A stretch of DNA of 64,000 nt, taken from Acanthopleura granulata (lineage: Eukaryota > Mollusca > Polyplacophora > Chitonida > Chitonidae). The stretch spans positions 1,022,853 through 1,086,852 of the forward strand of contig JABBOT010000036.1 in NCBI GenBank assembly GCA_016165875.1, in the 5' to 3' direction. The notes below the pieces were generated by a model. It made no database searches, was not told where the DNA came from, and saw nothing but the letters and a program-made list of their open reading frames with translations. A program made the translations under genes and the position numbers. Below, piece after piece: positions 1-64,000 of the stretch; position 1 is the stretch's first letter, and every line of letters begins with the position of its first letter.

Positions 1-3000
1 CCTTTTTAACAACTACGTCTGAGTCCTGTTCTACTTTTCTGAGGGTTACTCAGAGTGTATAGTTTGAATCTTTTCATTCAGTAACCATGTGACGAATTTA
101 TCCCGCAGTGGACTACACTACACTGAATTTTTGTTTCTTGAAAAACAACAGAAGCTGCAACGGTAATTTCCTGTCGCATCGGGGATCTTTGAATTAGAAA
201 GCAGTGATCTAGGAATTATCACCTCATAACTTTTTTGAGAGCATTGTGTCGACATTCCTCTGTGGCAATGTGTCGCTGCTGTCAGGTTGCGCCATTTTGT
301 ATCTGTTGTGTCATAGCGTTCTCCCTAATGACATCAGGTTCTTATAGCATGATATATACACGTCTGCCACGTTGCCATTACTGTCCAATCAAAAGCAGAT
401 GATTTTGTCTGCTGCGTCATGAAAGAAAAAAAATACACGTCTCCTACCTGACCAACGGTAGTGTTTGCCGGCTTTGCCACCTGAATATAAACAATAAACA
501 TTATACTACATATGAACGGAATCTGGTGATTCTTTGAGTACTGGGTTAGGTATTAGGTTGTGTTTATTTGTTTAACATTTGCTTGGTGTTTTCGAGGACA
601 AAACTTTACTGTTACGATAACAGTCAAGCTAAGGTCTACCATCATTCTTTCAGTGATTACATAACCCTCAATGACAATCATATTTACAAGTAATTTGTAT
701 TTCTGTAAATACTGCAATATAAAAAGGCAGAATACTGTATTATTGTATATTTTAAAAAAATAACCGTTAACAGTACCTGTTATTCAAGGTGAGTATTTTG
801 AACCGATCTTTGTTCTGCAATGCTCGATATAACCCAGGAGATATAAACCAGGAATCAATTTGTAGAACTGTTGAATCAGGGGTCCAACAATCCTAACCTT
901 TTAACCGTACAGCGGAAAGAAACAGCCTAATCACCATGCGTTCAGTTAAACTCATCAATAACTCCCTTCTTAGCTTTCTTTAAAAGAGTAGGCCACACAA
1001 CAAAATACACATCATCTAATGGACCCTTTCGTGCTGATTCTGGATGTGGTTTTCACTATTTTTGACATTTTTCACAGTGATTAAAGTAAATATTGAGGTT
1101 CTGCGGTGGACTTTTGGACCTTATTGAAGTGACACCACATTGACGTCACAAATTCTGTTTAGTCTGAGTGTTGAAACATAAACAAGAGGAATTTTGAATT
1201 TTGCCCCACTGTGCGAGTAAGAGGAGGTGCATTTAAGAGTTTTAAGAATTAAATGCAGTATTTTTCCCCTTGTTCTAACCCATATACTTAACGTATTACA
1301 CCACCACTACCAGACATTTGAAGCATTCTGTTATGACGGCTTTGGTGAAATGGCAGGTAACAAAACCAAAATCACCTGCTCCACAAATTAATTCATAGTT
1401 TATCTCAAGCTACATTGTCTCACTTTACACGTACGTGTTATTTATGGAAGTCCGTCTGCAAGGCAAAAATTGGCAATCTTTCTCCCTACCTGTGAGCAAG
1501 CAAAGACTGAGGAGTTCGATAAAACTAGGGGCTTCCTGACCCGACTTTACAAGTACGCTCTGGCATCCATGAAGTTCCGGGATGTTATTGTTTAGTCTTT
1601 AGCAGTTCAGCACACTGTGAGAGAAACGATGTCTTTGTAATTGTCCCTCCCTCAGTTCGTGTTCAGTTCATGCTCTCTGAGTCTGGTCAATCCACTGCAT
1701 GTAGTAGTAGGCAATTACCTCTGATATAGGTAATGTGTAGCACACAATTATCTTCCATATCTGATAACTTCCACATTATCAATGCTCGGGCATCAATCTC
1801 TCAGGTAAGCAGATCTGTACACACTTCCTGTGGCCTCGCTATAAAACCGTATTCGACACTCTCCTGAACTATACGCCTAGACACCTGTAACAATATAAAG
1901 CATTTTAATTGTTGAAAAAGTGACACGGTATATGCAGAACTATATTAAATCAAAAGCTGGAAAACACAGTAATAATACTTTTAATAAATGAATTCCTTTA
2001 TCATTGATGTCTACTTTATAACGTTCTCAGCAGTGTGGCAGTTATAACGGTTGTCATTTTTGATAGGAGGAAGCCAAAGTAAGCCACCTGTTTTTTGGAA
2101 AGGAACAGCATGATGAACTTAAGACACCAAGAGTAGGACCCGGGTTACATGGTCTGTAATCTGTATGTGTACGAATCTGGATACTTCCCCAACCATAACA
2201 CTGTTTTTTTTTCTAAATATTCTCCACACTGTAGAAAATTTTGCGATACAAAATTATCCTATCTGATGCAGTTTTGACGCTGAATCCAAATGTACAAATT
2301 TTTTGGGGTGTGTGTCGATGGGAGAACTTTTAAGAGGAATTTTCTTCAGAAACCCAAGTCCGATTGACTTGGAAATTATCATACGTAACAACTGCTTTCT
2401 GGAGATTATTTGGACAGATAAAGAATGCAATTTGTAAACAACTTATGTTTTAGCTGTTTCATAGGATAAAATGTAATGTGAAATAAAAATTTCTAAATTG
2501 AGTGTTCTTATCATTCTATCTGACGTAGTTTAGCATCCGGAATACCAATCTGATCTTATATTTTTTGCCTCCCGTCTGCAAATTGCGATCAATGTGCGAA
2601 AAGGCGACATTTCCACCATATGTGGTCATGTGACAGAAATCTACTACAGCTGTAAACCTGGAAATCACTGAGTGTAAATCGCTGTGTAAGTACATCATAT
2701 AGGACGTGCATGGCTTCAACTATTTTTCGGAGGCCGATTTACTATATATGGCATTTATATGTACGTTGTACATAGTGTACAAACACTGTATTAATGACTT
2801 GAGAGAATGTATGCCAACTAATTACGTCATTCACATGTCAAAGCATGAAGACACCCTTCATTTAACACCAAGTGGCGACATATAGACGTTGCTATGGCAA
2901 CAGTATTTCTTTTTGCTCCGCTATTGATGTTCTACAATTTTATCATTTTATGGATAAAAACATTCACTCTGCGTTAAAATAGGTTGGTGGCACATCTATA

Positions 3001-4640
3001 AGATAGCCAGTTAAAACACTGACATGTCTCAGAGATAATAACAATCAAAACTCTAAGTGTCATGTAAGAAAATTTAAAGATATAACAATATGTTCGTTGG
3101 GCAAGAGAGCTGTAAAGGAAATCCAAAAAAGAAACTTAAACATTAGTATGCCGTTACCTTATACCAAATCTGTTCTAGTAAATACAGCAGGTCGACTAGT
3201 TTTTTTGCCCAGTAGCTCATATCTGTATTTGTGGTGTACTCCCGTAGTGCTGGGCTTCAAAGTCTTTGGTGAGATGGCAGAAATGCGGCTGAGGTAGCTC
3301 TACTGGGGGAATTGATCATGCCTGACAGGCAGCATAAAGAGCTCCCCGTTGTTGTTGTAGTGGCTGGCCTGCCTTTTGTGGGTGAATATGGATCTATCCA
3401 TATTATGATGTCTTTTGTGCGCTGTCAAGTGGACATACGGAAAGTGGACAGAAAGGAATACTGAGTGAGAATCGAACTATCTGACCAAAAGTCACTACTT
3501 TATATATACACATATTTTGCTCATCTTAGTGTCAGAAGTGTCCTTCTTGAAGACTAGCGCAAAGTGGGGGTTCTGACGTAACATGTCGCCTGTAATTATT
3601 TTATGCGCAACACCCACCTCTTATCGTAGGCCCATTCTGTAGAATCACCCATATAGCAGGTATAAGTGTGATCTGTACAGCAGTGCACGATAAGAAATCT
3701 TTTCTTTCTCTCCAAGCATATTACGATTTCTTGCCAAATTAAAGTCCCCAAGCTAAGGAAGCATACAGTAAGAAAACACCTGATTGTCACCTACATGTTG
3801 AATACAGCTTATTTCTTGCGCATATGAAGAAACATTTAGGAGTTCATTCGCACATATCCTGAGATTAGAAGAATTAACACACAACACCTGGACACGGTAC
3901 TGGGAGCCTTTCGCTGTTCACCTTCACTCATGTCATGAACATCACATATGACAACTGCATTTGTTTTCTTTATTATTCGCCTTGTTTTCCGAAAAACAAA
4001 TTGCTAGCCACTTTCCAGTGTGGTTTTCAGTGAGCACCAAAGCAGATAATTACGTTTTGTAAACAAAAATATCATTATCACTTGTCACTGGGCTTCTTCT
4101 TATTCTTATTAACATCATTACATTGGCTGAGGAGTCTTGGTGACAATAAGCCATCAGCCAACGCCTGTGTGGCGGATTTGGTACCTCACCTGTCTTCTAC
4201 CACTATGGTGTCAAGGTATGTACTGTCAAACAGTGTATACACATCAAGCTTTACTGCAACCTAAACAACACACAGCAGAGCGGGGCCTAGCACATACATA
4301 TACAATTACCATTATCATCCCATTTATAAGCTACACACTACAGCTTGAAGACTCCAGCAATCCAAGAAATCAGACATATAATATAGACTACTTTTTCCCC
4401 TTTAAATGTTTTTTAGTTGGCAACTTTTATTTTTAATCACCGTTACTTGTCAATGTTAATACAAATAAAGAAATCGGGTTGTCTTTTCCTAGTGATTACA
4501 GCGCAATTCCACTCTGATTCTGATGTCAAATTACAGATGGGAGAGTCACTCAGGAAGCGTGTGGACCAGAAAATAACGTAGTTCAGGCAGTTGTGTGCCG
4601 CCTGAATTATTCAACATTAAAATATCAGCTGTGAGGCTTG
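1..4640. other. No gene recognised
   Basis: AT-rich sequence with only short ORFs. No splice-supported exon, repeat array or RNA gene was seen. A stretch near 3220-3400 is less AT-rich but unrecognised. Confidence 0.5.
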
Positions 4641-5120
4641 TTTGGACAGCATAAAAATAAATTTAAATAATGTGCCCTACAATATTCTGGGATATGCACT
4701 TGAAAATCGTGAATGTTGCCTGATCCAAAATCTTTCTGCGAAATTCAACCTGTGTGCGCTAAACTATGCGCTGAGGCGACGTAAGACGTTTGACCATCAA
4801 AATCAACCAATATTTACGGATTAGGTCTACGAGGAAGCATACAATCTACTACGGGACTGACGACCATTGCGGCAATGCAACAACAACCCACTGTCGAATA
4901 CGAAGCTGCCTCAACTCCTGAAATAAGACACACCCGGGCTGAATCGATGAAAGCACTGCACAAGGTGGATAATATCAGTGGCCTATGTAAGTGTTTTGCA
5001 CTCAGCTACATGCCAGCTGCGGTGCCCAGTGAGAAAAGATCAAAGCCATCATTACTACGTAGAAAGAGTGAGTTAGTGGGATGGAGGACTCACTTGCGTA
5101 CACTAATCACGATATCAGAA

Positions 5121-5670
5121 AATCAGAGAAGAAGAAATTTTTAGCATCAAAAATGCTATCGAATCTGATGCGGACGAAAGATTAAAATTAGATCTGTGGA
5201 TTGGAAAATGGAAACTTATCATAAAAGGTGTATCTGGTGAAACATATGAATCAGTGACACAAACAGATAAACTTGTACGAAATTCTTTTGTTGAGGAGTT
5301 AAGGTTGCCACGTGTTCAGGTTGACAGCTTTCTATGTCAAGCTGCACGTCGTCTACCCGGGAGCCCAGTGGATTACAAAAATATCATGGTCCGTTTCCTA
5401 AGACTATATGACAGGAGATTTCATCCCTGAAGCTACTGGAAAACTACCTCGGGGATTTAGTTAAAGCGCTCTGCCAAATCTTCCACCAGCTTTAACCCAG
5501 AAACGCTATGACCGAGTACAAAAACAAAAGCAACTAGCACGAGAGGAGCAAGCCAAGAAAAGGTTGGTATATCTTCGGGACACCACATTTCTCGCTATTA
5601 AACCAAAACGAAGGAGAGTCAGTGATACAATTACATCTACCGCACCTACCGTTTTCATTACACTATGATC
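5121..5670 (+). pseudogene. LINE ORF1-like protein fragment
   Basis: An open stretch of about 100 codons (5121-5430) has no start codon. It reads EEIFSIKNAIES, then SFVEELRLPRVQVD and NIMVRFLRLYDRRF, which resembles the RRM-like region of LINE ORF1 proteins (ERxHRLG...IIVRFLxYxDR). After a frameshift and stops, another frame (about 5476-5668) reads LPPALTQKRYDRVQKQ and EEQAKKRLVYLRDT, a basic C-terminal part. The match is by pattern memory, not search. No reverse transcriptase follows. Confidence 0.55.
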
Positions 5671-8600
5671 ATGCTAGACCTACAGTAATTTCTCCAACGG
5701 GGCAGTGTTAACGTCAGTACTGATCTGACACGGCTGGCCTTGTGCAACTTTGTTACATAAGCACAGTGACAGAGCTCAGTGGCCTGAGCACCTACTAAAT
5801 TGTCCCTCTTTATAACTATCAGTCAACAACTCTGTTGTTTTCTTTTTCGCTTTTTTTTTTCATATGCTTTTCTTTTGGTCTGGTTTGAGGTTGGGGAGGG
5901 GCAGTGACAACTCTCAGTGAATGTTAGTAACATAAGCAGACACCCCAAGTACACCTCGATTTGGATTATCTTTCTTAAGCGTGTACATGAATACTATTTT
6001 ACGTGTGAAGTATATGTGTATGTAAATGTCTGTGTATACACCCGAGTTATCGTCACTCTCAATATGTGGGAGTTTATCATTTATACGTACACTGCTATAC
6101 ATACACTTTAATATTTATTTGGATTTTCTCTTTCGGAGGAAAAGATTATTTGAAAATATTTTGATGGGATGCTTATTTGGAACCAGATTTTGGTATATAT
6201 AATAACAATAACAACAAGAACAGCAATAATAATAATAATAAAAATAATAATAAAATTGGGGAGAGGACGAAAAAAAGTTTCAGGTATAGAGACCATGTTA
6301 GCACGAAGTCACTAACTGTAAGCTTTTTTCTACGCGTTGATAACCGGTAGGCTTTGTTTAACTTTACGCAAGCTCTATTCAGAGATTAGCCATCCGCATT
6401 TTACAACATACCCACGAAAGATGTCACTGATGGCTTCGTTTTCTTTGAAACTGTTGATTTTTTAATGACCGGTTATATGTAACTCAGTGTAAATTCTCTC
6501 TCAACGGTTATATTTATTAAATGTAATAAACAAAATATCGCATATGCCAGACTGTGGAGACACTATTTCCAGGCATGAGCATTCGTGCAATATTTAAAAA
6601 GACTGCGCAAGGATGGAGAACTTTATTCTCAGATTTCACCTGTCATATTGTACCGTAGAGACAAATGCATATATATCAATGCTGAATATATATGGTTATA
6701 TGCATGTAGTTCAGAGAAATGATAAATTACCACGACAGTCATACAAGCTAAAATTATTTGTCATGCAACGATAACATTCGTGAATATTCTTACAGGTGCA
6801 CGGAAAGTCTATGACACATTTCTTTGGGTTCGGTGTCTCCATTGCTCTCAAAGTATTTCGTTACATAACAGTTAGACTGTTTACAGCCTGAGGACAGAGG
6901 AGAGGCTCCCGCTCAAATCTTACAAAGTGAAGTGGATGAATAGGTCCTTATTAGGACACAAGGCCTCAAGTAATTCTCACAGTTTTCTCACATAGCACTA
7001 CATTTGGAGAAATGGAATATCAGTTCTCTGGCATATAGGGGCGATCAAATGCTCGACAAAGCCTGTACTTCACAAAGTCTTCTTTTCACAAATCTCTCTC
7101 TATATATGCAATTCAGATAAGTGATACATTACCCAATACAGGAGAGGATGGGTGTTACCACACAGCCTATGAATCCTGCACTCATAGGCTTTATACTGAA
7201 CTCCAAGTCGGTATTCACCAGCCGACAATACAAGTGCCACAGACATGACAAACTGAGTTATTTATGAGCAATATCCGTGATGTGGGATGTGTAAGCAGCA
7301 TTACACTCATTGTTTGTCGCTTTCTATACATAGATCTTTCGTGTTAAGTCTTTATGTCATCGACAATCGCCCAGAATACTCCGACAGGAGTGTAGACGCA
7401 TGACTCTATATAAGATGTCTACCAGTTTGAGATGTATGAGAGTCTACTTGTATTTAAAATGAAATATATTATGTCCTGTGAATGGAAGATTATGACGCTA
7501 TGGTACACTGATGTATTCAAGTTGTGGTAAGCAATACGCAGAGCAAGCCGCAGACTTATTACTGAGGGTAACTGTCCACAGGCAATTTATTTATAATGAA
7601 AACCTTTTCACCTTTCCACCGTTGAAAGACAACAAAAATATAACCAAAGAGGGTTCCATACAGACCTGAACATGCATATACGTTGTTTTTATGACGTTCT
7701 CGATAGCTGTATAAATCACCTTTAAATCACGAATTCTGACCAGGCCATGTGACAGGCCATTTTAGAGAAACCAGAAAAAAGATGTCGGATCATCCCTACC
7801 CTATGCTCATCAGTATTAAAGGTGAGACACTCTTTTGTCATGCAAAGTGCAGCCCCCCTTATTATTAAAACCACAGGCCACGCATTGCAGCTTCCTGGCT
7901 GAGGCTTTGTGGAATAACCCATTCCACTACCAACGTCTTACCAAATGGCTTAAAAGTATAAGATTCGTTTCCTAATGAGAAGGAAAACAGCTCATTTAAT
8001 GCCACTTTTACATGACACAGTGGTGAAATTGGAAGTGGTGACGTCACCGGGGAAACAAATGTCTTCTCCGGTGGTAGAGATATCTCGCCCTTGAAAGGAG
8101 ACCGTTCGTTTTTCCCTCCGTGGGCGTTCTTCCTTACTTTATCAATCTGCGACATTTCTGTTATCCTATTTTACAAAATTAAGGAGTGATGTTTTATTTA
8201 AATTTAAATATCTTAAATTCTTTATCGATACATATACATTTCGTGTAGTGCTGCCTTTCTTTTAGGAATAATGTGTAAATTTAGATCGGCACAAAGGCAA
8301 AGTGTCTTGTCCCAGCGGTTACAGGTGGAGATGGGTAGGTGGTACAAGGCTCGGGCTGTACCTTCAGAGGACAGAAAATGCTTATTACGTAACATGAGGA
8401 TGAGTTTCGTGTTATTCTTGTTTGTCCTATGTTTAATAATTTGCGTAAAAATTATGTTCTTCCATATTACTGGCAACGTCCTAAACCGACAGAAACTGGT
8501 TTCTCTACTGACGGAAGAAGATTCCAAATCTCTTATCAGAAGTTTAAGTATTTTTGTTTTCAAAGCTTTTAAGCTCAGAGATCAATTGTTATATGGTTAG

Positions 8601-10930
8601 ATGTATACAAGCCGTAAGCCTCCCCCATCCATGATGTACTTGATTGTTGTCAGTATGCCGTTGGACCAGTTGTTATTATTCAATGAAGTATATAATATAT
8701 TTAAGCTAGTATTCTCCGCATCTGCTTTTCAGTGGTTATGCCACCATTGTTGTCAGGCTAACGTTGACCGTGTTGTATATAACCATTAGTTTACACTGCC
8801 AATACTCAGTATCTCTAATCAGAACAAAAGAACCCAATCTGCACATAGGATGTAAAGATGATAGAAACTGGTATGGCTTTTTTGTTTTGTCTTATATTCG
8901 TTTATCCACGCCAGAAAATAAATTATGAGAAAGGATAACGTGTACACTTTACACATGCAGTAGCACACCTGTGGCCGCTTTTCATTTTGATTACATACAT
9001 TATTGTATTTATATTCAGTCCCCTGTAACATCATCAAGCCCGTTGCGAGGATAGCGCTTGTGTCACGTAACACGACACACTCTACGTACCGCTATGATGG
9101 ACGTCCATGACATTGCAAAGAAAATGAAGTTCCAACGTTTTATTAAAATTCATAATGTAAAGATGTGTCAGATTGTTTTCGACACACATTGCCTTGGGTA
9201 GCTAGACGATTGAAGCAATTTTACGATTGCACGATATTTAACAATGTACTGCCACCACGGCCTGGAAAGCTTCACGCACTGCTGATATGATCCCGGATGA
9301 AGTCTCAGTTTAAATCTTAACCGCGGTCAATTAATCTTAAATAAAGCCAAGACCTTTTAGATATATGCATCGATGAACAGATAAATCACGTCTGCACACA
9401 GGTGTTCCTTACGTTTTCGTTTCGGTATAATTCCGCCATGGTTATACTCGAATTTCTCGCAATAATCAGTTTCCTGTGACTTGAAGTGGTGATGTCTTTG
9501 CATATTCAGAAAGCGGAAAATGGCTATTAATGCAACAACGTAGGACATCTAGCACGATCAAATTGTTGGATTTGATACAAATTACCATAGGGTATCCCTG
9601 TGTGTTTGTTATGAAGCAGCAATTTACGATTTGTCTGTCAACAGAAACCTGTTTTACGCAGGTTAAAACAAACTAACATCTTTTAAAACCTGATGTTCTG
9701 CAGCCGATAGTAACAGACCTGTTGGACCTATTCTTTGATACAAGAAGTGAGTGCGTCCATTTTCTACTTGTCCGTGCGTCGTTGGGTGACATTCGTGCGG
9801 CTATACCTGCGATGACGTCATAATTATTCAAGCACAATGGACGGGCTAGACAGAGTGTGTGGAGAGTAATTAGTTTTCCAAATTCTTCATCCCATGCCAA
9901 AAGAACAAACTGGACAAGAGTCACCAAACTGCAGATTCGCTTTATATTTACTGGTACTCGGACAGCTGGCCATCATTAGCCAGGATCAACCTGTGCACCA
10001 GTTATAACCACCGTCGAAATTTATGTGTACAAAACCGCACAGATGAACATATTGTAGTCTATGCAAGTGTTTTCTGAACTGCGGAATCTGAATTAAGTGC
10101 AGAACAATTTTTTTATTATTATAAAAGCACAGGTGAAGTTAAATTCTACCCGGTTAACAGAGCTTTGGTATAAACAAGCTTTTGATATAAACAACAGCTT
10201 TGGTACTTTTAGAGGTCGCTGTTGACGCAATATTCCACGGCACCTTGACAAATGTATAAAACGGTGCATTCTCTACTGTCCACGCCCTTAAACACATTTT
10301 GAAACTTCAGTTCACTTCAGCATTCCAAACTTTATGTTGGATGCAAAAGCCAGCAAGAGTAACCATAGCCTTGGTGTGTGTGGACTGTATAACAAAATAT
10401 ATGAACATATGCAGGCTATGAGAAAAATAAAGACTGGTTATCGCGGGCAGACAAATTCCTACAATCATTTGTTGAGAAGCGGGTGTCATAAGGCCTGCCT
10501 CTTAAAAGTATTTTATGTGCCCTGATCAGATATACATGGTCCGCGCTGACAATGTCTACCTATGAAATTAGCCACGAATATGCCCTCTCGTGCACAGGCT
10601 GAGATGGAAGGTATAGTTACTTATCGCAAACATGCAGACCATGTGTAATTCTGCTGTCAATACACTGTAACTGTGTGGTGTAGCATGTGTGTGACTGTGT
10701 GGTGTACTATATATAGTATATAGTATAGGATATAGCCTAGATCTGATATTTGTCTTGCTTTTTTAGTTGGCCGTTGCTCAGTGCCGTACTTAATGACTTT
10801 CGATATTCTAACTTACAGTGTCCATTTGACCGTGATCAAAATGGATTCTCCTGTCTAGATCTAGGCATGATGTAATTAGAAAATACGACCTATTCTGGAG
10901 CAGTGAAAATGTCTTGCGTTTCTGAGATGT
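5671..10930. other. No gene recognised
   Basis: Short ORFs only, including one at 8271-8600 with a hydrophobic centre and one at 7865-8155. None has a recognisable domain or convincing splice context. Confidence 0.45.
6195..6255. repeat. AAT/AAC trinucleotide microsatellite
   Basis: Runs of aataacaataac and aataataataataaaaataataat. Confidence 0.9.
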
Positions 10931-10933
10931 CCC

Positions 10934-11137
10934 ATGAAAGGTGCATTTTGCTGGCAAAACTTTATTCTATTCACAGGAAGGAGCTGCCTGAATAGATTGA
11001 AATTCCCATTCACTTTACCTGATAGCGATACTGAAGAGCTTCAGCGACGCACAAAAGAGTCCCAGCTATACGAGGCATTCCTCCGTGTAGAGGAGTTGTA
11101 TCATATTCAACGAATTCAGGGCTCCCGGAAAATGTAA
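10934..11137 (+). CDS. Weak candidate last exon of an unknown gene
   Basis: After a good acceptor (tattctattcacag|GA at 10976-10978) one frame stays open to TAA at 11137. It encodes RSCLNRLKFPFTLPDSDTEE followed by a charged helix-like segment ending RIQGSRKM. The composition looks protein-like. I found no upstream exon or start and recognise no family. It may equally be chance. Confidence 0.2.
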   Translation: MKGAFCWQNFILFTGRSCLNRLKFPFTLPDSDTEELQRRTKESQLYEAFLRVEELYHIQRIQGSRKM

Positions 11138-11554
11138 TATGAATTTCACTGCGGCAGAGTCTGAATGCCTCTGTATGAACTGAAATCTTTATTCAGCTGA
11201 GAAATTTACAACATTCAAATCCTGGAACGCTTCAAAAGAGTATAGACTACACGAGATGATGTCCTGAGCAAGCCTGATCTGTCATGTCGCTTTACCGGCT
11301 GTCACACGGCTTCCCATACTACATCTAGACAAATGCAGCGGAAAATGGCGAAGGGCGTATTTTGCAAATTTTGTACAAAAGACGGTCTAAATTTAGGAAT
11401 ACCTACGACGGCTTTTAAAAAGAAACATTCATGAAGCCCTTTAAGGAGAATACATGAACATGTATATATGTAATCTTGTCGGCTTATCATGACCAGCTCA
11501 CTGTTGTTTTCTGTAACGCAGTGGTATTTCATCTACTTCTCCAATAGATCAACA

Positions 11555-12050
11555 CACTCATGATGTGACACCAAATCACCCGATATACAATAGATAAAAC
11601 AGCCCTGATGTGATACCAAATCACCCGATAACTCATCAGATAAAACAGCTATGACATGAGACCAAACCCCTTAGTACTCAACAGATAAAACAGCCATGAT
11701 GTGACACCTAATCACCCAATAGCTCAAAGGATAAAACAGCCATGATGTGACTCTAAATCACCCAATGGCTCAACAGATAAAACAGCCATGATGTGACACC
11801 AAATCACCCAATAGCTCAAAGGATAAAACAGTCATGATGTGACTCTAAATCACCCAATGGCTCAACAGATAAAACAGCCATAATGTGACATCAAATCACC
11901 CAATAGCTTAACATATAAAACAGCCATGATGTGACATCAAATCTCCCAATAGCTGAACAGATAAAGCAGCCATGATGTGACACTAAATCCTCCAATACTA
12001 AACAGATAAAACACCCATGATGCGACACTAAACCCTCCACTAACTCCAAA
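11555..12050. repeat. Minisatellite, 45-46-bp unit, about 11 copies
   Basis: Consensus has 'cagccatgatgtgacac' followed by 'aaatcacccaatagctcaa' and 'cagataaaa'. Successive 'tgatg/tgaca' landmarks at 11561, 11606, 11652, 11697 and 11743 give the period. End copies are more diverged. Confidence 0.9.
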
Positions 12051-12169
12051 CGTTTAACAGTTACATTTCATAATTCTTCACGAAGCACGAGAGAAATGGC
12101 CGATTATTAAGTAATAAAACTTTGTCATTCTCACTGTGACGATGAGGGTGCAAAATTCATACATCAGAC

Positions 12170-12735
12170 CAGATCTGACATCTTTCCTCTTGACCTGTAC
12201 TTTGCTAACTGGGAGACCAGGTTGACACATTTCTTCTTAGTCAGTACTTTCACGTCCTCTCTGTGCGCCACCAGGGTTAACACCTCTCATATAGACCAGT
12301 ACACTGTTCACCTCTAAGTGCGACACAGGAACTGATACTTCTCCTCTTGGTCAGTACATTGGTGTCCTCTGAATGCGCACTAGAGCTAAAACCTCTCCGA
12401 ATGACCATTACTTTTGTGTCCTCTTAGCATACGACACCAGACCGGACACGTCTTCGTGTGATCAATTATTTGGTGTCCTCTGAATGCGACACAACAGTTG
12501 ACACCTCTCTTCATAACCAGCACATTTGTGTCTCTGGGTATGCGACACCAGACCTGATACCTCTCTCTATGATAAGCACTTTGGTGTCCTCAATCTGCGA
12601 CACAATATCTGACACCTCTCTTCATGACCAGTATATTGTTATCCTCTAAACGACCAGAGCTGACACGTCTCCTCTTGGCCAGAACTTTCAGTGTTCTCCG
12701 AATGCAACACTACAGCTGACACTCTCCAGCACGTT
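12170..12735. repeat. Minisatellite, about 55-60-bp degenerate unit, about 10 copies
   Basis: Recurring order: 'tgacacctctc', 'gaccag(t/c)ac', 'ttggtgtcctct', 'gaatgcgacacca'. Units vary in length and are more diverged than those of the array just upstream. The two arrays are adjacent but unrelated in sequence. Confidence 0.85.
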
Positions 12736-12967
12736 GCTGTGCACTGAATGACGTTACATTATTTTCATATTTTTGTAGCAACAAAGCTCACCAAGTTACA
12801 TATATCAGTCTGAAGGTAAAAAGGCGTATCCCGTGGATGTAATGTCTCATTGCGTTTGATTTTAAATCCGTTAATGTCTATTGCCTTTTAGGCTCTACTG
12901 AGAGGAGAGAGAAAAAATGACTTCATTAGTAAAAACCAATGATTACACCGCCGGCACTATTTAGTTG

Positions 12968-13265
12968 CATATACTTGTAGAAGCAATGTCTGGCTTCCTT
13001 ATGCCTAGCATATACATGTTCATGCAATGTGTGGCGTTCTGATGTCTGGCATATACACGTACATGTAATGCGTGGCGTCGTTATGTCTAGCATATACACA
13101 TACATGTGATGTGTGGCGTCCTTATGCCTAGCATATACATGTATATGCAATGTCTGGCGTCGTTATGTCTAGCATATACATGTACATGCAACGTGTGGCG
13201 TCCTTATGTCTAGCGTATACGTGTACATGGTATATGTGACGGTATTTATCAATCTAACATGTATA
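12968..13265. repeat. Minisatellite, 41-bp unit, about 7 copies
   Basis: Core 'agcatatacatgtacatgca' followed by 'atgtgtggcgtccttatgtct'. Landmark spacing 13010, 13051, 13092 gives 41 bp. The unit contains the near-palindrome catgtacatg. Confidence 0.9.
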
Positions 13266-13883
13266 TGCAGGCGTGAATAATATGTTTTTCCAATACTCAG
13301 TACTTTGTTAAGAGTGAATTTATACTGTTACCGCTAACAAAAGGACCCACCCAAATACAGGGTTAGATATATACAAGTGTTTACAGTTTATTCCACGTAT
13401 AAATAACTGCTGAGGTAAAAACTTGTACATCTCATGAAGCCGAGGTGAATAAATCTCTCTAGGATATAAACGAGTTGAATAAATCTCTACCGATATCCGG
13501 TTGAGGCCTATTATTTTCTCTGGCCACATCGCTATACTTCAACCAGAATCATTACGGCCGCCATAGCCGTCTAAAATTCGAATTCAGTGTAACACAACAG
13601 TTCAAAAAATCAAAATGTATAAACATGTTACCAAAGATGATTAAAGAACGTTCATTAAGAGTTCAATTACACATTTAAACTAAAGAGAAAAGAAACATAT
13701 ATAAGCAGTGTAAAGCAAGTATGAAAATGCAAGCTGAACAAAACAAAAGCAAACAGAAAATAGAAAAAAATGTCACATACATAATGGCATGCAAAGCCAC
13801 GTGTCTTAGAATCTTTATCCCGGTGGAAATCAACAGAGACTGTGGCAGAGATGTGACTGTTTTCATACCCTAAGTAAAAGTTG

Positions 13884-14212
13884 TTATATGACTGTTCTCA
13901 TACCTGACAATAAATGTTGTAACATGACTGTTATAATACTGTACAATAAATGGTGTAACATAACTGTTATTATACTGTAAATAAATGGCAGGACATAGCT
14001 GCTATCATCCTCCACAATAAAGTTTGCTACACGATTGTTATCATACTCCACAATAAAATTTGTTACACGATTGTCATCATACTCCACAATAAAATTTGTT
14101 ACACGATTGTCATCATACTCCACAATAAAATTTGTTACACGATTGTTATCATACTCCACAATAAAATTTGTTACACGATTGTTATCATACTCCACAATGA
14201 AAGTTGTTGCCT
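13884..14212. repeat. Minisatellite, 36-bp unit, five near-perfect copies plus degenerate ones
   Basis: The unit starts 'acgattgttatcatactcc' and recurs at 14031, 14067, 14103, 14139 and 14175 with only t/c changes. More diverged copies run back to about 13884. Because 36 is a multiple of 3, long ORFs open on both strands here; they are a consequence of the repeat, not genes. Confidence 0.92.
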
Positions 14213-15306
14213 TACTATTTGCTTCTATGATGTATACATGAACTTCCGTCCTTGTGATGTAGTAGTAGCATATACAAAGCCGACCGCACTCAATGAACCC
14301 CACCTCCACCTACAATTTCTTAAATCTTCTATTTATTTTTCTAGAACTTTCCGCACCGTAACACCAACAGTCTTTTCTTCCATAACCTTTCAGAACATTC
14401 ACCACACTACATTCAAGGAACGACCTCCTACTTATTATGTAATGAGGAGCTGCTCCTTACTACATACAAGGAAGGAGACCTAAAATAAACGATATGAAAT
14501 TCGCTTCATCCAACTTTAAACACATTCCTTTGTCACCAATACAAAGGTCAACACGAGATAGGCAAGATGTACAATTGTGGTTTTGAATATTTGAGAGTTC
14601 TTCGTTAGACTGCCCCTGTGCGCAGGGGCAGATTTTAGACACACTTTTAGCAATGTTCAGTAACAAACTCCTTTTCAACTGAATGCGACTTGAGGGTAAA
14701 CTGACGTGTCAACGGAAAGAAACAACCCTGTTGATAATTGAAGACATTGGGAGCTCGGGGCTTCACTGAAGAGTGTGGAGCAGACGACCACAGGGGCGGA
14801 TATTGCTTTCATTCATGCATGTATGTATGTCATCAGGTTAATGGCCGATCGATTTGTATTACAACACCGGTCATTCCAAACTGGACCAAAAGAATCACAA
14901 GAAGTGGCCAAGCTTATCATGGATAAGTATGACAGAGGAAATCATGTCACAACAGTATTTTATAAACCCAGAGCTTTGTGCTTGATTTCCCCGTTCTGAC
15001 AGAGGTCTTAACATGGTTTTACATTTTACGATGAGACAAATCAAATAGATTAGTAAATCTGCATTTCGACAACAAATCAAATAAGTTAACAATGATTCCT
15101 TGACGAGTGATACGTAGCTGCCACCAAACCGAGCGAGGACCGGCGCGCTATGGTCCTCATTTTGATCGCGTTATTGTTTTTGTTTCAACGCGCTAGAACT
15201 CGAGTTGTCTCTGGCCTGTACTGTACCATGTTTTCAAAATCCTTGTAAAAAATTGACTCCTGACACACATTTTACAGCGGCATTGATTCCTTTTGGGCAG
15301 CGGCCT
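14213..15306. other. No gene recognised
   Basis: Short ORFs only. A minus-strand frame at 14460-14678 is Cys-rich (NCTSCLSRVDLCIGDKGMC) but lacks convincing splice signals or a family match. Confidence 0.4.
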
Positions 15307-15540
15307 TTACTTGAGGTTGGAGGCTCGATTTTCATGCATGAATTCGCTCTCGAATAAAAAAGCATTGAAACATGCCGCAATCTCATTTCCCAACATATTA
15401 GGCACAAAAATGTAACACCACCTACAACTGGGTGGTGCATGCGGATCTACCGCCACTGTGGCTGTCATCAGGCCTAAGCCTAGCAAGATCAATGGGGTAT
15501 AAACTTCAATCCGATTGGGAGTCGTTGCAGGGATCGAAAA
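15307..15540 (-). CDS. Duplicated transmembrane-half of the small membrane protein (possible alternative exon)
   Basis: The minus strand reads SIPATTPNRIEVYTPLILLG and GLMTATVAVDPHAPPS, paralogous to the end of the 98-aa ORF. A substitution at the stop lets it run on through CRWCYIFVPNMLG to a TAA near 15307. It lacks its own plausible start. It could be an alternative 3' exon or a non-functional tandem copy. Confidence 0.35.
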   Translation of the reverse strand, partial: FSIPATTPNRIEVYTPLILLGLGLMTATVAVDPHAPPSCRWCYIFVPNMLGNEIAACFNAFLFESEFMHENRASNLK

Positions 15541-15735
15541 GGTATTTGTGTAAGTTTTCCCCACATATTCGGCACAAAAATGTAACAGCATCTACAAGTA
15601 AGTGTTAACTGGGTGGTGCATGGTGATCTACCGCCAATATGGCCGTCATCAGGCCTAAGCCCAGCATGGTCACTGAGATATAAACTACAATCCGACTGGG
15701 AGTCGTAGCAGGGATCGAATAGGTATATGCGTCTA
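15375..15735. repeat. Tandem duplication, about 181-bp unit, two copies
   Basis: Landmarks 'ggatcgaa[a/t]aggt' lie at 15531 and 15712 (181 bp apart). 'ctgggtggtgcatg' and 'gtcatcaggcctaagcc' occur in both copies in the same order. The unit holds the transmembrane-coding half of the small ORF. Confidence 0.85.
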
Positions 15736-15901
15736 TATTTGTTGGAATAACTTCCAAAGTGCTATCGTCGGCTTTAATACCGTCGTTAATGTGAAAGTTT
15801 TCCTCCAAATCGTGTATATCGTGCCTGAGAGAATTCAGATGAGGGGAATCTTCGTCTGATTTAGAGAGCGGATCGAAATGAGCTGTTGTAGGACTACCCA
15901 T
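15603..15901 (-). CDS. Small putative tail-anchored membrane protein (98 aa)
   Basis: The ATG at 15901 is in a favourable context (gaggacATGG) and the frame is open for 98 codons to TAA. The first 65 residues are polar and acidic (MGSPTTAHFDPLSKSDEDSP...). Residues about 68-90 form a hydrophobic helix (IVVYISVTMLGLGLMTAILAV), followed by DHHAPPS at the C-terminus. That topology fits a tail-anchored or small single-pass protein (inference). I do not recognise a family. The C-terminal half is tandemly duplicated just downstream with the frame preserved, which favours real coding. It could instead be an exon of a longer gene. Confidence 0.5.
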
Positions 15902-16099
15902 GTCCTCAAATTGCTGTATGTCTACTCTCTACGTGCAAATATACGTAGTACAACACTTGTGCCCATATAAAGTGTCGAAACAGGCCATATACTTCATGTT
16001 TAGTGACAAAAAGGAATCTGTGAATTTACTGTTCTTCAATATGGTCCAAAAAGTCCACCGTTGTACGACCCTGAGACTCACTTAGTAAGACATATACTG

Positions 16100-16640
16100 T
16101 AATGTACAAAGAGTCGTGAAATACATATAGTGTTGTGTGGTGAGTGAAGTGAGCACAGGGCGTTACAATTGTAACGATGTACAACTGACACATTCTCTCG
16201 CCTCAAATGCGATGTCCACAAGGAAGCACATGTTTGTGGGGGACAGCATTTTCTAAATCTTCGCTCGTTTAGAGAAACGAAGCTTAAATTATATCTACAC
16301 ATAAATCAGTCAGCTTAAAAAATCACTGTTTTACTAAACCTATGTTTTGTCATTTTAAGAAGCCAATATCGGTTTTTTTGTGTTGGTAGCTATTGTTACG
16401 TGACCAGAAAGGGGAGGCAAGTTTATGTATGGTGTCAACACGTATCTATATTATAAACATATGGACCTCACTTGATATCAGGAACGGTAACTTTGATACG
16501 AGTGTGAAACTCAGTTCGGATGACGTATACTTTAAAGTACAATCTGAGTCGTGAACTACAGGTAGTGTTGTATGCTGAGTGAAGTGAGCGCAGAGCCCTA
16601 CAGTTGTAGCAATGTGAAACTGACATAACTTTCTCTCTCT
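16100..16640. repeat. Direct repeat of about 105 bp, copies about 435 bp apart
   Basis: Copy 1 at about 16103-16205 and copy 2 at about 16538-16640 share 'agtcgtgaa.ta', 'tagtgttgt', 'gagtgaagtgagc.cag' and 'aatgt.aaactgaca'. The divergence suggests an old duplication or two members of a dispersed repeat. Confidence 0.7.
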
Positions 16641-16989
16641 TCAGAACTTAACATGCGTTTTATCCAAGAGAATGACAGGTAGATGCCAACAATTTAATAG
16701 AAATACCTGGCGTTGTAAACATACCTCAAATTTAAGACACACACGCTGTCATCCATATATACCTGGTAATCCTATCCATTACATCGTCCGGGTTACCGAG
16801 TCTTGTAACTCTTCACATTTGTCGTGTATGTGTGCATACGCGTATGCTGGTTTTCACGTGACCGTTAAACAATTTTGCTGTTTATCCTAATTGTCTCCAA
16901 TGTTACAGAACAAAGCCACGTCATATGGAGGTGTCCCATGGGACACAGGATATAATTTCTAACTTATGGGTTGAGATGGGGTGTTAAAA

Positions 16990-17215
16990 CAAACAATGAC
17001 CCAGAAGCGCCTAACCACTGTGGCCGCCGTGAGTTCCAGTCCACCTCACATTAGTGTCCTCTTCGGTCATATACGTTGGAAGGCCTGTCAGCCACCTGAC
17101 TGCATGGTCGTGGGTTTCCCTGGTCTCTCCTCGGTTGCCTTCCACCATAATGCTGCATTGACGTCTAAGTGAAATATTGTTGAATGTGACGTAAAACACC
17201 AATGTAATAAGTAAT
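16990..17215 (+). mobile_element. Old degenerate SINE copy of the same family, plus orientation
   Basis: In order: 'ggccgccgtgagttccagtcc' (B-box region), 'cctgcatggtcgtgggtttccc', 'ccataatgctg', 'taagtgaaatattgttgaatg', 'gtaaaacaccaat'. The A-box end is eroded. Confidence 0.75.
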
Positions 17216-20049
17216 TGGATACAACACATTTGGATAGTACCAAAAACTCTCAACATCTCACAAGTTCGTCTGCCTGCAGATTTGCACCTTTAATATAGTG
17301 ATCTTCACCGAATTTCCCTATTTATCATTTGGATTTCTCCTCGACCGATGTCAACCACATCTTACCACCGTTTCTGTGATGTCTGTGACTGTCAGTCTAA
17401 CATATGTGTTCGTTATCTGAAATTCTAAATTTTTTGGATTACAGCTTCATTTTCAAAGACTGTTTGGACTGTTTTCAATTCTTCCTTCCACATGAACAGC
17501 AAGTATTTATTTGAAAGAATACAAGAGTTCATGGGTAACGGAAAGTTTTCGGCGATAAAATAACAAGAATTTGGAGAACAGCATGGGACACATTTTGTCA
17601 AAGTTGAAATAAATAAGAGATACCGAAGAAGATGGCAATGAGAAAATATCTCAATTTATGTGTACAATAAATTATATATACAAAGGAAATTTTAAACTGC
17701 CCTTCTTGAAAGATTTCAGCTCGGATTTTGCAGAGTGTGTTTAATAACGTTTGACAACGCAAATGTCTTTCGGGGTCAACAAACACATTGGGGCCTTTCA
17801 GCAGAACAGCTACATACATTCTTACCTGTGTCTTTGTACAGCAATGTAAGGTGTTAAGGTTTCCATGTAACCTGAGTATGACAAAATTATTGTAACCAAC
17901 TTATTTGTATTTGCCGTCATTTGTTCTGAGGCAATGATTCAATTCTGTGACAGAGGACTCTCATGCGTGTGACTTAAGAATTAACGTGCGGTGGAGAAAG
18001 TTTGTTCTCTCTCATAGGAATGTATGCGCACACGCGTTTAACTATCACATCCATTCTTGCCTTCTTACATCGGTATACATCAACATTTTGGTCTAGGTGT
18101 CTTTGATGATGTTTGGCAGACATTTGAATGCGTGGATTTTAAGCGGACGAGAGATGAATTCACTACTTTTCTTTCGTTGTTCTCCACGGAAACGGCGATA
18201 GAATGTACACATTTCTCCTTTATTACCATTTCTACTCCACATAGCCTTTACGTATACATGTATGTACTCTGTTTTGTATTTTGATTTTACACGAGATAAA
18301 TTAATAGAAAGTGTCACAAAACTGCTGCCCTGATCTGCAGCGATTTTTTTCTGCCCGTTGTTAATCTCCATGTTCATCAATCAAAATAACAATCACACAA
18401 TCAAGCGATCAACCATCTGATTAAGAAACAAATCTGCCAACATCTACTTAAGTTAAGGGCCAAGTGCATCTTCTGTGTCATTATTTGTTATCTAATTAAA
18501 TCGCACAGTAAACATCTTGATCAGGCCGTCATACGTTATGAATAAGGGAGACACATAAGGGATATTCACACACAGAAATCAGTCGAGACAGGTGTTCGTG
18601 AGTGCGACCCAGTCACAACTTCACGGCTGTTTCACCTGTGCATATACCACCGAGTTAACTAAACGGTGTGTGGATTTGTTGTTTGTTGTGTTTTCTTACC
18701 ATTGAATTCCTGGTCCAAGTAATACTTTATGTAATTAATCGCCGATGAGTAGATTTGTGTTTGTCTGACGCGTAAACTTGTTCTCCTGTAAAGTACATGT
18801 ACACCACTGAGTGCAAATATGTTTACATGTGAAGACTTTGTAGTCTTCAAATGCTATGTGCTGACAGTCTAAATGAATAATGTATCGTCCAGTGACGCTC
18901 TTAGATGAGTTTTGTGGCAGACAGTATCACAGAAGAAGCCTTATTGAGTGCATGTCTGTTTGTGTTTTTTTTTCTTTGTTTGTTTGTTTGTTTCATTGGT
19001 TGACTCGTACATTATGGCATGTACGAATAGGTGTTTTTGCATTGAAAGATGACTTCTATGATTGTTTGCCTGTAAAATAATTATTAAAACCATTGCCGAT
19101 AAAAGTAATGTTACTTGAAGCCATCTTTATCGCTGTTATTTTTCTTTTCTTTTTATCCTTGTAGTAAATCTATTGTGGATGCCACGCAAGTTGTACCTGT
19201 TGAGTATAACTTCAACGATGAATAAATGTCTAAATCTACAGAGCATACACCTGTTTACTGTGTGGTAGATACATCCATGCTATATCTATCTATTTCAGAG
19301 ATAAAGAAATACGAATAAAATACTGAGCACCTGATGTCATTAAACGTGTACTAATCTAATGTAGGCTGTGCCGTTTCTGATCATTAGAGGGGTAAAAATT
19401 CGCCGTGCTAAAATCTAACGGTCAAGTAGCTCTAAATTTGCTGAATGTCTGTTAATAGAATGGTGTATACGATTTGCGTGTAATGCTGGCAATTTGATGT
19501 CTGACTCGGACAGCACTAGAAACCGTGCCATACGCCCTAAAAACGGCAATACCGTTATTTAATACAAGGTTATAATGATGTATTCAAAACATGTGTTTTC
19601 ACCAAAGTACGCAGTGTCATTTGCGATCATCAGGTAAACACACCATAATGTCACCTGTCTCCTAGCATCGTGGGAGGTGTACTGATGGAGTGGTTTTCAG
19701 AGTTAACATGTATTGTCGGCAATTTTCTATAAGTCAATGGTTCCAAACGTGGTTAAGTTGTGAAGCTTAAGGAATGGAGAAAACCCGAGCCTCCGGAGTA
19801 AACCACCGGCCTTTGGCGAGTAACTCACGCCGTGGTCCCAGTAACAGTGGAAAAAGGATAAAACAATGAAATTTAATCTGGCGGCTGGGAATGAACTTAC
19901 CTCGTGTGCGTCCAAGCCATAGTATGTACGTATGTGGGCAAGTAGGTATTTAGGGAAGCTTGGGCTTACACTGAATTCAACAATTTTTCAGTTATAATAC
20001 GAAGGGAATTCCTTGCAATATACACCTCAAAGTCCTGCCGCAAATGGAA
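17216..20049. other. No gene recognised
   Basis: Short ORFs and simple repeats only. Confidence 0.5.
18960..18992. repeat. GTTT/TTTG tetranucleotide run
   Basis: A poly-T run followed by tttgtttgtttgtttgttt. Confidence 0.85.
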
Positions 20050-20275
20050 CACCATGCCGAAGACTCCAAATATGACACCCCAGCCTATCACAATATACTG
20101 AGGCCATGCCGATTAGTCCTGTTTCCTTGCTCTAGCTTCTCAGTGCGGTGCACCAAGTGAGGCAGAAACAAATACCATTTGTAAAGTCTTTGGTGTGATG
20201 TGACCCAGGATGGATTCCGGGTCACCCGACCCCTGAGCGGACGTTATAACCATTAGGCCATCGAGACGATTTCAT
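20050..20275 (-). mobile_element. Second, unrelated tRNA-derived SINE family, minus orientation
   Basis: On the minus strand it starts CGTCTCGATGGCCTAATGGTTATAACG (clear A box TGGCCTAATGG). A degraded B-box region follows (cccggaatccatcc), then 'ccaaagactttacaaatggtatttg' and 'ggctggggtgtcat'. I recognise this layout from a widespread invertebrate tRNA-SINE family. It shares no body sequence with the family at 63.5 kb. Confidence 0.7.
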
Positions 20276-22194
20276 AGCCATAGTAAGATGAGCACATTAA
20301 CAGTTAGGCCAGAGCACGCCTCTCTCATACAGGAAAATTTGGACTCCTTACACGGAATAACAACAGCAGATGACCCGACCAAACGTTCGTGATACAGTTC
20401 ATGTAATGCGAAACCCCGAGAATTTACTTCAAAATGGTAGGACTGACATGTGAACATAAGACTATCTAATAATCGTAAATCGCGTTCTGATGTGTGATTT
20501 CTGCTTACCTGAATTTTACGCCACGTCAAAACAAGCAAACAAACATCATTTAAGAAGACTAGTCGTCGTTTATTTTCCAATTCCCAAAGTAATAAGAAGG
20601 CAGCCATGTTTTATTTCAGACACTGATCATACTAGACATTGAGTGACAGCTTGAGTACTGGACAAAATAGTACAAACCTTGACAAGACAATTTACATAAA
20701 ACAATGGGTGAGCTATAAAGAGAGAACATGTTATGATAATGTGGTACATAATAGGATAGAAAGCTACAGGTACGAACCTTGATAAAGACAATTTGCAATA
20801 GGAGAGATGTGAAGACAGTAAATATGACGATAATATGACAGACAGGTGCCTAGAAAACTAAAGAAACAATTACGGCTTTATTCCTGTGGAATCTATTAAT
20901 TTGCTGGCCGTTATTATATAGGCCTGATGTAGACGAGATCGTTCGAGGAACAACGGGGCACGCATAAACAACAACACTGTCTGTCCCTATTTTTCCATCT
21001 GTATAGTAAAATAATCAATAAAGATACATGTAAACTGCTTTCGTACTTTAACAATACTCCACCCTCTACAAGGCCGACCTGAAGCTCACTTTGTTTGCTT
21101 CCAGGGGTTAACATGGGTTATTCCCCCTGAATCAACTTACTCTACCCGTGCGTGAAAAGAACAAGTGGGGTGAACTAGAGGAAAAATGCATCTTCCTGTT
21201 ATAGGTGGAGATAACAACCAAAAATACGAAGAAGCAACCTATATACAACAATAATCAAACACTTGCCTGAAAGCATGTAAACACTCCGAATACGTCACTC
21301 TTCCATTTCTGGATACGTCCATTTCTGTCGTCCGCTACTTTACTGTGGGGCAATTGCTAAAAATTCGCCTTCAGAGATATTAAATCTTTCCGGCAGGTTA
21401 GAGCGCATTGATCCCTTATATAAGCAACTGAAAATTTTGGATATTTTTAAGCTAGGCGAATTTGCGTTTATCACCTGTTCACTTAAATTTATTCACCATC
21501 GGGAATAACTTCCTCTCAATTTTAGCATTCTGCACGACAGTCTGATATACACAATTAACCAACTATGACTCTATACAGCAATCTTTACATACCAGTTATC
21601 GCTGCATATCATCACACCCCATACATTAAAAATCAAATGTCTACGACAGTAGAACAAATTATCGTTGTACCTCAAATCTAGAGGGTTATCTACTATTAAC
21701 TAAACTGATTCCTGCGTCTTGGCACACGTCATTCTTCATGAAAAATAAAAAGGTTAAGAACATACCTGTACATCAGAGGTACGAATACATGTATGTACAC
21801 AAGGACATTTGCAATAACTCATCAAGACATATTGATTAACATGTGCAGTTAAAAATTAAAAATACAGGATATTTTATGTGTACTCCAACTCAAAAATTAG
21901 CACTAAAACAGAAAACAACAAGCATAAAATGAATGATATCATTGGCGTATCATAGATTGTGTTGTCATGGTCATTGGATAACATCCGGTTACGCCACACT
22001 ATTACACTACAGCACAATGTCACGTGCTGACGGCTGTTACATATATGGACAGTCACTGTGGCACAGATGGGGTTTTTTTGATTTGTTTCTTTACTTTTTC
22101 ACTTCAAAAGCCAATGGGCTGAAACCAAATTACAGACCTAAAAGAACTATATGTATAATAACTTATACTAAGTAAACCAGTACTGCTAAAATTA
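20276..22194. other. No gene recognised (downstream of receptor gene)
   Basis: Short ORFs only. Small imperfect repeats at 20655-20800 ('accttgacaagacaattt' and 'accttgataaagacaattt'). Confidence 0.5.
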
Positions 22195-22335
22195 AGTGCA
22201 CTTAGCATCTATCTTCTTGAATTCGCCAATGTTGGTAGCAATTATTTGTCTGAACTCAGTGTTGTTAGCATATATCTTCTTGAATTTAGAGCTGCTGGCA
22301 TCTATTTCCTTTCATTTAGCACCACTACAAGTATA
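22195..22335. repeat. Short degenerate tandem repeat 3' of the receptor gene
   Basis: 'tagcatctatcttcttgaatt', 'tagcatatatcttcttgaattt' and 'ggcatctatttcctttcattt' recur about 60 bp apart. It lies in or just beyond the likely 3' UTR of the Ig receptor. Confidence 0.55.
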
Positions 22336-22574
22336 TACAATGACGGGTAGGCTTGTGATTGACACTGAGTAATAGCTGTACACGACACAAATGTTATATA
22401 AGGTCATTTCTTTTTGCCTTTACATATTACTTTACTCAAAATAACCACAATCAAATTCAAGTACAAAAAACGTTACCTGGCATATGTACACACATCAATA
22501 CAGAAAAATCTGAGAAATATTTTCAACTTGTCTTTTTCAGTATCATAGACTGTACTTCTAAAGGGACGACCACA

Positions 22575-23152
22575 CTACATATTATGGTAAATTCGACCTT
22601 GATCTTTACAGTCACCTTTGTCCTCGTCTACTGCAGCCGATGTTACTGGGAATCCACGGCCGGGTGGACGCTCGGACACTTGACCACCTGCCAAACCTTG
22701 TGCCCGGTCGTCCAACATCTTCAACACTTGAGAGGCAATCTCCGTCGCCGATGCGCGGATGAGATCAGCAGTTAGAATAGACGAAGGAAGAGATGACTGC
22801 ATAGCGACGTCGACTGACGATGCCAGAGAACGAGGCGGATAGGTCAAGTCCACGTGTCCCGGGTTTTCATTCGCTGATAAACAGGTGCGATCAGGCGTTC
22901 TGTTGGATGTAGCTAGGGGCGAGGATACAGTGCTACCATGACCACTGACCGGAGGTGCCGGAGAACGCCGTGGTCTTGTCATCTCGACACGGCTCGGCTT
23001 GTCCGTCGCTGGAGCACACATGTAGGTACTGGTTCCGCGTAAAGCACCCGGGGGCTGAAGAGCGTTATCACTCGAGGTTGTCAGGGAACGTGAAACGTCA
23101 GGCTGACTGTCTTCCTTCGGTACGCTTGATTTCGTGCCCGGGGATTCGGCCA
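22575..23152 (-). CDS. Ig receptor exon 13: terminal exon with internal duplication and C-terminal YHNM
   Basis: The likely acceptor is acggtag|TG GCC, keeping phase 1; the frame is then open for 191 residues to TAG at 22575. It is rich in Ser, Pro and Thr. Two related segments of about 40 residues can be aligned: TYMCAPATDKPSRVEMTRPRRS and RTCLSANENPGHVDLTYPPRS are their cores. The protein ends DQGRIYHNM, where YHN fits the Grb2 SH2 rule pY-x-N. The acceptor has a modest pyrimidine tract and could be elsewhere. Confidence 0.68.
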
Positions 23153-26100
23153 CTACCGTATGGACAGTCTTCTTACAGGGCAGAGCTGATGGTGACAGGA
23201 AACGGAGAAATAGTCGTATTATGGGAGAAGTTGCTGTAAGATGTTTGCTTTCACTGGCACAAGATCCATGTGTTCCAAACGCATAGTATTTAATGCATAG
23301 TATTTAATGATGGCCAATGCAAACAGATGTAGAGACAGTTCCGCACGTGCAGGCTGCGGAAGTTTTTCGCGCATTCTCAGTAATACCTTCATACCAAAAG
23401 CCACATAAACTGACAGTTTGCACTTGGAGGTCATGCGCACAAGGTTAGTGCAATTTCATGACCAGTGATAGTATACTAGTCGGAGGGAGACTCGAACCCA
23501 CGACTTTAGGGCGTCTGGACCCTTAATTTCACCGACTGGGCTATCAACTGAACGATTTTGTTGGAGACCACATAATGCAGTGTATAAACCATTTCCACGA
23601 CACATAAAACCTTCATTGCTTTAAAAAATATATCAGGGAATTCCTCAGTATATATATTGCGTTTTATTAAATTTAAAATTCAGTTGACTTCCGATCCACT
23701 TAGTAATCAATCGTGTGACCTCAGCTCACGACGTCTATCTGATGGATTCGAACGTTAAATATACCAAAACTCTCAGTTAATAACCCGAGGTTTAATGAAG
23801 TGCAAAACGGCCTAACTTACGTGGGTCTTCAGCTGACAAGCCGCCGATGTCTTCATACTCTGCAAAACAATGTTTTTTTGTTGTTGTTTTTTTCAAAATT
23901 TATTGTTTTTCAAAATTACTGAAACTTGTTGAAAAATGTGTGGATTTCTCCATCCTGTAAATTGAATACACCAATGATTATTGACAAACAGTTATAAAAC
24001 AGCATTTTGCTTTGGAAGTGAACATTACTGCAGACATAATGGTAACATTAAGATCACCTATATGCGTACCCAGAATGACATCAGGCTTTATTGTATTATA
24101 ATAACACAACAGGTGTATGGTCATTTATTTGAACGACTGCTGACCAGCCAAACCAATCGGTTAGTCACGTCGTAATATATAATATATCTCGAAAATTTAT
24201 ATGCATGTGCCGTGCACAAATCGTCTGTCACACTGGTAGACTATTTTTGAGATATTCAGAGCATCAATTAATTTTGAAGTCAGAAATTTAGCACCTTGCA
24301 AACTCTTAAACAGTTATACGATACAACATCCATAAGCCTTACCGTGCTCCTTCACACTTGCACGTGGCACCCATTCCGCCGCCTCATTTTCAAACATGAC
24401 CGTTTTAGGCACTGTGTTATCTAGAGTTGTGTCCTGCAGAAGGGTGGTTTTAACCAGGGTCTGCTCAGAAACAGCCAGGTCTGGTGAGTCAGTCTTCAGC
24501 GATGCTTTCTTGTGCACGACATTTCCTGAAATGACCTTTTCTGGTGTGTCATCTTTGTATTCAACCCTTTTCTCCGTGCCCTTTTCTGGCGAGACCTTCT
24601 TTAGGCAAGTCTTCACTGGGATGTTTTTCCCAGGTGTGTGCATTTTGGGAACAACAATTCCTGGCATGACGTTTCCTTTCTTGGCCTCTCTTGGCACGAC
24701 CCTCTGTGACACTACATTCCCAATCGTCGAAGAAGCCTCTCTGTCCTTGGAGCAAATTTCTGTGACATTGTATTATGGCATTTATTCCCAGCTGTATTGA
24801 AAACTTACGGCACAACATCAGTAAAATCATGCAGTATCCCCTGTGTAGATATATATGTGTTAATTATCAATACACGCCAGGATACTAATGATAAAGAATC
24901 AGCTGTATTGTCAGTATTTCCAGTGTTGAATAGTTAACGGTGCAAAATGATCTTTTGGCTAAGAGAGATAGGTTGGACCTAAAAGCCGATCACCGTAGTC
25001 GTCACTACGCAGCTCCTTGCATGGATATTTAGGTCATGTCTAGCGTTGGCAAGATGTTTTCGGTCCGATATTTTCATATCGTCCTTTTCTGACAGATGGT
25101 ATCGCTTAAGTAAACGAAATTGACCCTTTCATCTGAAGCCATTTATATGGAATTTAAAACACCATACTTGTTTCTCACATTTTATCACGGAACACGCAGT
25201 GTCCGACAATAGCATCAGGCATATGACATCTGATTTAGAGCTACAGCTTAAAACATATCTTCATTAGTCCTGTCCACACAATAACTCACGAGACTTCACT
25301 TTAGGTACAGAGTACAGCGGTTATTCTTAAATGTCGGGGCTCGAAAAGCAGATGACTCGCATCGTGATCATGGAGGGACCAGATTATTCATTAGTTGTAA
25401 AATATGTAGCATTACGATTGCAAGCAATTGACATATTTATCAGCTACACACATGAAAACATCAACATATAGCACAAAAATACATATACCTTATGAATTTC
25501 ACTCTGTTCTTTCCGTTAATTAATAAAGATACTGGCTAGAGGTTTAGCAACACCAGCCTTACCACGCTCTTTTACTCTGGCGCCGCATATCTCAACTCTG
25601 GTAGTTTTTAATACGATATTCTCTGAATCTGCCTTTTTGGGTTTCGGCTTTTTCGGCATGGCGGGTTTTGGTACTGTTTTCCCTGGTGTGGCCTTTTTAA
25701 TCCCGTGCATGTCTGGAATGGTCGCTCTTTCCCTGTCGCCTCCGGGCATAAGGGCAGTCCGTCCATCTTTGGAGGCAGTCCCTGTAATATTGGACGACCA
25801 CACTTATTCTCATGCTTTTCTAACAAACGCAAAACACGGGAAACACGGGGTCAGTGAAATCACGAGCTTGTTACAAAGCTGCATTTGGAAACAAGGCTGT
25901 ACTTCTGCTAGGCTATTCTCACCTTCCCACGCAAAGCAATTGGCAATTGTGCTCAACAGACATCTGCTCCCACGTACAAATAGGGCATGATTAGCCACGT
26001 ACGCACTTGTAGCTGGAAACATTAATGTCAGACAGACTGTACATTTCTGATAACTTCATCTTTATTGTAAATCAGTCATGCCGGTGAATATGAAAATTAT

Positions 26101-29100
26101 CGTTGGCTCAAATACCCAATTGAGTTAATTTTCTAATACATGTAAGTATGTACCACTTACTTGCGCCTTCGGGTAGGACGTCGTCGGGCTCCTCATACAC
26201 TATAAAACAGCACAATGATACATTCTGCAGTGTCCATGACATATAGTGAGGATTTCCCAGTATTAACATTAACATTAATAGTTGCCGCCCACATTCGTCT
26301 TCTCTCAGCATCTCGTATTATTCTATTCCCACAGGTACAAGTCTCTCCTAGGCGTTACTCGGAATAAACTATACCAAAAATCTATGCGTGTTGAAATAAT
26401 TGGAGTACATTGACATAATGCATTTTCATACACACATTTCCGAAGACAGGCAAAAGTTTTATTGTGGATGGCGGAAACACGCATTCCTCAAACATAAGGG
26501 ACAAATTACCATGCCAAGAGAATCTAGCGGATAATATGTGGAGCTATAAGTATCAGGTGATAACAGAGCAGATCATTTGATATGGTCGTATACAGTGAGT
26601 ATAAAGGAACGCAGTGTATAAGGCTTTTCTTTTTCTCACTTGCACCCAACATTTCGTGATGCATGCAGTAATTTGCCACGTGCACGTATCATTTTTTCAC
26701 CATCCCCACGCCAACAGTATGATTTGCGCGTGCATGCGATCCAGGGCATATGACATTTTGATTTGGTTGGTGAGAGGACGATATCGTCATCCATAGAAAA
26801 CCCTTAGGAGACATTGTTGCGCAAAATTAGGATTTGTAAAGAAATTATGATTGCGATGTCTTAACGAAGTTCTGATGTTCGGTCATCAATTAAATCAGTC
26901 TTCTTGAAATATAAAATATGCATTGCGCATGTAGCGAGTGCCAGCCCGGAGAATTCCCGCCGTTATTCGAATTCGACGAAAGAACGGCTGATCATTTTGC
27001 CTCATTAATATTCAAAAGAAAGAAAATTTGCGGGCGATCGGAATCAGTGGATATTGGCTACATGAATTCGGATAATTTCGAATTTTAATACACATAGATA
27101 CATGTTGAATATAGCCACTTAAACAATATTGAGTAAAGGTTCCCAATAATCTTTTCATTAAACTACATCAGAAACGTATGTCCGTTCGACGTTTAACGCC
27201 GCCACAACAACAACAACATTTGCACCCACCTACCAAGCAGTAGCTTTGCGACAACTGGGCAGCAATTAGAACTCTAGACTTGCTTATCAACCTGCACAGC
27301 TCACTGTTACGCCTCTTTTTGGCCTATCCTGTTACGAGAGATTCGTAAGTACTTTTTTACAGGTGTCGTCAGCCACGTTTGTTTACATACGAAGTTTACC
27401 GACTGTTGTGCGCGAGCTCCATTTCCACTGAATTGTCAACCCTCATATAAATATTTTGGCGGAATTTTGAGTTATCAGGTTTTTTTTGTTATTTTTAGAC
27501 ATTCACTTAGCGTACAATGCTGGTGGTGGGATTAAAGTCAAGCTTGCAGCTTTTACTTGAAAAATTGATTGAAAATTTTCGAATACTTATATTATTCTGT
27601 AATAAGGCAAAAATACCTACTATTTGGACGACCATGTCACTTGCATGATAACATGCAACAACCATGTTACACTTATGGTTACTAAAAGCCCTCCACGTCA
27701 ACTGCAGTTACACATCTTACCATGTTCCTCTGCATCGGCGCAAGCAATCCCACTTCCAGGGATCTCTGCCCTATCGGAGCAGGTGACCTCTGGAATGTTG
27801 ATCCCTGGTATGGTACCCTCTGGCATGGCGGTCTTTGACATGTCGGTGATTGATATGATATCCTCTGCCATGCTGGTCTCTGGGATGGTAACTTCTTCCA
27901 TGTCGCTCTCTGTCATGAGTCTTCCCGACGCGGCGGCACCTGGCATAAAGGTTACTGGTGAGAATTGTTTTGTTACGGTTATTTGGGGAAAGTATCTTCA
28001 TCATGGGAGCTGGTTACTGTAAATAACAGTTTGTCATGTAGATTTTTCTTTATTTCGTCGAGATGGGTGGATCGGTTATGTTAATTATATAATGATACCA
28101 TTATTTGTATTTAGGTTCAGAACTTTCAATGACATTATTTAACTTTTGAGACATTTTTTTCTCTTGACCGAAAAGAGATGTGTTCTTGAATTGAGATCTC
28201 GCCAAAGTGGCGGGATTTGTCTAAATTCCTAAACTAAAAGTTATTGTTGTCACAAAAAATATTTCACATCGTCAAAATTTGTATAAAATCAAATCGCATT
28301 ATTATCGCTAGCCAAAATGTTCGGCTTGCAACTGCTTCCTTGCTCGTGAATGGTACCTTCTCTCACCACTGTTGTCGTGAGTGCGTCGAGCTTACATCGT
28401 GTTAAACTTCAACCACAAGGTCATTTCTCTGTGAAAGTGTTTTAAAGAAAACATGGTCGCCCAAAATTTGGATTTTAAGCGAATTGTGATGGCTGGATCT
28501 TAACGAAGAAAAATACCTAATACTCATGTCATTCTGTAATAACATTAAAATATCTAATATTTGGGCTACCACGTTCATTCAGATGTTTTCGGGGAACATT
28601 TTGATGTCGACAGACAGAATCTTTTTTCACATGTTTGACAGTGTCTGCTTATTACGACTATAGCTTAAGTATTTGTGTTTTTCAATTTATCCTTATTTTA
28701 ATTTTTTATCAATTAAACAGGTGGATACAGCACAGGTATATTTATACACCACAACCGATAAAACTTCATTTCCGATTAAATAAAAGACAAAATGAATGCA
28801 CATGAGTTTTATGACAGCAGTCCAGAATTAACGTATAATTAGTCCACCTCTTACCATCTGTGATTTCTGGTATGGTCCTTAATTCAACAGACACTGCTTC
28901 ACCCGTACGTATGCCTGTCATGAGTAAAAAATACAGATGTCATTATACTTTGCTAAGAGCGTCCTAGAAATTTTTCACCAAAGTGGTTTAAATAAAAAAT
29001 CCATCGCAATTAGTCCTACTGGTATTGTCTACTGTTCATTTAAATGATAATGCTGAATTTATAAATTTGTCCTGTTCAGTTAGCTCCACAAGTTCTACAC

Positions 29101-32100
29101 AGTTCCTTATGACGCGAACAGTGAGTTCTCGAACTTCGTCCATCGTGTTAAGCTGAAGCACATAGCCAATTCTCTGCGAAACTGTTTTAAAGGAAACATG
29201 GTATCCCAAAATTTTGATTTTTAAATCAATCCTCATTGTGACATCTTAGCGAAGTTTTGAAGCTCGTTCATTAACTAAATCAATCACGTTGAAATAAAAA
29301 ATGTTCACTGTGTATGCCACTGGTACGAGCCCGGTTCTGCTATTATTCGAATTCAACACAAAGAGGGCGGGCTATGTTCGACGCTGTATCACAGCCACAA
29401 CAACATTTGCACCCACCTATCAAATGCTGTAGTTGTGCAACAACTGACCACCAACTGCAACACTAGACTTGCTTCTCAACCTGCTGAACTATCCTCGACG
29501 CCTCATTTTGGGCGATGCTGTTACGAACGAGTCGTAAGTCCTTTTCTTAGGCGTGTCAGTTGCACGTTTGTGTACATATGAAGTTTACTGAGGGCTGTGC
29601 GCATGCTCCAGTTCCACTAAACTGACAGCCCCTCGTTTGAATATTTCAATATTCTGGTAGACCTATTAGTTTCCATTTTGTTTGTTTGTTGTTTTAGGCA
29701 TTTACTTAAGGTACAATGTTAGGAATGGGATGAAAGAAAAGCTTCTAAGTTTTCCTCCTTCAGAAAAATACCTAATACTCATGTCATTCTCTAATAACGC
29801 TAAAATATCTAATATTAGGGAGAACATGACCCTTTAAAAGTGTTGGGGGAACATTTTGATGTCGACAGACATAATCTTTTTTTTAGCGTGTTCGACACTG
29901 GTAATGTCTGCTTATCATGATTGTAACTTAAGCATTTGTTTTCCTCAATTTAGCCTTATTTTATTTATTTATTTTTTATCAATTAAAGCGGTGGAGTCTT
30001 ACAGCACAAATATATTTATACATCATAACCGATAAAACTCCATTTCCAATTTACAGTAAAGAGGAAATGAATGAAATGATTTATTTACTTACTTATTTGA
30101 TTAATGTTTTACGCCGTACTCAAGAATATTTCACTTGTACGACGGAAGCCAGCTTTATGGTGGGAGAAAACCCGGCAGAGCCCGGCGGAAACCCAAGACC
30201 ATCCGCATGTTGCTGGCAGACCTTCCCACGTACGGCCGGAGAGGAAGCCAACATTGACTGGACCGGAACTCACAGCGGCCGCATTGGTGCGAGGCTTTCT
30301 GGGTCATTGCACTGCGATAGGGCGCTAACCGACTGAGCCACGAAAATGAAAATGCGTTTTGTGACAGTACTCCAGAGTTAAGGTGCAATTAGCCGACCTC
30401 TTACCATCTGTGTTTTCTGGTGTGGTCCTTAATTCAAAAGACACCGCTTCACCCGTACCTATTCCTGTCAATAATAAAAATAGATGTCGTTACGCTAAGA
30501 GCGTCCTAGAGATTTTAACCAAAGTGGTTTTAATAAGAAATCTTTCGCAGCTAGTCATACTTGTCTTGCCTACTGTTCATTTAAATTATAATGCTGAATA
30601 TATCAATTTGTTCTGTTCAGTTAGCGGCTTATGATGTACACAGTCCCTTATGAAGCCACGCAAACAGGAAAAAGATATTAATCGCATATTTTGTGAAGAA
30701 TCGCCAGGTACACTCATACACAAGTATCGCCAGGTATAAAAAAAGCTCAAGAATCGCCAGGTACAATATTGCCATGACCAGATTTTTACCAGTAACATAG
30801 CACACGGTAAACAACTCCTCGTCATTTTCTAATGGTGGAAAAGACATCGTCTCTTTAGTTAGTTCGCTTAGTTAATATTATAGCATAGTTTAGGTATGCC
30901 GGGCTTTCACAGGGTTAGGTGGCCCTTTCTTACCTCGAAGGTTTACCTTTGACCGTATGTAAAATGCTGTGGAAATCAGTATAACCACAAGAAGAAGCAC
31001 ACCTAGAGCAGCCCACAGTAACAACTCACGGAAGGAAACGCCATTTTCTGCATTAAAACAGGTGACTTTTAAGTCAAGTACATGAACATGTCTATACGGT
31101 ATTTAATTAAAATGTCTTGTTAATTTTGACTTAACTGCGACGGATTGAGACCTAGCAATGTATGAGAACAGGAAAGCATGTATTTATAAGTAGATGTAAT
31201 CACAGTAAATCTATATAATCACCACAAAAAAAGCTAGTCATTGCTTATTGCCTTGGTGCTATTTTGAGCATTTATAACAAGTATTTTGCAATTACCTGCA
31301 AGTTTTATGGCAAAGCAACATCACCTTGGTGGATTGAATTGCATTTCACTATGTCTCAATGAACACATGTCCGTCAAGATATTTTACTTTCTCTCAGGTT
31401 TTTTTGTTTTGATGTGTTTTACCAATAAATACCAAAGGACGGAAAGTAAATTTAAGGAAAATTAAGACCAGTATTACCCAATTATTCTACCATGGATAAT
31501 CTCTTCACTCTTCAATGGTGAAGTATATGACACATTTGGTAACATAAAAGAAAACCACCTATCGCTGGTGTATGGCGCTCTTAAGGGACAGGGCATGGCT
31601 TTATGGTTTTGTACAGGTAACGAGATCATGATGTACCGATATTGGTAAAATGGTTACGACTGACGTCACGACTGGAATATAACGTAACCGCAACGGCCAT
31701 GCTTACAGGCAGCTTAAAAGCAATCCTATCTGCGATCAGGTTTGATGACGATCGGTTAAAAATACCCAAGGTTACATGTGCGTTGGAATAAATTTCAGCC
31801 TGGGACAAGCCAAGATGGATGCAATATTTATATCGTTTTACGTACACAGCTGAAATGGAATGCCACCAGCTCTCTATTTATGCCATGTATCATTGCGATA
31901 ACTTGAAGGCAGCCGGTCACGGCGTGAACAAATTGTTGTGCGGACAACGATTAAAGAAGCAAAATAGAATAAAAGAAGTAGCCATAGTTTGTTTTGCACA
32001 TCTTAGGAAATCAATCCCAGCCCTGCTTCCGTCTGTCATACGATTTTTCAGGTTTAAAGATACGTTCAAGCATCAATGGACTTCAATGTCACCTGACTGC

Positions 32101-35100
32101 GGCGTTGTAGCCTTGACGTCACAGCCTTGTGCTTGATCTTGGATGACCTATTAAACCGTAACTCACACAAGGCAAAGATGAAGGGAATTTGCACGGTATA
32201 TGTTTGGCCTGACACGCTGAGTATCATTACATATGATATGTCTATGCAATGATATAAAGAAAATGCTTATACTACAACAAATACCGGCTTAAGCAATAAA
32301 TTAATTAAGCAAATTAATTGAAGTAAAATGTTTATTGTATTTACATGAAGTAATGTAGGTATATGAGTAATATCTAACAATGATTACAGTGCACTTGTTT
32401 AGGTAACGGCTTGATTTTCTTTAAAAGAAAAGAACACATTTATACAACCTATACCTAAAAAGAAAGAAAAAAAGCCTCAATTTTCTGGAGGTAGTGCTTG
32501 TTATTTGAGTATTTAATCGTTAAACATTCAAGACAGAAGCCCTTTTAAGCCGCCATTTTAACAGATTCCTTACGTCACTGTGCTTAGCTTTGCAAAGTAG
32601 CCCTTCTGCCTTTGAAGGTATAAAAAAAATAATGTAGGTGACGTAATAGGGGGCTACAGTGGGGGCCCCAGCTCTAGTTTTGATTATAGTGAATGTAACT
32701 TCGGCTTACAAGGCTACCAGGTTGAATCGCAGAGAAGTGAGGCTGAGAACAGTAGTTCGACCAACAATACATCAAGCTCAAGTGAGTGCGAACCGGGATT
32801 TCTGGCTTTGACATGGGCAATGTGAAAGGACAGGTTGCGCTCCCTGCATTCAGGACATCGCAATACAGACACATTTTGGCAGCTTTCAGCCACGCATACA
32901 GGCATGATGTGGCACTCTAGTACATCTCAAACTCTTCATTTTTAGAGTTGGCCTTAACAGAACTTAAAATTCACGATCATCACGATGTACGAACATATTT
33001 AGCTGAGACTGGAAATGCACGTTAATTAAATGGTAGGAGTAAAACCTTAAGGACAGTGACGTCACAATGAATATTCAATTGTACAAGCCTAAAACATGGC
33101 GGGACTTTCTATATCCCCCGAATAGGTGGATTTTGTAAAAAAAATGAACATGTGTAAAACAGATTGTCTCTTTTACGAAACCTTTAAAAAATGTAAAAAA
33201 AAATTGTATTCCGTACAGTTTGTATAGCTCTTTCATTTAAGGTGTAGGTTGTATAAATGTGTTCTTTTCTTTCAAACCCATATTAATAGCACATTTTTGG
33301 AAAGAATAATAATAATTCCGAGTCATGATTTTGTTAGACACGTTTATAGTCGGCTGTAAAGAGTCATGGGGTTTTACAAAATTTCCGATAGAAATTGGGC
33401 CATTTCTTGGTGAAATAATCAGTTTTCTAAAGTAATGAACCTTACCTTTAATCTTGCCGAGGGTCAGGTTGATGTGTGCCGTGTCTTGTCCTTCAGAGTT
33501 GACAGCGACACAGGTGTACGTCCCTGTGCTGAACTGACTCAGACTGGCAATTCGAAAATCTCTTTTAGCAGCAAAATTGTCGCCAAACTGGGTTGAACTG
33601 TTACTGGCGTTGTTGTTGTCATTCACTTCTGTATTGATATCTGCTCTGTTGTTGACGTCTTTTCCAAAGGTGATGTTGCCATCAAAAATCCAAGTAATTA
33701 TGGGGCTTGGGAAGCCTTCAGCCAAACATGTTAGGGTGACTTCATCTCCGAGAGAATACTCAGCTGGGGTGACGCGGATCTGAACGGTCGGCTTACCTAC
33801 AGCATTGATAATGATATTGTGATGGGTATGACGCCAGAATTCTTTACACTACTGAATTTGGTCAGACGATAATCCTATTAGAGAGAATGACTGACAGTAA
33901 CACTCTGAATAAATGATTTGGAGAAGAGCCTGGCTGGCTCTGGGATTACAGACAGCAATAAACTTGGCGAAGTAATGGTTACATTCAGTAATGTACATGA
34001 CCGAATATTTAACATTAGGATGAATTCTTAAAAAACGCAATGAACGCAAAGTAGATAACATATTGGGTTTTCTCACGTGATAAGGAAATGGAAATAGTGG
34101 TATATATTAGGCTTGTTCTGGACCACTTTTTCTAAGAGGTAGCTGGGAACGTTCTGTAAAGAAATAAAAGCCTAATTCACCACCTCCCTCTCATCCCGTT
34201 GAGGGACAATGAGTATCGCTTAGAAATTGACAAGAATCGTCCGAACAGAAACACCTCTTCGAAGCGAGCTGATAGGTGGGAGAGACCAAGCAGTTATCCA
34301 ACCGCCAAATAAGCCAACCTATACCGAGAAGGAATTTCCTGCCCAACACCAATGTCACAAACAACCTCGTGATCAACGTCTTCGGTTAGGACACAGAAGC
34401 GATCGTCCACGGAGTCAGGAGACAGTTTGTGAATATCCCTCCGATTAACTTGTAACTGATAGAGAAGGCGGTTAAGTTTCACTACACCTGGTTGAAAGAT
34501 CTCTCTTTCCACAGAATCAGATTAACAGGGCAAAGTACTTTTGCGAGCGCTGTCTCCAAGGTGGCCTCAAAGGGACCTCCTGAAAAGCCATAAGCGAGAA
34601 TGCCAAGAGATAGGGGAGATGAACAGACCAAACCACCGGTCATATACAGAAGAAGCAATGCAGCAGAGCATTTCATCAAAGCTCTCCTGAAGGAGGGGCG
34701 GAAGATCACGAGAGTGCTGGCCAACCACAAGACCATGGACATGACGCAAGGAGACTGAGGACATAGAACACAGCCACGGATGTCACGTATGTAAAAAGCC
34801 ACCACTTGGTGACAGTGATCGGTATAACTGCTACATCACTGGGAAATACCGCGGCGCTGCCCACAATGCCTGTAACTTGAGGCATCGCCTGAACCCTCAA
34901 ATCCAAACCACACCTGTAGTCTTCCATAACCTGGGAGGTTACGACTGCATCTACTGATTTACGGCATCTCGAGGGTAAAAGGTAAGGTCTCGTGTTTTCC
35001 CAATAACACCCAGAAGTACATCTCCTCTCTAGGACAGCTCAGGCTCAGCGACAGCGCTCCCTTTTTGTTAGCCTCTCTTGATAAGCTGGTGACAGGCAAT

Positions 35101-38100
35101 CAGCCCAAGGTTTTCCAAACGTTGCATCAGCCGAGTAAAGAAAGACGAGAGCCCTTGATGCGTACGGGTACCTACCCATGCGAATAAATAGACTCCTGGA
35201 AGGGGTTCACCGAATCACGGCTACCACGTAAAGAAGACTTCTGTAGCAATCTCACCGATGAGCACATCAGTGAAAAACATTAAACCCAGGCGAATGGGGT
35301 CTGGAAAGCCCTTGAGTAATTCTATAACTCATAAAAGATAAAGACTTACATCCTGAGACAACATTTAATGCTGAACCATGAGCCAGTCACTACCAACAGG
35401 AGGCTTTCAGTGGATCAGTGCACTAGAACTGCGCAGGCTTGAGTCACAAATAGCAAAACAGCCGGCGGACAGCCCCGGTGGCTTCATCCTACAGGTGGAC
35501 TTGGAGTATCCAGAAGGGCTCCAAAAAGGAGCGCAATAATTATACATTGGCCCAGGAGCGCATGGTGACTCAGAAGGATTGTATGTCGGAGAACTATCGC
35601 GGAATCCTCGCCGTTAGGGTGGTGCCTACTGAGGTCGAAAAACTTGTCCTCAACCTCCCGGACAAACACTACTGCAAACTGCAGCTCAACGTCTTCCCGA
35701 GGATGCGCAACAAGAAGATCAACCGAGCTCTGAAATTCGAGCAAAGTTCTTGGACGGAACCCTATATGCACATGAACACCGAGTTCCGGAAAAAGGCAAC
35801 GAGAAGGACCAGTACAATTGCATGAACAACTCCGTGTTTGGAAAGAAAATGGAAACCTTCTGAAAACTGGTCAATGTAAAGCTCGTGAGCACAGAGGAAG
35901 AAGTTAAGGTCTCCCCCCTGATAACCAGCCTAGCCTTCCCAAGGGCTAACATCTTTGATGACAATTTTGTGGCTGTGTAGGTACACTGGGGCCATCTGGT
36001 TCTCAGTCGCTCTATTTACATGGAAATGACCATCCTCGATCTCTCCAAACACCTGATGTACGACTTCTACTACAACTACATGGTCAGTGTTAGCCACCCA
36101 TACTGAAGGGTACCGGTAGGATATTTATATAGGATATTGACTCGATTTTATTCTCAATTTTCTTATTACCTAGTTATACCCCTGCTGTATGAGTAAGGGT
36201 GTTTTGTTCTGACCTAACTTACACATATCTTTGATTCATTTTTTTATTATTTTTTTTTGTAATTTCTAAATTCAGACAAGAAATTTCTTCTCTGGAGTGT
36301 GCAAAGTGCAATTACAGCGAAGTACTGGGATAACCAGTTTCACCTGTAAAATGACAAAAGTTTGCGGATATGGCTTTTACTGGACATCATAATAGAACAG
36401 CAGCTTTAGACCATCTCGCAAAAGGAACCCTTGCAACTAGATGGGAAATTGTTCCGTGACGCATGGTGTATGCCATAGTGAGGGGTAATTTCTTCCTGCA
36501 GAAAAATAGAATTTTAATCTCAAATACAATTACTATACAACATATTTTTTTTTTAAATTGAAGTAATGTTATTCATACTTTTTGCTTTAATAGAAGGCAG
36601 ATCTAAAGTCCCAAGATATACATTTTAGGTAAGTTTCAAATAAAATAAATTTGCATGAATCTTATGTGGTTTAACAATCCAAGCAGTGTGTCCAAAAATA
36701 TGCGTGTTATATCCACACTGTCAGTTCGATTTGACTTTCCACATAGGCCACATGGGGATAGGCACAATATTACATGTGTTTATTAGTTCATCATATTAAT
36801 TGCCCTGAAAACGCTAATGTAATAATCACGATGCAATTTGTAAAACAAAACTTGTTTCAAATCCAACTTTTTTTTATACATCTGGCGATAGGAGGTATTA
36901 GTAATTGTGTTTTTGAAGAAAGGAACCTGGTCACACATAGTAATGAATTTTGTCTTATTTAGCCTACTTCATCGGCAAGGCCTGTCGTACAACTTCATCG
37001 CCTAACAAGGAAGCCATCTCGCCGTTTTGCAAACGATCTGTCACTGTCCTAAGGTTGGTATGATTTTTACACCGTGAGGAGGTCCTGTGATTCATTGTAA
37101 CACAACGTCAACAATGCTACAATGTATCGGTAACGTCTCACATTTTTTAATGTGACGTCATTATGATGAGTCGGGAAAGGAACATTTCATGTGAATGAAA
37201 TGACGTTCTCCATGTGTTGTTACAACAGCGATCGGTCTCGTGGAATAAATCACGGATTACAATGATCTGCACCTTGTTTTGACAGTATTTCACGGTATTT
37301 TAATGAACGTAAGTTTGCTATGTTGACAGCCTTGTTGAAACAGCCTCGCAGTGTTTCTTTTCGTTATGGTAACAGCGAAAATCTGCAGTATTTTCATCGT
37401 CACTTCCGATAGCTTCTCTGTACCTCCTTCACCTTGACCCGTTCAGTTAGCGACCTTGATCTCGGTAATGGTAGAGGTTCAAAGCGCCCCCGGCCCATTG
37501 TTTTGTGGTCTGGATCGTCACCCCTTCACCGGCGTTTTCGATGCGCCTGTCACTGCTGGTCGTCGTCGGCTGTACTGAGATCAAGCCACAGGGCGTATTT
37601 GTTGGTCAGGAATTCTTCCACGGACAGGGCGAGGTCTTTCGCGACAACTGCAACTTCAGGATGGTGCTTACCTCCGAGAGAGACAGCGAATAACTTTTTG
37701 GAATCGTCCCACAGCTGATGAGTACGCAGATTTTGATGTAAAGGTACCACTGTCGGGGAAGAAAAACGATAAACATATGGCTTGTTCAACTCTCGGAGAG
37801 CGATAAGCCTTACACGAGATCAAACAAAAAACGCGAAGACGCTTGAATAAGTTCATTACACACATTTGAACAAAATATAAAAATAGAGTAACTGGCAATA
37901 ATATACAAAGCAATACAGATAATTACATATATGTACATATACATAACGCTATCAGATATACCAATGATCAACCGCACACTCTTCCGGGAGCAGGGCATTA
38001 CGATTGCCAGCGTTCGTACAGGCACTGGAGTGGTGATCTCTACCCTTGTTCCTGCATTGACAGTCGAAGGAGTGGTGTAAATCCCCAATCACCACTACAA

Positions 38101-41100
38101 CCATCCGATAGAGGTGGTATTAAGGAATGGGTGAAGAAACGATTAAAAGCCTTTGGCCAACTCCTATCGAGCGGTCGCTCTTCCTGGAATTATTGGAAGT
38201 GTTGTCTCCTGGGTATTCACCTTATTAGTCAAAAAGGTTGGATGGCTTGCCGAGAATACTTGGGCTTTAATTATTGCGGCTGGTTGCTTGATGTGTGCGA
38301 CTGCTAGATTGCATCTAACGTAATCAAATAACGCGAGCCCTATGACAATGCAAAGAGCAACTAGTGCAAATCTTTCTTCTGCATGATGTAGACCCCCCCG
38401 CCATTTCTGCAGAACTGTGCTTTCCTTGCTCTTCTGGTGTTTTTGATGGTTTCGGCTTTTCTTTCTTTCCAGGTGTTTCATCAGACCAGTTTCTCCAGTG
38501 TCATTTCATGCCTCGGATGGTGTGGCTTGGATGTTTACATCAACGACTTCCCGTTCTGACTTGCGGTTCCCACTACGATCATTTTGTTGTAACCGATGAT
38601 CTTTCCGACACGGAGATCCATGTCGCAGGGACTTATATATAGACCTATCCCAAAAACAATGTCAACTTTTGATCACGCATATCTGAGAGCATCCTAGTAG
38701 CGTTTAACGACATAAGGAAGATCGATGGGCGCTAATATGGCGTCCCCCACGTGAACGTATCCGTAACGCTACAGACATGAGGACAAGCCTTGACCTTGTC
38801 TTTTGATCAGTCACTACGCAGCCAAAAGAAAATACCTTCCACATGCAAAATATTAATAACAGTTAATACCTAGTTATACAGTTTCTAAACCTTAACCAAA
38901 TCGGAAGTAAGAGTAACAACCACTAATAAAACAAACATAAAATTTCCATTAATGCCCTTATTCAAAACATAACTGTTGGCTTTATCAGAATGGGTGGAAA
39001 TCACATCTGCCAACCTCAAAGACTGACTAGCTCCAGTAATCCCTAAGTATACGAACAGTGGAGGTAACTTCATTGCCAATGACCACACCATCCGATGAGA
39101 ATGTCTAGTACGTCTCTGGAGTCTGAACTTTTCCCTTAACTTAAGTTTTAACGATAGGACCAACGCTACCTATCTCTACCTGTGATCCCACTACTTCAGA
39201 AATGGAGTTAACAAAAGCTACTGCCTTTCGCTCCTCTCTTCTTTTCAGCATTGGGCAAGTGGATAGTAGATGCCCTGGGCTTTTAGAATAATGGCAAGAA
39301 CAAGGATTAATACCTTGAGGTTTAGACTGAAAGGTCTTCTTGTCAGAAGAAAAACCACCTATCAAAACTAGATTTAAAAGCCTTCTTATCAGAATTGCAT
39401 TGAACGTTCTGCTTACCAAACTTATCAGTTAACTTTTAATCATCAGCCATTCTAGTAGCAGCTCTTAATGTCCTTGACCTTTTGGTCACGTAAGTGAACT
39501 TTGACCTCATTAGGAACGCTGTTTTTCATTCCTTCCAAGAGAACAGCTTCCTTTAAACTCTCGAAAGAAGGGTCTATCTTCAGAGCCCTGTGCCAACTAT
39601 CTAGAAGGTATTAGACAGTCGTACTGCAGACAAAACTTGAAGGCAGGAGCTGCAGAAGCTTATGCTGCTTTGTCTATAGATCAGTCTTTCGATTATGATA
39701 CAGTCAAGGCAGTGGTCTTCTTGGCTTGTGAGATTGTACCTGAGGCTTATAGAAAGAAGTTCAGACAAATAAGTCTGGTGAAACTTATGTGGACTTTGCT
39801 AGGGTAAAGAAACTCTGTTGTGCAGCTTTCAGGTAATAGCCACTTTTTCAAAGGATAGAAAGAATCGTTTCACAACCTTCTCGTAAAATTGGGGCATTAA
39901 TTGTATATTTCGGGCAAAATCAAATCCATGGTGACTACGACTAACAGTTTTACTCTCACTACCCTTAACCTGGAGTTCCCTGTTCTAACTCTAACTTTCT
40001 TAGTTCCTTATCTCTTTCTTCCTCTCTTTTTTCTATTCCCTGCTCTCTCTCTTCTCCCTCTAATCTTAACTTTTCTAACTGCAACTCCATAATCCTTCCC
40101 CTTTCCCCCTTTCTCGTTCTTCCTTTCTTTCCTCCTCCTCTAACTTCATCCATTCAATCTCTAACCGAAGCTTAGCCAACGTAATATCACCATTTTGACT
40201 CTCAATAGGTAAAGTATTACGTAAGCCCAAGTGCTAAACGCATGCACCATTTCACTTTTCCTAAGACTCTGACTTAAGTCTACTTCAAACATGTCAGTTA
40301 TTTTGCTCAAAGCTGCCTTCCGTAACTCGGAGAGCTTAACAACAAATCTTCACCATCGAGGAATGAATCTACATTAAATTCTTTAGGCATAATCATACAA
40401 TAAAGCGTACAAAAAACTATATAAACAGTTGTACTAAATGTGAATCTCTGGTTGATCTAAAATAGGGACCAAGACGCAAGCTGAAAATTCCGTGCCACAA
40501 TCTAGCAAAAGCAGGATTTAGTTCCTGGACAAACTCCCAATATGTAAAGGGTACTACTATCGGAGAGGAAAAATGACAAACAAATGGCTTATTCAACTCT
40601 CAGAGAGAGATAGGCCTTACACAAAAGCAAAGAAAGAAGCACGAAGACGCTTGACTAAGTTCAATACATATATTTGAACAAAATAGACAAATAGCACAAA
40701 TGACAATAATATACAAAACAATACAGAAAATTAATGTAATTATAGATAATTTCACACACACACACACGCGCATATATATATATATACATCGTCCATGGGA
40801 TTCCTCAAATCGAAGGATGACAGCCCCCTAAGTGACACTCAGGAGACGGCACGGTACGCCGACTATGGCATATATCCAACTCCCCGGCAAGGTGCAACTT
40901 TTGGTGGGTAGGTGAGTTGACAATAACGTCTGTAATGCCGAGTTGGCGATATATGTTTCACTCCTCGGAAAGATACACAAAGTCAGTTTGAGGGTAAAGT
41001 GGGATGAAATGTACGTAATCGCACATAGAGACAATGAGCGGTGCAAGCTCCAAAAGAACGTCTCCAACAAAATAGGAAGTGGCTAAAGACAAGCTGACAA

Positions 41101-44100
41101 AGTGTTACGAACAGAAAAATGGAGAACAAGTTGATGCATGTCTAATGGCACGAAAGCCGATATCTGAAAATCCCACAAACTCCTTCTAAGTGAAAAAGAA
41201 TCAATGTGACTGTTCTCAAATGAACCTGAGTAAATGACTGCCGTGAAGTGGACATGGCTGCGAGCTTAACAACTTCGTCGCTCATATTTAAAGACAAAGG
41301 CAGAGAAAATTCCGGATGATTTGTTCGTTAACATGTTTACAACATTGGTGCATCTCTCCAGAATGTAGGCTCTATGTTTACTGACACGAAACTGATAACG
41401 CACAAGCCTCCAGAACACGCGGCTGATTGCGGGTTATGACGTAGACACAGACACCTAAAAATGAAGGTCAGACACAAACTCGGTTACCGTGAAAACAAAA
41501 TAAAAAAACATATAATACAATATCCTACCGACGGGGTTCGTAACACTTGCGCTGACGTGGTTGACTTCTAGAAGCAAGGCCAGAATGAAAACATTTACAC
41601 CGTCCCTTTGAACTATGGCCTTTAATACCGGAAGAAGATTGATCGGGGTTGGAGAGGAGAAAAAGAGCGCCCAATACACTTTGGGGAGCTGGAAGACCCA
41701 AGGTTCTCTTGGCCCTTCCATACCGACTAGTTTCGTCTGTGAAAAGGATGGCAAGTGGGTTGTAGTATTATCAGGTAGTGGCCCCGGTGGTCGACCTGGT
41801 GGTAACGCATCGTACTGTCCAGTCAACCACGAATGGCAATGTAAAAAAGTGCTAAGCAGTAGCTCAGAGGTCATTTGCTATTCGCCTGGCTGTCATCAAA
41901 TATTCTTGGTTGGCCGCCTGGTCAATGAGGTCTATACTCGGAAATCGGAGGCGGAATAAAAGACATATGTTTCTATAAATACGACGTATGGTGTCATACG
42001 AAAGCCACTTCCTGTATGAGGTGTAATTATTACAGACCTGATCATATTAGAGGGGGCCTCTAAGAAACACCGTTCAGCTAACAAATGGATTGCCTACTAA
42101 CTCAACGGAGTATGCCGAAAATGGAAGGGGGAGTCTTTATTAAGGGTACGGTGGAGAATTGCAGGATTCAAATAACTCTTGAAGGCATTTGGGTGACTGG
42201 CATACCGGAGAATGTGCGGCTGGAAAGGATCATTTTTGATAGAGATGTACGGTTGAAACGACTGAGTATGTCACTTACCTCTGAAAGGCTAGGATCCAAT
42301 TTAGACATTGCATTGAATAATCCATTCCCATAATATACATCATACAAAGCGTGATATATTGACGTGATGGGGCGAATGTATCTTTACCTAACGACGCATC
42401 TGTGGACGAACAATCTACAATGCTGAACCACCGGTCTTACAGACTATGGGAAATAAGCGCCTTGAAAAAGCCATTGTAGGATGAGAGAGATAAGCAAGCC
42501 AACCAGTACAAAATATACTGGCGTGGGTATGAATATAATTGACGGCGTTGAAACAGACTTAGTGACTGCCAGATTTGGTCTAGAAGCCTCGGGTATACAT
42601 GTATGTTTCCTGACCACAATCATAGCAGCTGCCGTTGTTGTAGGTACGGAGATCCTAGCCATCTTGAGTAGAATGGTCGGTGAGCCTGGCAAACGTATCT
42701 TGTGCCGCCTTTCAAAGCGAAAAAACACGATGAAATCCATGTTCTTGCGGATTTAAAACTTAACACCATTTCCGACCTTATATCGAAAGCTCTGTGGGAA
42801 AATACAGATCAGGAGGAAGGTGGAAGCGTCAGTATGAGTGAGGAAGAAAAAAAAACTAACCCACCAGGGATTTCTTGTCACCTTGCTAGCGAAACTCGTA
42901 AAAAAACTGTAATTCAGTTGAATTGCACGCTAACAGTGAACCATTTGTAGACATTTACATCTGCAACTTGTCACTAGGCTAGAATATAAAGTATAGGCAC
43001 GCATGTTAACTCAAGTGTTCGGCGTTGCTAAGGTAACTGTCTACCTTGGATACCGCGTTTATGTAACGAACGCCTGTATACTCTGCCGTCTGGGCATATG
43101 TTTTGGGATTCCCAGTCATTAAGTTAAATGTTTATCTGGATAATAATGTACTTGAATGTAAGGGATCAGTGGCTTAATAACATAACTAAACTAGGTCAGC
43201 TCTATTCCTTACTAGTTATAGCCGTGGAGGAGGGTTGCCAAGGCTAGGTTTTAGGTTGTACATGTATACCAACTGTAGACACGGGAGGGGGGATGAGGAG
43301 GGTGTCTCCCACCTATCAGCTAGCTTGGAAGTAGTGTTTCTGGTCGGACGAGGTTATAAAAAACCTTGTCAATTTCTACGCGATACTAATCAACCACCCC
43401 ACCACCCACCCTCCACCGGGATAAGAAGGAAGTGATAAATTAGGTTTATATTTTTAGATTGAACGCCCCCAGCTACCTGCTGGAAAAAGTGGTCCAGAAC
43501 CAGCCCTAGCATATATGTATATACTAGTGAAATTTACTGATGAATTTAGATATATGCTAAGGACTGGAACGATGGACGTGGAGAAAGACTGCTTTACTGC
43601 ATGACTAATACACAAACAGTTCGCTGATGTTGGCGGCGATACGATCATTATAGGGCTTTTTCCGATTAAAGAAACTTACATGTGATGTATAGCTTTATCT
43701 TGTCCGTAAGAGTTCTCTCCCCCTGCTGTGCTCTGCAGACCAGCTCCTGGTTGTTCATATCCTTGGTCAGAGTCAAGGATATCTGGCTTTTGACACCAGA
43801 AACAGTTGGTTCCGGCAGACCTGACGTCCATGGAGCCTGCCAGGTAATGTTCGGGGAGGGGTTTCCGCCTTCAGTCTCACAGGTAAATGTCACCTCCGTG
43901 TTTTCCGGGACCGGGAATATAGGTCCAGATAAGGTCACACTCCTAACGCGAACTGCAGTGGTGAAACAAATATTTTTTTGAAAAAGATTATCCGGGTGTC
44001 GTCTTAAAGGGGGTAATTCTGCCTACTGGTAGCGTCCAAATTCCAAAGGTTATTCTTTACATCATTACCTTGAAGCTAAATGATTTGTCTGTTTCTCCTT

Positions 44101-47100
44101 TTTCAGTTAAAAGCTGGGCTCAGATTTCTACTTCTTTTTATTTTAATATTTTATTATTTCAACCAAACGAGTATATATCTGTAGATATTGGGAAAGTGTA
44201 ATAATTGCTTATCATCCAAACTGAACACCAAGACTTGCATAATTCTTCATTAACATGACACAAGAAGTCGACAACTTAAACTGATATCGAATAGCAGTAA
44301 GAATTGACTACTTCAATAGGAACAGTCCTTAATTTTTTTATAGAGTATTGCTTTATTTAACTGCCCCATTGGGCTTTAAAACGTAGTAAACCCACAGTAA
44401 GGAATTATTGTATTTAAAACTGAGCGCTGTTAGCAATCTGCTGTTAATGGATGACTGAATAGTAATTAGGCCAGCAGAAGCATAATTTTATTACAGAGCA
44501 TTTCAACTTGGCACGTGAAGTAAGAGATCAGGGTGCTACCCGAATGGACCTTTGATTCTCACCCTGACCAGAAGGGGGTGATGATAGGATTACCTAGCCA
44601 GTAACTATGTATACCGCCAGCGGCCACATTTTTTCACAGCAGAATATTCCTACGTGATAAATAAATAAAGTAGGCAGACGGCTCTGGCGACTTACTTAGC
44701 ACACAGTGCTCTCTAACCGTTAGTTTCCAGAGCAATGCTGCTTGAATGTAGGTATTTGTTAGTTATTTCCTCTTTTTGTATTTTATCAACGGCGCAGGAA
44801 GCATTGCCTCCCCACACCCACACCCCCTCGAAGGGCTAACCGCTAATTTCAAATTTTCGCTAGTACACCACTTCCAAGAGAGATTTACCATCAACACAAA
44901 ATTGCGACATTCGGCTCCCTGAGGGACTGTTTTAAGCTTTCTTTTTTCTTCAAGCTTTGATTTTGATCTTTGAGGAATATGATTGTATCTTGTGACACGA
45001 TATTCATAGTAAATTAGTTTACATATTTGAAGAAACCCACATAAGTATGACATCCTGTCAGTGATGGAATCAGCGAGATTTACCATCAACACAAAATTGC
45101 AAGACAATGGTAAGGCAATGCATTGTCTTAGCAATGGGAAACTGCGTGCCATATCGCGTAGCAATCTACACTCGATCTGAGCGTAACATCAAACCAGACC
45201 AGAAAAGTAAACCGACTGACAGGAAACAATATGAACGTAACATTTACATCCAAGATGGTTTTGTCGTTTGTTCAAGTGTGACAGCCCGCGAGACCTCTCT
45301 GGGGAGACCAGAATCGGAATCCCCCCCCCCCCAAAAAGTAAGGTTATTATAATAGGTGTATAAATTGAGCTGGCCTGTGTGGTCCTGTCGTCCTTTAAGA
45401 CAACTCAACAGTGAAACTGTCGTGAGTGACAAGACCATCAAAAACTGTATCTGAAAATACTTGTAGTGACCTTTTAATATTTTCTTCAACGAAAATGAAC
45501 ACAGTCAAATGTTTTGGCTGTATAGTGGATTTTATGGATTATACTGAACAGGCTGTTGAACAGTGACGTCACACATTCGTTTCAGCTGCTAAGCAGCCTC
45601 TGGCTGTTATACATTTACGTTCTACATGTATTTCTACACCTGCATGTGTATTCAATGTGCAAATATAACAACCAAATTCTGTTTAGTAGCCAAAATTTAT
45701 GACGTCACTGTTCTTCAGCCTTTTCAATATGGCCAATAAATCCCACGATACCATCAAAGCATTTGAGTGCACTTAATTTCCTAGAAAAAAATTTAAAAAA
45801 AATAGTGAAGGTATTTTCAGATACACTCCTACTTGCCCTTTTCACTCACCACAACTCCCGCCTGGTTCGTTCCATGCCAGTTATTTCCATGCCTGCTACT
45901 GATCACTTTGCACTTTACAAAGTGTTGCAAATAAAAAAATACACACACTCTCTCAGTCAATATGCCAACTACATGTTTCTGTCACATCTGACACATCTGA
46001 CCGGAAATGACGTAATGTTTTCGGCGGCATTTTGTGGGCATGTGCGTGTTTAAAATTAGTTGCATGCCTCCAACCTAAATACCCACAAAGCTTGTTTTGT
46101 GTGCATTTACTGATTTTTAAATGGCGAAGAACGTGCCCAATTCAAGAGTTATTGACCTTAATCGCTATAGTCTTTGGCTTTGTAATGAACCGCATTTCTC
46201 CAACTCGAACACTACTACAGGCTGCCTGTGCACAGCAATGGGGTGAAGAGTAACATATTGTGAAGGCTGTAACCAAGGCAACAAGCCGGCATATGCCGAT
46301 GAAATAAATTAGCTGGGTAATTAAGTGTGTCTGATTAAGGAAATGTAAAAGTTAGCTTTTCTGGCCTTACGCGTTAAAACATTGTATCGCATCAGCCTTT
46401 GTGTGTATGTACAATGAATTACTCAATATAGTACGGGATAACAGTTCTTTATGTAAACTGTCGAAATTAATATTTGAAAATCCATAATTCACCTGAAGGG
46501 CAAAAACAGACAGGCCAAAACTGAGGGATGTGCAATTCTGTAATCAGACTGCTCAAATCTGATTTGTGTCAGTTTGACGAGTTCCCATGTACATGTGTCA
46601 TCATCGTATCTTATTCGTCATTTCACTTTACTGTTTGCGCCTTTGTACAGTGAAAGGAGAAAAAATAATTAAGATATTTTATCCAGCAGGCACATCGCCA
46701 CAACTCAGTACTGGTACGTACAACATTTCACTCTAAATCTTATTTCACTCTAGGAACTGATATTAAGTGTGCTTAATGATAAGATATGGGAAGGTATTTT
46801 TTAAAGTAATATGGTAGGTGTTTCATCGAACAAGCCTGGAAGTCTGTCGAAATTACTAGCTGGCTTTGATGTTATTACATTCTGACATTTATATCAAGGG
46901 TCACCAAGACTTGTTATCTAAATTGCCATGCAGACATGCTCAAAGGGTTCCTCCTTACCATGTACTAAGAGCTCCACAGATACGTGAATTCCAGATGAAG
47001 TACATTGGAAAGTGCCACTGTCTCTTGCGTATGATGCTGATGTGATATTAATTGAACTTTCATCCACGACTTGCACGTCTGCCGAGGTCCAGGGTGGAGA

Positions 47101-47792
47101 TATTTCAGTCCACAACGGTTGAGTATGTAAGACAGGTTCGCAGATCGTATTGTTTATCTTGCACCATGAGGTGACAGCTTTATCAATAGGCCTGTCTGGA
47201 CCACATTGTAGAACAACCGCTTCACCCTCCCACACGACATATACACACTTAACACTGCAGATCAATAACTTGAATGCTGTAAAACAATATTAAAGGTTTG
47301 GGTCAAAAGTTTGTGTGGGCCCCTCATCTACCGGTTAAAACTTTACTTGCAGACAATTTCCACACCTATTGTAAGATAATCGTGATTTTGAATTATTCAG
47401 AGGCAAATAAGACTTCTATAATGAGATCTCGGGATGTGGTTTACCTTGTCTGTTTTTAGTGTTGTTGAAGTACCACATGTACGGAGATCATTTCAACAGT
47501 TGACGATAACGACAGTACACAAACTTTCTTTCTAACGCATGTCTAAACCGTAACACAAATTCTCATAAAGATAACAGAATGTAACATTATCATACAGCAT
47601 ACACTCCACAAGTAACATGATTGTGTCGTTCACTACTGGCTTTCTGATTTAAATCAACAGTCTGTATGTTTTATCTCATTTCGCCACACTGTTTGATCTT
47701 GAGAAACGTTATAATAATCCAGTACCCAATGAAATCTTAAGAAGCGGCTACTTACCAACAGCATAAAGAATATGCTTGCTTGAGACCTCCAT
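22575..47792 (-). CDS. Immunoglobulin-superfamily transmembrane receptor, 13 coding exons (predicted)
   Basis: Hand-assembled gene: 47792-47756, 47276-46959, 43952-43680, 33796-33446, 31047-30934, 30464-30405, 28914-28855, 27939-27721, 26199-26161, 25781-25563, 24738-24343, 23859-23821, 23152-22575. The exons total 2703 nt (900 aa plus stop). All 12 introns are GT-AG, all are phase 1, and all donors start GTAAG. Domains in order are signal peptide (about 1-23), Ig (about 24-118), Ig (119-209), Ig (210-326), transmembrane helix (about 335-357) and a cytoplasmic tail (358-900). The tail carries pentad repeats and tyrosine motifs at Y479, Y697 and Y897. Known of the family: phase-1 symmetric Ig exons are typical of animal cell-surface receptors. 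I infer a signalling or adhesion receptor at the plasma membrane; the ligand is unknown. I do not recognise an orthologue. The least certain junctions are the exon 11 and exon 13 acceptors. Extra or alternative exons may be missed, and no polyadenylation signal was identified. Confidence 0.82.
23466..23552 (-). pseudogene. tRNA-like pseudogene or SINE head
   Basis: On the minus strand an A-box-like ATAGCCCAGTCGGT and a B-box GGGTTCGAGTCTCCC are correctly spaced, with an acceptor-like AGTTG...CCGACT pairing. The anticodon arm closes only with a 6- or 8-nt loop and the T stem has a mismatch, so it is unlikely to be a functional tRNA. It lies in receptor intron 12. Confidence 0.55.
23821..23859 (-). 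CDS. Ig receptor exon 12: 39-nt YEDI exon
   Basis: Acceptor ttttgcag, donor CCAC|gtaagt, phase 1. It encodes (E)YEDIGGLSAEDP. YEDI closely matches the pYEEI consensus for Src-family SH2 domains. It follows a KEH-ending repeat exon, as exon 9 does, so the 'repeat exon plus YE exon' module appears twice. Confidence 0.7.
24343..24738 (-). CDS. Ig receptor exon 11: long pentad-repeat exon (396 nt)
   Basis: Donor CACG|gtaagg, phase 1. The chosen acceptor (acagag|AG GCT) is the one that keeps phase 1, but its pyrimidine tract is weak, so the 5' edge is uncertain by a few residues. About 20 pentads can be laid out in register (for example VMPGI-VVPKM-HTPGK-NIPVK), decaying toward the end. It contains one Tyr in VEYKDD and ends ASVKEH. 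It is the longest member of the repeat-exon family and is probably expanded by slippage of the 15-bp unit. Confidence 0.7.
25563..25781 (-). CDS. Ig receptor exon 10: cytoplasmic pentad-repeat exon, basic (219 nt)
   Basis: Acceptor attacag, donor CGTG|gtaagg, phase 1. It encodes a lysine- and proline-rich segment with prolines at five-residue spacing (KKATP-GKTVP-KPAMP-KKPKP). The start TASKDGR aligns with exon 11 ASSTIGN and exon 8 AAASGR; the end RVKER aligns with exon 11 SVKEH. It is strongly basic where exon 8 is acidic. The role is unknown; PxxP-like spacing could bind SH3 domains (inference). Confidence 0.75.
26161..26199 (-). CDS. Ig receptor exon 9: 39-nt YEEP exon
   Basis: Acceptor ttttatag, donor GCAA|gtaagt, phase 1. 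It encodes (V)YEEPDDVLPEGA. The acidic YEEP motif resembles Src-family SH2 ligands (pYEE followed by a hydrophobic residue), but with P at +3. It is paralogous in length, phase and position to exon 12. The call rests on splice signals and that resemblance. Confidence 0.68.
27721..27939 (-). CDS. Ig receptor exon 8: cytoplasmic pentad-repeat exon (219 nt)
   Basis: Acceptor atgccag, donor G|gtaaga, phase 1 at both ends. It is acidic, with a five-residue periodicity best seen in TAMPE-GTIPG-INIPE (proline every fifth residue), matching an imperfect 15-bp repeat in the DNA. It ends DAEEH before the splice, like exons 10 and 11 (KER, KEH). The length equals exon 10. No known domain is recognised; it is probably disordered. 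Confidence 0.75.
28855..28914 (-). CDS. Ig receptor exon 7: 60-nt juxtamembrane exon, copy 2
   Basis: Acceptor tgacag, donor G|gtaaga, phase 1. It encodes GIRTGEAVSVELRTIPEITD. Four of the six differences from exon 6 change an amino acid (G/R, F/V, T/I, N/I). It lies in a tandem duplication together with the flanking intron sequence. The two exons could be used together or as alternatives, because skipping either keeps the frame. Confidence 0.76.
30080..30342 (-). mobile_element. tRNA-derived SINE, minus orientation, in receptor intron 6
   Basis: Full-length copy of the main SINE family. On the minus strand it has a tRNA-like head with A box TGGCTCAGTCGG and a degraded B box, a body with 'ggccgtacgtgggaaggtctg', and a TTTA/AAATAAAT-type tail. 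The homologous site in the paralogous intron copy (about 28790-28830) lacks it, so that copy is an empty site. Flanks AAATGAATGA and AAAATGAAAATG look like an imperfect target duplication. Confidence 0.85.
30405..30464 (-). CDS. Ig receptor exon 6: 60-nt juxtamembrane exon, copy 1
   Basis: Acceptor tgacag, donor G|gtaaga, phase 1 at both ends. It encodes GIGTGEAVSFELRTTPENTD. Exon 7 is a paralogue, differing at 6 of 60 bases by hand count. It sits just inside the membrane after the TM exon. I know of no domain of this size that matches. Confidence 0.78.
30934..31047 (-). CDS. Ig receptor exon 5: transmembrane helix
   Basis: The 114-nt exon has acceptor aatgcag and donor CGAG|gtaaga and is phase 1 at both ends. 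It gives about 23 hydrophobic residues (LLLWAALGVLLLVVILISTAF) followed by YIRSKVNLR, a basic stop-transfer flank, so the N-terminus is outside (type I). An alternative donor lies at TCAAAG|gtaaac, but it would break the uniform phase. Confidence 0.85.
33446..33796 (-). CDS. Ig receptor exon 4: third Ig domain, membrane-proximal
   Basis: The 351-nt exon has acceptor gctgtag and donor G|gtaagg and is phase 1 at both ends. It encodes EVTLTC (C233), IITW (W245) and STGTYTC (C305), followed by NSEGQDTAHINLTL: a canonical I-set domain with a long N- and D-rich C-D region (residues about 255-285) holding an NSS sequon. The exon 3/4 junction creates a Cys codon (C210). Intron 3, upstream of this exon, is 9.9 kb and full of transposon remains. 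Confidence 0.88.
34350..36090 (+). pseudogene. Polinton/Maverick-type family B DNA polymerase, decayed and truncated
   Basis: Collinear fragments in shifting plus-strand frames. In order: an INVFG segment (about 34370); a CERC zinc motif (about 34535) followed by a His/Cys partner region; a CHVC...ITGKYRGAAHNAC endonuclease-VII-like zinc motif (34781-34890); an HNLGGYD exonuclease-type motif (about 34927); a QVDLEYPE segment (about 35490), the protein-primed polymerase region; an MNNSVFGK segment (about 35823); and LMYDFYYNYM (about 36055). Several stops and frameshifts interrupt it, and the expected downstream catalytic DTDS block is absent. Family assignment rests on my knowledge of Polinton polymerases. 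It sits in receptor intron 3, opposite in sense to the host gene. Confidence 0.82.
37440..38088 (-). pseudogene. Polinton-associated structural-type protein fragment, split by an LTR
   Basis: The minus strand reads a segment from 38088 (GIYTTPSTVNAGTRVEITT...) to about 37945. It is then interrupted by LTR-like sequence and resumes at about 37735 (LRTHQLWDDSKKLFAV, VEEFLTNKYALWLDL), with a frameshift near 37550 before RRIENAGEGVTIQT. I associate this protein with Polinton-type elements but not with a named function. Stops and the insertion show that it is not functional. Confidence 0.6.
37737..37927 (-). mobile_element. LTR-like sequence, probably a solo LTR nested in the Polinton remnant
   Basis: Matches 40543-40733 over about 190 bp. 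On the minus strand it begins TGTAATTATC and ends CCTTTACA (TG...CA ends). It splits a Polinton-type reading frame. No clean target-site duplication is visible. Confidence 0.6.
38085..38335 (+). pseudogene. Polinton-associated small hydrophobic protein fragment
   Basis: The plus strand reads SDRGGIKEWVKKRLKAF, then after a one-base shift LPGIIGSVVSWVFTL and WLAENTWALIIAAG, a strongly hydrophobic stretch. I associate it with small membrane-active proteins of Polinton-type elements. It is divergent from the minus-strand fragment that starts at 38088, so the gap between them may be a former bidirectional promoter. Confidence 0.6.
38900..40391 (-). pseudogene. Ty3/gypsy-like gag remnant with an inverted middle segment
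   Basis: The minus strand starts ATGCCTAAAGAATTT at 40391 (MPKEFNVDSFLDGED). It continues through a charged Glu/Arg-rich region (about 40150-39965), then a capsid-like part at about 39600-39450 (SFESLKEAVLLEGM, VPNEVKVHLRDQ). A zinc-knuckle-like CSCHYSKSPGHLLSTC follows near 39290, with Ser where one Cys is expected. The capsid part between about 39840 and 39610 reads on the plus strand instead. Several stops are present. No protease or reverse transcriptase was found nearby. Confidence 0.7.
39610..39840 (+). pseudogene. Inverted capsid-domain segment of the gypsy gag remnant
   Basis: The plus strand reads AGAAEAYAALSIDQS, DYDTVKAVVFLACEIVPEAY and, after a shift, SGETYVDFARVKKL. This is the segment of gypsy gag expected between the N-terminal and C-terminal parts that flank it on the minus strand. 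It occupies the right place but is flipped. Confidence 0.65.
40543..40733 (-). mobile_element. LTR-like sequence next to the gypsy gag remnant (5' side)
   Basis: Homologous to 37737-37927. On the minus strand it ends CCTTTACA and is followed after two bases by TTGGGAGTTTGTCC, a possible primer-binding region, and then by gag about 140 bp further on. Its 5' boundary is obscured by a CA/TA microsatellite at 40750-40786. Confidence 0.6.
40750..40786. repeat. CA/TA microsatellite
   Basis: (CA)n passing into cgcgcatatatatatatata. It marks the edge of the LTR-like sequence. Confidence 0.9.
41615..42950 (+). other. Cluster of unassigned plus-strand ORFs in receptor intron 3
   Basis: Four consecutive plus-strand open frames lie at 41615-41959, 42085-42333, 42481-42756 and 42702-42950. 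The first has Cys-rich and Gly-rich stretches (FVCEKDGKWVVVLSG, YCPVNHEWQCKK). The third has a predicted transmembrane stretch (VCFLTTIIAAAVVVG). The last is acidic with FKAKKHDEIHVLADLK. The same-strand run is unusual for this intron and they are flanked by transposon remains. I recognise no family. They could be accessory genes of a mobile element or an unspliced host gene nested in the intron. Confidence 0.3.
43680..43952 (-). CDS. Ig receptor exon 3: second Ig domain
   Basis: The 273-nt exon has acceptor cactgcag and donor T|gtaagt and is phase 1 at both ends. Key residues are VTFTC (C143), NITW (W156) and ELVC (C191). The PxPxNxTEVTFTCxTEGGNPSP run is typical of I-set or C2-like Ig domains. 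The usual D-x-G-x-Y-x-C before the second Cys is replaced by NNQELVC, a pattern seen in nephrin/CD80-type C2 domains. It is separated from exon 2 by a 3.0-kb intron. Confidence 0.85.
46959..47276 (-). CDS. Ig receptor exon 2: first Ig domain (V-like)
   Basis: The 318-nt exon has acceptor tttacag and donor G|gtaagg and is phase 1 at both ends. It completes the signal peptide, then gives an Ig fold with VVLQC (C37), a core Trp in TSWC (W50), and DSGTFQC (C104), the last being the usual D-x-G-x-[YF]-x-C signature. Two extra cysteines (C51, C58) could form a second disulfide. NNT and NIT are potential N-glycosylation sites. Confidence 0.85.
47756..47792 (-). CDS. Ig receptor exon 1: start codon and first half of signal peptide
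   Basis: The ATG at 47792 begins MEVSSKHILYAV and the exon ends phase 1 (GTT G) before gtaagt. An in-frame TAA lies five codons upstream, so this is the first possible Met in the open frame. Joined to exon 2 it gives a hydrophobic stretch (ILYAVAFKLLICSV) typical of a signal peptide, with likely cleavage near residues 20-23. No clear TATA box is visible upstream. Confidence 0.8.
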
Positions 47793-49117
47793 GACTTGGT
47801 TGTGTTAACCGTTATCAACAGTGATCTGTCATATTTCCGGTTTTGTCACACACTAACCCACAGGAAAAATCAGGAAAAAATGCTTACAACATTCGGTACT
47901 TAGTCATTAAACATAGTCCAGATGCGCACATTGTCTATCTGGATTGCTCCTCGTCAACATGAATGTCAGTTGTAATTTCACGGAAGTAAGAAATGTTTAT
48001 TCTGTATGACATATCATTGGGGTAACGTGTTGAGCTATGAGATATTTTATACTTGAACACGCGCAGTACGAATTTGACCAGTTTCCTGTTTAGTCTTATA
48101 TTATCGGCAAGGCAAATGACAAATTCATCTGCTGTCTGTTTTGACCATGGTGGCTCGAAACAAAAATAGCGATTTTAAAAATAGCTTTTATTAATTAATA
48201 CAGAAGAATAGAACATACAGAGAATATCCTCCTAAAACCGTATTTCCTTCCTTTCTGTGGCCCAAAATGACGCATCTTATCAAATAACTAGATGCCTTCC
48301 CTACATCGTTTCAAGATATCATCATAGAATGACCTCCACTTTCTCAAAATAAATCACCTGGGATGCAAGAGGCCAGTTTCCTTTCACCGTAGAAATAACG
48401 GGAATGGGAGTATTTGCTGGGTGGATAATATTTTGCACTGTTTAATTCTAGTGGGACTAACCTTTTTCATCCATCGTTTGTTATAGTTTTTACTTGCAAA
48501 ATTAAAAGAGCCAATCACTATCCGCCCCACCATTTTCTGCATGCCTGAATCGAATTGGTGTTCTTATACCCATATACTTAACCCAACGGAGCCTAATTAG
48601 ACATGGAAATTTACATCCTAAACCAACTTTTACCACAGACACAGACAAATATTTAAATCAGCACACTGGAAAGTATTGCGATCAATTTTCACTCTACTAG
48701 GAGTTTATCTTCAGTGGTCCCTCTGGTAACAGCCGATAACAAAATTAATTAGTGAATATGATAAAAACTTCTGGTGTTATGATTGCACTTAAGATCTTAG
48801 AATTGCTGCCCTTGGACATGATACATGTAGCTACCCCAATACATCAAACAAAGAGGGCTGATTATCAGGCTGGCCGCTAATGGGCCCAAATGAAACATTT
48901 ACCTTGGGTTTTCTACCGACTGAAAACCTGATAATTAATAAGGACTTCCTCAATAAAAACTGACGCATAAAAACCTCCCGTAGTAAGTCATTTTATGACA
49001 GAAAGTCATTTCGGACGGATGCCTGTGCTGGAACTGATCAAGCCTTATCTCCAGATGCTAATCTCGAGTTTGTATCATTAGGACAATATCATATTGTCTT
49101 AGAAACAAGAAATTTTG
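47793..49117. other. Upstream region of the Ig receptor; no other gene recognised
   Basis: It should contain the minus-strand promoter of the receptor. I saw no clear TATA box or initiator and no divergent gene. Confidence 0.45.
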
Positions 49118-49345
49118 GTAACTATTTACTTATTTACTGGTTTATATCAATGGTGAGATACTCAAGTATTTCACTTATACGACAACACGACAACCACAAC
49201 CACGTCAGGTTGCCGGCAGACACGCCTAGATTTCACTAGAAAGGAAGCCATCCCCATCTTGATCTGAGCTCACAGCGCCCGCTTCGATGAGAGGCAAAGG
49301 AACCATTGCGCAGTGCTAGCAGTCTGACCACTTGGCACACTAAGA
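49118..49345 (-). mobile_element. Old degenerate SINE copy of the same family, minus orientation
   Basis: Recognisable pieces occur in order: 'actcaagtatttcacttatacgac', 'caggttgccggcagac', 'gctcacagcgcccgc', 'cattgcgcagtgctagc'. Internal gaps and many substitutions indicate an older insertion than the 63.5-kb copy. Confidence 0.7.
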
Positions 49346-49832
49346 ACCCCCAGAACCATTTTTATCAAAACTACTCCTTATTTCCATAATACAAATAAAG
49401 CAAGTTCCCCATCCTCCCACTGGATTTCATTTTAGTTATTACATGTAATATAAGAGTTGATGCCTGCAATTTTGGATGTTGAGAGATGGTCACAGTGGGC
49501 TCTTATATGGTAATGGGCAAGTATTTGACCAGCTTACCCGTATATAGTTGTATGAACTACTTCAATAAGCTTAGTCGTTCATGTAAATCTGTTTTTTCAA
49601 CCATAGAAATGGCATGTTCTGCCACAAATAGGTACTACAACTGTCACGGACAGAATTCAGGTTGGCCCTACGTCTTGATCAAAGGCACAATGTACTGCTG
49701 TACTAATATGAGGGTTAAAGGTCGCTACTTTGACAGTATCCTATGCCATTAAGATAAAACTGAGTGAACAGCCTGTGTAAACGGACTCTCATTATTTCTC
49801 GCATTATTTTAGCACGGCCAGCTGGTTAATTT

Positions 49833-50080
49833 CTTTATTTATTTATTTGATTGGTGTTTTACGCCGTACTCAAGAATATTTCTTTTATACGATGACGGCC
49901 AGCATTATGGTGGGAGGAACTCGGGCGGAGCCTGGGGCAAACCCACGACCATCTGCAGGTTGTTGCCAGACCTTCTCACGTACGGCCGGAAAGGAAACTT
50001 GCATGAGTTGGACTTGATTTCACATCGACCATATTGGCGGGACGCTTCTGGGTCATTGCGCTGCGCTAGTGTGATGGTGT
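49833..50080 (-). mobile_element. tRNA-derived SINE, minus orientation, diverged
   Basis: Same family as the 63.5-kb copy: tail ATTTATTTATTTGATTGG, then 'gttttacgccgtactcaag', body and a degraded tRNA-like head ending near 50080. No clear target duplication seen. Confidence 0.85.
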
Positions 50081-52139
50081 CATGGTGTCATGCACTGCAC
50101 TCCCCGTCTATCTCTATAGCATACATGTACATATGGAAATATCATTATTTTTGCTTCGAGCCCACAGTTCTTTGCTTAGCATCAGCAAGGCTCATCCCCT
50201 GGCCATATAGGACATACAATTCAACACTGATATAAAACTTGTTTTCACAGCACATCTGCTATTTAGTTGTAAAAGACACGAAATGCTCTGCAATGGTGTC
50301 TGTCCCTCTGAAACATTTTAAACATTTTGTGTTTCAGAGCAACCGACAGGTGAATTGATGTGGCCAGCCAGCCTCAGAAACTACCAGGGAGAGAAATCAC
50401 TTCATTTGGAAATAAGGAAGAGTCCAAGCTTTCTAGATACCATCTAGTTGTAAAAGCACAACGTTTGCCAGGTAGAGAAGATCAGGCTGCAGGTACGTGT
50501 GATTGTTACTTCATGAGTCTTACTTACTTACTGACATCTTCATGATGTGGTAACAAAACGGATCGGTTGTAAATTTGCTTTCTTCTCGCCTAAGAATTAA
50601 ACAAAACTATGAACTTAAATGATGGACATCTTATTTAAGAAAACCTGTATTTGTTGTTTGGTAAGCAGTCCATTAGTAAGAATTCCTGCCGATTTGTTCT
50701 CCTGCTCTCACACCCACTTCCTCCAGTAATAATTAATTAATTTTATACAGTTAGAAAACTTCACATGGCCACATTAATCAAATGGATAAAGAAAAATATT
50801 TTATCTGTTTTTTGGTTGATTTTTTTCTTATTTTCCAGACCTGACTGCCCTAGAAGAAAGCTTTTCATTCCACACATACCTTGAGGATGTCTGAATGAAA
50901 CAGGCCATTAGCTAAGAGCATATTTGGCAAAATTGTCCGAAGTCTGGTTATACTTAACATTTATAACAACGTATAATGTTCATTGCCTGGGATATAAGCT
51001 CGAACTTCACATAACTGAACACAAAACGTTCGTTTTGCTGACACACTAGGCATTACGCTGATATATGAATGAACACAAAAAAGCATGCCTTCTATTGGCT
51101 ACATGATGCTTGAAGCCCATAAGTTTGTAGGTCTTTTCTTTAGTTGGCTAATCCGGTAACAGGGTAAGGAGCGTTAAGTGACAGCTCTGGGTTGTTTTCT
51201 CAGCTATGAAAGCCGCTGGCGCCACCATATTTCTACTATCGACCAAGTACGTTGGTCTTTTCATAATACACTTTTATATACTTTGATTCGTTGCACTCTA
51301 CGGAAGTTATACGGCTTCCTCGGCTCTTCACTCGGTATGAGCACAACTGTCGTATTGTCTAGCAGTCATGACTTTAGCCATCAAGGCGATAAAGCTTCGC
51401 TTTGATTGGTTTCACACTATGCTTGGCTTGCGTGCGACCAATCAGAACAAAGCTTTTCGCTGTGACCTGTTACGGGATTCGTTCGACTTAGAAAAAACCT
51501 ACAAACTTACGGATTTCGGGCTTCGTGTAGCTAAGATGAAGCATGTTTATGTGTTTATTTATACACCAACGTAAAGCTGAGTGTGGCAGCTTTTGAACGA
51601 ACGTCGTTTAGTCGAGATTGGACTATGTTTTCGTGTTTTATGTCCAGTTATGCAAAGTCAGGGGTTATGTCCTAGGGATTTAAGCTACGTGTATGTACCT
51701 GAGCCTGAGCCTGGACATGTCAATATTGCTTTTATTCCTTGATATTTGAAAATGTAAATAATTGTGTTTGTATCCCTTCTGAACAAGTTTTGTTTCTTTG
51801 CTGATTCATTTGAATTGTAGTAAATGTTATTTCAATTCAAGATTTTCAGTTTATCACGTTAGTGGTGAGAAACACACCTTATGATTTGGGGATATGCGTT
51901 ATGACGTAACGTATATTATCTTCTTAAATACAAGGCCTGGATGACAACTCTAAGGGAAGTGCTGTTGTCGTAAGGGAAGACAGATTTGTTTTTGAAAATC
52001 TCATTAGAATGCTCTGCTCGAAATAGCTCACGGTAATACGCCATATAAGCCAGAATAATATATGTCTTCCCCAGTCAGGCGCTTTCTTTTGGCTATTTAT
52101 ATTGATGGCGCTTTGTGCACCAGTGGTTTGGGGATATTT
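50081..52139. other. No gene recognised
   Basis: Short ORFs only. A stretch at 50340-50494 has good-looking splice edges (gtttcag, gcag|gtacgt) but all frames are interrupted near its start. Confidence 0.45.
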
Positions 52140-52380
52140 TGTCAGATGTTTGTGGTCAGTCCCGTCAAGTTAATTGTGGTCACGCCGGTCAGACTGACCA
52201 AGTTATTTGTAGTAATATTGGTCAATCCAACCATAACTATTTTGGTCGAAGATGGACTTGGTCTACTCGACCAAAAAATCTGTGTCGAGGAAGAGACCAG
52301 GAAACTTTCGGTGGATGACGTCTACAGCGAGATTGCTTGGTCAATGCCTTTTGGGTGTGGTTTTGACCAAGTCCTTCCCA
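52140..52380. other. Cluster of TTGGTC / GACCAA motifs
   Basis: About ten GGTCA/GACCA-type words in both orientations occur within about 240 bp, for example 'ggtcagactgaccaag', 'attggtcaatcc', 'cttggtctactcgaccaa', 'cttggtcaatgc' and 'tttgaccaagtcc'. Spacing is irregular. It may be a decayed short repeat or a regulatory cluster; the overlapping ORF is probably incidental. Confidence 0.4.
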
Positions 52381-52495
52381 TACTGTATTGTTACAGTTTT
52401 TGTACAGTTTAAACGAAACCTGTTCAAGGGTAGACTACATCATGGTACATGTAAACCATGTGTATTATCGATTTTCAATTTACCTTATTGGTTGT

Positions 52496-52520
52496 CGGTC
52501 TGTCTGTCTGTCTGTCTGTT
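52496..52520. repeat. CTGT tetranucleotide microsatellite
   Basis: Five to six consecutive (ctgt) units. Confidence 0.9.
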
Positions 52521-52724
52521 CATCGATCATAAGTTAACATTCCCTTCAAAATGCTGTTTCTGTTACAGTTTTTGTCCAATTTCAACAAAAACTGAGACAA
52601 GAAAGTGTTAAATCAATATATACTATTCGCAAGACCGATTTTTTATTTCAAGGGTATGTTTACTGTCTGTGTGATCAAGCAGTTCTTTACATCTGCTGCA
52701 ATTCCTGAACCTTTTGCCCTATTT

Positions 52725-52928
52725 CAATTCATTTATCTATTCGATCAGTGCTTTGCGCCGAGCTCAATGATATTTTACTTATACGACGACGGCCAGCATT
52801 ATGATGGGAGGAAACCGCGCAGAGCCTGGGGGAAACCCACGACCACCCGCAGGTTGTTAGCAGACCTTCCCCCGTACGGCCGGAGAGGAAGCCAGCATGA
52901 GCTGCGACGGCATTTATGAGAGGCACGG
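52725..52928 (-). mobile_element. tRNA-derived SINE, minus orientation, lacking most of the tRNA head
   Basis: Tail and body match the family (cgacggccagcattatg, gtacggccggagaggaagcc). The sequence diverges after 'agcatgagctg', so the promoter-bearing end is deleted or replaced. Confidence 0.85.
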
Positions 52929-55900
52929 AAACCAAACGCCGCGAAGGCACCCGAACCAAACACAGGACACAGGTGTAGTGTAGACTAAAATACGTACATC
53001 GTAGCACTAAATTGCAATTCTAATTGTCCTGAGTGTATTTCGTGCAAGGAAGATGCGCCAGGGTTTATGGGGTGGGGGGGGGGAGGGGTGGGGATAAAAA
53101 TACCCGGTCATTTCATAACGTGGTCAATCTAATTTTTCTGATCCCAATACATTTTTTGTTTCCAGTTTATACAAATTGGGGAACTTTAATTTTCCTTATT
53201 TATCGATTCTCCGCACGATGTCTGCTCTTTTCACATTTTATTCTTACGCAATGCAATAAAACTATATCTGTGGGTGTAAACAGGAGAGGGCCCCGATTAT
53301 GATTTTTAACCGGCCCACAATGGGTTATACATTAGGGTTTTGTCAACACAAACTGCATTTCCAATTACGGGCTGAAATTACTTAATGAAAATTGCATGAA
53401 TAAAAATCTTTCCAGCGGTGTTGAGATCAATGAGGATGAGGTGTACGCCTGTCGCCTGATATCGCATTAGTGTCCTTTTTCTGATCATTAGTGCTAAACA
53501 TCCGGGTAATGAGCCGTCTAGTGGACACGCTTGTTTTGAGCGAAAGCTGTCAGGAATCTTTTTGTTTCTTGTTTTTTTTTATTTCAACAAATATTTGCCA
53601 ATATACAACTGAGTATATAATCCAATGTACATTGCTATACAATATACAATGCAGTTATAAAAAAGATACACTGCACTACACATTACACTCCTGATTAGTG
53701 TTTGTAGATATACATATGCAAATGAATAAACACCTCCAGACAGATTAACTCATTTCTGATACCACTCATACAGGAAAATGAATCTGAGCACGACGAAAGA
53801 AACAAAATACTTACACTTGAACAGAAACATGGACAGAAAACCATTTTACTTATCTGCTTTTATCAATCGGGAGTTTTATTCAATAAAATTATGTAATTCC
53901 CATTTCTTGTTGAATTTCACTGCGTCGTCGTTAAGTTTAGCCATAACCTTTGTACTGTTCTTGAACTAGGTATATTATCGAGTTAATGTAAAGAATCCTA
54001 TTTTTGAATTTATTATATATATATATTTCTTGGATTGTGTGGTAAAAGTATTTGGTAGACGTTCCTCTCTTCCCCTTCTGTCTGATGTGTGATGTTTAGG
54101 TCCCGTACTTGGGCGTACAACGCTTTTGTTTGATAGACAACAGTGGTGGGCAACACTTTTCCGAACCATTATTCTTAACTCTGAAAAACTATTTCACAGG
54201 GGCGTTTTGTTTGACACATGTTAAGCTTGTCCGCACTGTCCACACTGGCTATATATTACGTTATTCAGGAAAGCCTGTGGCAACGGCAGAAGAAACACAG
54301 ATTCAGCAGAAAATCCTCAAAATGAGAGCAAACAGCTGACGTCATCCTTTTTACCTATTCACATTGAAAACCCTACACATGACTTTCATTTTTAAGAAAG
54401 ACGTTTTGTTAATACCTACACGGCAGTTTTAACGTCGGCTTCTGCTTTCACGGCCGCTTACACTGCATATCAGTGTGGGCTTCACTCTGAGTTTTATCTG
54501 TCTACAGGCATGTAACATATGAACAGATCGGTAAGGATGTCGTCAGGTCTTCCAAGTACAAAGTTATGGAAATACACCGTGTTTAAAATTGGTCATCTTT
54601 TTTCTATAATGTTTTTTACTTATGCATTTAGCAGCAGCAGAGGTGATCAGATAAGGCGGAGATCTGGCGCACAGCTAATGCGTCAAACCGGCCCAAAAAG
54701 TAATGTTTTCTTACATTTTTTTTTACTTTTTTACAATTTTAAAACATGTAATGCATGACATGTACACATATAATGTCATATATTATAGTCAACTTAAAAT
54801 GCCTCAATGTTTATTGTTACTACATGTACTTACCGACGGCGTGTTCAGAATCTCTGAAACGCTGCTTTATAACTGTATCTAATTCCGGTTAACCCGGGGC
54901 TTGGGGCCGCATGTTTATCGTGTTGAGTGTGATCGCCACGTTTGATATATGAGCAGTCCGATATAAAATAAATGTATATTTGGGCAGAAAAAGTACAAAC
55001 TGAAGTCACGGTAATTTTGTCCATCTTGTTTTACCACTGTACACTAATTTGGCAAATGGGCCTCCCAATTTGATAATGACACTTTGTGTCGGAAGACAAA
55101 CTAAGTGTTTACCGCAAATGACAGTTTCTTGGGAAACACAAAATTGTGCTCATACTCCTATCATTATACACAGGAAATGTGTAACCAAGTGCGACACATT
55201 GCGTATATCCAACTCTAATCCAGTGCAAGTTCTTAGAACCAGAAAACAGAGTAGGCTTTCGTACATATAACCAAGTTACACACACCAGGGATATATCCTA
55301 ATATAAGAGATTACGTGTATAAAAACAAGCATAATACATTACATATATATATTTCAAGGTCTAATTCCACACAGCATGTTCATACAACCAGATACAACAC
55401 AGTAGGCGTACTTTAGTACAACCCTGTTCGGCACAGCAGACCCACATGTTCATGTACAAAACCAAGTATAACACATTACGGTGTACGTGTATAGAATCAT
55501 GAAAAGCACGTGTTTGGATAGAACCGATTCACGCTTTCCTCGATGGGATCTGATTTTAGATCACACTAAGGTCAAAGATGTCATGCTTAATTCATTGAAA
55601 TGGGTAGCTCATAGTAATATCTAGGATGCTACACTTATAAACATCTTAGATAAGATCAGTTCCAGTTATATGTAGCTAGTAAGTGGACTTGTTTAAAATA
55701 AGTTGAAAAAGGCTTTGAATTTACGAGGTGAAATCTCTGCTTTGACGGTTTTCATGACCGTGATGTTGCCTTTGTGTTTGACAGGCAGAATTATTCACAA
55801 TATCCGCAATATATTTACTTGGGGTGATCAAATGGAAAACCGATTAATCTTGATTAAGCGCGGCTGGACGAGACGAGATGACATGTACATTGTACAACGT

Positions 55901-57329
55901 TTACCCACGCTCCACATTGGCAAGCTGGAATGAAATAAACTCGGATCCAACCAAGCGCTGGAGGATGTAAAGTTACACATTTCCTAGTTGGTAAGTAAGG
56001 GGCTATTAAATGTGAAATAAGACGTAAACGAACAGAATTTGAACACAATCGTTCAACTCCGCAAAGCAGCCAGCAATTTAGTTTCAGTCACCATCGTGTG
56101 GAGAACTCTGAGCAGGGGCTGGGTTTGACTCTGGCCCTTCTGACAATGGAACAAGCTGAAAACAAAACAAAAACAAAGCGAGGTAAATACAATGGAATAA
56201 ATATACTTTTGAAATTATTTGCAATGGAGTAGAAGAGTATTGTTAATTTTAAATTTATACATAACTCATAAATCAGCAAATTGTTGAAATTACTATAACT
56301 CCTCAACCTTGGGTTTTTGGTAAGAATAATTTATTCGTTACCACCTATAAATATTTCTACAAGCGGCTAATATTATTTTGTCAAAAATGACTTTGGATAC
56401 GGGGAATGGGGATTAGTACCAGACAGAAACCATGATTAAAAAAAGACTATTATTTTACTACATTTTCTCTTATTATTCCCCTTTACAAACAATTATTGTG
56501 GCAAAGAATTGTTTAATACCGACTGATAGAATGATGATGTATTCTGAGGAATCATTGTTGGGCTTGCTTTATCAGTGGTTTTATCAAGGAAAAACAGTTA
56601 AACCTGAGTCAATTCGCCATAAGAAAATACACAAATTTTCCTAAAATTATGGGTAAAAGCTGCCAGGTGATTAGATATAAGATAACCTGTTTTTCCTATA
56701 ACTTGTTTTTTTCCCATTAAAGCGACTGTCGTGGTAAAATCGTCGTGGTTAGTGTGGCAAAGACAAAAATTTTTCTCTAACATTGCAGTTGGATTGAATA
56801 TTTGAAGAATCATTAAAAATGCGCTAGCAAATGGTTAGATAGTTTCACGCAACACCTGTTCAGAAGACTGCTTGTTTTAATGTCGAGAAAATTGGTTGTG
56901 CTGTTATTGCTGTCAATTGAAAATACAGATAATGTGTTGGATACAACGGGAGAGAAGACCTGAAATTTGTGTTAGGGTTTGTAACGGAACTCATGTCTTC
57001 TAACCATGCATTCAAACACTGATTAGGTAAATGTGCAATTGAATAGTTTGAAGTACACTCCATTAACGTTTGTTGTAATCATACAAACAGAAACTAGAAC
57101 TGCCCGCAATTTTAAGGCTTCCAAGCCGTCTTGACACTCGGTTTTCAGCTTTTGCATCAGTACAGAGCGTTGCTGGACACTGAAAAGCTTGTACCAGTAG
57201 TTGTCCAGAACAGCACGTTATTACAGACGTGCCCGAATCAAAGCATTTTATATACACATACAAGATACGTCTGTGTTAATGGACCAAATATAAGAAATCG
57301 GCTATTTGACAATGTTTCAAGCCCTACAA
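52929..57329. other. No gene recognised apart from one speculative exon
   Basis: Short ORFs, a poly-G tract near 53072-53085 and AT-rich sequence. The region 55265-55500 repeats phrases such as 'ataacacattac' and 'catgttcat', suggesting a decayed repeat. Confidence 0.45.
54519..54700 (+). CDS. Speculative secreted-peptide exon
   Basis: The ATG at 54519 opens a frame with a hydrophobic stretch (GHLFSIMFFTYAF) followed by SSSRGDQIRRRSGAQLM and a possible donor (AAAAA|gtaatg). Signal-like region plus RRR resembles a peptide precursor. No second exon or family was recognised. Low confidence. Confidence 0.12.
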
Positions 57330-60300
57330 GTGTTGTATTCATTTACACAGTTTAAATCTTCTACATAAACACTAAGTGCACATATAGCCCTGTACACTCA
57401 CCAGTTTTAAGCTTTATAGCTGTATAATATTTCTGACCTGTGACCTCCAAATAAAGATCAACTTGCGCTTTTCGTATTTTGCGACAATACTATACAACGC
57501 AAAGTACAAAGAACACCATAACGTGATTGGAACGTCAAAACTTTATAGCGCAGAATACTTTTAATATGCGCACATTCTTCTTGGAAAGTAATATTTATAT
57601 GACTGTACCGGAAATGTGTTTTTATAAGTTTTGCACTCAGCATCGCAGCTCAAGATTCTACTTGCGGGGAGTATGTGTACAGCCACTTGCAAAGACGCCT
57701 TTACAGTATTACAGCTTCCTGTCACGTGACTTCAGAGTATGGGTAATTTGCTCCCAGTTTGATTGTGATTGCGAAAAAATCTGTACATACAGGAAAAGAA
57801 ATAAGGCCAAGCTCGTGATGAGAACATCACACTATGAAGCCGGACAGCTGTCTTTTATTAACAAAGCACAAAAGTCTCACATATGGTTGAATATTCCTTC
57901 TCCTTGCAATGAAGATATTAATCAGCATAAATAACAAGAGGACATGTAATCGGCACTGTACAGTTAAAATATCACGCCTGAAATTTCAAAATGGATTTTG
58001 TGATCTCCTAGTGGATAAAGGATTAACTGACAGGACAGAAGCCTGTGGGTTGTCTAGGGGAAAGAACTTTTTCTGGAGAGAAAAAAACGCTTAATGGAGT
58101 TGCCTCCCCTTGTCTATGTACAAGTTTTTCTAACTCGGAAAGATATATATTATCGACGGGATATTCTCATATTTACGTACTATATGTATCACTATTTGAC
58201 AATTTTGAAGCCCAGAAGTTTTAGCAATTTATTAACACAAGTCCATAATTTTCGGCACACACAGACGATCAAGTGCCCTTTATAATCAAAAGTTTTCAGT
58301 TTTACAGCTATGACGGTTTTGAGGCACGTGATCTCCAAATTTGCGACATTGAAAGTTAAACGCAATTTACGACAAAGCTATATGTTACGTAAAAAATAAG
58401 AACAGATTCGTAATCAGGAGGTCAAGGCCTACCAGGTAGCATACCATTAGTGCTGAATTTCAAAAATTTCTAACTTTGTGATTACGTGACAAGTATGTAT
58501 ATTATTTTATTTCTACAATTTTTAAGACATCAACACCGTTTTACTGAATGTTTACTTGAGATAACGTGGCATATCCGTCATTAATTTTTTAACTCAACCA
58601 GACAAGTGCTTTTCAGAATGACAAAAGTCCCCAAAAATCGCGCGCGACTAAAATTTGAGCCGCTGTAGCGCCGGAAGTAACAGCAGTTTCCGAAACACCG
58701 TTGTTTAGAGAATAGATTAAACTTGCTGGATATACAAGTTGCAATTCTCTGATGCCAGCAGTATTCTGTCAGTAAGTCAAGCCCGGAAGTTTTAACAATG
58801 TATTAACACGAATCCACAAATTTCGGCAGACAGACAGACAGACAAAGTGAACTTTCTAATCACAAGTTTTCAGTTTTACACCTCTGAGGGTTTTTATCAC
58901 GTTACGTCCGAATTTGCAGCTTTTGGAATGTTAATCGTAGTCTACGACAAAGCTATATGTTACGTAAAAAATAAGAGCAGATTCGTAATCAGTAGGTCAA
59001 GGTCTACCAGATACCGTACCATAGTGTTGAATTTCAAAACTTTGTCGTTACGTAACCAGTATGTACATTGTTTTATGTCTACAGTTTTTAAGACAGAAAC
59101 ATCGTTTTGCTGAATTTTTGCTTGCCTGAACGTGGCATATCCGTCAATAAATTTTTAGCTCAAACAGGCGAGTGCTTCCTAGAAAAACAACGTTGCCCAT
59201 GATCCTTGATACAGTAGTATTTACCATAGTACGGTTATTGTACAGTATATGTTCCCTGTATTTCTGTAACTAAGTACTGGATGTGTTCCTCTCTGATTTA
59301 CACCTGTTTAGTCAGTTTGGCATTAGGCATTGCAGTTTTCTGTTTTTCATATTGCTCAAGTGAATTGTTGTAATGCAGAAACTGTGTTGAAGGCAGACCA
59401 AAGCCGATTATAATGCATCCGCAAGTATTATGTAAGCTGTTGTGTTGAGGGAAATAACCCACCCCTTCAAGGTAAACCTACATTGATAAGGTAGTTATCT
59501 CCCTAGGCTGCTGACTACATGTACATTTGCACTTGTACATGTACATGGACCAATACTTAAATTGTACCCAGTTGTCTCCCTTGAATCCTGTATACAGATA
59601 GGTATAAAACGCTAATTCGATTTTGTATCAGGCGCTTAGAAAATGGTAGGGACGGGTAGGGATTAGCTGTATCTTTGAGGTGTGTTAAATACTGCCAGGC
59701 AACTTTGCAGGTATAAACTATGACAAATAATGGTTAAAAAAAAGTCCATTATACGTTAAAGTAACTACAATTAAACAGAGAAAAATACCATCCAATGAAC
59801 AATTGCCCCGCCCTACCCCCCACATACCCTGTTTCTCTGGCGAAAGGACGCTAGTACCTGCATTCCAGCTGATTTATTTTGAGAAAATGGTAGTCAACCC
59901 TTGATAATATTTGGACATATTGTGGCTCATCTAGTTATTTTACAGTTTGTGTCATTTCTGCCAACGAAAATTAGGAAATACAGTTTTAAGAAGGTGTTCT
60001 TTGTGAAATTATCGCATAAATAGTAAGAATATCTTTTTAGTGTTTTGATACCTGTCCAGTTGACTTGAATTATGCACACCTGTTTCCAAGAGGAAATAAC
60101 TCTTTCCTGCCTTTGTTTTTTTTTAATTTTTCTTTATAGCAGTGGGCTCTCCCTTTTGTTATGACTAAAAACTTTTATGCCTGGTAGCATATTACTGCAC
60201 CAGCCCTAAAAAATAAACTGTGGAAGACCTGAAAACCGGTGTCGACCTGATTTAATCGTTTACATAAACATTTAGTGCACATACTGTCCTGTGAATGTAG

Positions 60301-61565
60301 CTGTGCCGTTAGTTTGTACTTATATGAGAAAATTTCCCAAACACAGTTAATCGGAACTTTGAGAATGGTTGAACCGTTACAAGTTTTGTGCATGGCAACA
60401 CAGCTCAGGATTCTACACACACTGATTACATATATAGCCCTTTGCAGATACGATTTTGCAGTTTTACAGTTATAACAGTTTATTGGCACGCAACTTCCAA
60501 ATAAATCCAAACTTGACTTGATTTTTATTTGCAAGTTAACTGTACATCCAAGAAGAGAAATAACACCAGATTCGAGACGAGAACCTTGCACTACGAAGCT
60601 GGACAGGGCCATTTTATTTAACAGAGCCCAAAAGTCTCACACAAATGGTTGAACATTTAGTATGTTCTTATGTAGTTACACTTATAATGCAGAGTAATAA
60701 GTAGAATTCACTCGAAGATTTGCAACCAGGCTTGCTACTTCATGTCTACGCTTCAAATATCACTCTTCTATTTACAACATAGATGTTGTGATCTTCCCGA
60801 AAGTGCTTTGTGAGGACAAGTATGTGGTCTAGGTGAAAAACTCTTTCTGTAGAGATTGAAACTGCTTTACAAAATTGCGCCCCCTTGATTATGCGTTTTG
60901 ATGACAGATACATGCCAACGTCTGGATGTGCTCCTATACATGTATTCACGTTATATAGGTATCACCGCCTGATAAATTTTGAAGCCATGCAACTCCTATA
61001 TAGTATTGATACATTGTCTACAATGTACAGCATACAGACAGGTGACTGGGTGTCCTTTCTACTCACCAATTCTCAGCCTCACACTTAACACGTCTTCCTG
61101 TCAAGTGACCTCCAAATTTGCGAATTTTAAAAATTCTGTCTTAATTTACAACAAAAGTTTGCAAGTTAGGTTAAAAATAAGAGCAGATTCGTAATCAGAA
61201 AATCAAGGTCCATTACGTAGGCTACTTTTAGTATTGAGTTTTAAAAGATTAAGGTGACGTTATCAGCATGTAAAATAGTTTATTTCTACAATTTGTAAGA
61301 TATTAACCCAGTTTTTCTGAATTTTCGTTTACCTTTAAGTGGCATATCCGTCATTAAATTTTCAGCTCAACCAGACAAATGCCCTTAGAAAAACAACGTT
61401 GACCAAAACTCGCCGACGACCAAAATTTGAGCCGTCCTAGCGCCGAAACTATAAACGTCACAGCAATTTGCAAAACACCGTTGTTTAGGGAACATATTAA
61501 TCTTTCTTACTACACCACCTGCAATTCTCTGATGCCAGCAGTATTCTGTCAGTAAGTCTCCGTAA
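57330..61565. repeat. Segmental duplication: block at about 57.34-58.78 kb repeated at about 60.24-61.56 kb
   Basis: Shared landmarks in the same order include 'agtgcacata' (57378, 60272), 'aaaagtctcaca' (57870, 60629), 'cagattcgtaatca' (58404, 61184), 'ggcatatccgtcatta' (58569, 61341) and 'ctctgatgccagcagtattctgtcagtaagtc' (58747, 61526). A third partial copy lies at about 58780-59180. ORFs in these blocks have no recognisable product. Confidence 0.85.
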
Positions 61566-63459
61566 AAATGCTTTTTTGACGATCTTCAACTTTAGTCGCT
61601 AATTGTTGCAAAACTATAGAAGATACGAAACAACAAGAGATTCGTGACCAGAAGCTTGAACTGTACCAAGTTCCGTTCTTTGCGTGTTGAATTTCAAGTA
61701 CTTTTGGTCACGTGACAAATATGCAAAGCAGCGAACTTCCACAATTTTTCAGATAGAAACATGAGCTCCGCAAATTATATTTGCCCCATCACCTTCCATC
61801 AGCATATCAAATTTCGGAGCAATGGGTTCGGTCATTCTTAAGTAGTAGATGCTTAAAGATTTTCTTTGAATGTCATCATGTCGGCAAAAGTAGGTCACGC
61901 AGACAGTTCGAAATTATGCAGAAAACTTTCCCCACAGACAATCTCTGACCTGGTGGTGCTAATCTGTGTGGCTGTTACGTGTTTTCATACAGTTTCCAAA
62001 AAATGCGTTCCTGAGAAAAATAATAATAATAAGAAGAAGAAGAAGAAAAATTCTTACGATAACAATAGGCTTTCTAAGCTATCAGCTGGAAGCCTAATTA
62101 TTAACCTGTATTCTGACTCACACATACACGTAGGTTAAATTCGATACAGGAGACAAGGGGAACTGTAACCAGTATGTATGCAGATTAAAAGCTACTGTTC
62201 TATATAGTGTGCAATCGCGTTTAGGCATCGTGTTCTAGAGTTTATGGTTCTTTTACACTCTGTCAAATCGAAACTGATTGGCTCTGACTGTACTTGATCT
62301 GAATAGTCGCACTTAGTTGACTTCATGCGAAAAATATGTAACTAGTTTTCTGGTCCGAAATTAAATAGTTATTTATAGCTTAGATCAAAGATTAATCTAT
62401 ATGCATATTATATCTTACAACAATCCGTTCACTGGCTCTTGGCTTTTTTCCTGAAGTTTTGAATTGTCGAAAAATATACTTCATTTCCAGAACAGCTCAC
62501 ACTGGCAAACCTGTGGTCGCAATATTTCAAATCACAGGATCAGACGACATGGGTTCCACTAAAACGGTGTAATTAAAATAAGGTGTAAAATTTCAACACA
62601 TTTGAATACAAACAAAGATTCAAACCTGGAAGGCTTTACCCTCCTAGTTAGTATTCAGAAAACAGTATTGTTGGAAGGAAAAATATGGCATTGTCTACAA
62701 CCTCTTGCTTAACTTTACAAAATTGAACCGACTCTTGAAAGTGAGTGTAAAACGTATTGGTAATCTGTACAATAATGTGATGTTTGTTGTCTTGACTCAT
62801 AACACCGGATTAAAAACTCGCATTTAATAATCTCTCTGGACTCCTAATGCTCAACGGTGATGTGATCTAGTACGAGCTGTGCTAGCGCTCTCTTTGGGTA
62901 TTGGTAGCTTACTTACCGTTTCAGGGTTTTCGGCATCAAATGTTCGTTGTCTTCCTCTGTAACAGCTTGATAAGGCTTCGAGACTTGAATACAAATATAG
63001 TACGTGAATTTCACTTGTAAGACGCCGTCTTAATGTTAATGACGCATAAATGTCAAATAGATTTCAATGAAAATCTCGTCATGTGGGGAGTGCTTTAGAG
63101 TAGAATTCGTTACAAAGATTATATACAAGACTGGAAGAATACATAATAAAACCAACGAATCTGCGACAGTGTGATGTTTACAAAATTATTCCACGTAACC
63201 AACGAAATCCGGCCTACTGACTATTTACGTTAGGATTTAATCGTCTCCATGTAAATGGAAAAAATGCACCTCCCCCCCCCCCCCTTTCAGTATTATGGCC
63301 TACACAGAATGATATACTACGAACATTCGGCAATGCAGTGCTTCGAGACATCTGCCACTATTAAATTCAACTGTTCAAAGGTTCATGCAAATCTCTTGTC
63401 TTTGTAAACTCGAAAATACTGATAGTGATTTGATGTAATTTATGTACCCGATATACTTC
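61566..63459. other. No gene recognised
   Basis: Short ORFs, one microsatellite (62020-62050) and a poly-C tract near 63271-63285. Confidence 0.5.
62020..62050. repeat. AAT then AAG trinucleotide microsatellite
   Basis: aataataataat passes directly into aagaagaagaagaag. It inflates the lysine run of an ORF here. Confidence 0.9.
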
Positions 63460-63469
63460 ACTGTTTCAA

Positions 63470-63737
63470 TGGGGCCTCCTTGGTTCAATCGGCTAGCGCG
63501 TTAACACAGCGCAATGACGGAAGCCTCCCACCAATGCGGTCGCTGTGAGTTCAAGTCCAGCTCATGCTGGCTTCCTCTCCGGCCGTTCGTGGGAGGGTCT
63601 GCCAGCAACCTGCGGATGGTCGTGCTTTTCCTCCGTGCTCTGCCCGGTTTCCTCGAACCATAATGCTGGACGCCGTCGTATAAGTGAAATATTCTTGAGT
63701 ACGGCTTAAAATACCAATCAAATAAATAAATAAATGA
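63470..63737 (+). mobile_element. tRNA-derived SINE, plus orientation, with target-site duplication
   Basis: Starts GGGGCCTCCTTGG, with a diverged A box (TTGGTTCAATCGG) and B box GAGTTCAAGTCC, and ends in an AATAAATAAATAAAT tail. The 10-bp direct repeat ACTGTTTCAA flanks it at 63460-63469 and 63738-63747. This is the best-preserved complete insertion in the window and defines both ends of the family. Confidence 0.9.
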
Positions 63738-64000
63738 CTGTTTCAAAAGTCAAAAGAAATTCGGAAATTACATTTGTAATTACAAGCAAATCAAATCTGA
63801 ACCACTCCGCTGTCAACACTCTAACATACAGTAGTAGAAATTATTCGGTGCTGTAGTTCTTTGGTGATGTAGACCTATAGACAATTTAAAGACAACTTGT
63901 TACAAGAAATAGGCCAGAACCTGAGCCCCTAGAAACACTTGCTTGTATTCATATACACGGGTGTGTTTACTTAGCGTACTTGAATACGCCGTGGACATTC

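Follow-up and report, generated by a model that had tools for sequence, protein, structure and literature searches.

What looks like a small family of Ig-superfamily receptor genes with tails of swappable, repeat-filled exons in Acanthopleura granulata

Alteration of receptor tails by modular exons is already known from PECAM-1, Penaeus Dscam, and Megf11/Draper. PECAM-1 (CD31) is a single-pass Ig-superfamily protein whose cytoplasmic domain comes from several alternatively spliced exons (PMC5664058), and its variants without exon 14 do not bind SHP-2 (PMC5664058; PMC5358002). In the Dscam of Penaeus monodon, and in that of Daphnia, seven cytoplasmic tail exons can be inserted or skipped to give many tail isoforms, and the Penaeus tail exons carry SH2-binding and ITAM motifs (PMC6851185). 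The intracellular exons of MEGF11 and Draper have been described as allowing a potential modular use of ITAM or ITIM motifs (PMC7335077). The oyster IgSF receptor CgIgIT2 has a tail with a tyrosine motif and signals through ERK (reviewed in PMC11999971); the motif is called an ITAM in that review and a title cited there names the protein an inhibitory receptor.

The gene analysed here lies in a stretch of 64,000 nucleotides of the Acanthopleura granulata genome (C36:1022853-1086852), referred to as the window. It looks like a real, so far unmatched animal cell-surface receptor, one of a small family with tails made from swappable repeat-filled exons. The first-pass annotation of this DNA knew of no named receptor with this layout, which is overstated because PECAM-1, Penaeus Dscam, and Megf11/Draper are described, in the passages that deal with their tails, as having modular, alternatively spliced ones. 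Tail exons that can be skipped in frame, the mark of such receptors, are present in the window gene as seen from the phases of exons E6-E12. As far as those passages go, there are also differences from each described system. PECAM-1 has six Ig domains and dual ITIMs whereas the window gene has three Ig domains and no ITIM, and pentapeptide repeats, which are in the tail of the window gene, are not mentioned in the passages on PECAM-1. In Penaeus Dscam there are ten Ig domains and six of the FNIII type (PMC6851185), whereas the window gene has no FNIII match. The ectodomain of MEGF11 and Draper is made of EGF repeats while that of the window gene is made of Ig domains with no EGF match, and CgIgIT2 has five Ig domains and a classic tyrosine motif, unlike the window gene, in which there is no ITAM or ITIM. 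By the features tested, namely, FNIII and ITIM, the window gene is neither Dscam nor PECAM-1. The window gene would act in the manner of these receptors; what is new here is that the long cassettes are pentapeptide repeats and that the gene belongs to a family.

The gene and its copies in the genome

Thirteen minus-strand exons, running from position 47792 to position 22575 of the window, join into one reading frame (Table 1) that codes for a single-pass Ig-superfamily receptor with a signal-peptide-like exon, three Ig exons, a transmembrane (TM) segment, and a 566-residue tail. When the gene was rebuilt from the exon ends, the first model was 2820 nt and 939 residues long with all 12 introns in phase 1 and all 12 donors GTAAG, which confirmed the exon count, the single frame, the phase, and the donors of the first-pass annotation. 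With the acceptor of E13 corrected as explained below, the protein has 923 residues, 566 of them C-terminal to the TM segment. It had also been claimed that any tail exon can be skipped without losing the frame; this holds for E6-E12, which are the only symmetric tail cassettes (phase 1-1), and does not hold for E13, which is terminal.

The genome (606 Mb in 87 contigs) was searched for copies, and the window gene is one of four places found in it with this exon set, one of the four having a damaged E6/7 and E10. The damaged copy, R3 (C36 near 874-886 kb), has E1-E5 and E8-E13 in the same order, an E6/7 remnant without a donor, and a frame-shifted E10; it is a paralog because it is on the window's own contig. 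The copy on C6 near 22.81-22.82 Mb has E2-E13 and the copy on C60 near 0.965-0.984 Mb has E1-E13, both in the same order and with a single E6/7, and these two might be two haplotypes of one locus. Both 39-nt exons are carried by R3, C6, and C60. The donor lies one base after the last codon (phase 1) in all 28 exon copies scored in these three loci and it is GTAAG in 21 of them, with GTAAT, GTACG, GTGAG, and GTATG also used in C6 and C60. There was no stop in the exon copies entered in Table 2, and E13 of C6 is open to its own stop. That the tail exons make up a separate gene, a possibility which the first-pass annotation had raised against itself, is ruled out by these three further loci, R3, C6, and C60 being colinear with Ig, TM, and tail exons in the same order.

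Table 1. Exons of the window gene and copies of the duplicated block around E6 and E7, in positions of the window
Feature	Positions	Strand	Observations
E1	47756..47792	-	37 nt; start codon and signal-peptide-like segment (by eye); R3 and C60 share the ATG, the length of 37 nt, and the GTAAG donor
E2	46959..47276	-	Ig domain 1 (Pfam match weak); R3, C6, and C60 have a homologous exon
E3	43680..43952	-	Ig domain 2 (C2-set_2), E 4.5e-12, above cut-off
E4	33446..33796	-	Ig domain 3 (I-set / Ig_3), E 9e-14, above cut-off
E5	30934..31047	-	transmembrane exon; homologous exon in R3, C6, and C60
E6	30405..30464	-	60-nt cassette, copy A; C6 and C60 each have one 60-nt counterpart (GTGAG donor), R3 a donorless remnant
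E7	28855..28914	-	60-nt cassette, copy B; 54/60 nt identical to E6
E8	27721..27954	-	cassette of pentapeptide repeats, acidic (net charge -12); uncertain whether the 5' end is 27954 or 27939
E9	26161..26199	-	39-nt tyrosine cassette, VYEEPDDVLPEGA; 39 nt, CAG acceptor, GTAAG donor, and YDEPDD in R3, C6, and C60
E10	25563..25781	-	cassette of pentapeptide repeats, basic (net charge +11); C6 and C60 have it open, R3 with a shifted frame
E11	24343..24759	-	longest pentapeptide-repeat cassette; 5' end uncertain; best conservation in last 60 codons
E12	23821..23859	-	39-nt tyrosine cassette, EYEDIGGLSAEDP; YEDL in R3, YEEL in C6 and C60
E13	22575..23185	-	terminal exon of 202 codons, in which translation stops; acceptor moved here from 23233
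E6 copy of the duplicated intron-exon block	29390..30656	-	has a SINE-like insertion that the E7 copy lacks
E7 copy of the duplicated intron-exon block	28490..29115	-	no SINE-like insertion
Third copy (distal part of the block)	27180..27640	-	more diverged, 72% over 449 nt; adjoins E8

No counterpart of E1 was located in C6. The acceptor of E13 was placed at 23185 and not at 23233 because YAG at 23185 is conserved in five of five aligned copies and because R3 and C6 have an in-frame stop between the two points. At 23233, CAG is found in the window only; of the other copies, three have AAG there and one lacks an AG. The window and R3 share their acceptors of E8 and E11, but these are not conserved in C6 and C60, and therefore E8 and E11 must begin elsewhere in C6 and C60; the 5' ends of these two exons in the window model are uncertain.

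A sixth, more distant relative, R4 (C36 233 kb), has Ig2, Ig3, and a TM-like exon, followed by phase-1 exon candidates of 225 and 219 nt that are rich in pentapeptides, for example, KTVPGITKHG. Its 39-nt exon, NDEPSDIPSESP, has no tyrosine and has asparagine in its place, and its terminal frame has PCKKK and VLKLL, like E13, with CAG at the place of 23185 directly before the LPCKKK sequence. An Ig1-like match (35%) lies about 5 kb before the Ig2 of R4, near C36:228.3 kb. Taken exon by exon, Ig2 has at least 11 close relatives besides that of the window (68-90% identity) on C36, C6, and C60, including places near 312 and 446 kb of C36 and near 21.06, 21.09, 21.13, and 21.14 Mb of C6; E11 has at least three other copies, and E8 has at least three other copies among the matches listed, where that of C60 was missed. 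Two partial copies were also seen on C36. In R1 (5-18 kb), only E3, E4, E9, E10, E13, and 39 nt of E11 were found, with no E5-E8 and hence no TM exon, and in R2 (194-214 kb), E1-E8 were found (E2 and E3 partial) and nothing of E9-E13. R1 and R2 may be decayed copies, or they may be one rearranged gene.

Intron 3 (34110-43505) is nearly filled by an element that is bounded by inverted repeats about 9 kb apart, which are complementary over 92 nt at 79%, 26 nt at 92%, and 51 nt at 88%. One frame near 34.8 kb may resemble Maverick-type DNA polymerases. Pfam gave no match for ten further open frames, eight from intron 3 and two from the left of the window, and there was no match to Rfam at gathering thresholds.

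The ectodomain and its matches

In Pfam, Ig2 matched C2-set_2 with 46.3 bits (cut-off 21) and Ig3 matched Ig_3 with 52.2 bits (cut-off 30). Ig1 matched Ig_3 with 16.9 bits (E 0.0092), which is below the cut-off of 30, and the single-sequence structure model of Ig1 had a pLDDT of 46 and was too poor to use. The TM segment is one hydrophobic stretch in E5 (residues 335-357, by eye). Thus, of the outside of three Ig domains and a TM segment claimed earlier, Ig2, Ig3, and the TM segment stood, while the match of Ig1 is weak. Neither FNIII nor EGF domains were matched by Pfam in the whole protein. Among solved structures, those closest in sequence belong to ordinary Ig receptors, for example, Roundabout 2 and FcRL5.

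Searches outside this genome gave two proteins at E ≤0.001 for the whole protein (7997 candidates with the most shared words scored), one at E ≤0.001 for the ectodomain (2117 candidates scored), and none at E ≤1 for the TM segment and tail (7997 candidates scored). Hemicentin-1-like and other Ig proteins (P0001, P0002, and P0003) are alike in their Ig domains, with 26-27% identity over 22-36% of the query, and this is generic Ig resemblance only. The receptor looks undescribed, as had been proposed, in that there are only generic Ig matches and no close relative outside this genome among the candidates scored; in the open-licence literature, no published description of this receptor family was found. 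The ectodomain would bind a cell-surface or microbial ligand.

Tail cassettes

The tail consists of phase-1 modules of two kinds, long pentapeptide-repeat exons and 39-nt acidic-tyrosine exons, together with the 60-nt E6/E7 pair, and then the terminal exon. Most of each long exon (E8, E10, and E11) is a degenerate repeat of five residues that reads roughly T-[VIM]-P-[KEG]-x. When residue similarity was compared across lags, E8 and E11 had z values of 3.3 and 4.1 at lag 5; in E10, z is 3.5 at lag 10 and only 1.1 at lag 5, and nothing was seen at lag 5 in E13, E2, E3, and E4. At the DNA level, 15-nt periodicity is found at 27681-28013, 25541-25740, and 24319-24738, which are E8, E10, and E11 to about 60 nt (150-nt smoothing), and elsewhere in the window three further peaks lie near 6.1, 11.5, and 22.1 kb. 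The three exons differ in charge, which is acidic in E8, strongly basic in E10, and mildly basic in E11. The third codon position of the pentads is the most variable by entropy in E10 and E11 and not in E8, and many repeat units contain CCAG in the phase-1 acceptor position, where they show up as nested exon candidates. When the tail exons were aligned, E8-E10 and E10-E11 were alike (1/1000 shuffles each) and E8-E11 less so (34/1000), while E6 and E7 did not align significantly with E8 (676 and 153 of 1000 shuffles).

The 39-nt exon E9 is YEEPDDVLPEGA in the window, YDEPDDVLPEGA in R3, YDEPDDILPEGI in C6, and YDEPDDILPEAI in C60, and E12 is YEDIGGLSAEDP in the window, YEDLNDLSAENP in R3, and YEELDDIADEDP in both C6 and C60. 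The tyrosine sites are YEEP in E9 and YEDI in E12. The kinship of E9 and E12 rests on the match of E9 with its flanks to E12 of C6 and C60 (E 0.001) and not on their direct alignment, which is not significant (739/1000 shuffles reach the score). The 575 residues from E6 on in the first model were scanned for motifs, and none of the motifs found falls in the 16 residues that were later removed. There was no match in them to ITIM ([ISVL]xYxx[LVI]) or ITAM (paired Yxx[LI]), the motifs of receptors like CEACAM, CgIgIT2, and LILR, YEDI being one half site, and neither NPxY nor a C-terminal PDZ motif was found. The scan did show acidic YEE and YED, one C-terminal YxN (YHNM), the class-I SH3-type RRSPAPP, and the class-II-type PAMPKK. 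From consensus motifs, we take YEE/YED, YHN, RRSPAPP, and PAMPKK to be putative Src-family, Grb2, and SH3 docking sites.

E6 and E7 lie in a duplicated block whose copies are 90% identical in the exon vs 80-84% outside it, and the two exons differ by four residue-changing and two silent differences. Since the identity of the exons is little above that of the flanks, E6 and E7 may be functionless. No third exon of this type was found beside the third copy of the block. The E6-type exon of C6 and C60 contains SYELRT, with a tyrosine at the position that is F or V in E6 and E7 of the window. The SINE-like repeat has five copies in the window, at 30080-30345 (in the E6 block), 63481-63735, 49830-50069, 52727-52898, and 16994-17214, the other four being 74-83% identical to the first.

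The exon set was compared with what chance would give. Six symmetric phase-1 exons of at least 200 nt with a GTAAG donor and a YAG acceptor occur on the minus strand, every one of them within the locus, and the plus strand has none, with the reservation that the pyrimidine threshold of 0.45 was chosen after the exons' own values were known and that at 0.5 the full-length E11 and E12 drop out. The same count in 100 first-order Markov sequences had a mean of 0.26 and a maximum of 2, and the other two phases gave one such minus-strand exon each and no plus-strand exon. At 30 nt or more there are 19 phase-1 candidates on the minus strand, of which 14 are in the locus and 11 of these are E2-E12, and eight on the plus strand, compared to a Markov mean of 9.2 and a maximum of 20 per 64-kb strand; three of the 14 candidate donors in the locus are outside the model. 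The 39-nt and 60-nt exons are within chance in these counts and get no support from them; they were accepted because copies elsewhere in the genome carry them in the same order. The frame of the last exon, with 242 codons, is the longest of the window, the maximum in 100 Markov windows being 214. A strong tandem repeat at 13775-14264, with signals at 12 and 18 nt, has long frames open on both strands and is a likely source of false long frames.

Alternatively, E8, E10, and E11 might not code at all and be minisatellite-like repeats in which frames stay open because the period is divisible by three, with the receptor ending soon after the TM segment by read-through of intron 5 to a stop at 30890. 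There is indeed a stop 14 codons after the E5 donor, and over E8, E10, and E11 the opposite strand has open frames of 138, 156, and 154 codons. With a codon model trained on the Ig exons, the control frames scoring as high were 0/140 for E8, 1/140 for E11, and 7/140 for the first form of E13, and they were 37/140 for E10, an ordinary score that would suit minisatellites, and 133/140 for the TM exon. The model is weak, in that E2, an Ig exon, did not outscore E10 when held out of training and that the score of the TM exon is low. Against a minisatellite origin are the scores of E8 and E11, which beat 140 and 139 of the 140 control frames, and the homologous exons in C6 and C60 that have the same donors, open frames, and same-exon residue identity of about 33-58%. 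We give hardly any credence to this explanation.

Selection, exchange, and a proposed working of the receptor

Table 2. dN/dS in five of the six pairs among the four full copies (R3-C6 omitted; E6 and E10 of R3 and E13 of C6 omitted)
Exons	Window-R3	Window-C6	Window-C60	C6-C60	R3-C60
Ig exons	0.33	0.25	0.31	0.35	0.39
E8+E9+E11+E12, pooled	0.65	0.68	0.69	0.51	0.63
E9+E12	0.83	0.29	0.41	0.23	0.24
E8 alone	0.95	0.74	0.86	0.39	1.04
E13	1.02		0.64		0.72
E10				1.47

Judging from dN/dS (Table 2), the Ig exons are under purifying selection. The tail looks coding yet loosely held because its pooled dN/dS is 0.51-0.69 with a weak excess of silent change (Fisher p 0.011-0.08). These values also bear on whether the window copy is a decaying pseudogene, the working genes being elsewhere (C6 and C60). 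Decay is seen on this contig in the partial copies R1 and R2, and E10 of R3 is frame-shifted, but the exons of the window are open in 13 of 13 cases with intact splice sites and its ectodomain has a dN/dS of 0.25-0.33 against the three other copies. It is very unlikely that the window copy is a pseudogene.

The exons have diverged unevenly. C6 and C60 are 93-100% identical in E5, E6, E8, E9, and E11-E13, 88-89% in E2 and E10, 82% in E3, and 63% in E4. E4 of C6 was seen to be without an asparagine-rich stretch, and the tail exons of C6 and C60 to be nearly identical. It is possible that the divergence in E4 vs the near-identical tails came from exchange of ectodomain exons, or that C6 and C60 are two haplotypes. 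In its TM exon, R3 shares 96% identity with C60 and 79% with the window, while the other scored exons of R3 are closest to those of the window (E3 tying with C60). The simplest reading that this uneven divergence suggests is exchange of segments between copies.

We lean towards the explanation that this is an Ig receptor with a tail of symmetric cassettes that are skipped or gained to tune signalling while the ectodomain is kept. It would be a receptor for recognition, with a tail that acts as a disordered spacer, carries charge, and bears single tyrosine docking sites, the repeat exons being disordered spacers of differing charge. YEEP, YEDI/YEDL/YEEL, the C-terminal YHN, and RRSPAPP would dock SH2 and SH3 proteins of the Src/Grb2 type. 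Since every cassette is symmetric, loss or gain of one leaves the frame untouched, and skipping or gaining a cassette, by splicing and in evolution, would change the number and spacing of docking sites. The strength of the tail would thereby be tuned with the ectodomain kept, and we infer that exon skipping would give a diversity of tail isoforms. In R3 the damage is limited to symmetric cassettes (donor of E6/7 lost, E10 frame-shifted) and the other exons are open, which fits dispensable cassettes and is equally what decay of a copy looks like. What speaks against this explanation is that there is no ITIM or ITAM, that the 39-nt exon of R4 has asparagine for tyrosine, and that dN/dS is near 1 in some pairs of E8 and E13 and 1.47 in E10.

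It is quite possible, although we think it less probable, that the receptor is real and its tail constitutive, with all exons always in, the phase 1 being inherited from the Ig/TM exon class and by tandem duplication, and the repeat exons being weakly constrained neutral spacer. Phase-1 Ig exons are the common rule, which suits a constitutive tail, as do the dN/dS of the tail (0.51-0.69, with E8 up to 1.04) and the evolution of E6 and E7 close to that of their flanks. On the other hand, R3 has lost E6/7 and its E10 is frame-shifted, yet the rest of its tail is open, and the pyrimidine content ahead of the exons as modelled is 0.47-0.53 for E8 and E10-E12 against 0.60-0.73 for E2-E7 and E9, the lower values being those expected of weak acceptors. 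A further proposal goes beyond the tuned tail that we prefer, and we regard it as unlikely: a clustered, lineage-specific receptor family in which ectodomain and tail exons are separately exchanged modules and in which the CCAG-bearing 15-nt units allow five-residue steps in the tail by splicing and by replication slippage, giving a signalling tail that can be adjusted finely, with recognition of self/non-self or of pathogens as a possible role.

If the cassettes of the preferred explanation are spliced in combination, one gene would give many tails on one ectodomain. The family is itself a natural test, with four places that have homologous cassettes, one in which cassettes are lost or broken, and ectodomain and tail exons that have diverged unequally. 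If the explanation is true, growth of a receptor tail by duplication of symmetric exons and slippage of five-residue repeats would stand beside the vertebrate and arthropod cases.
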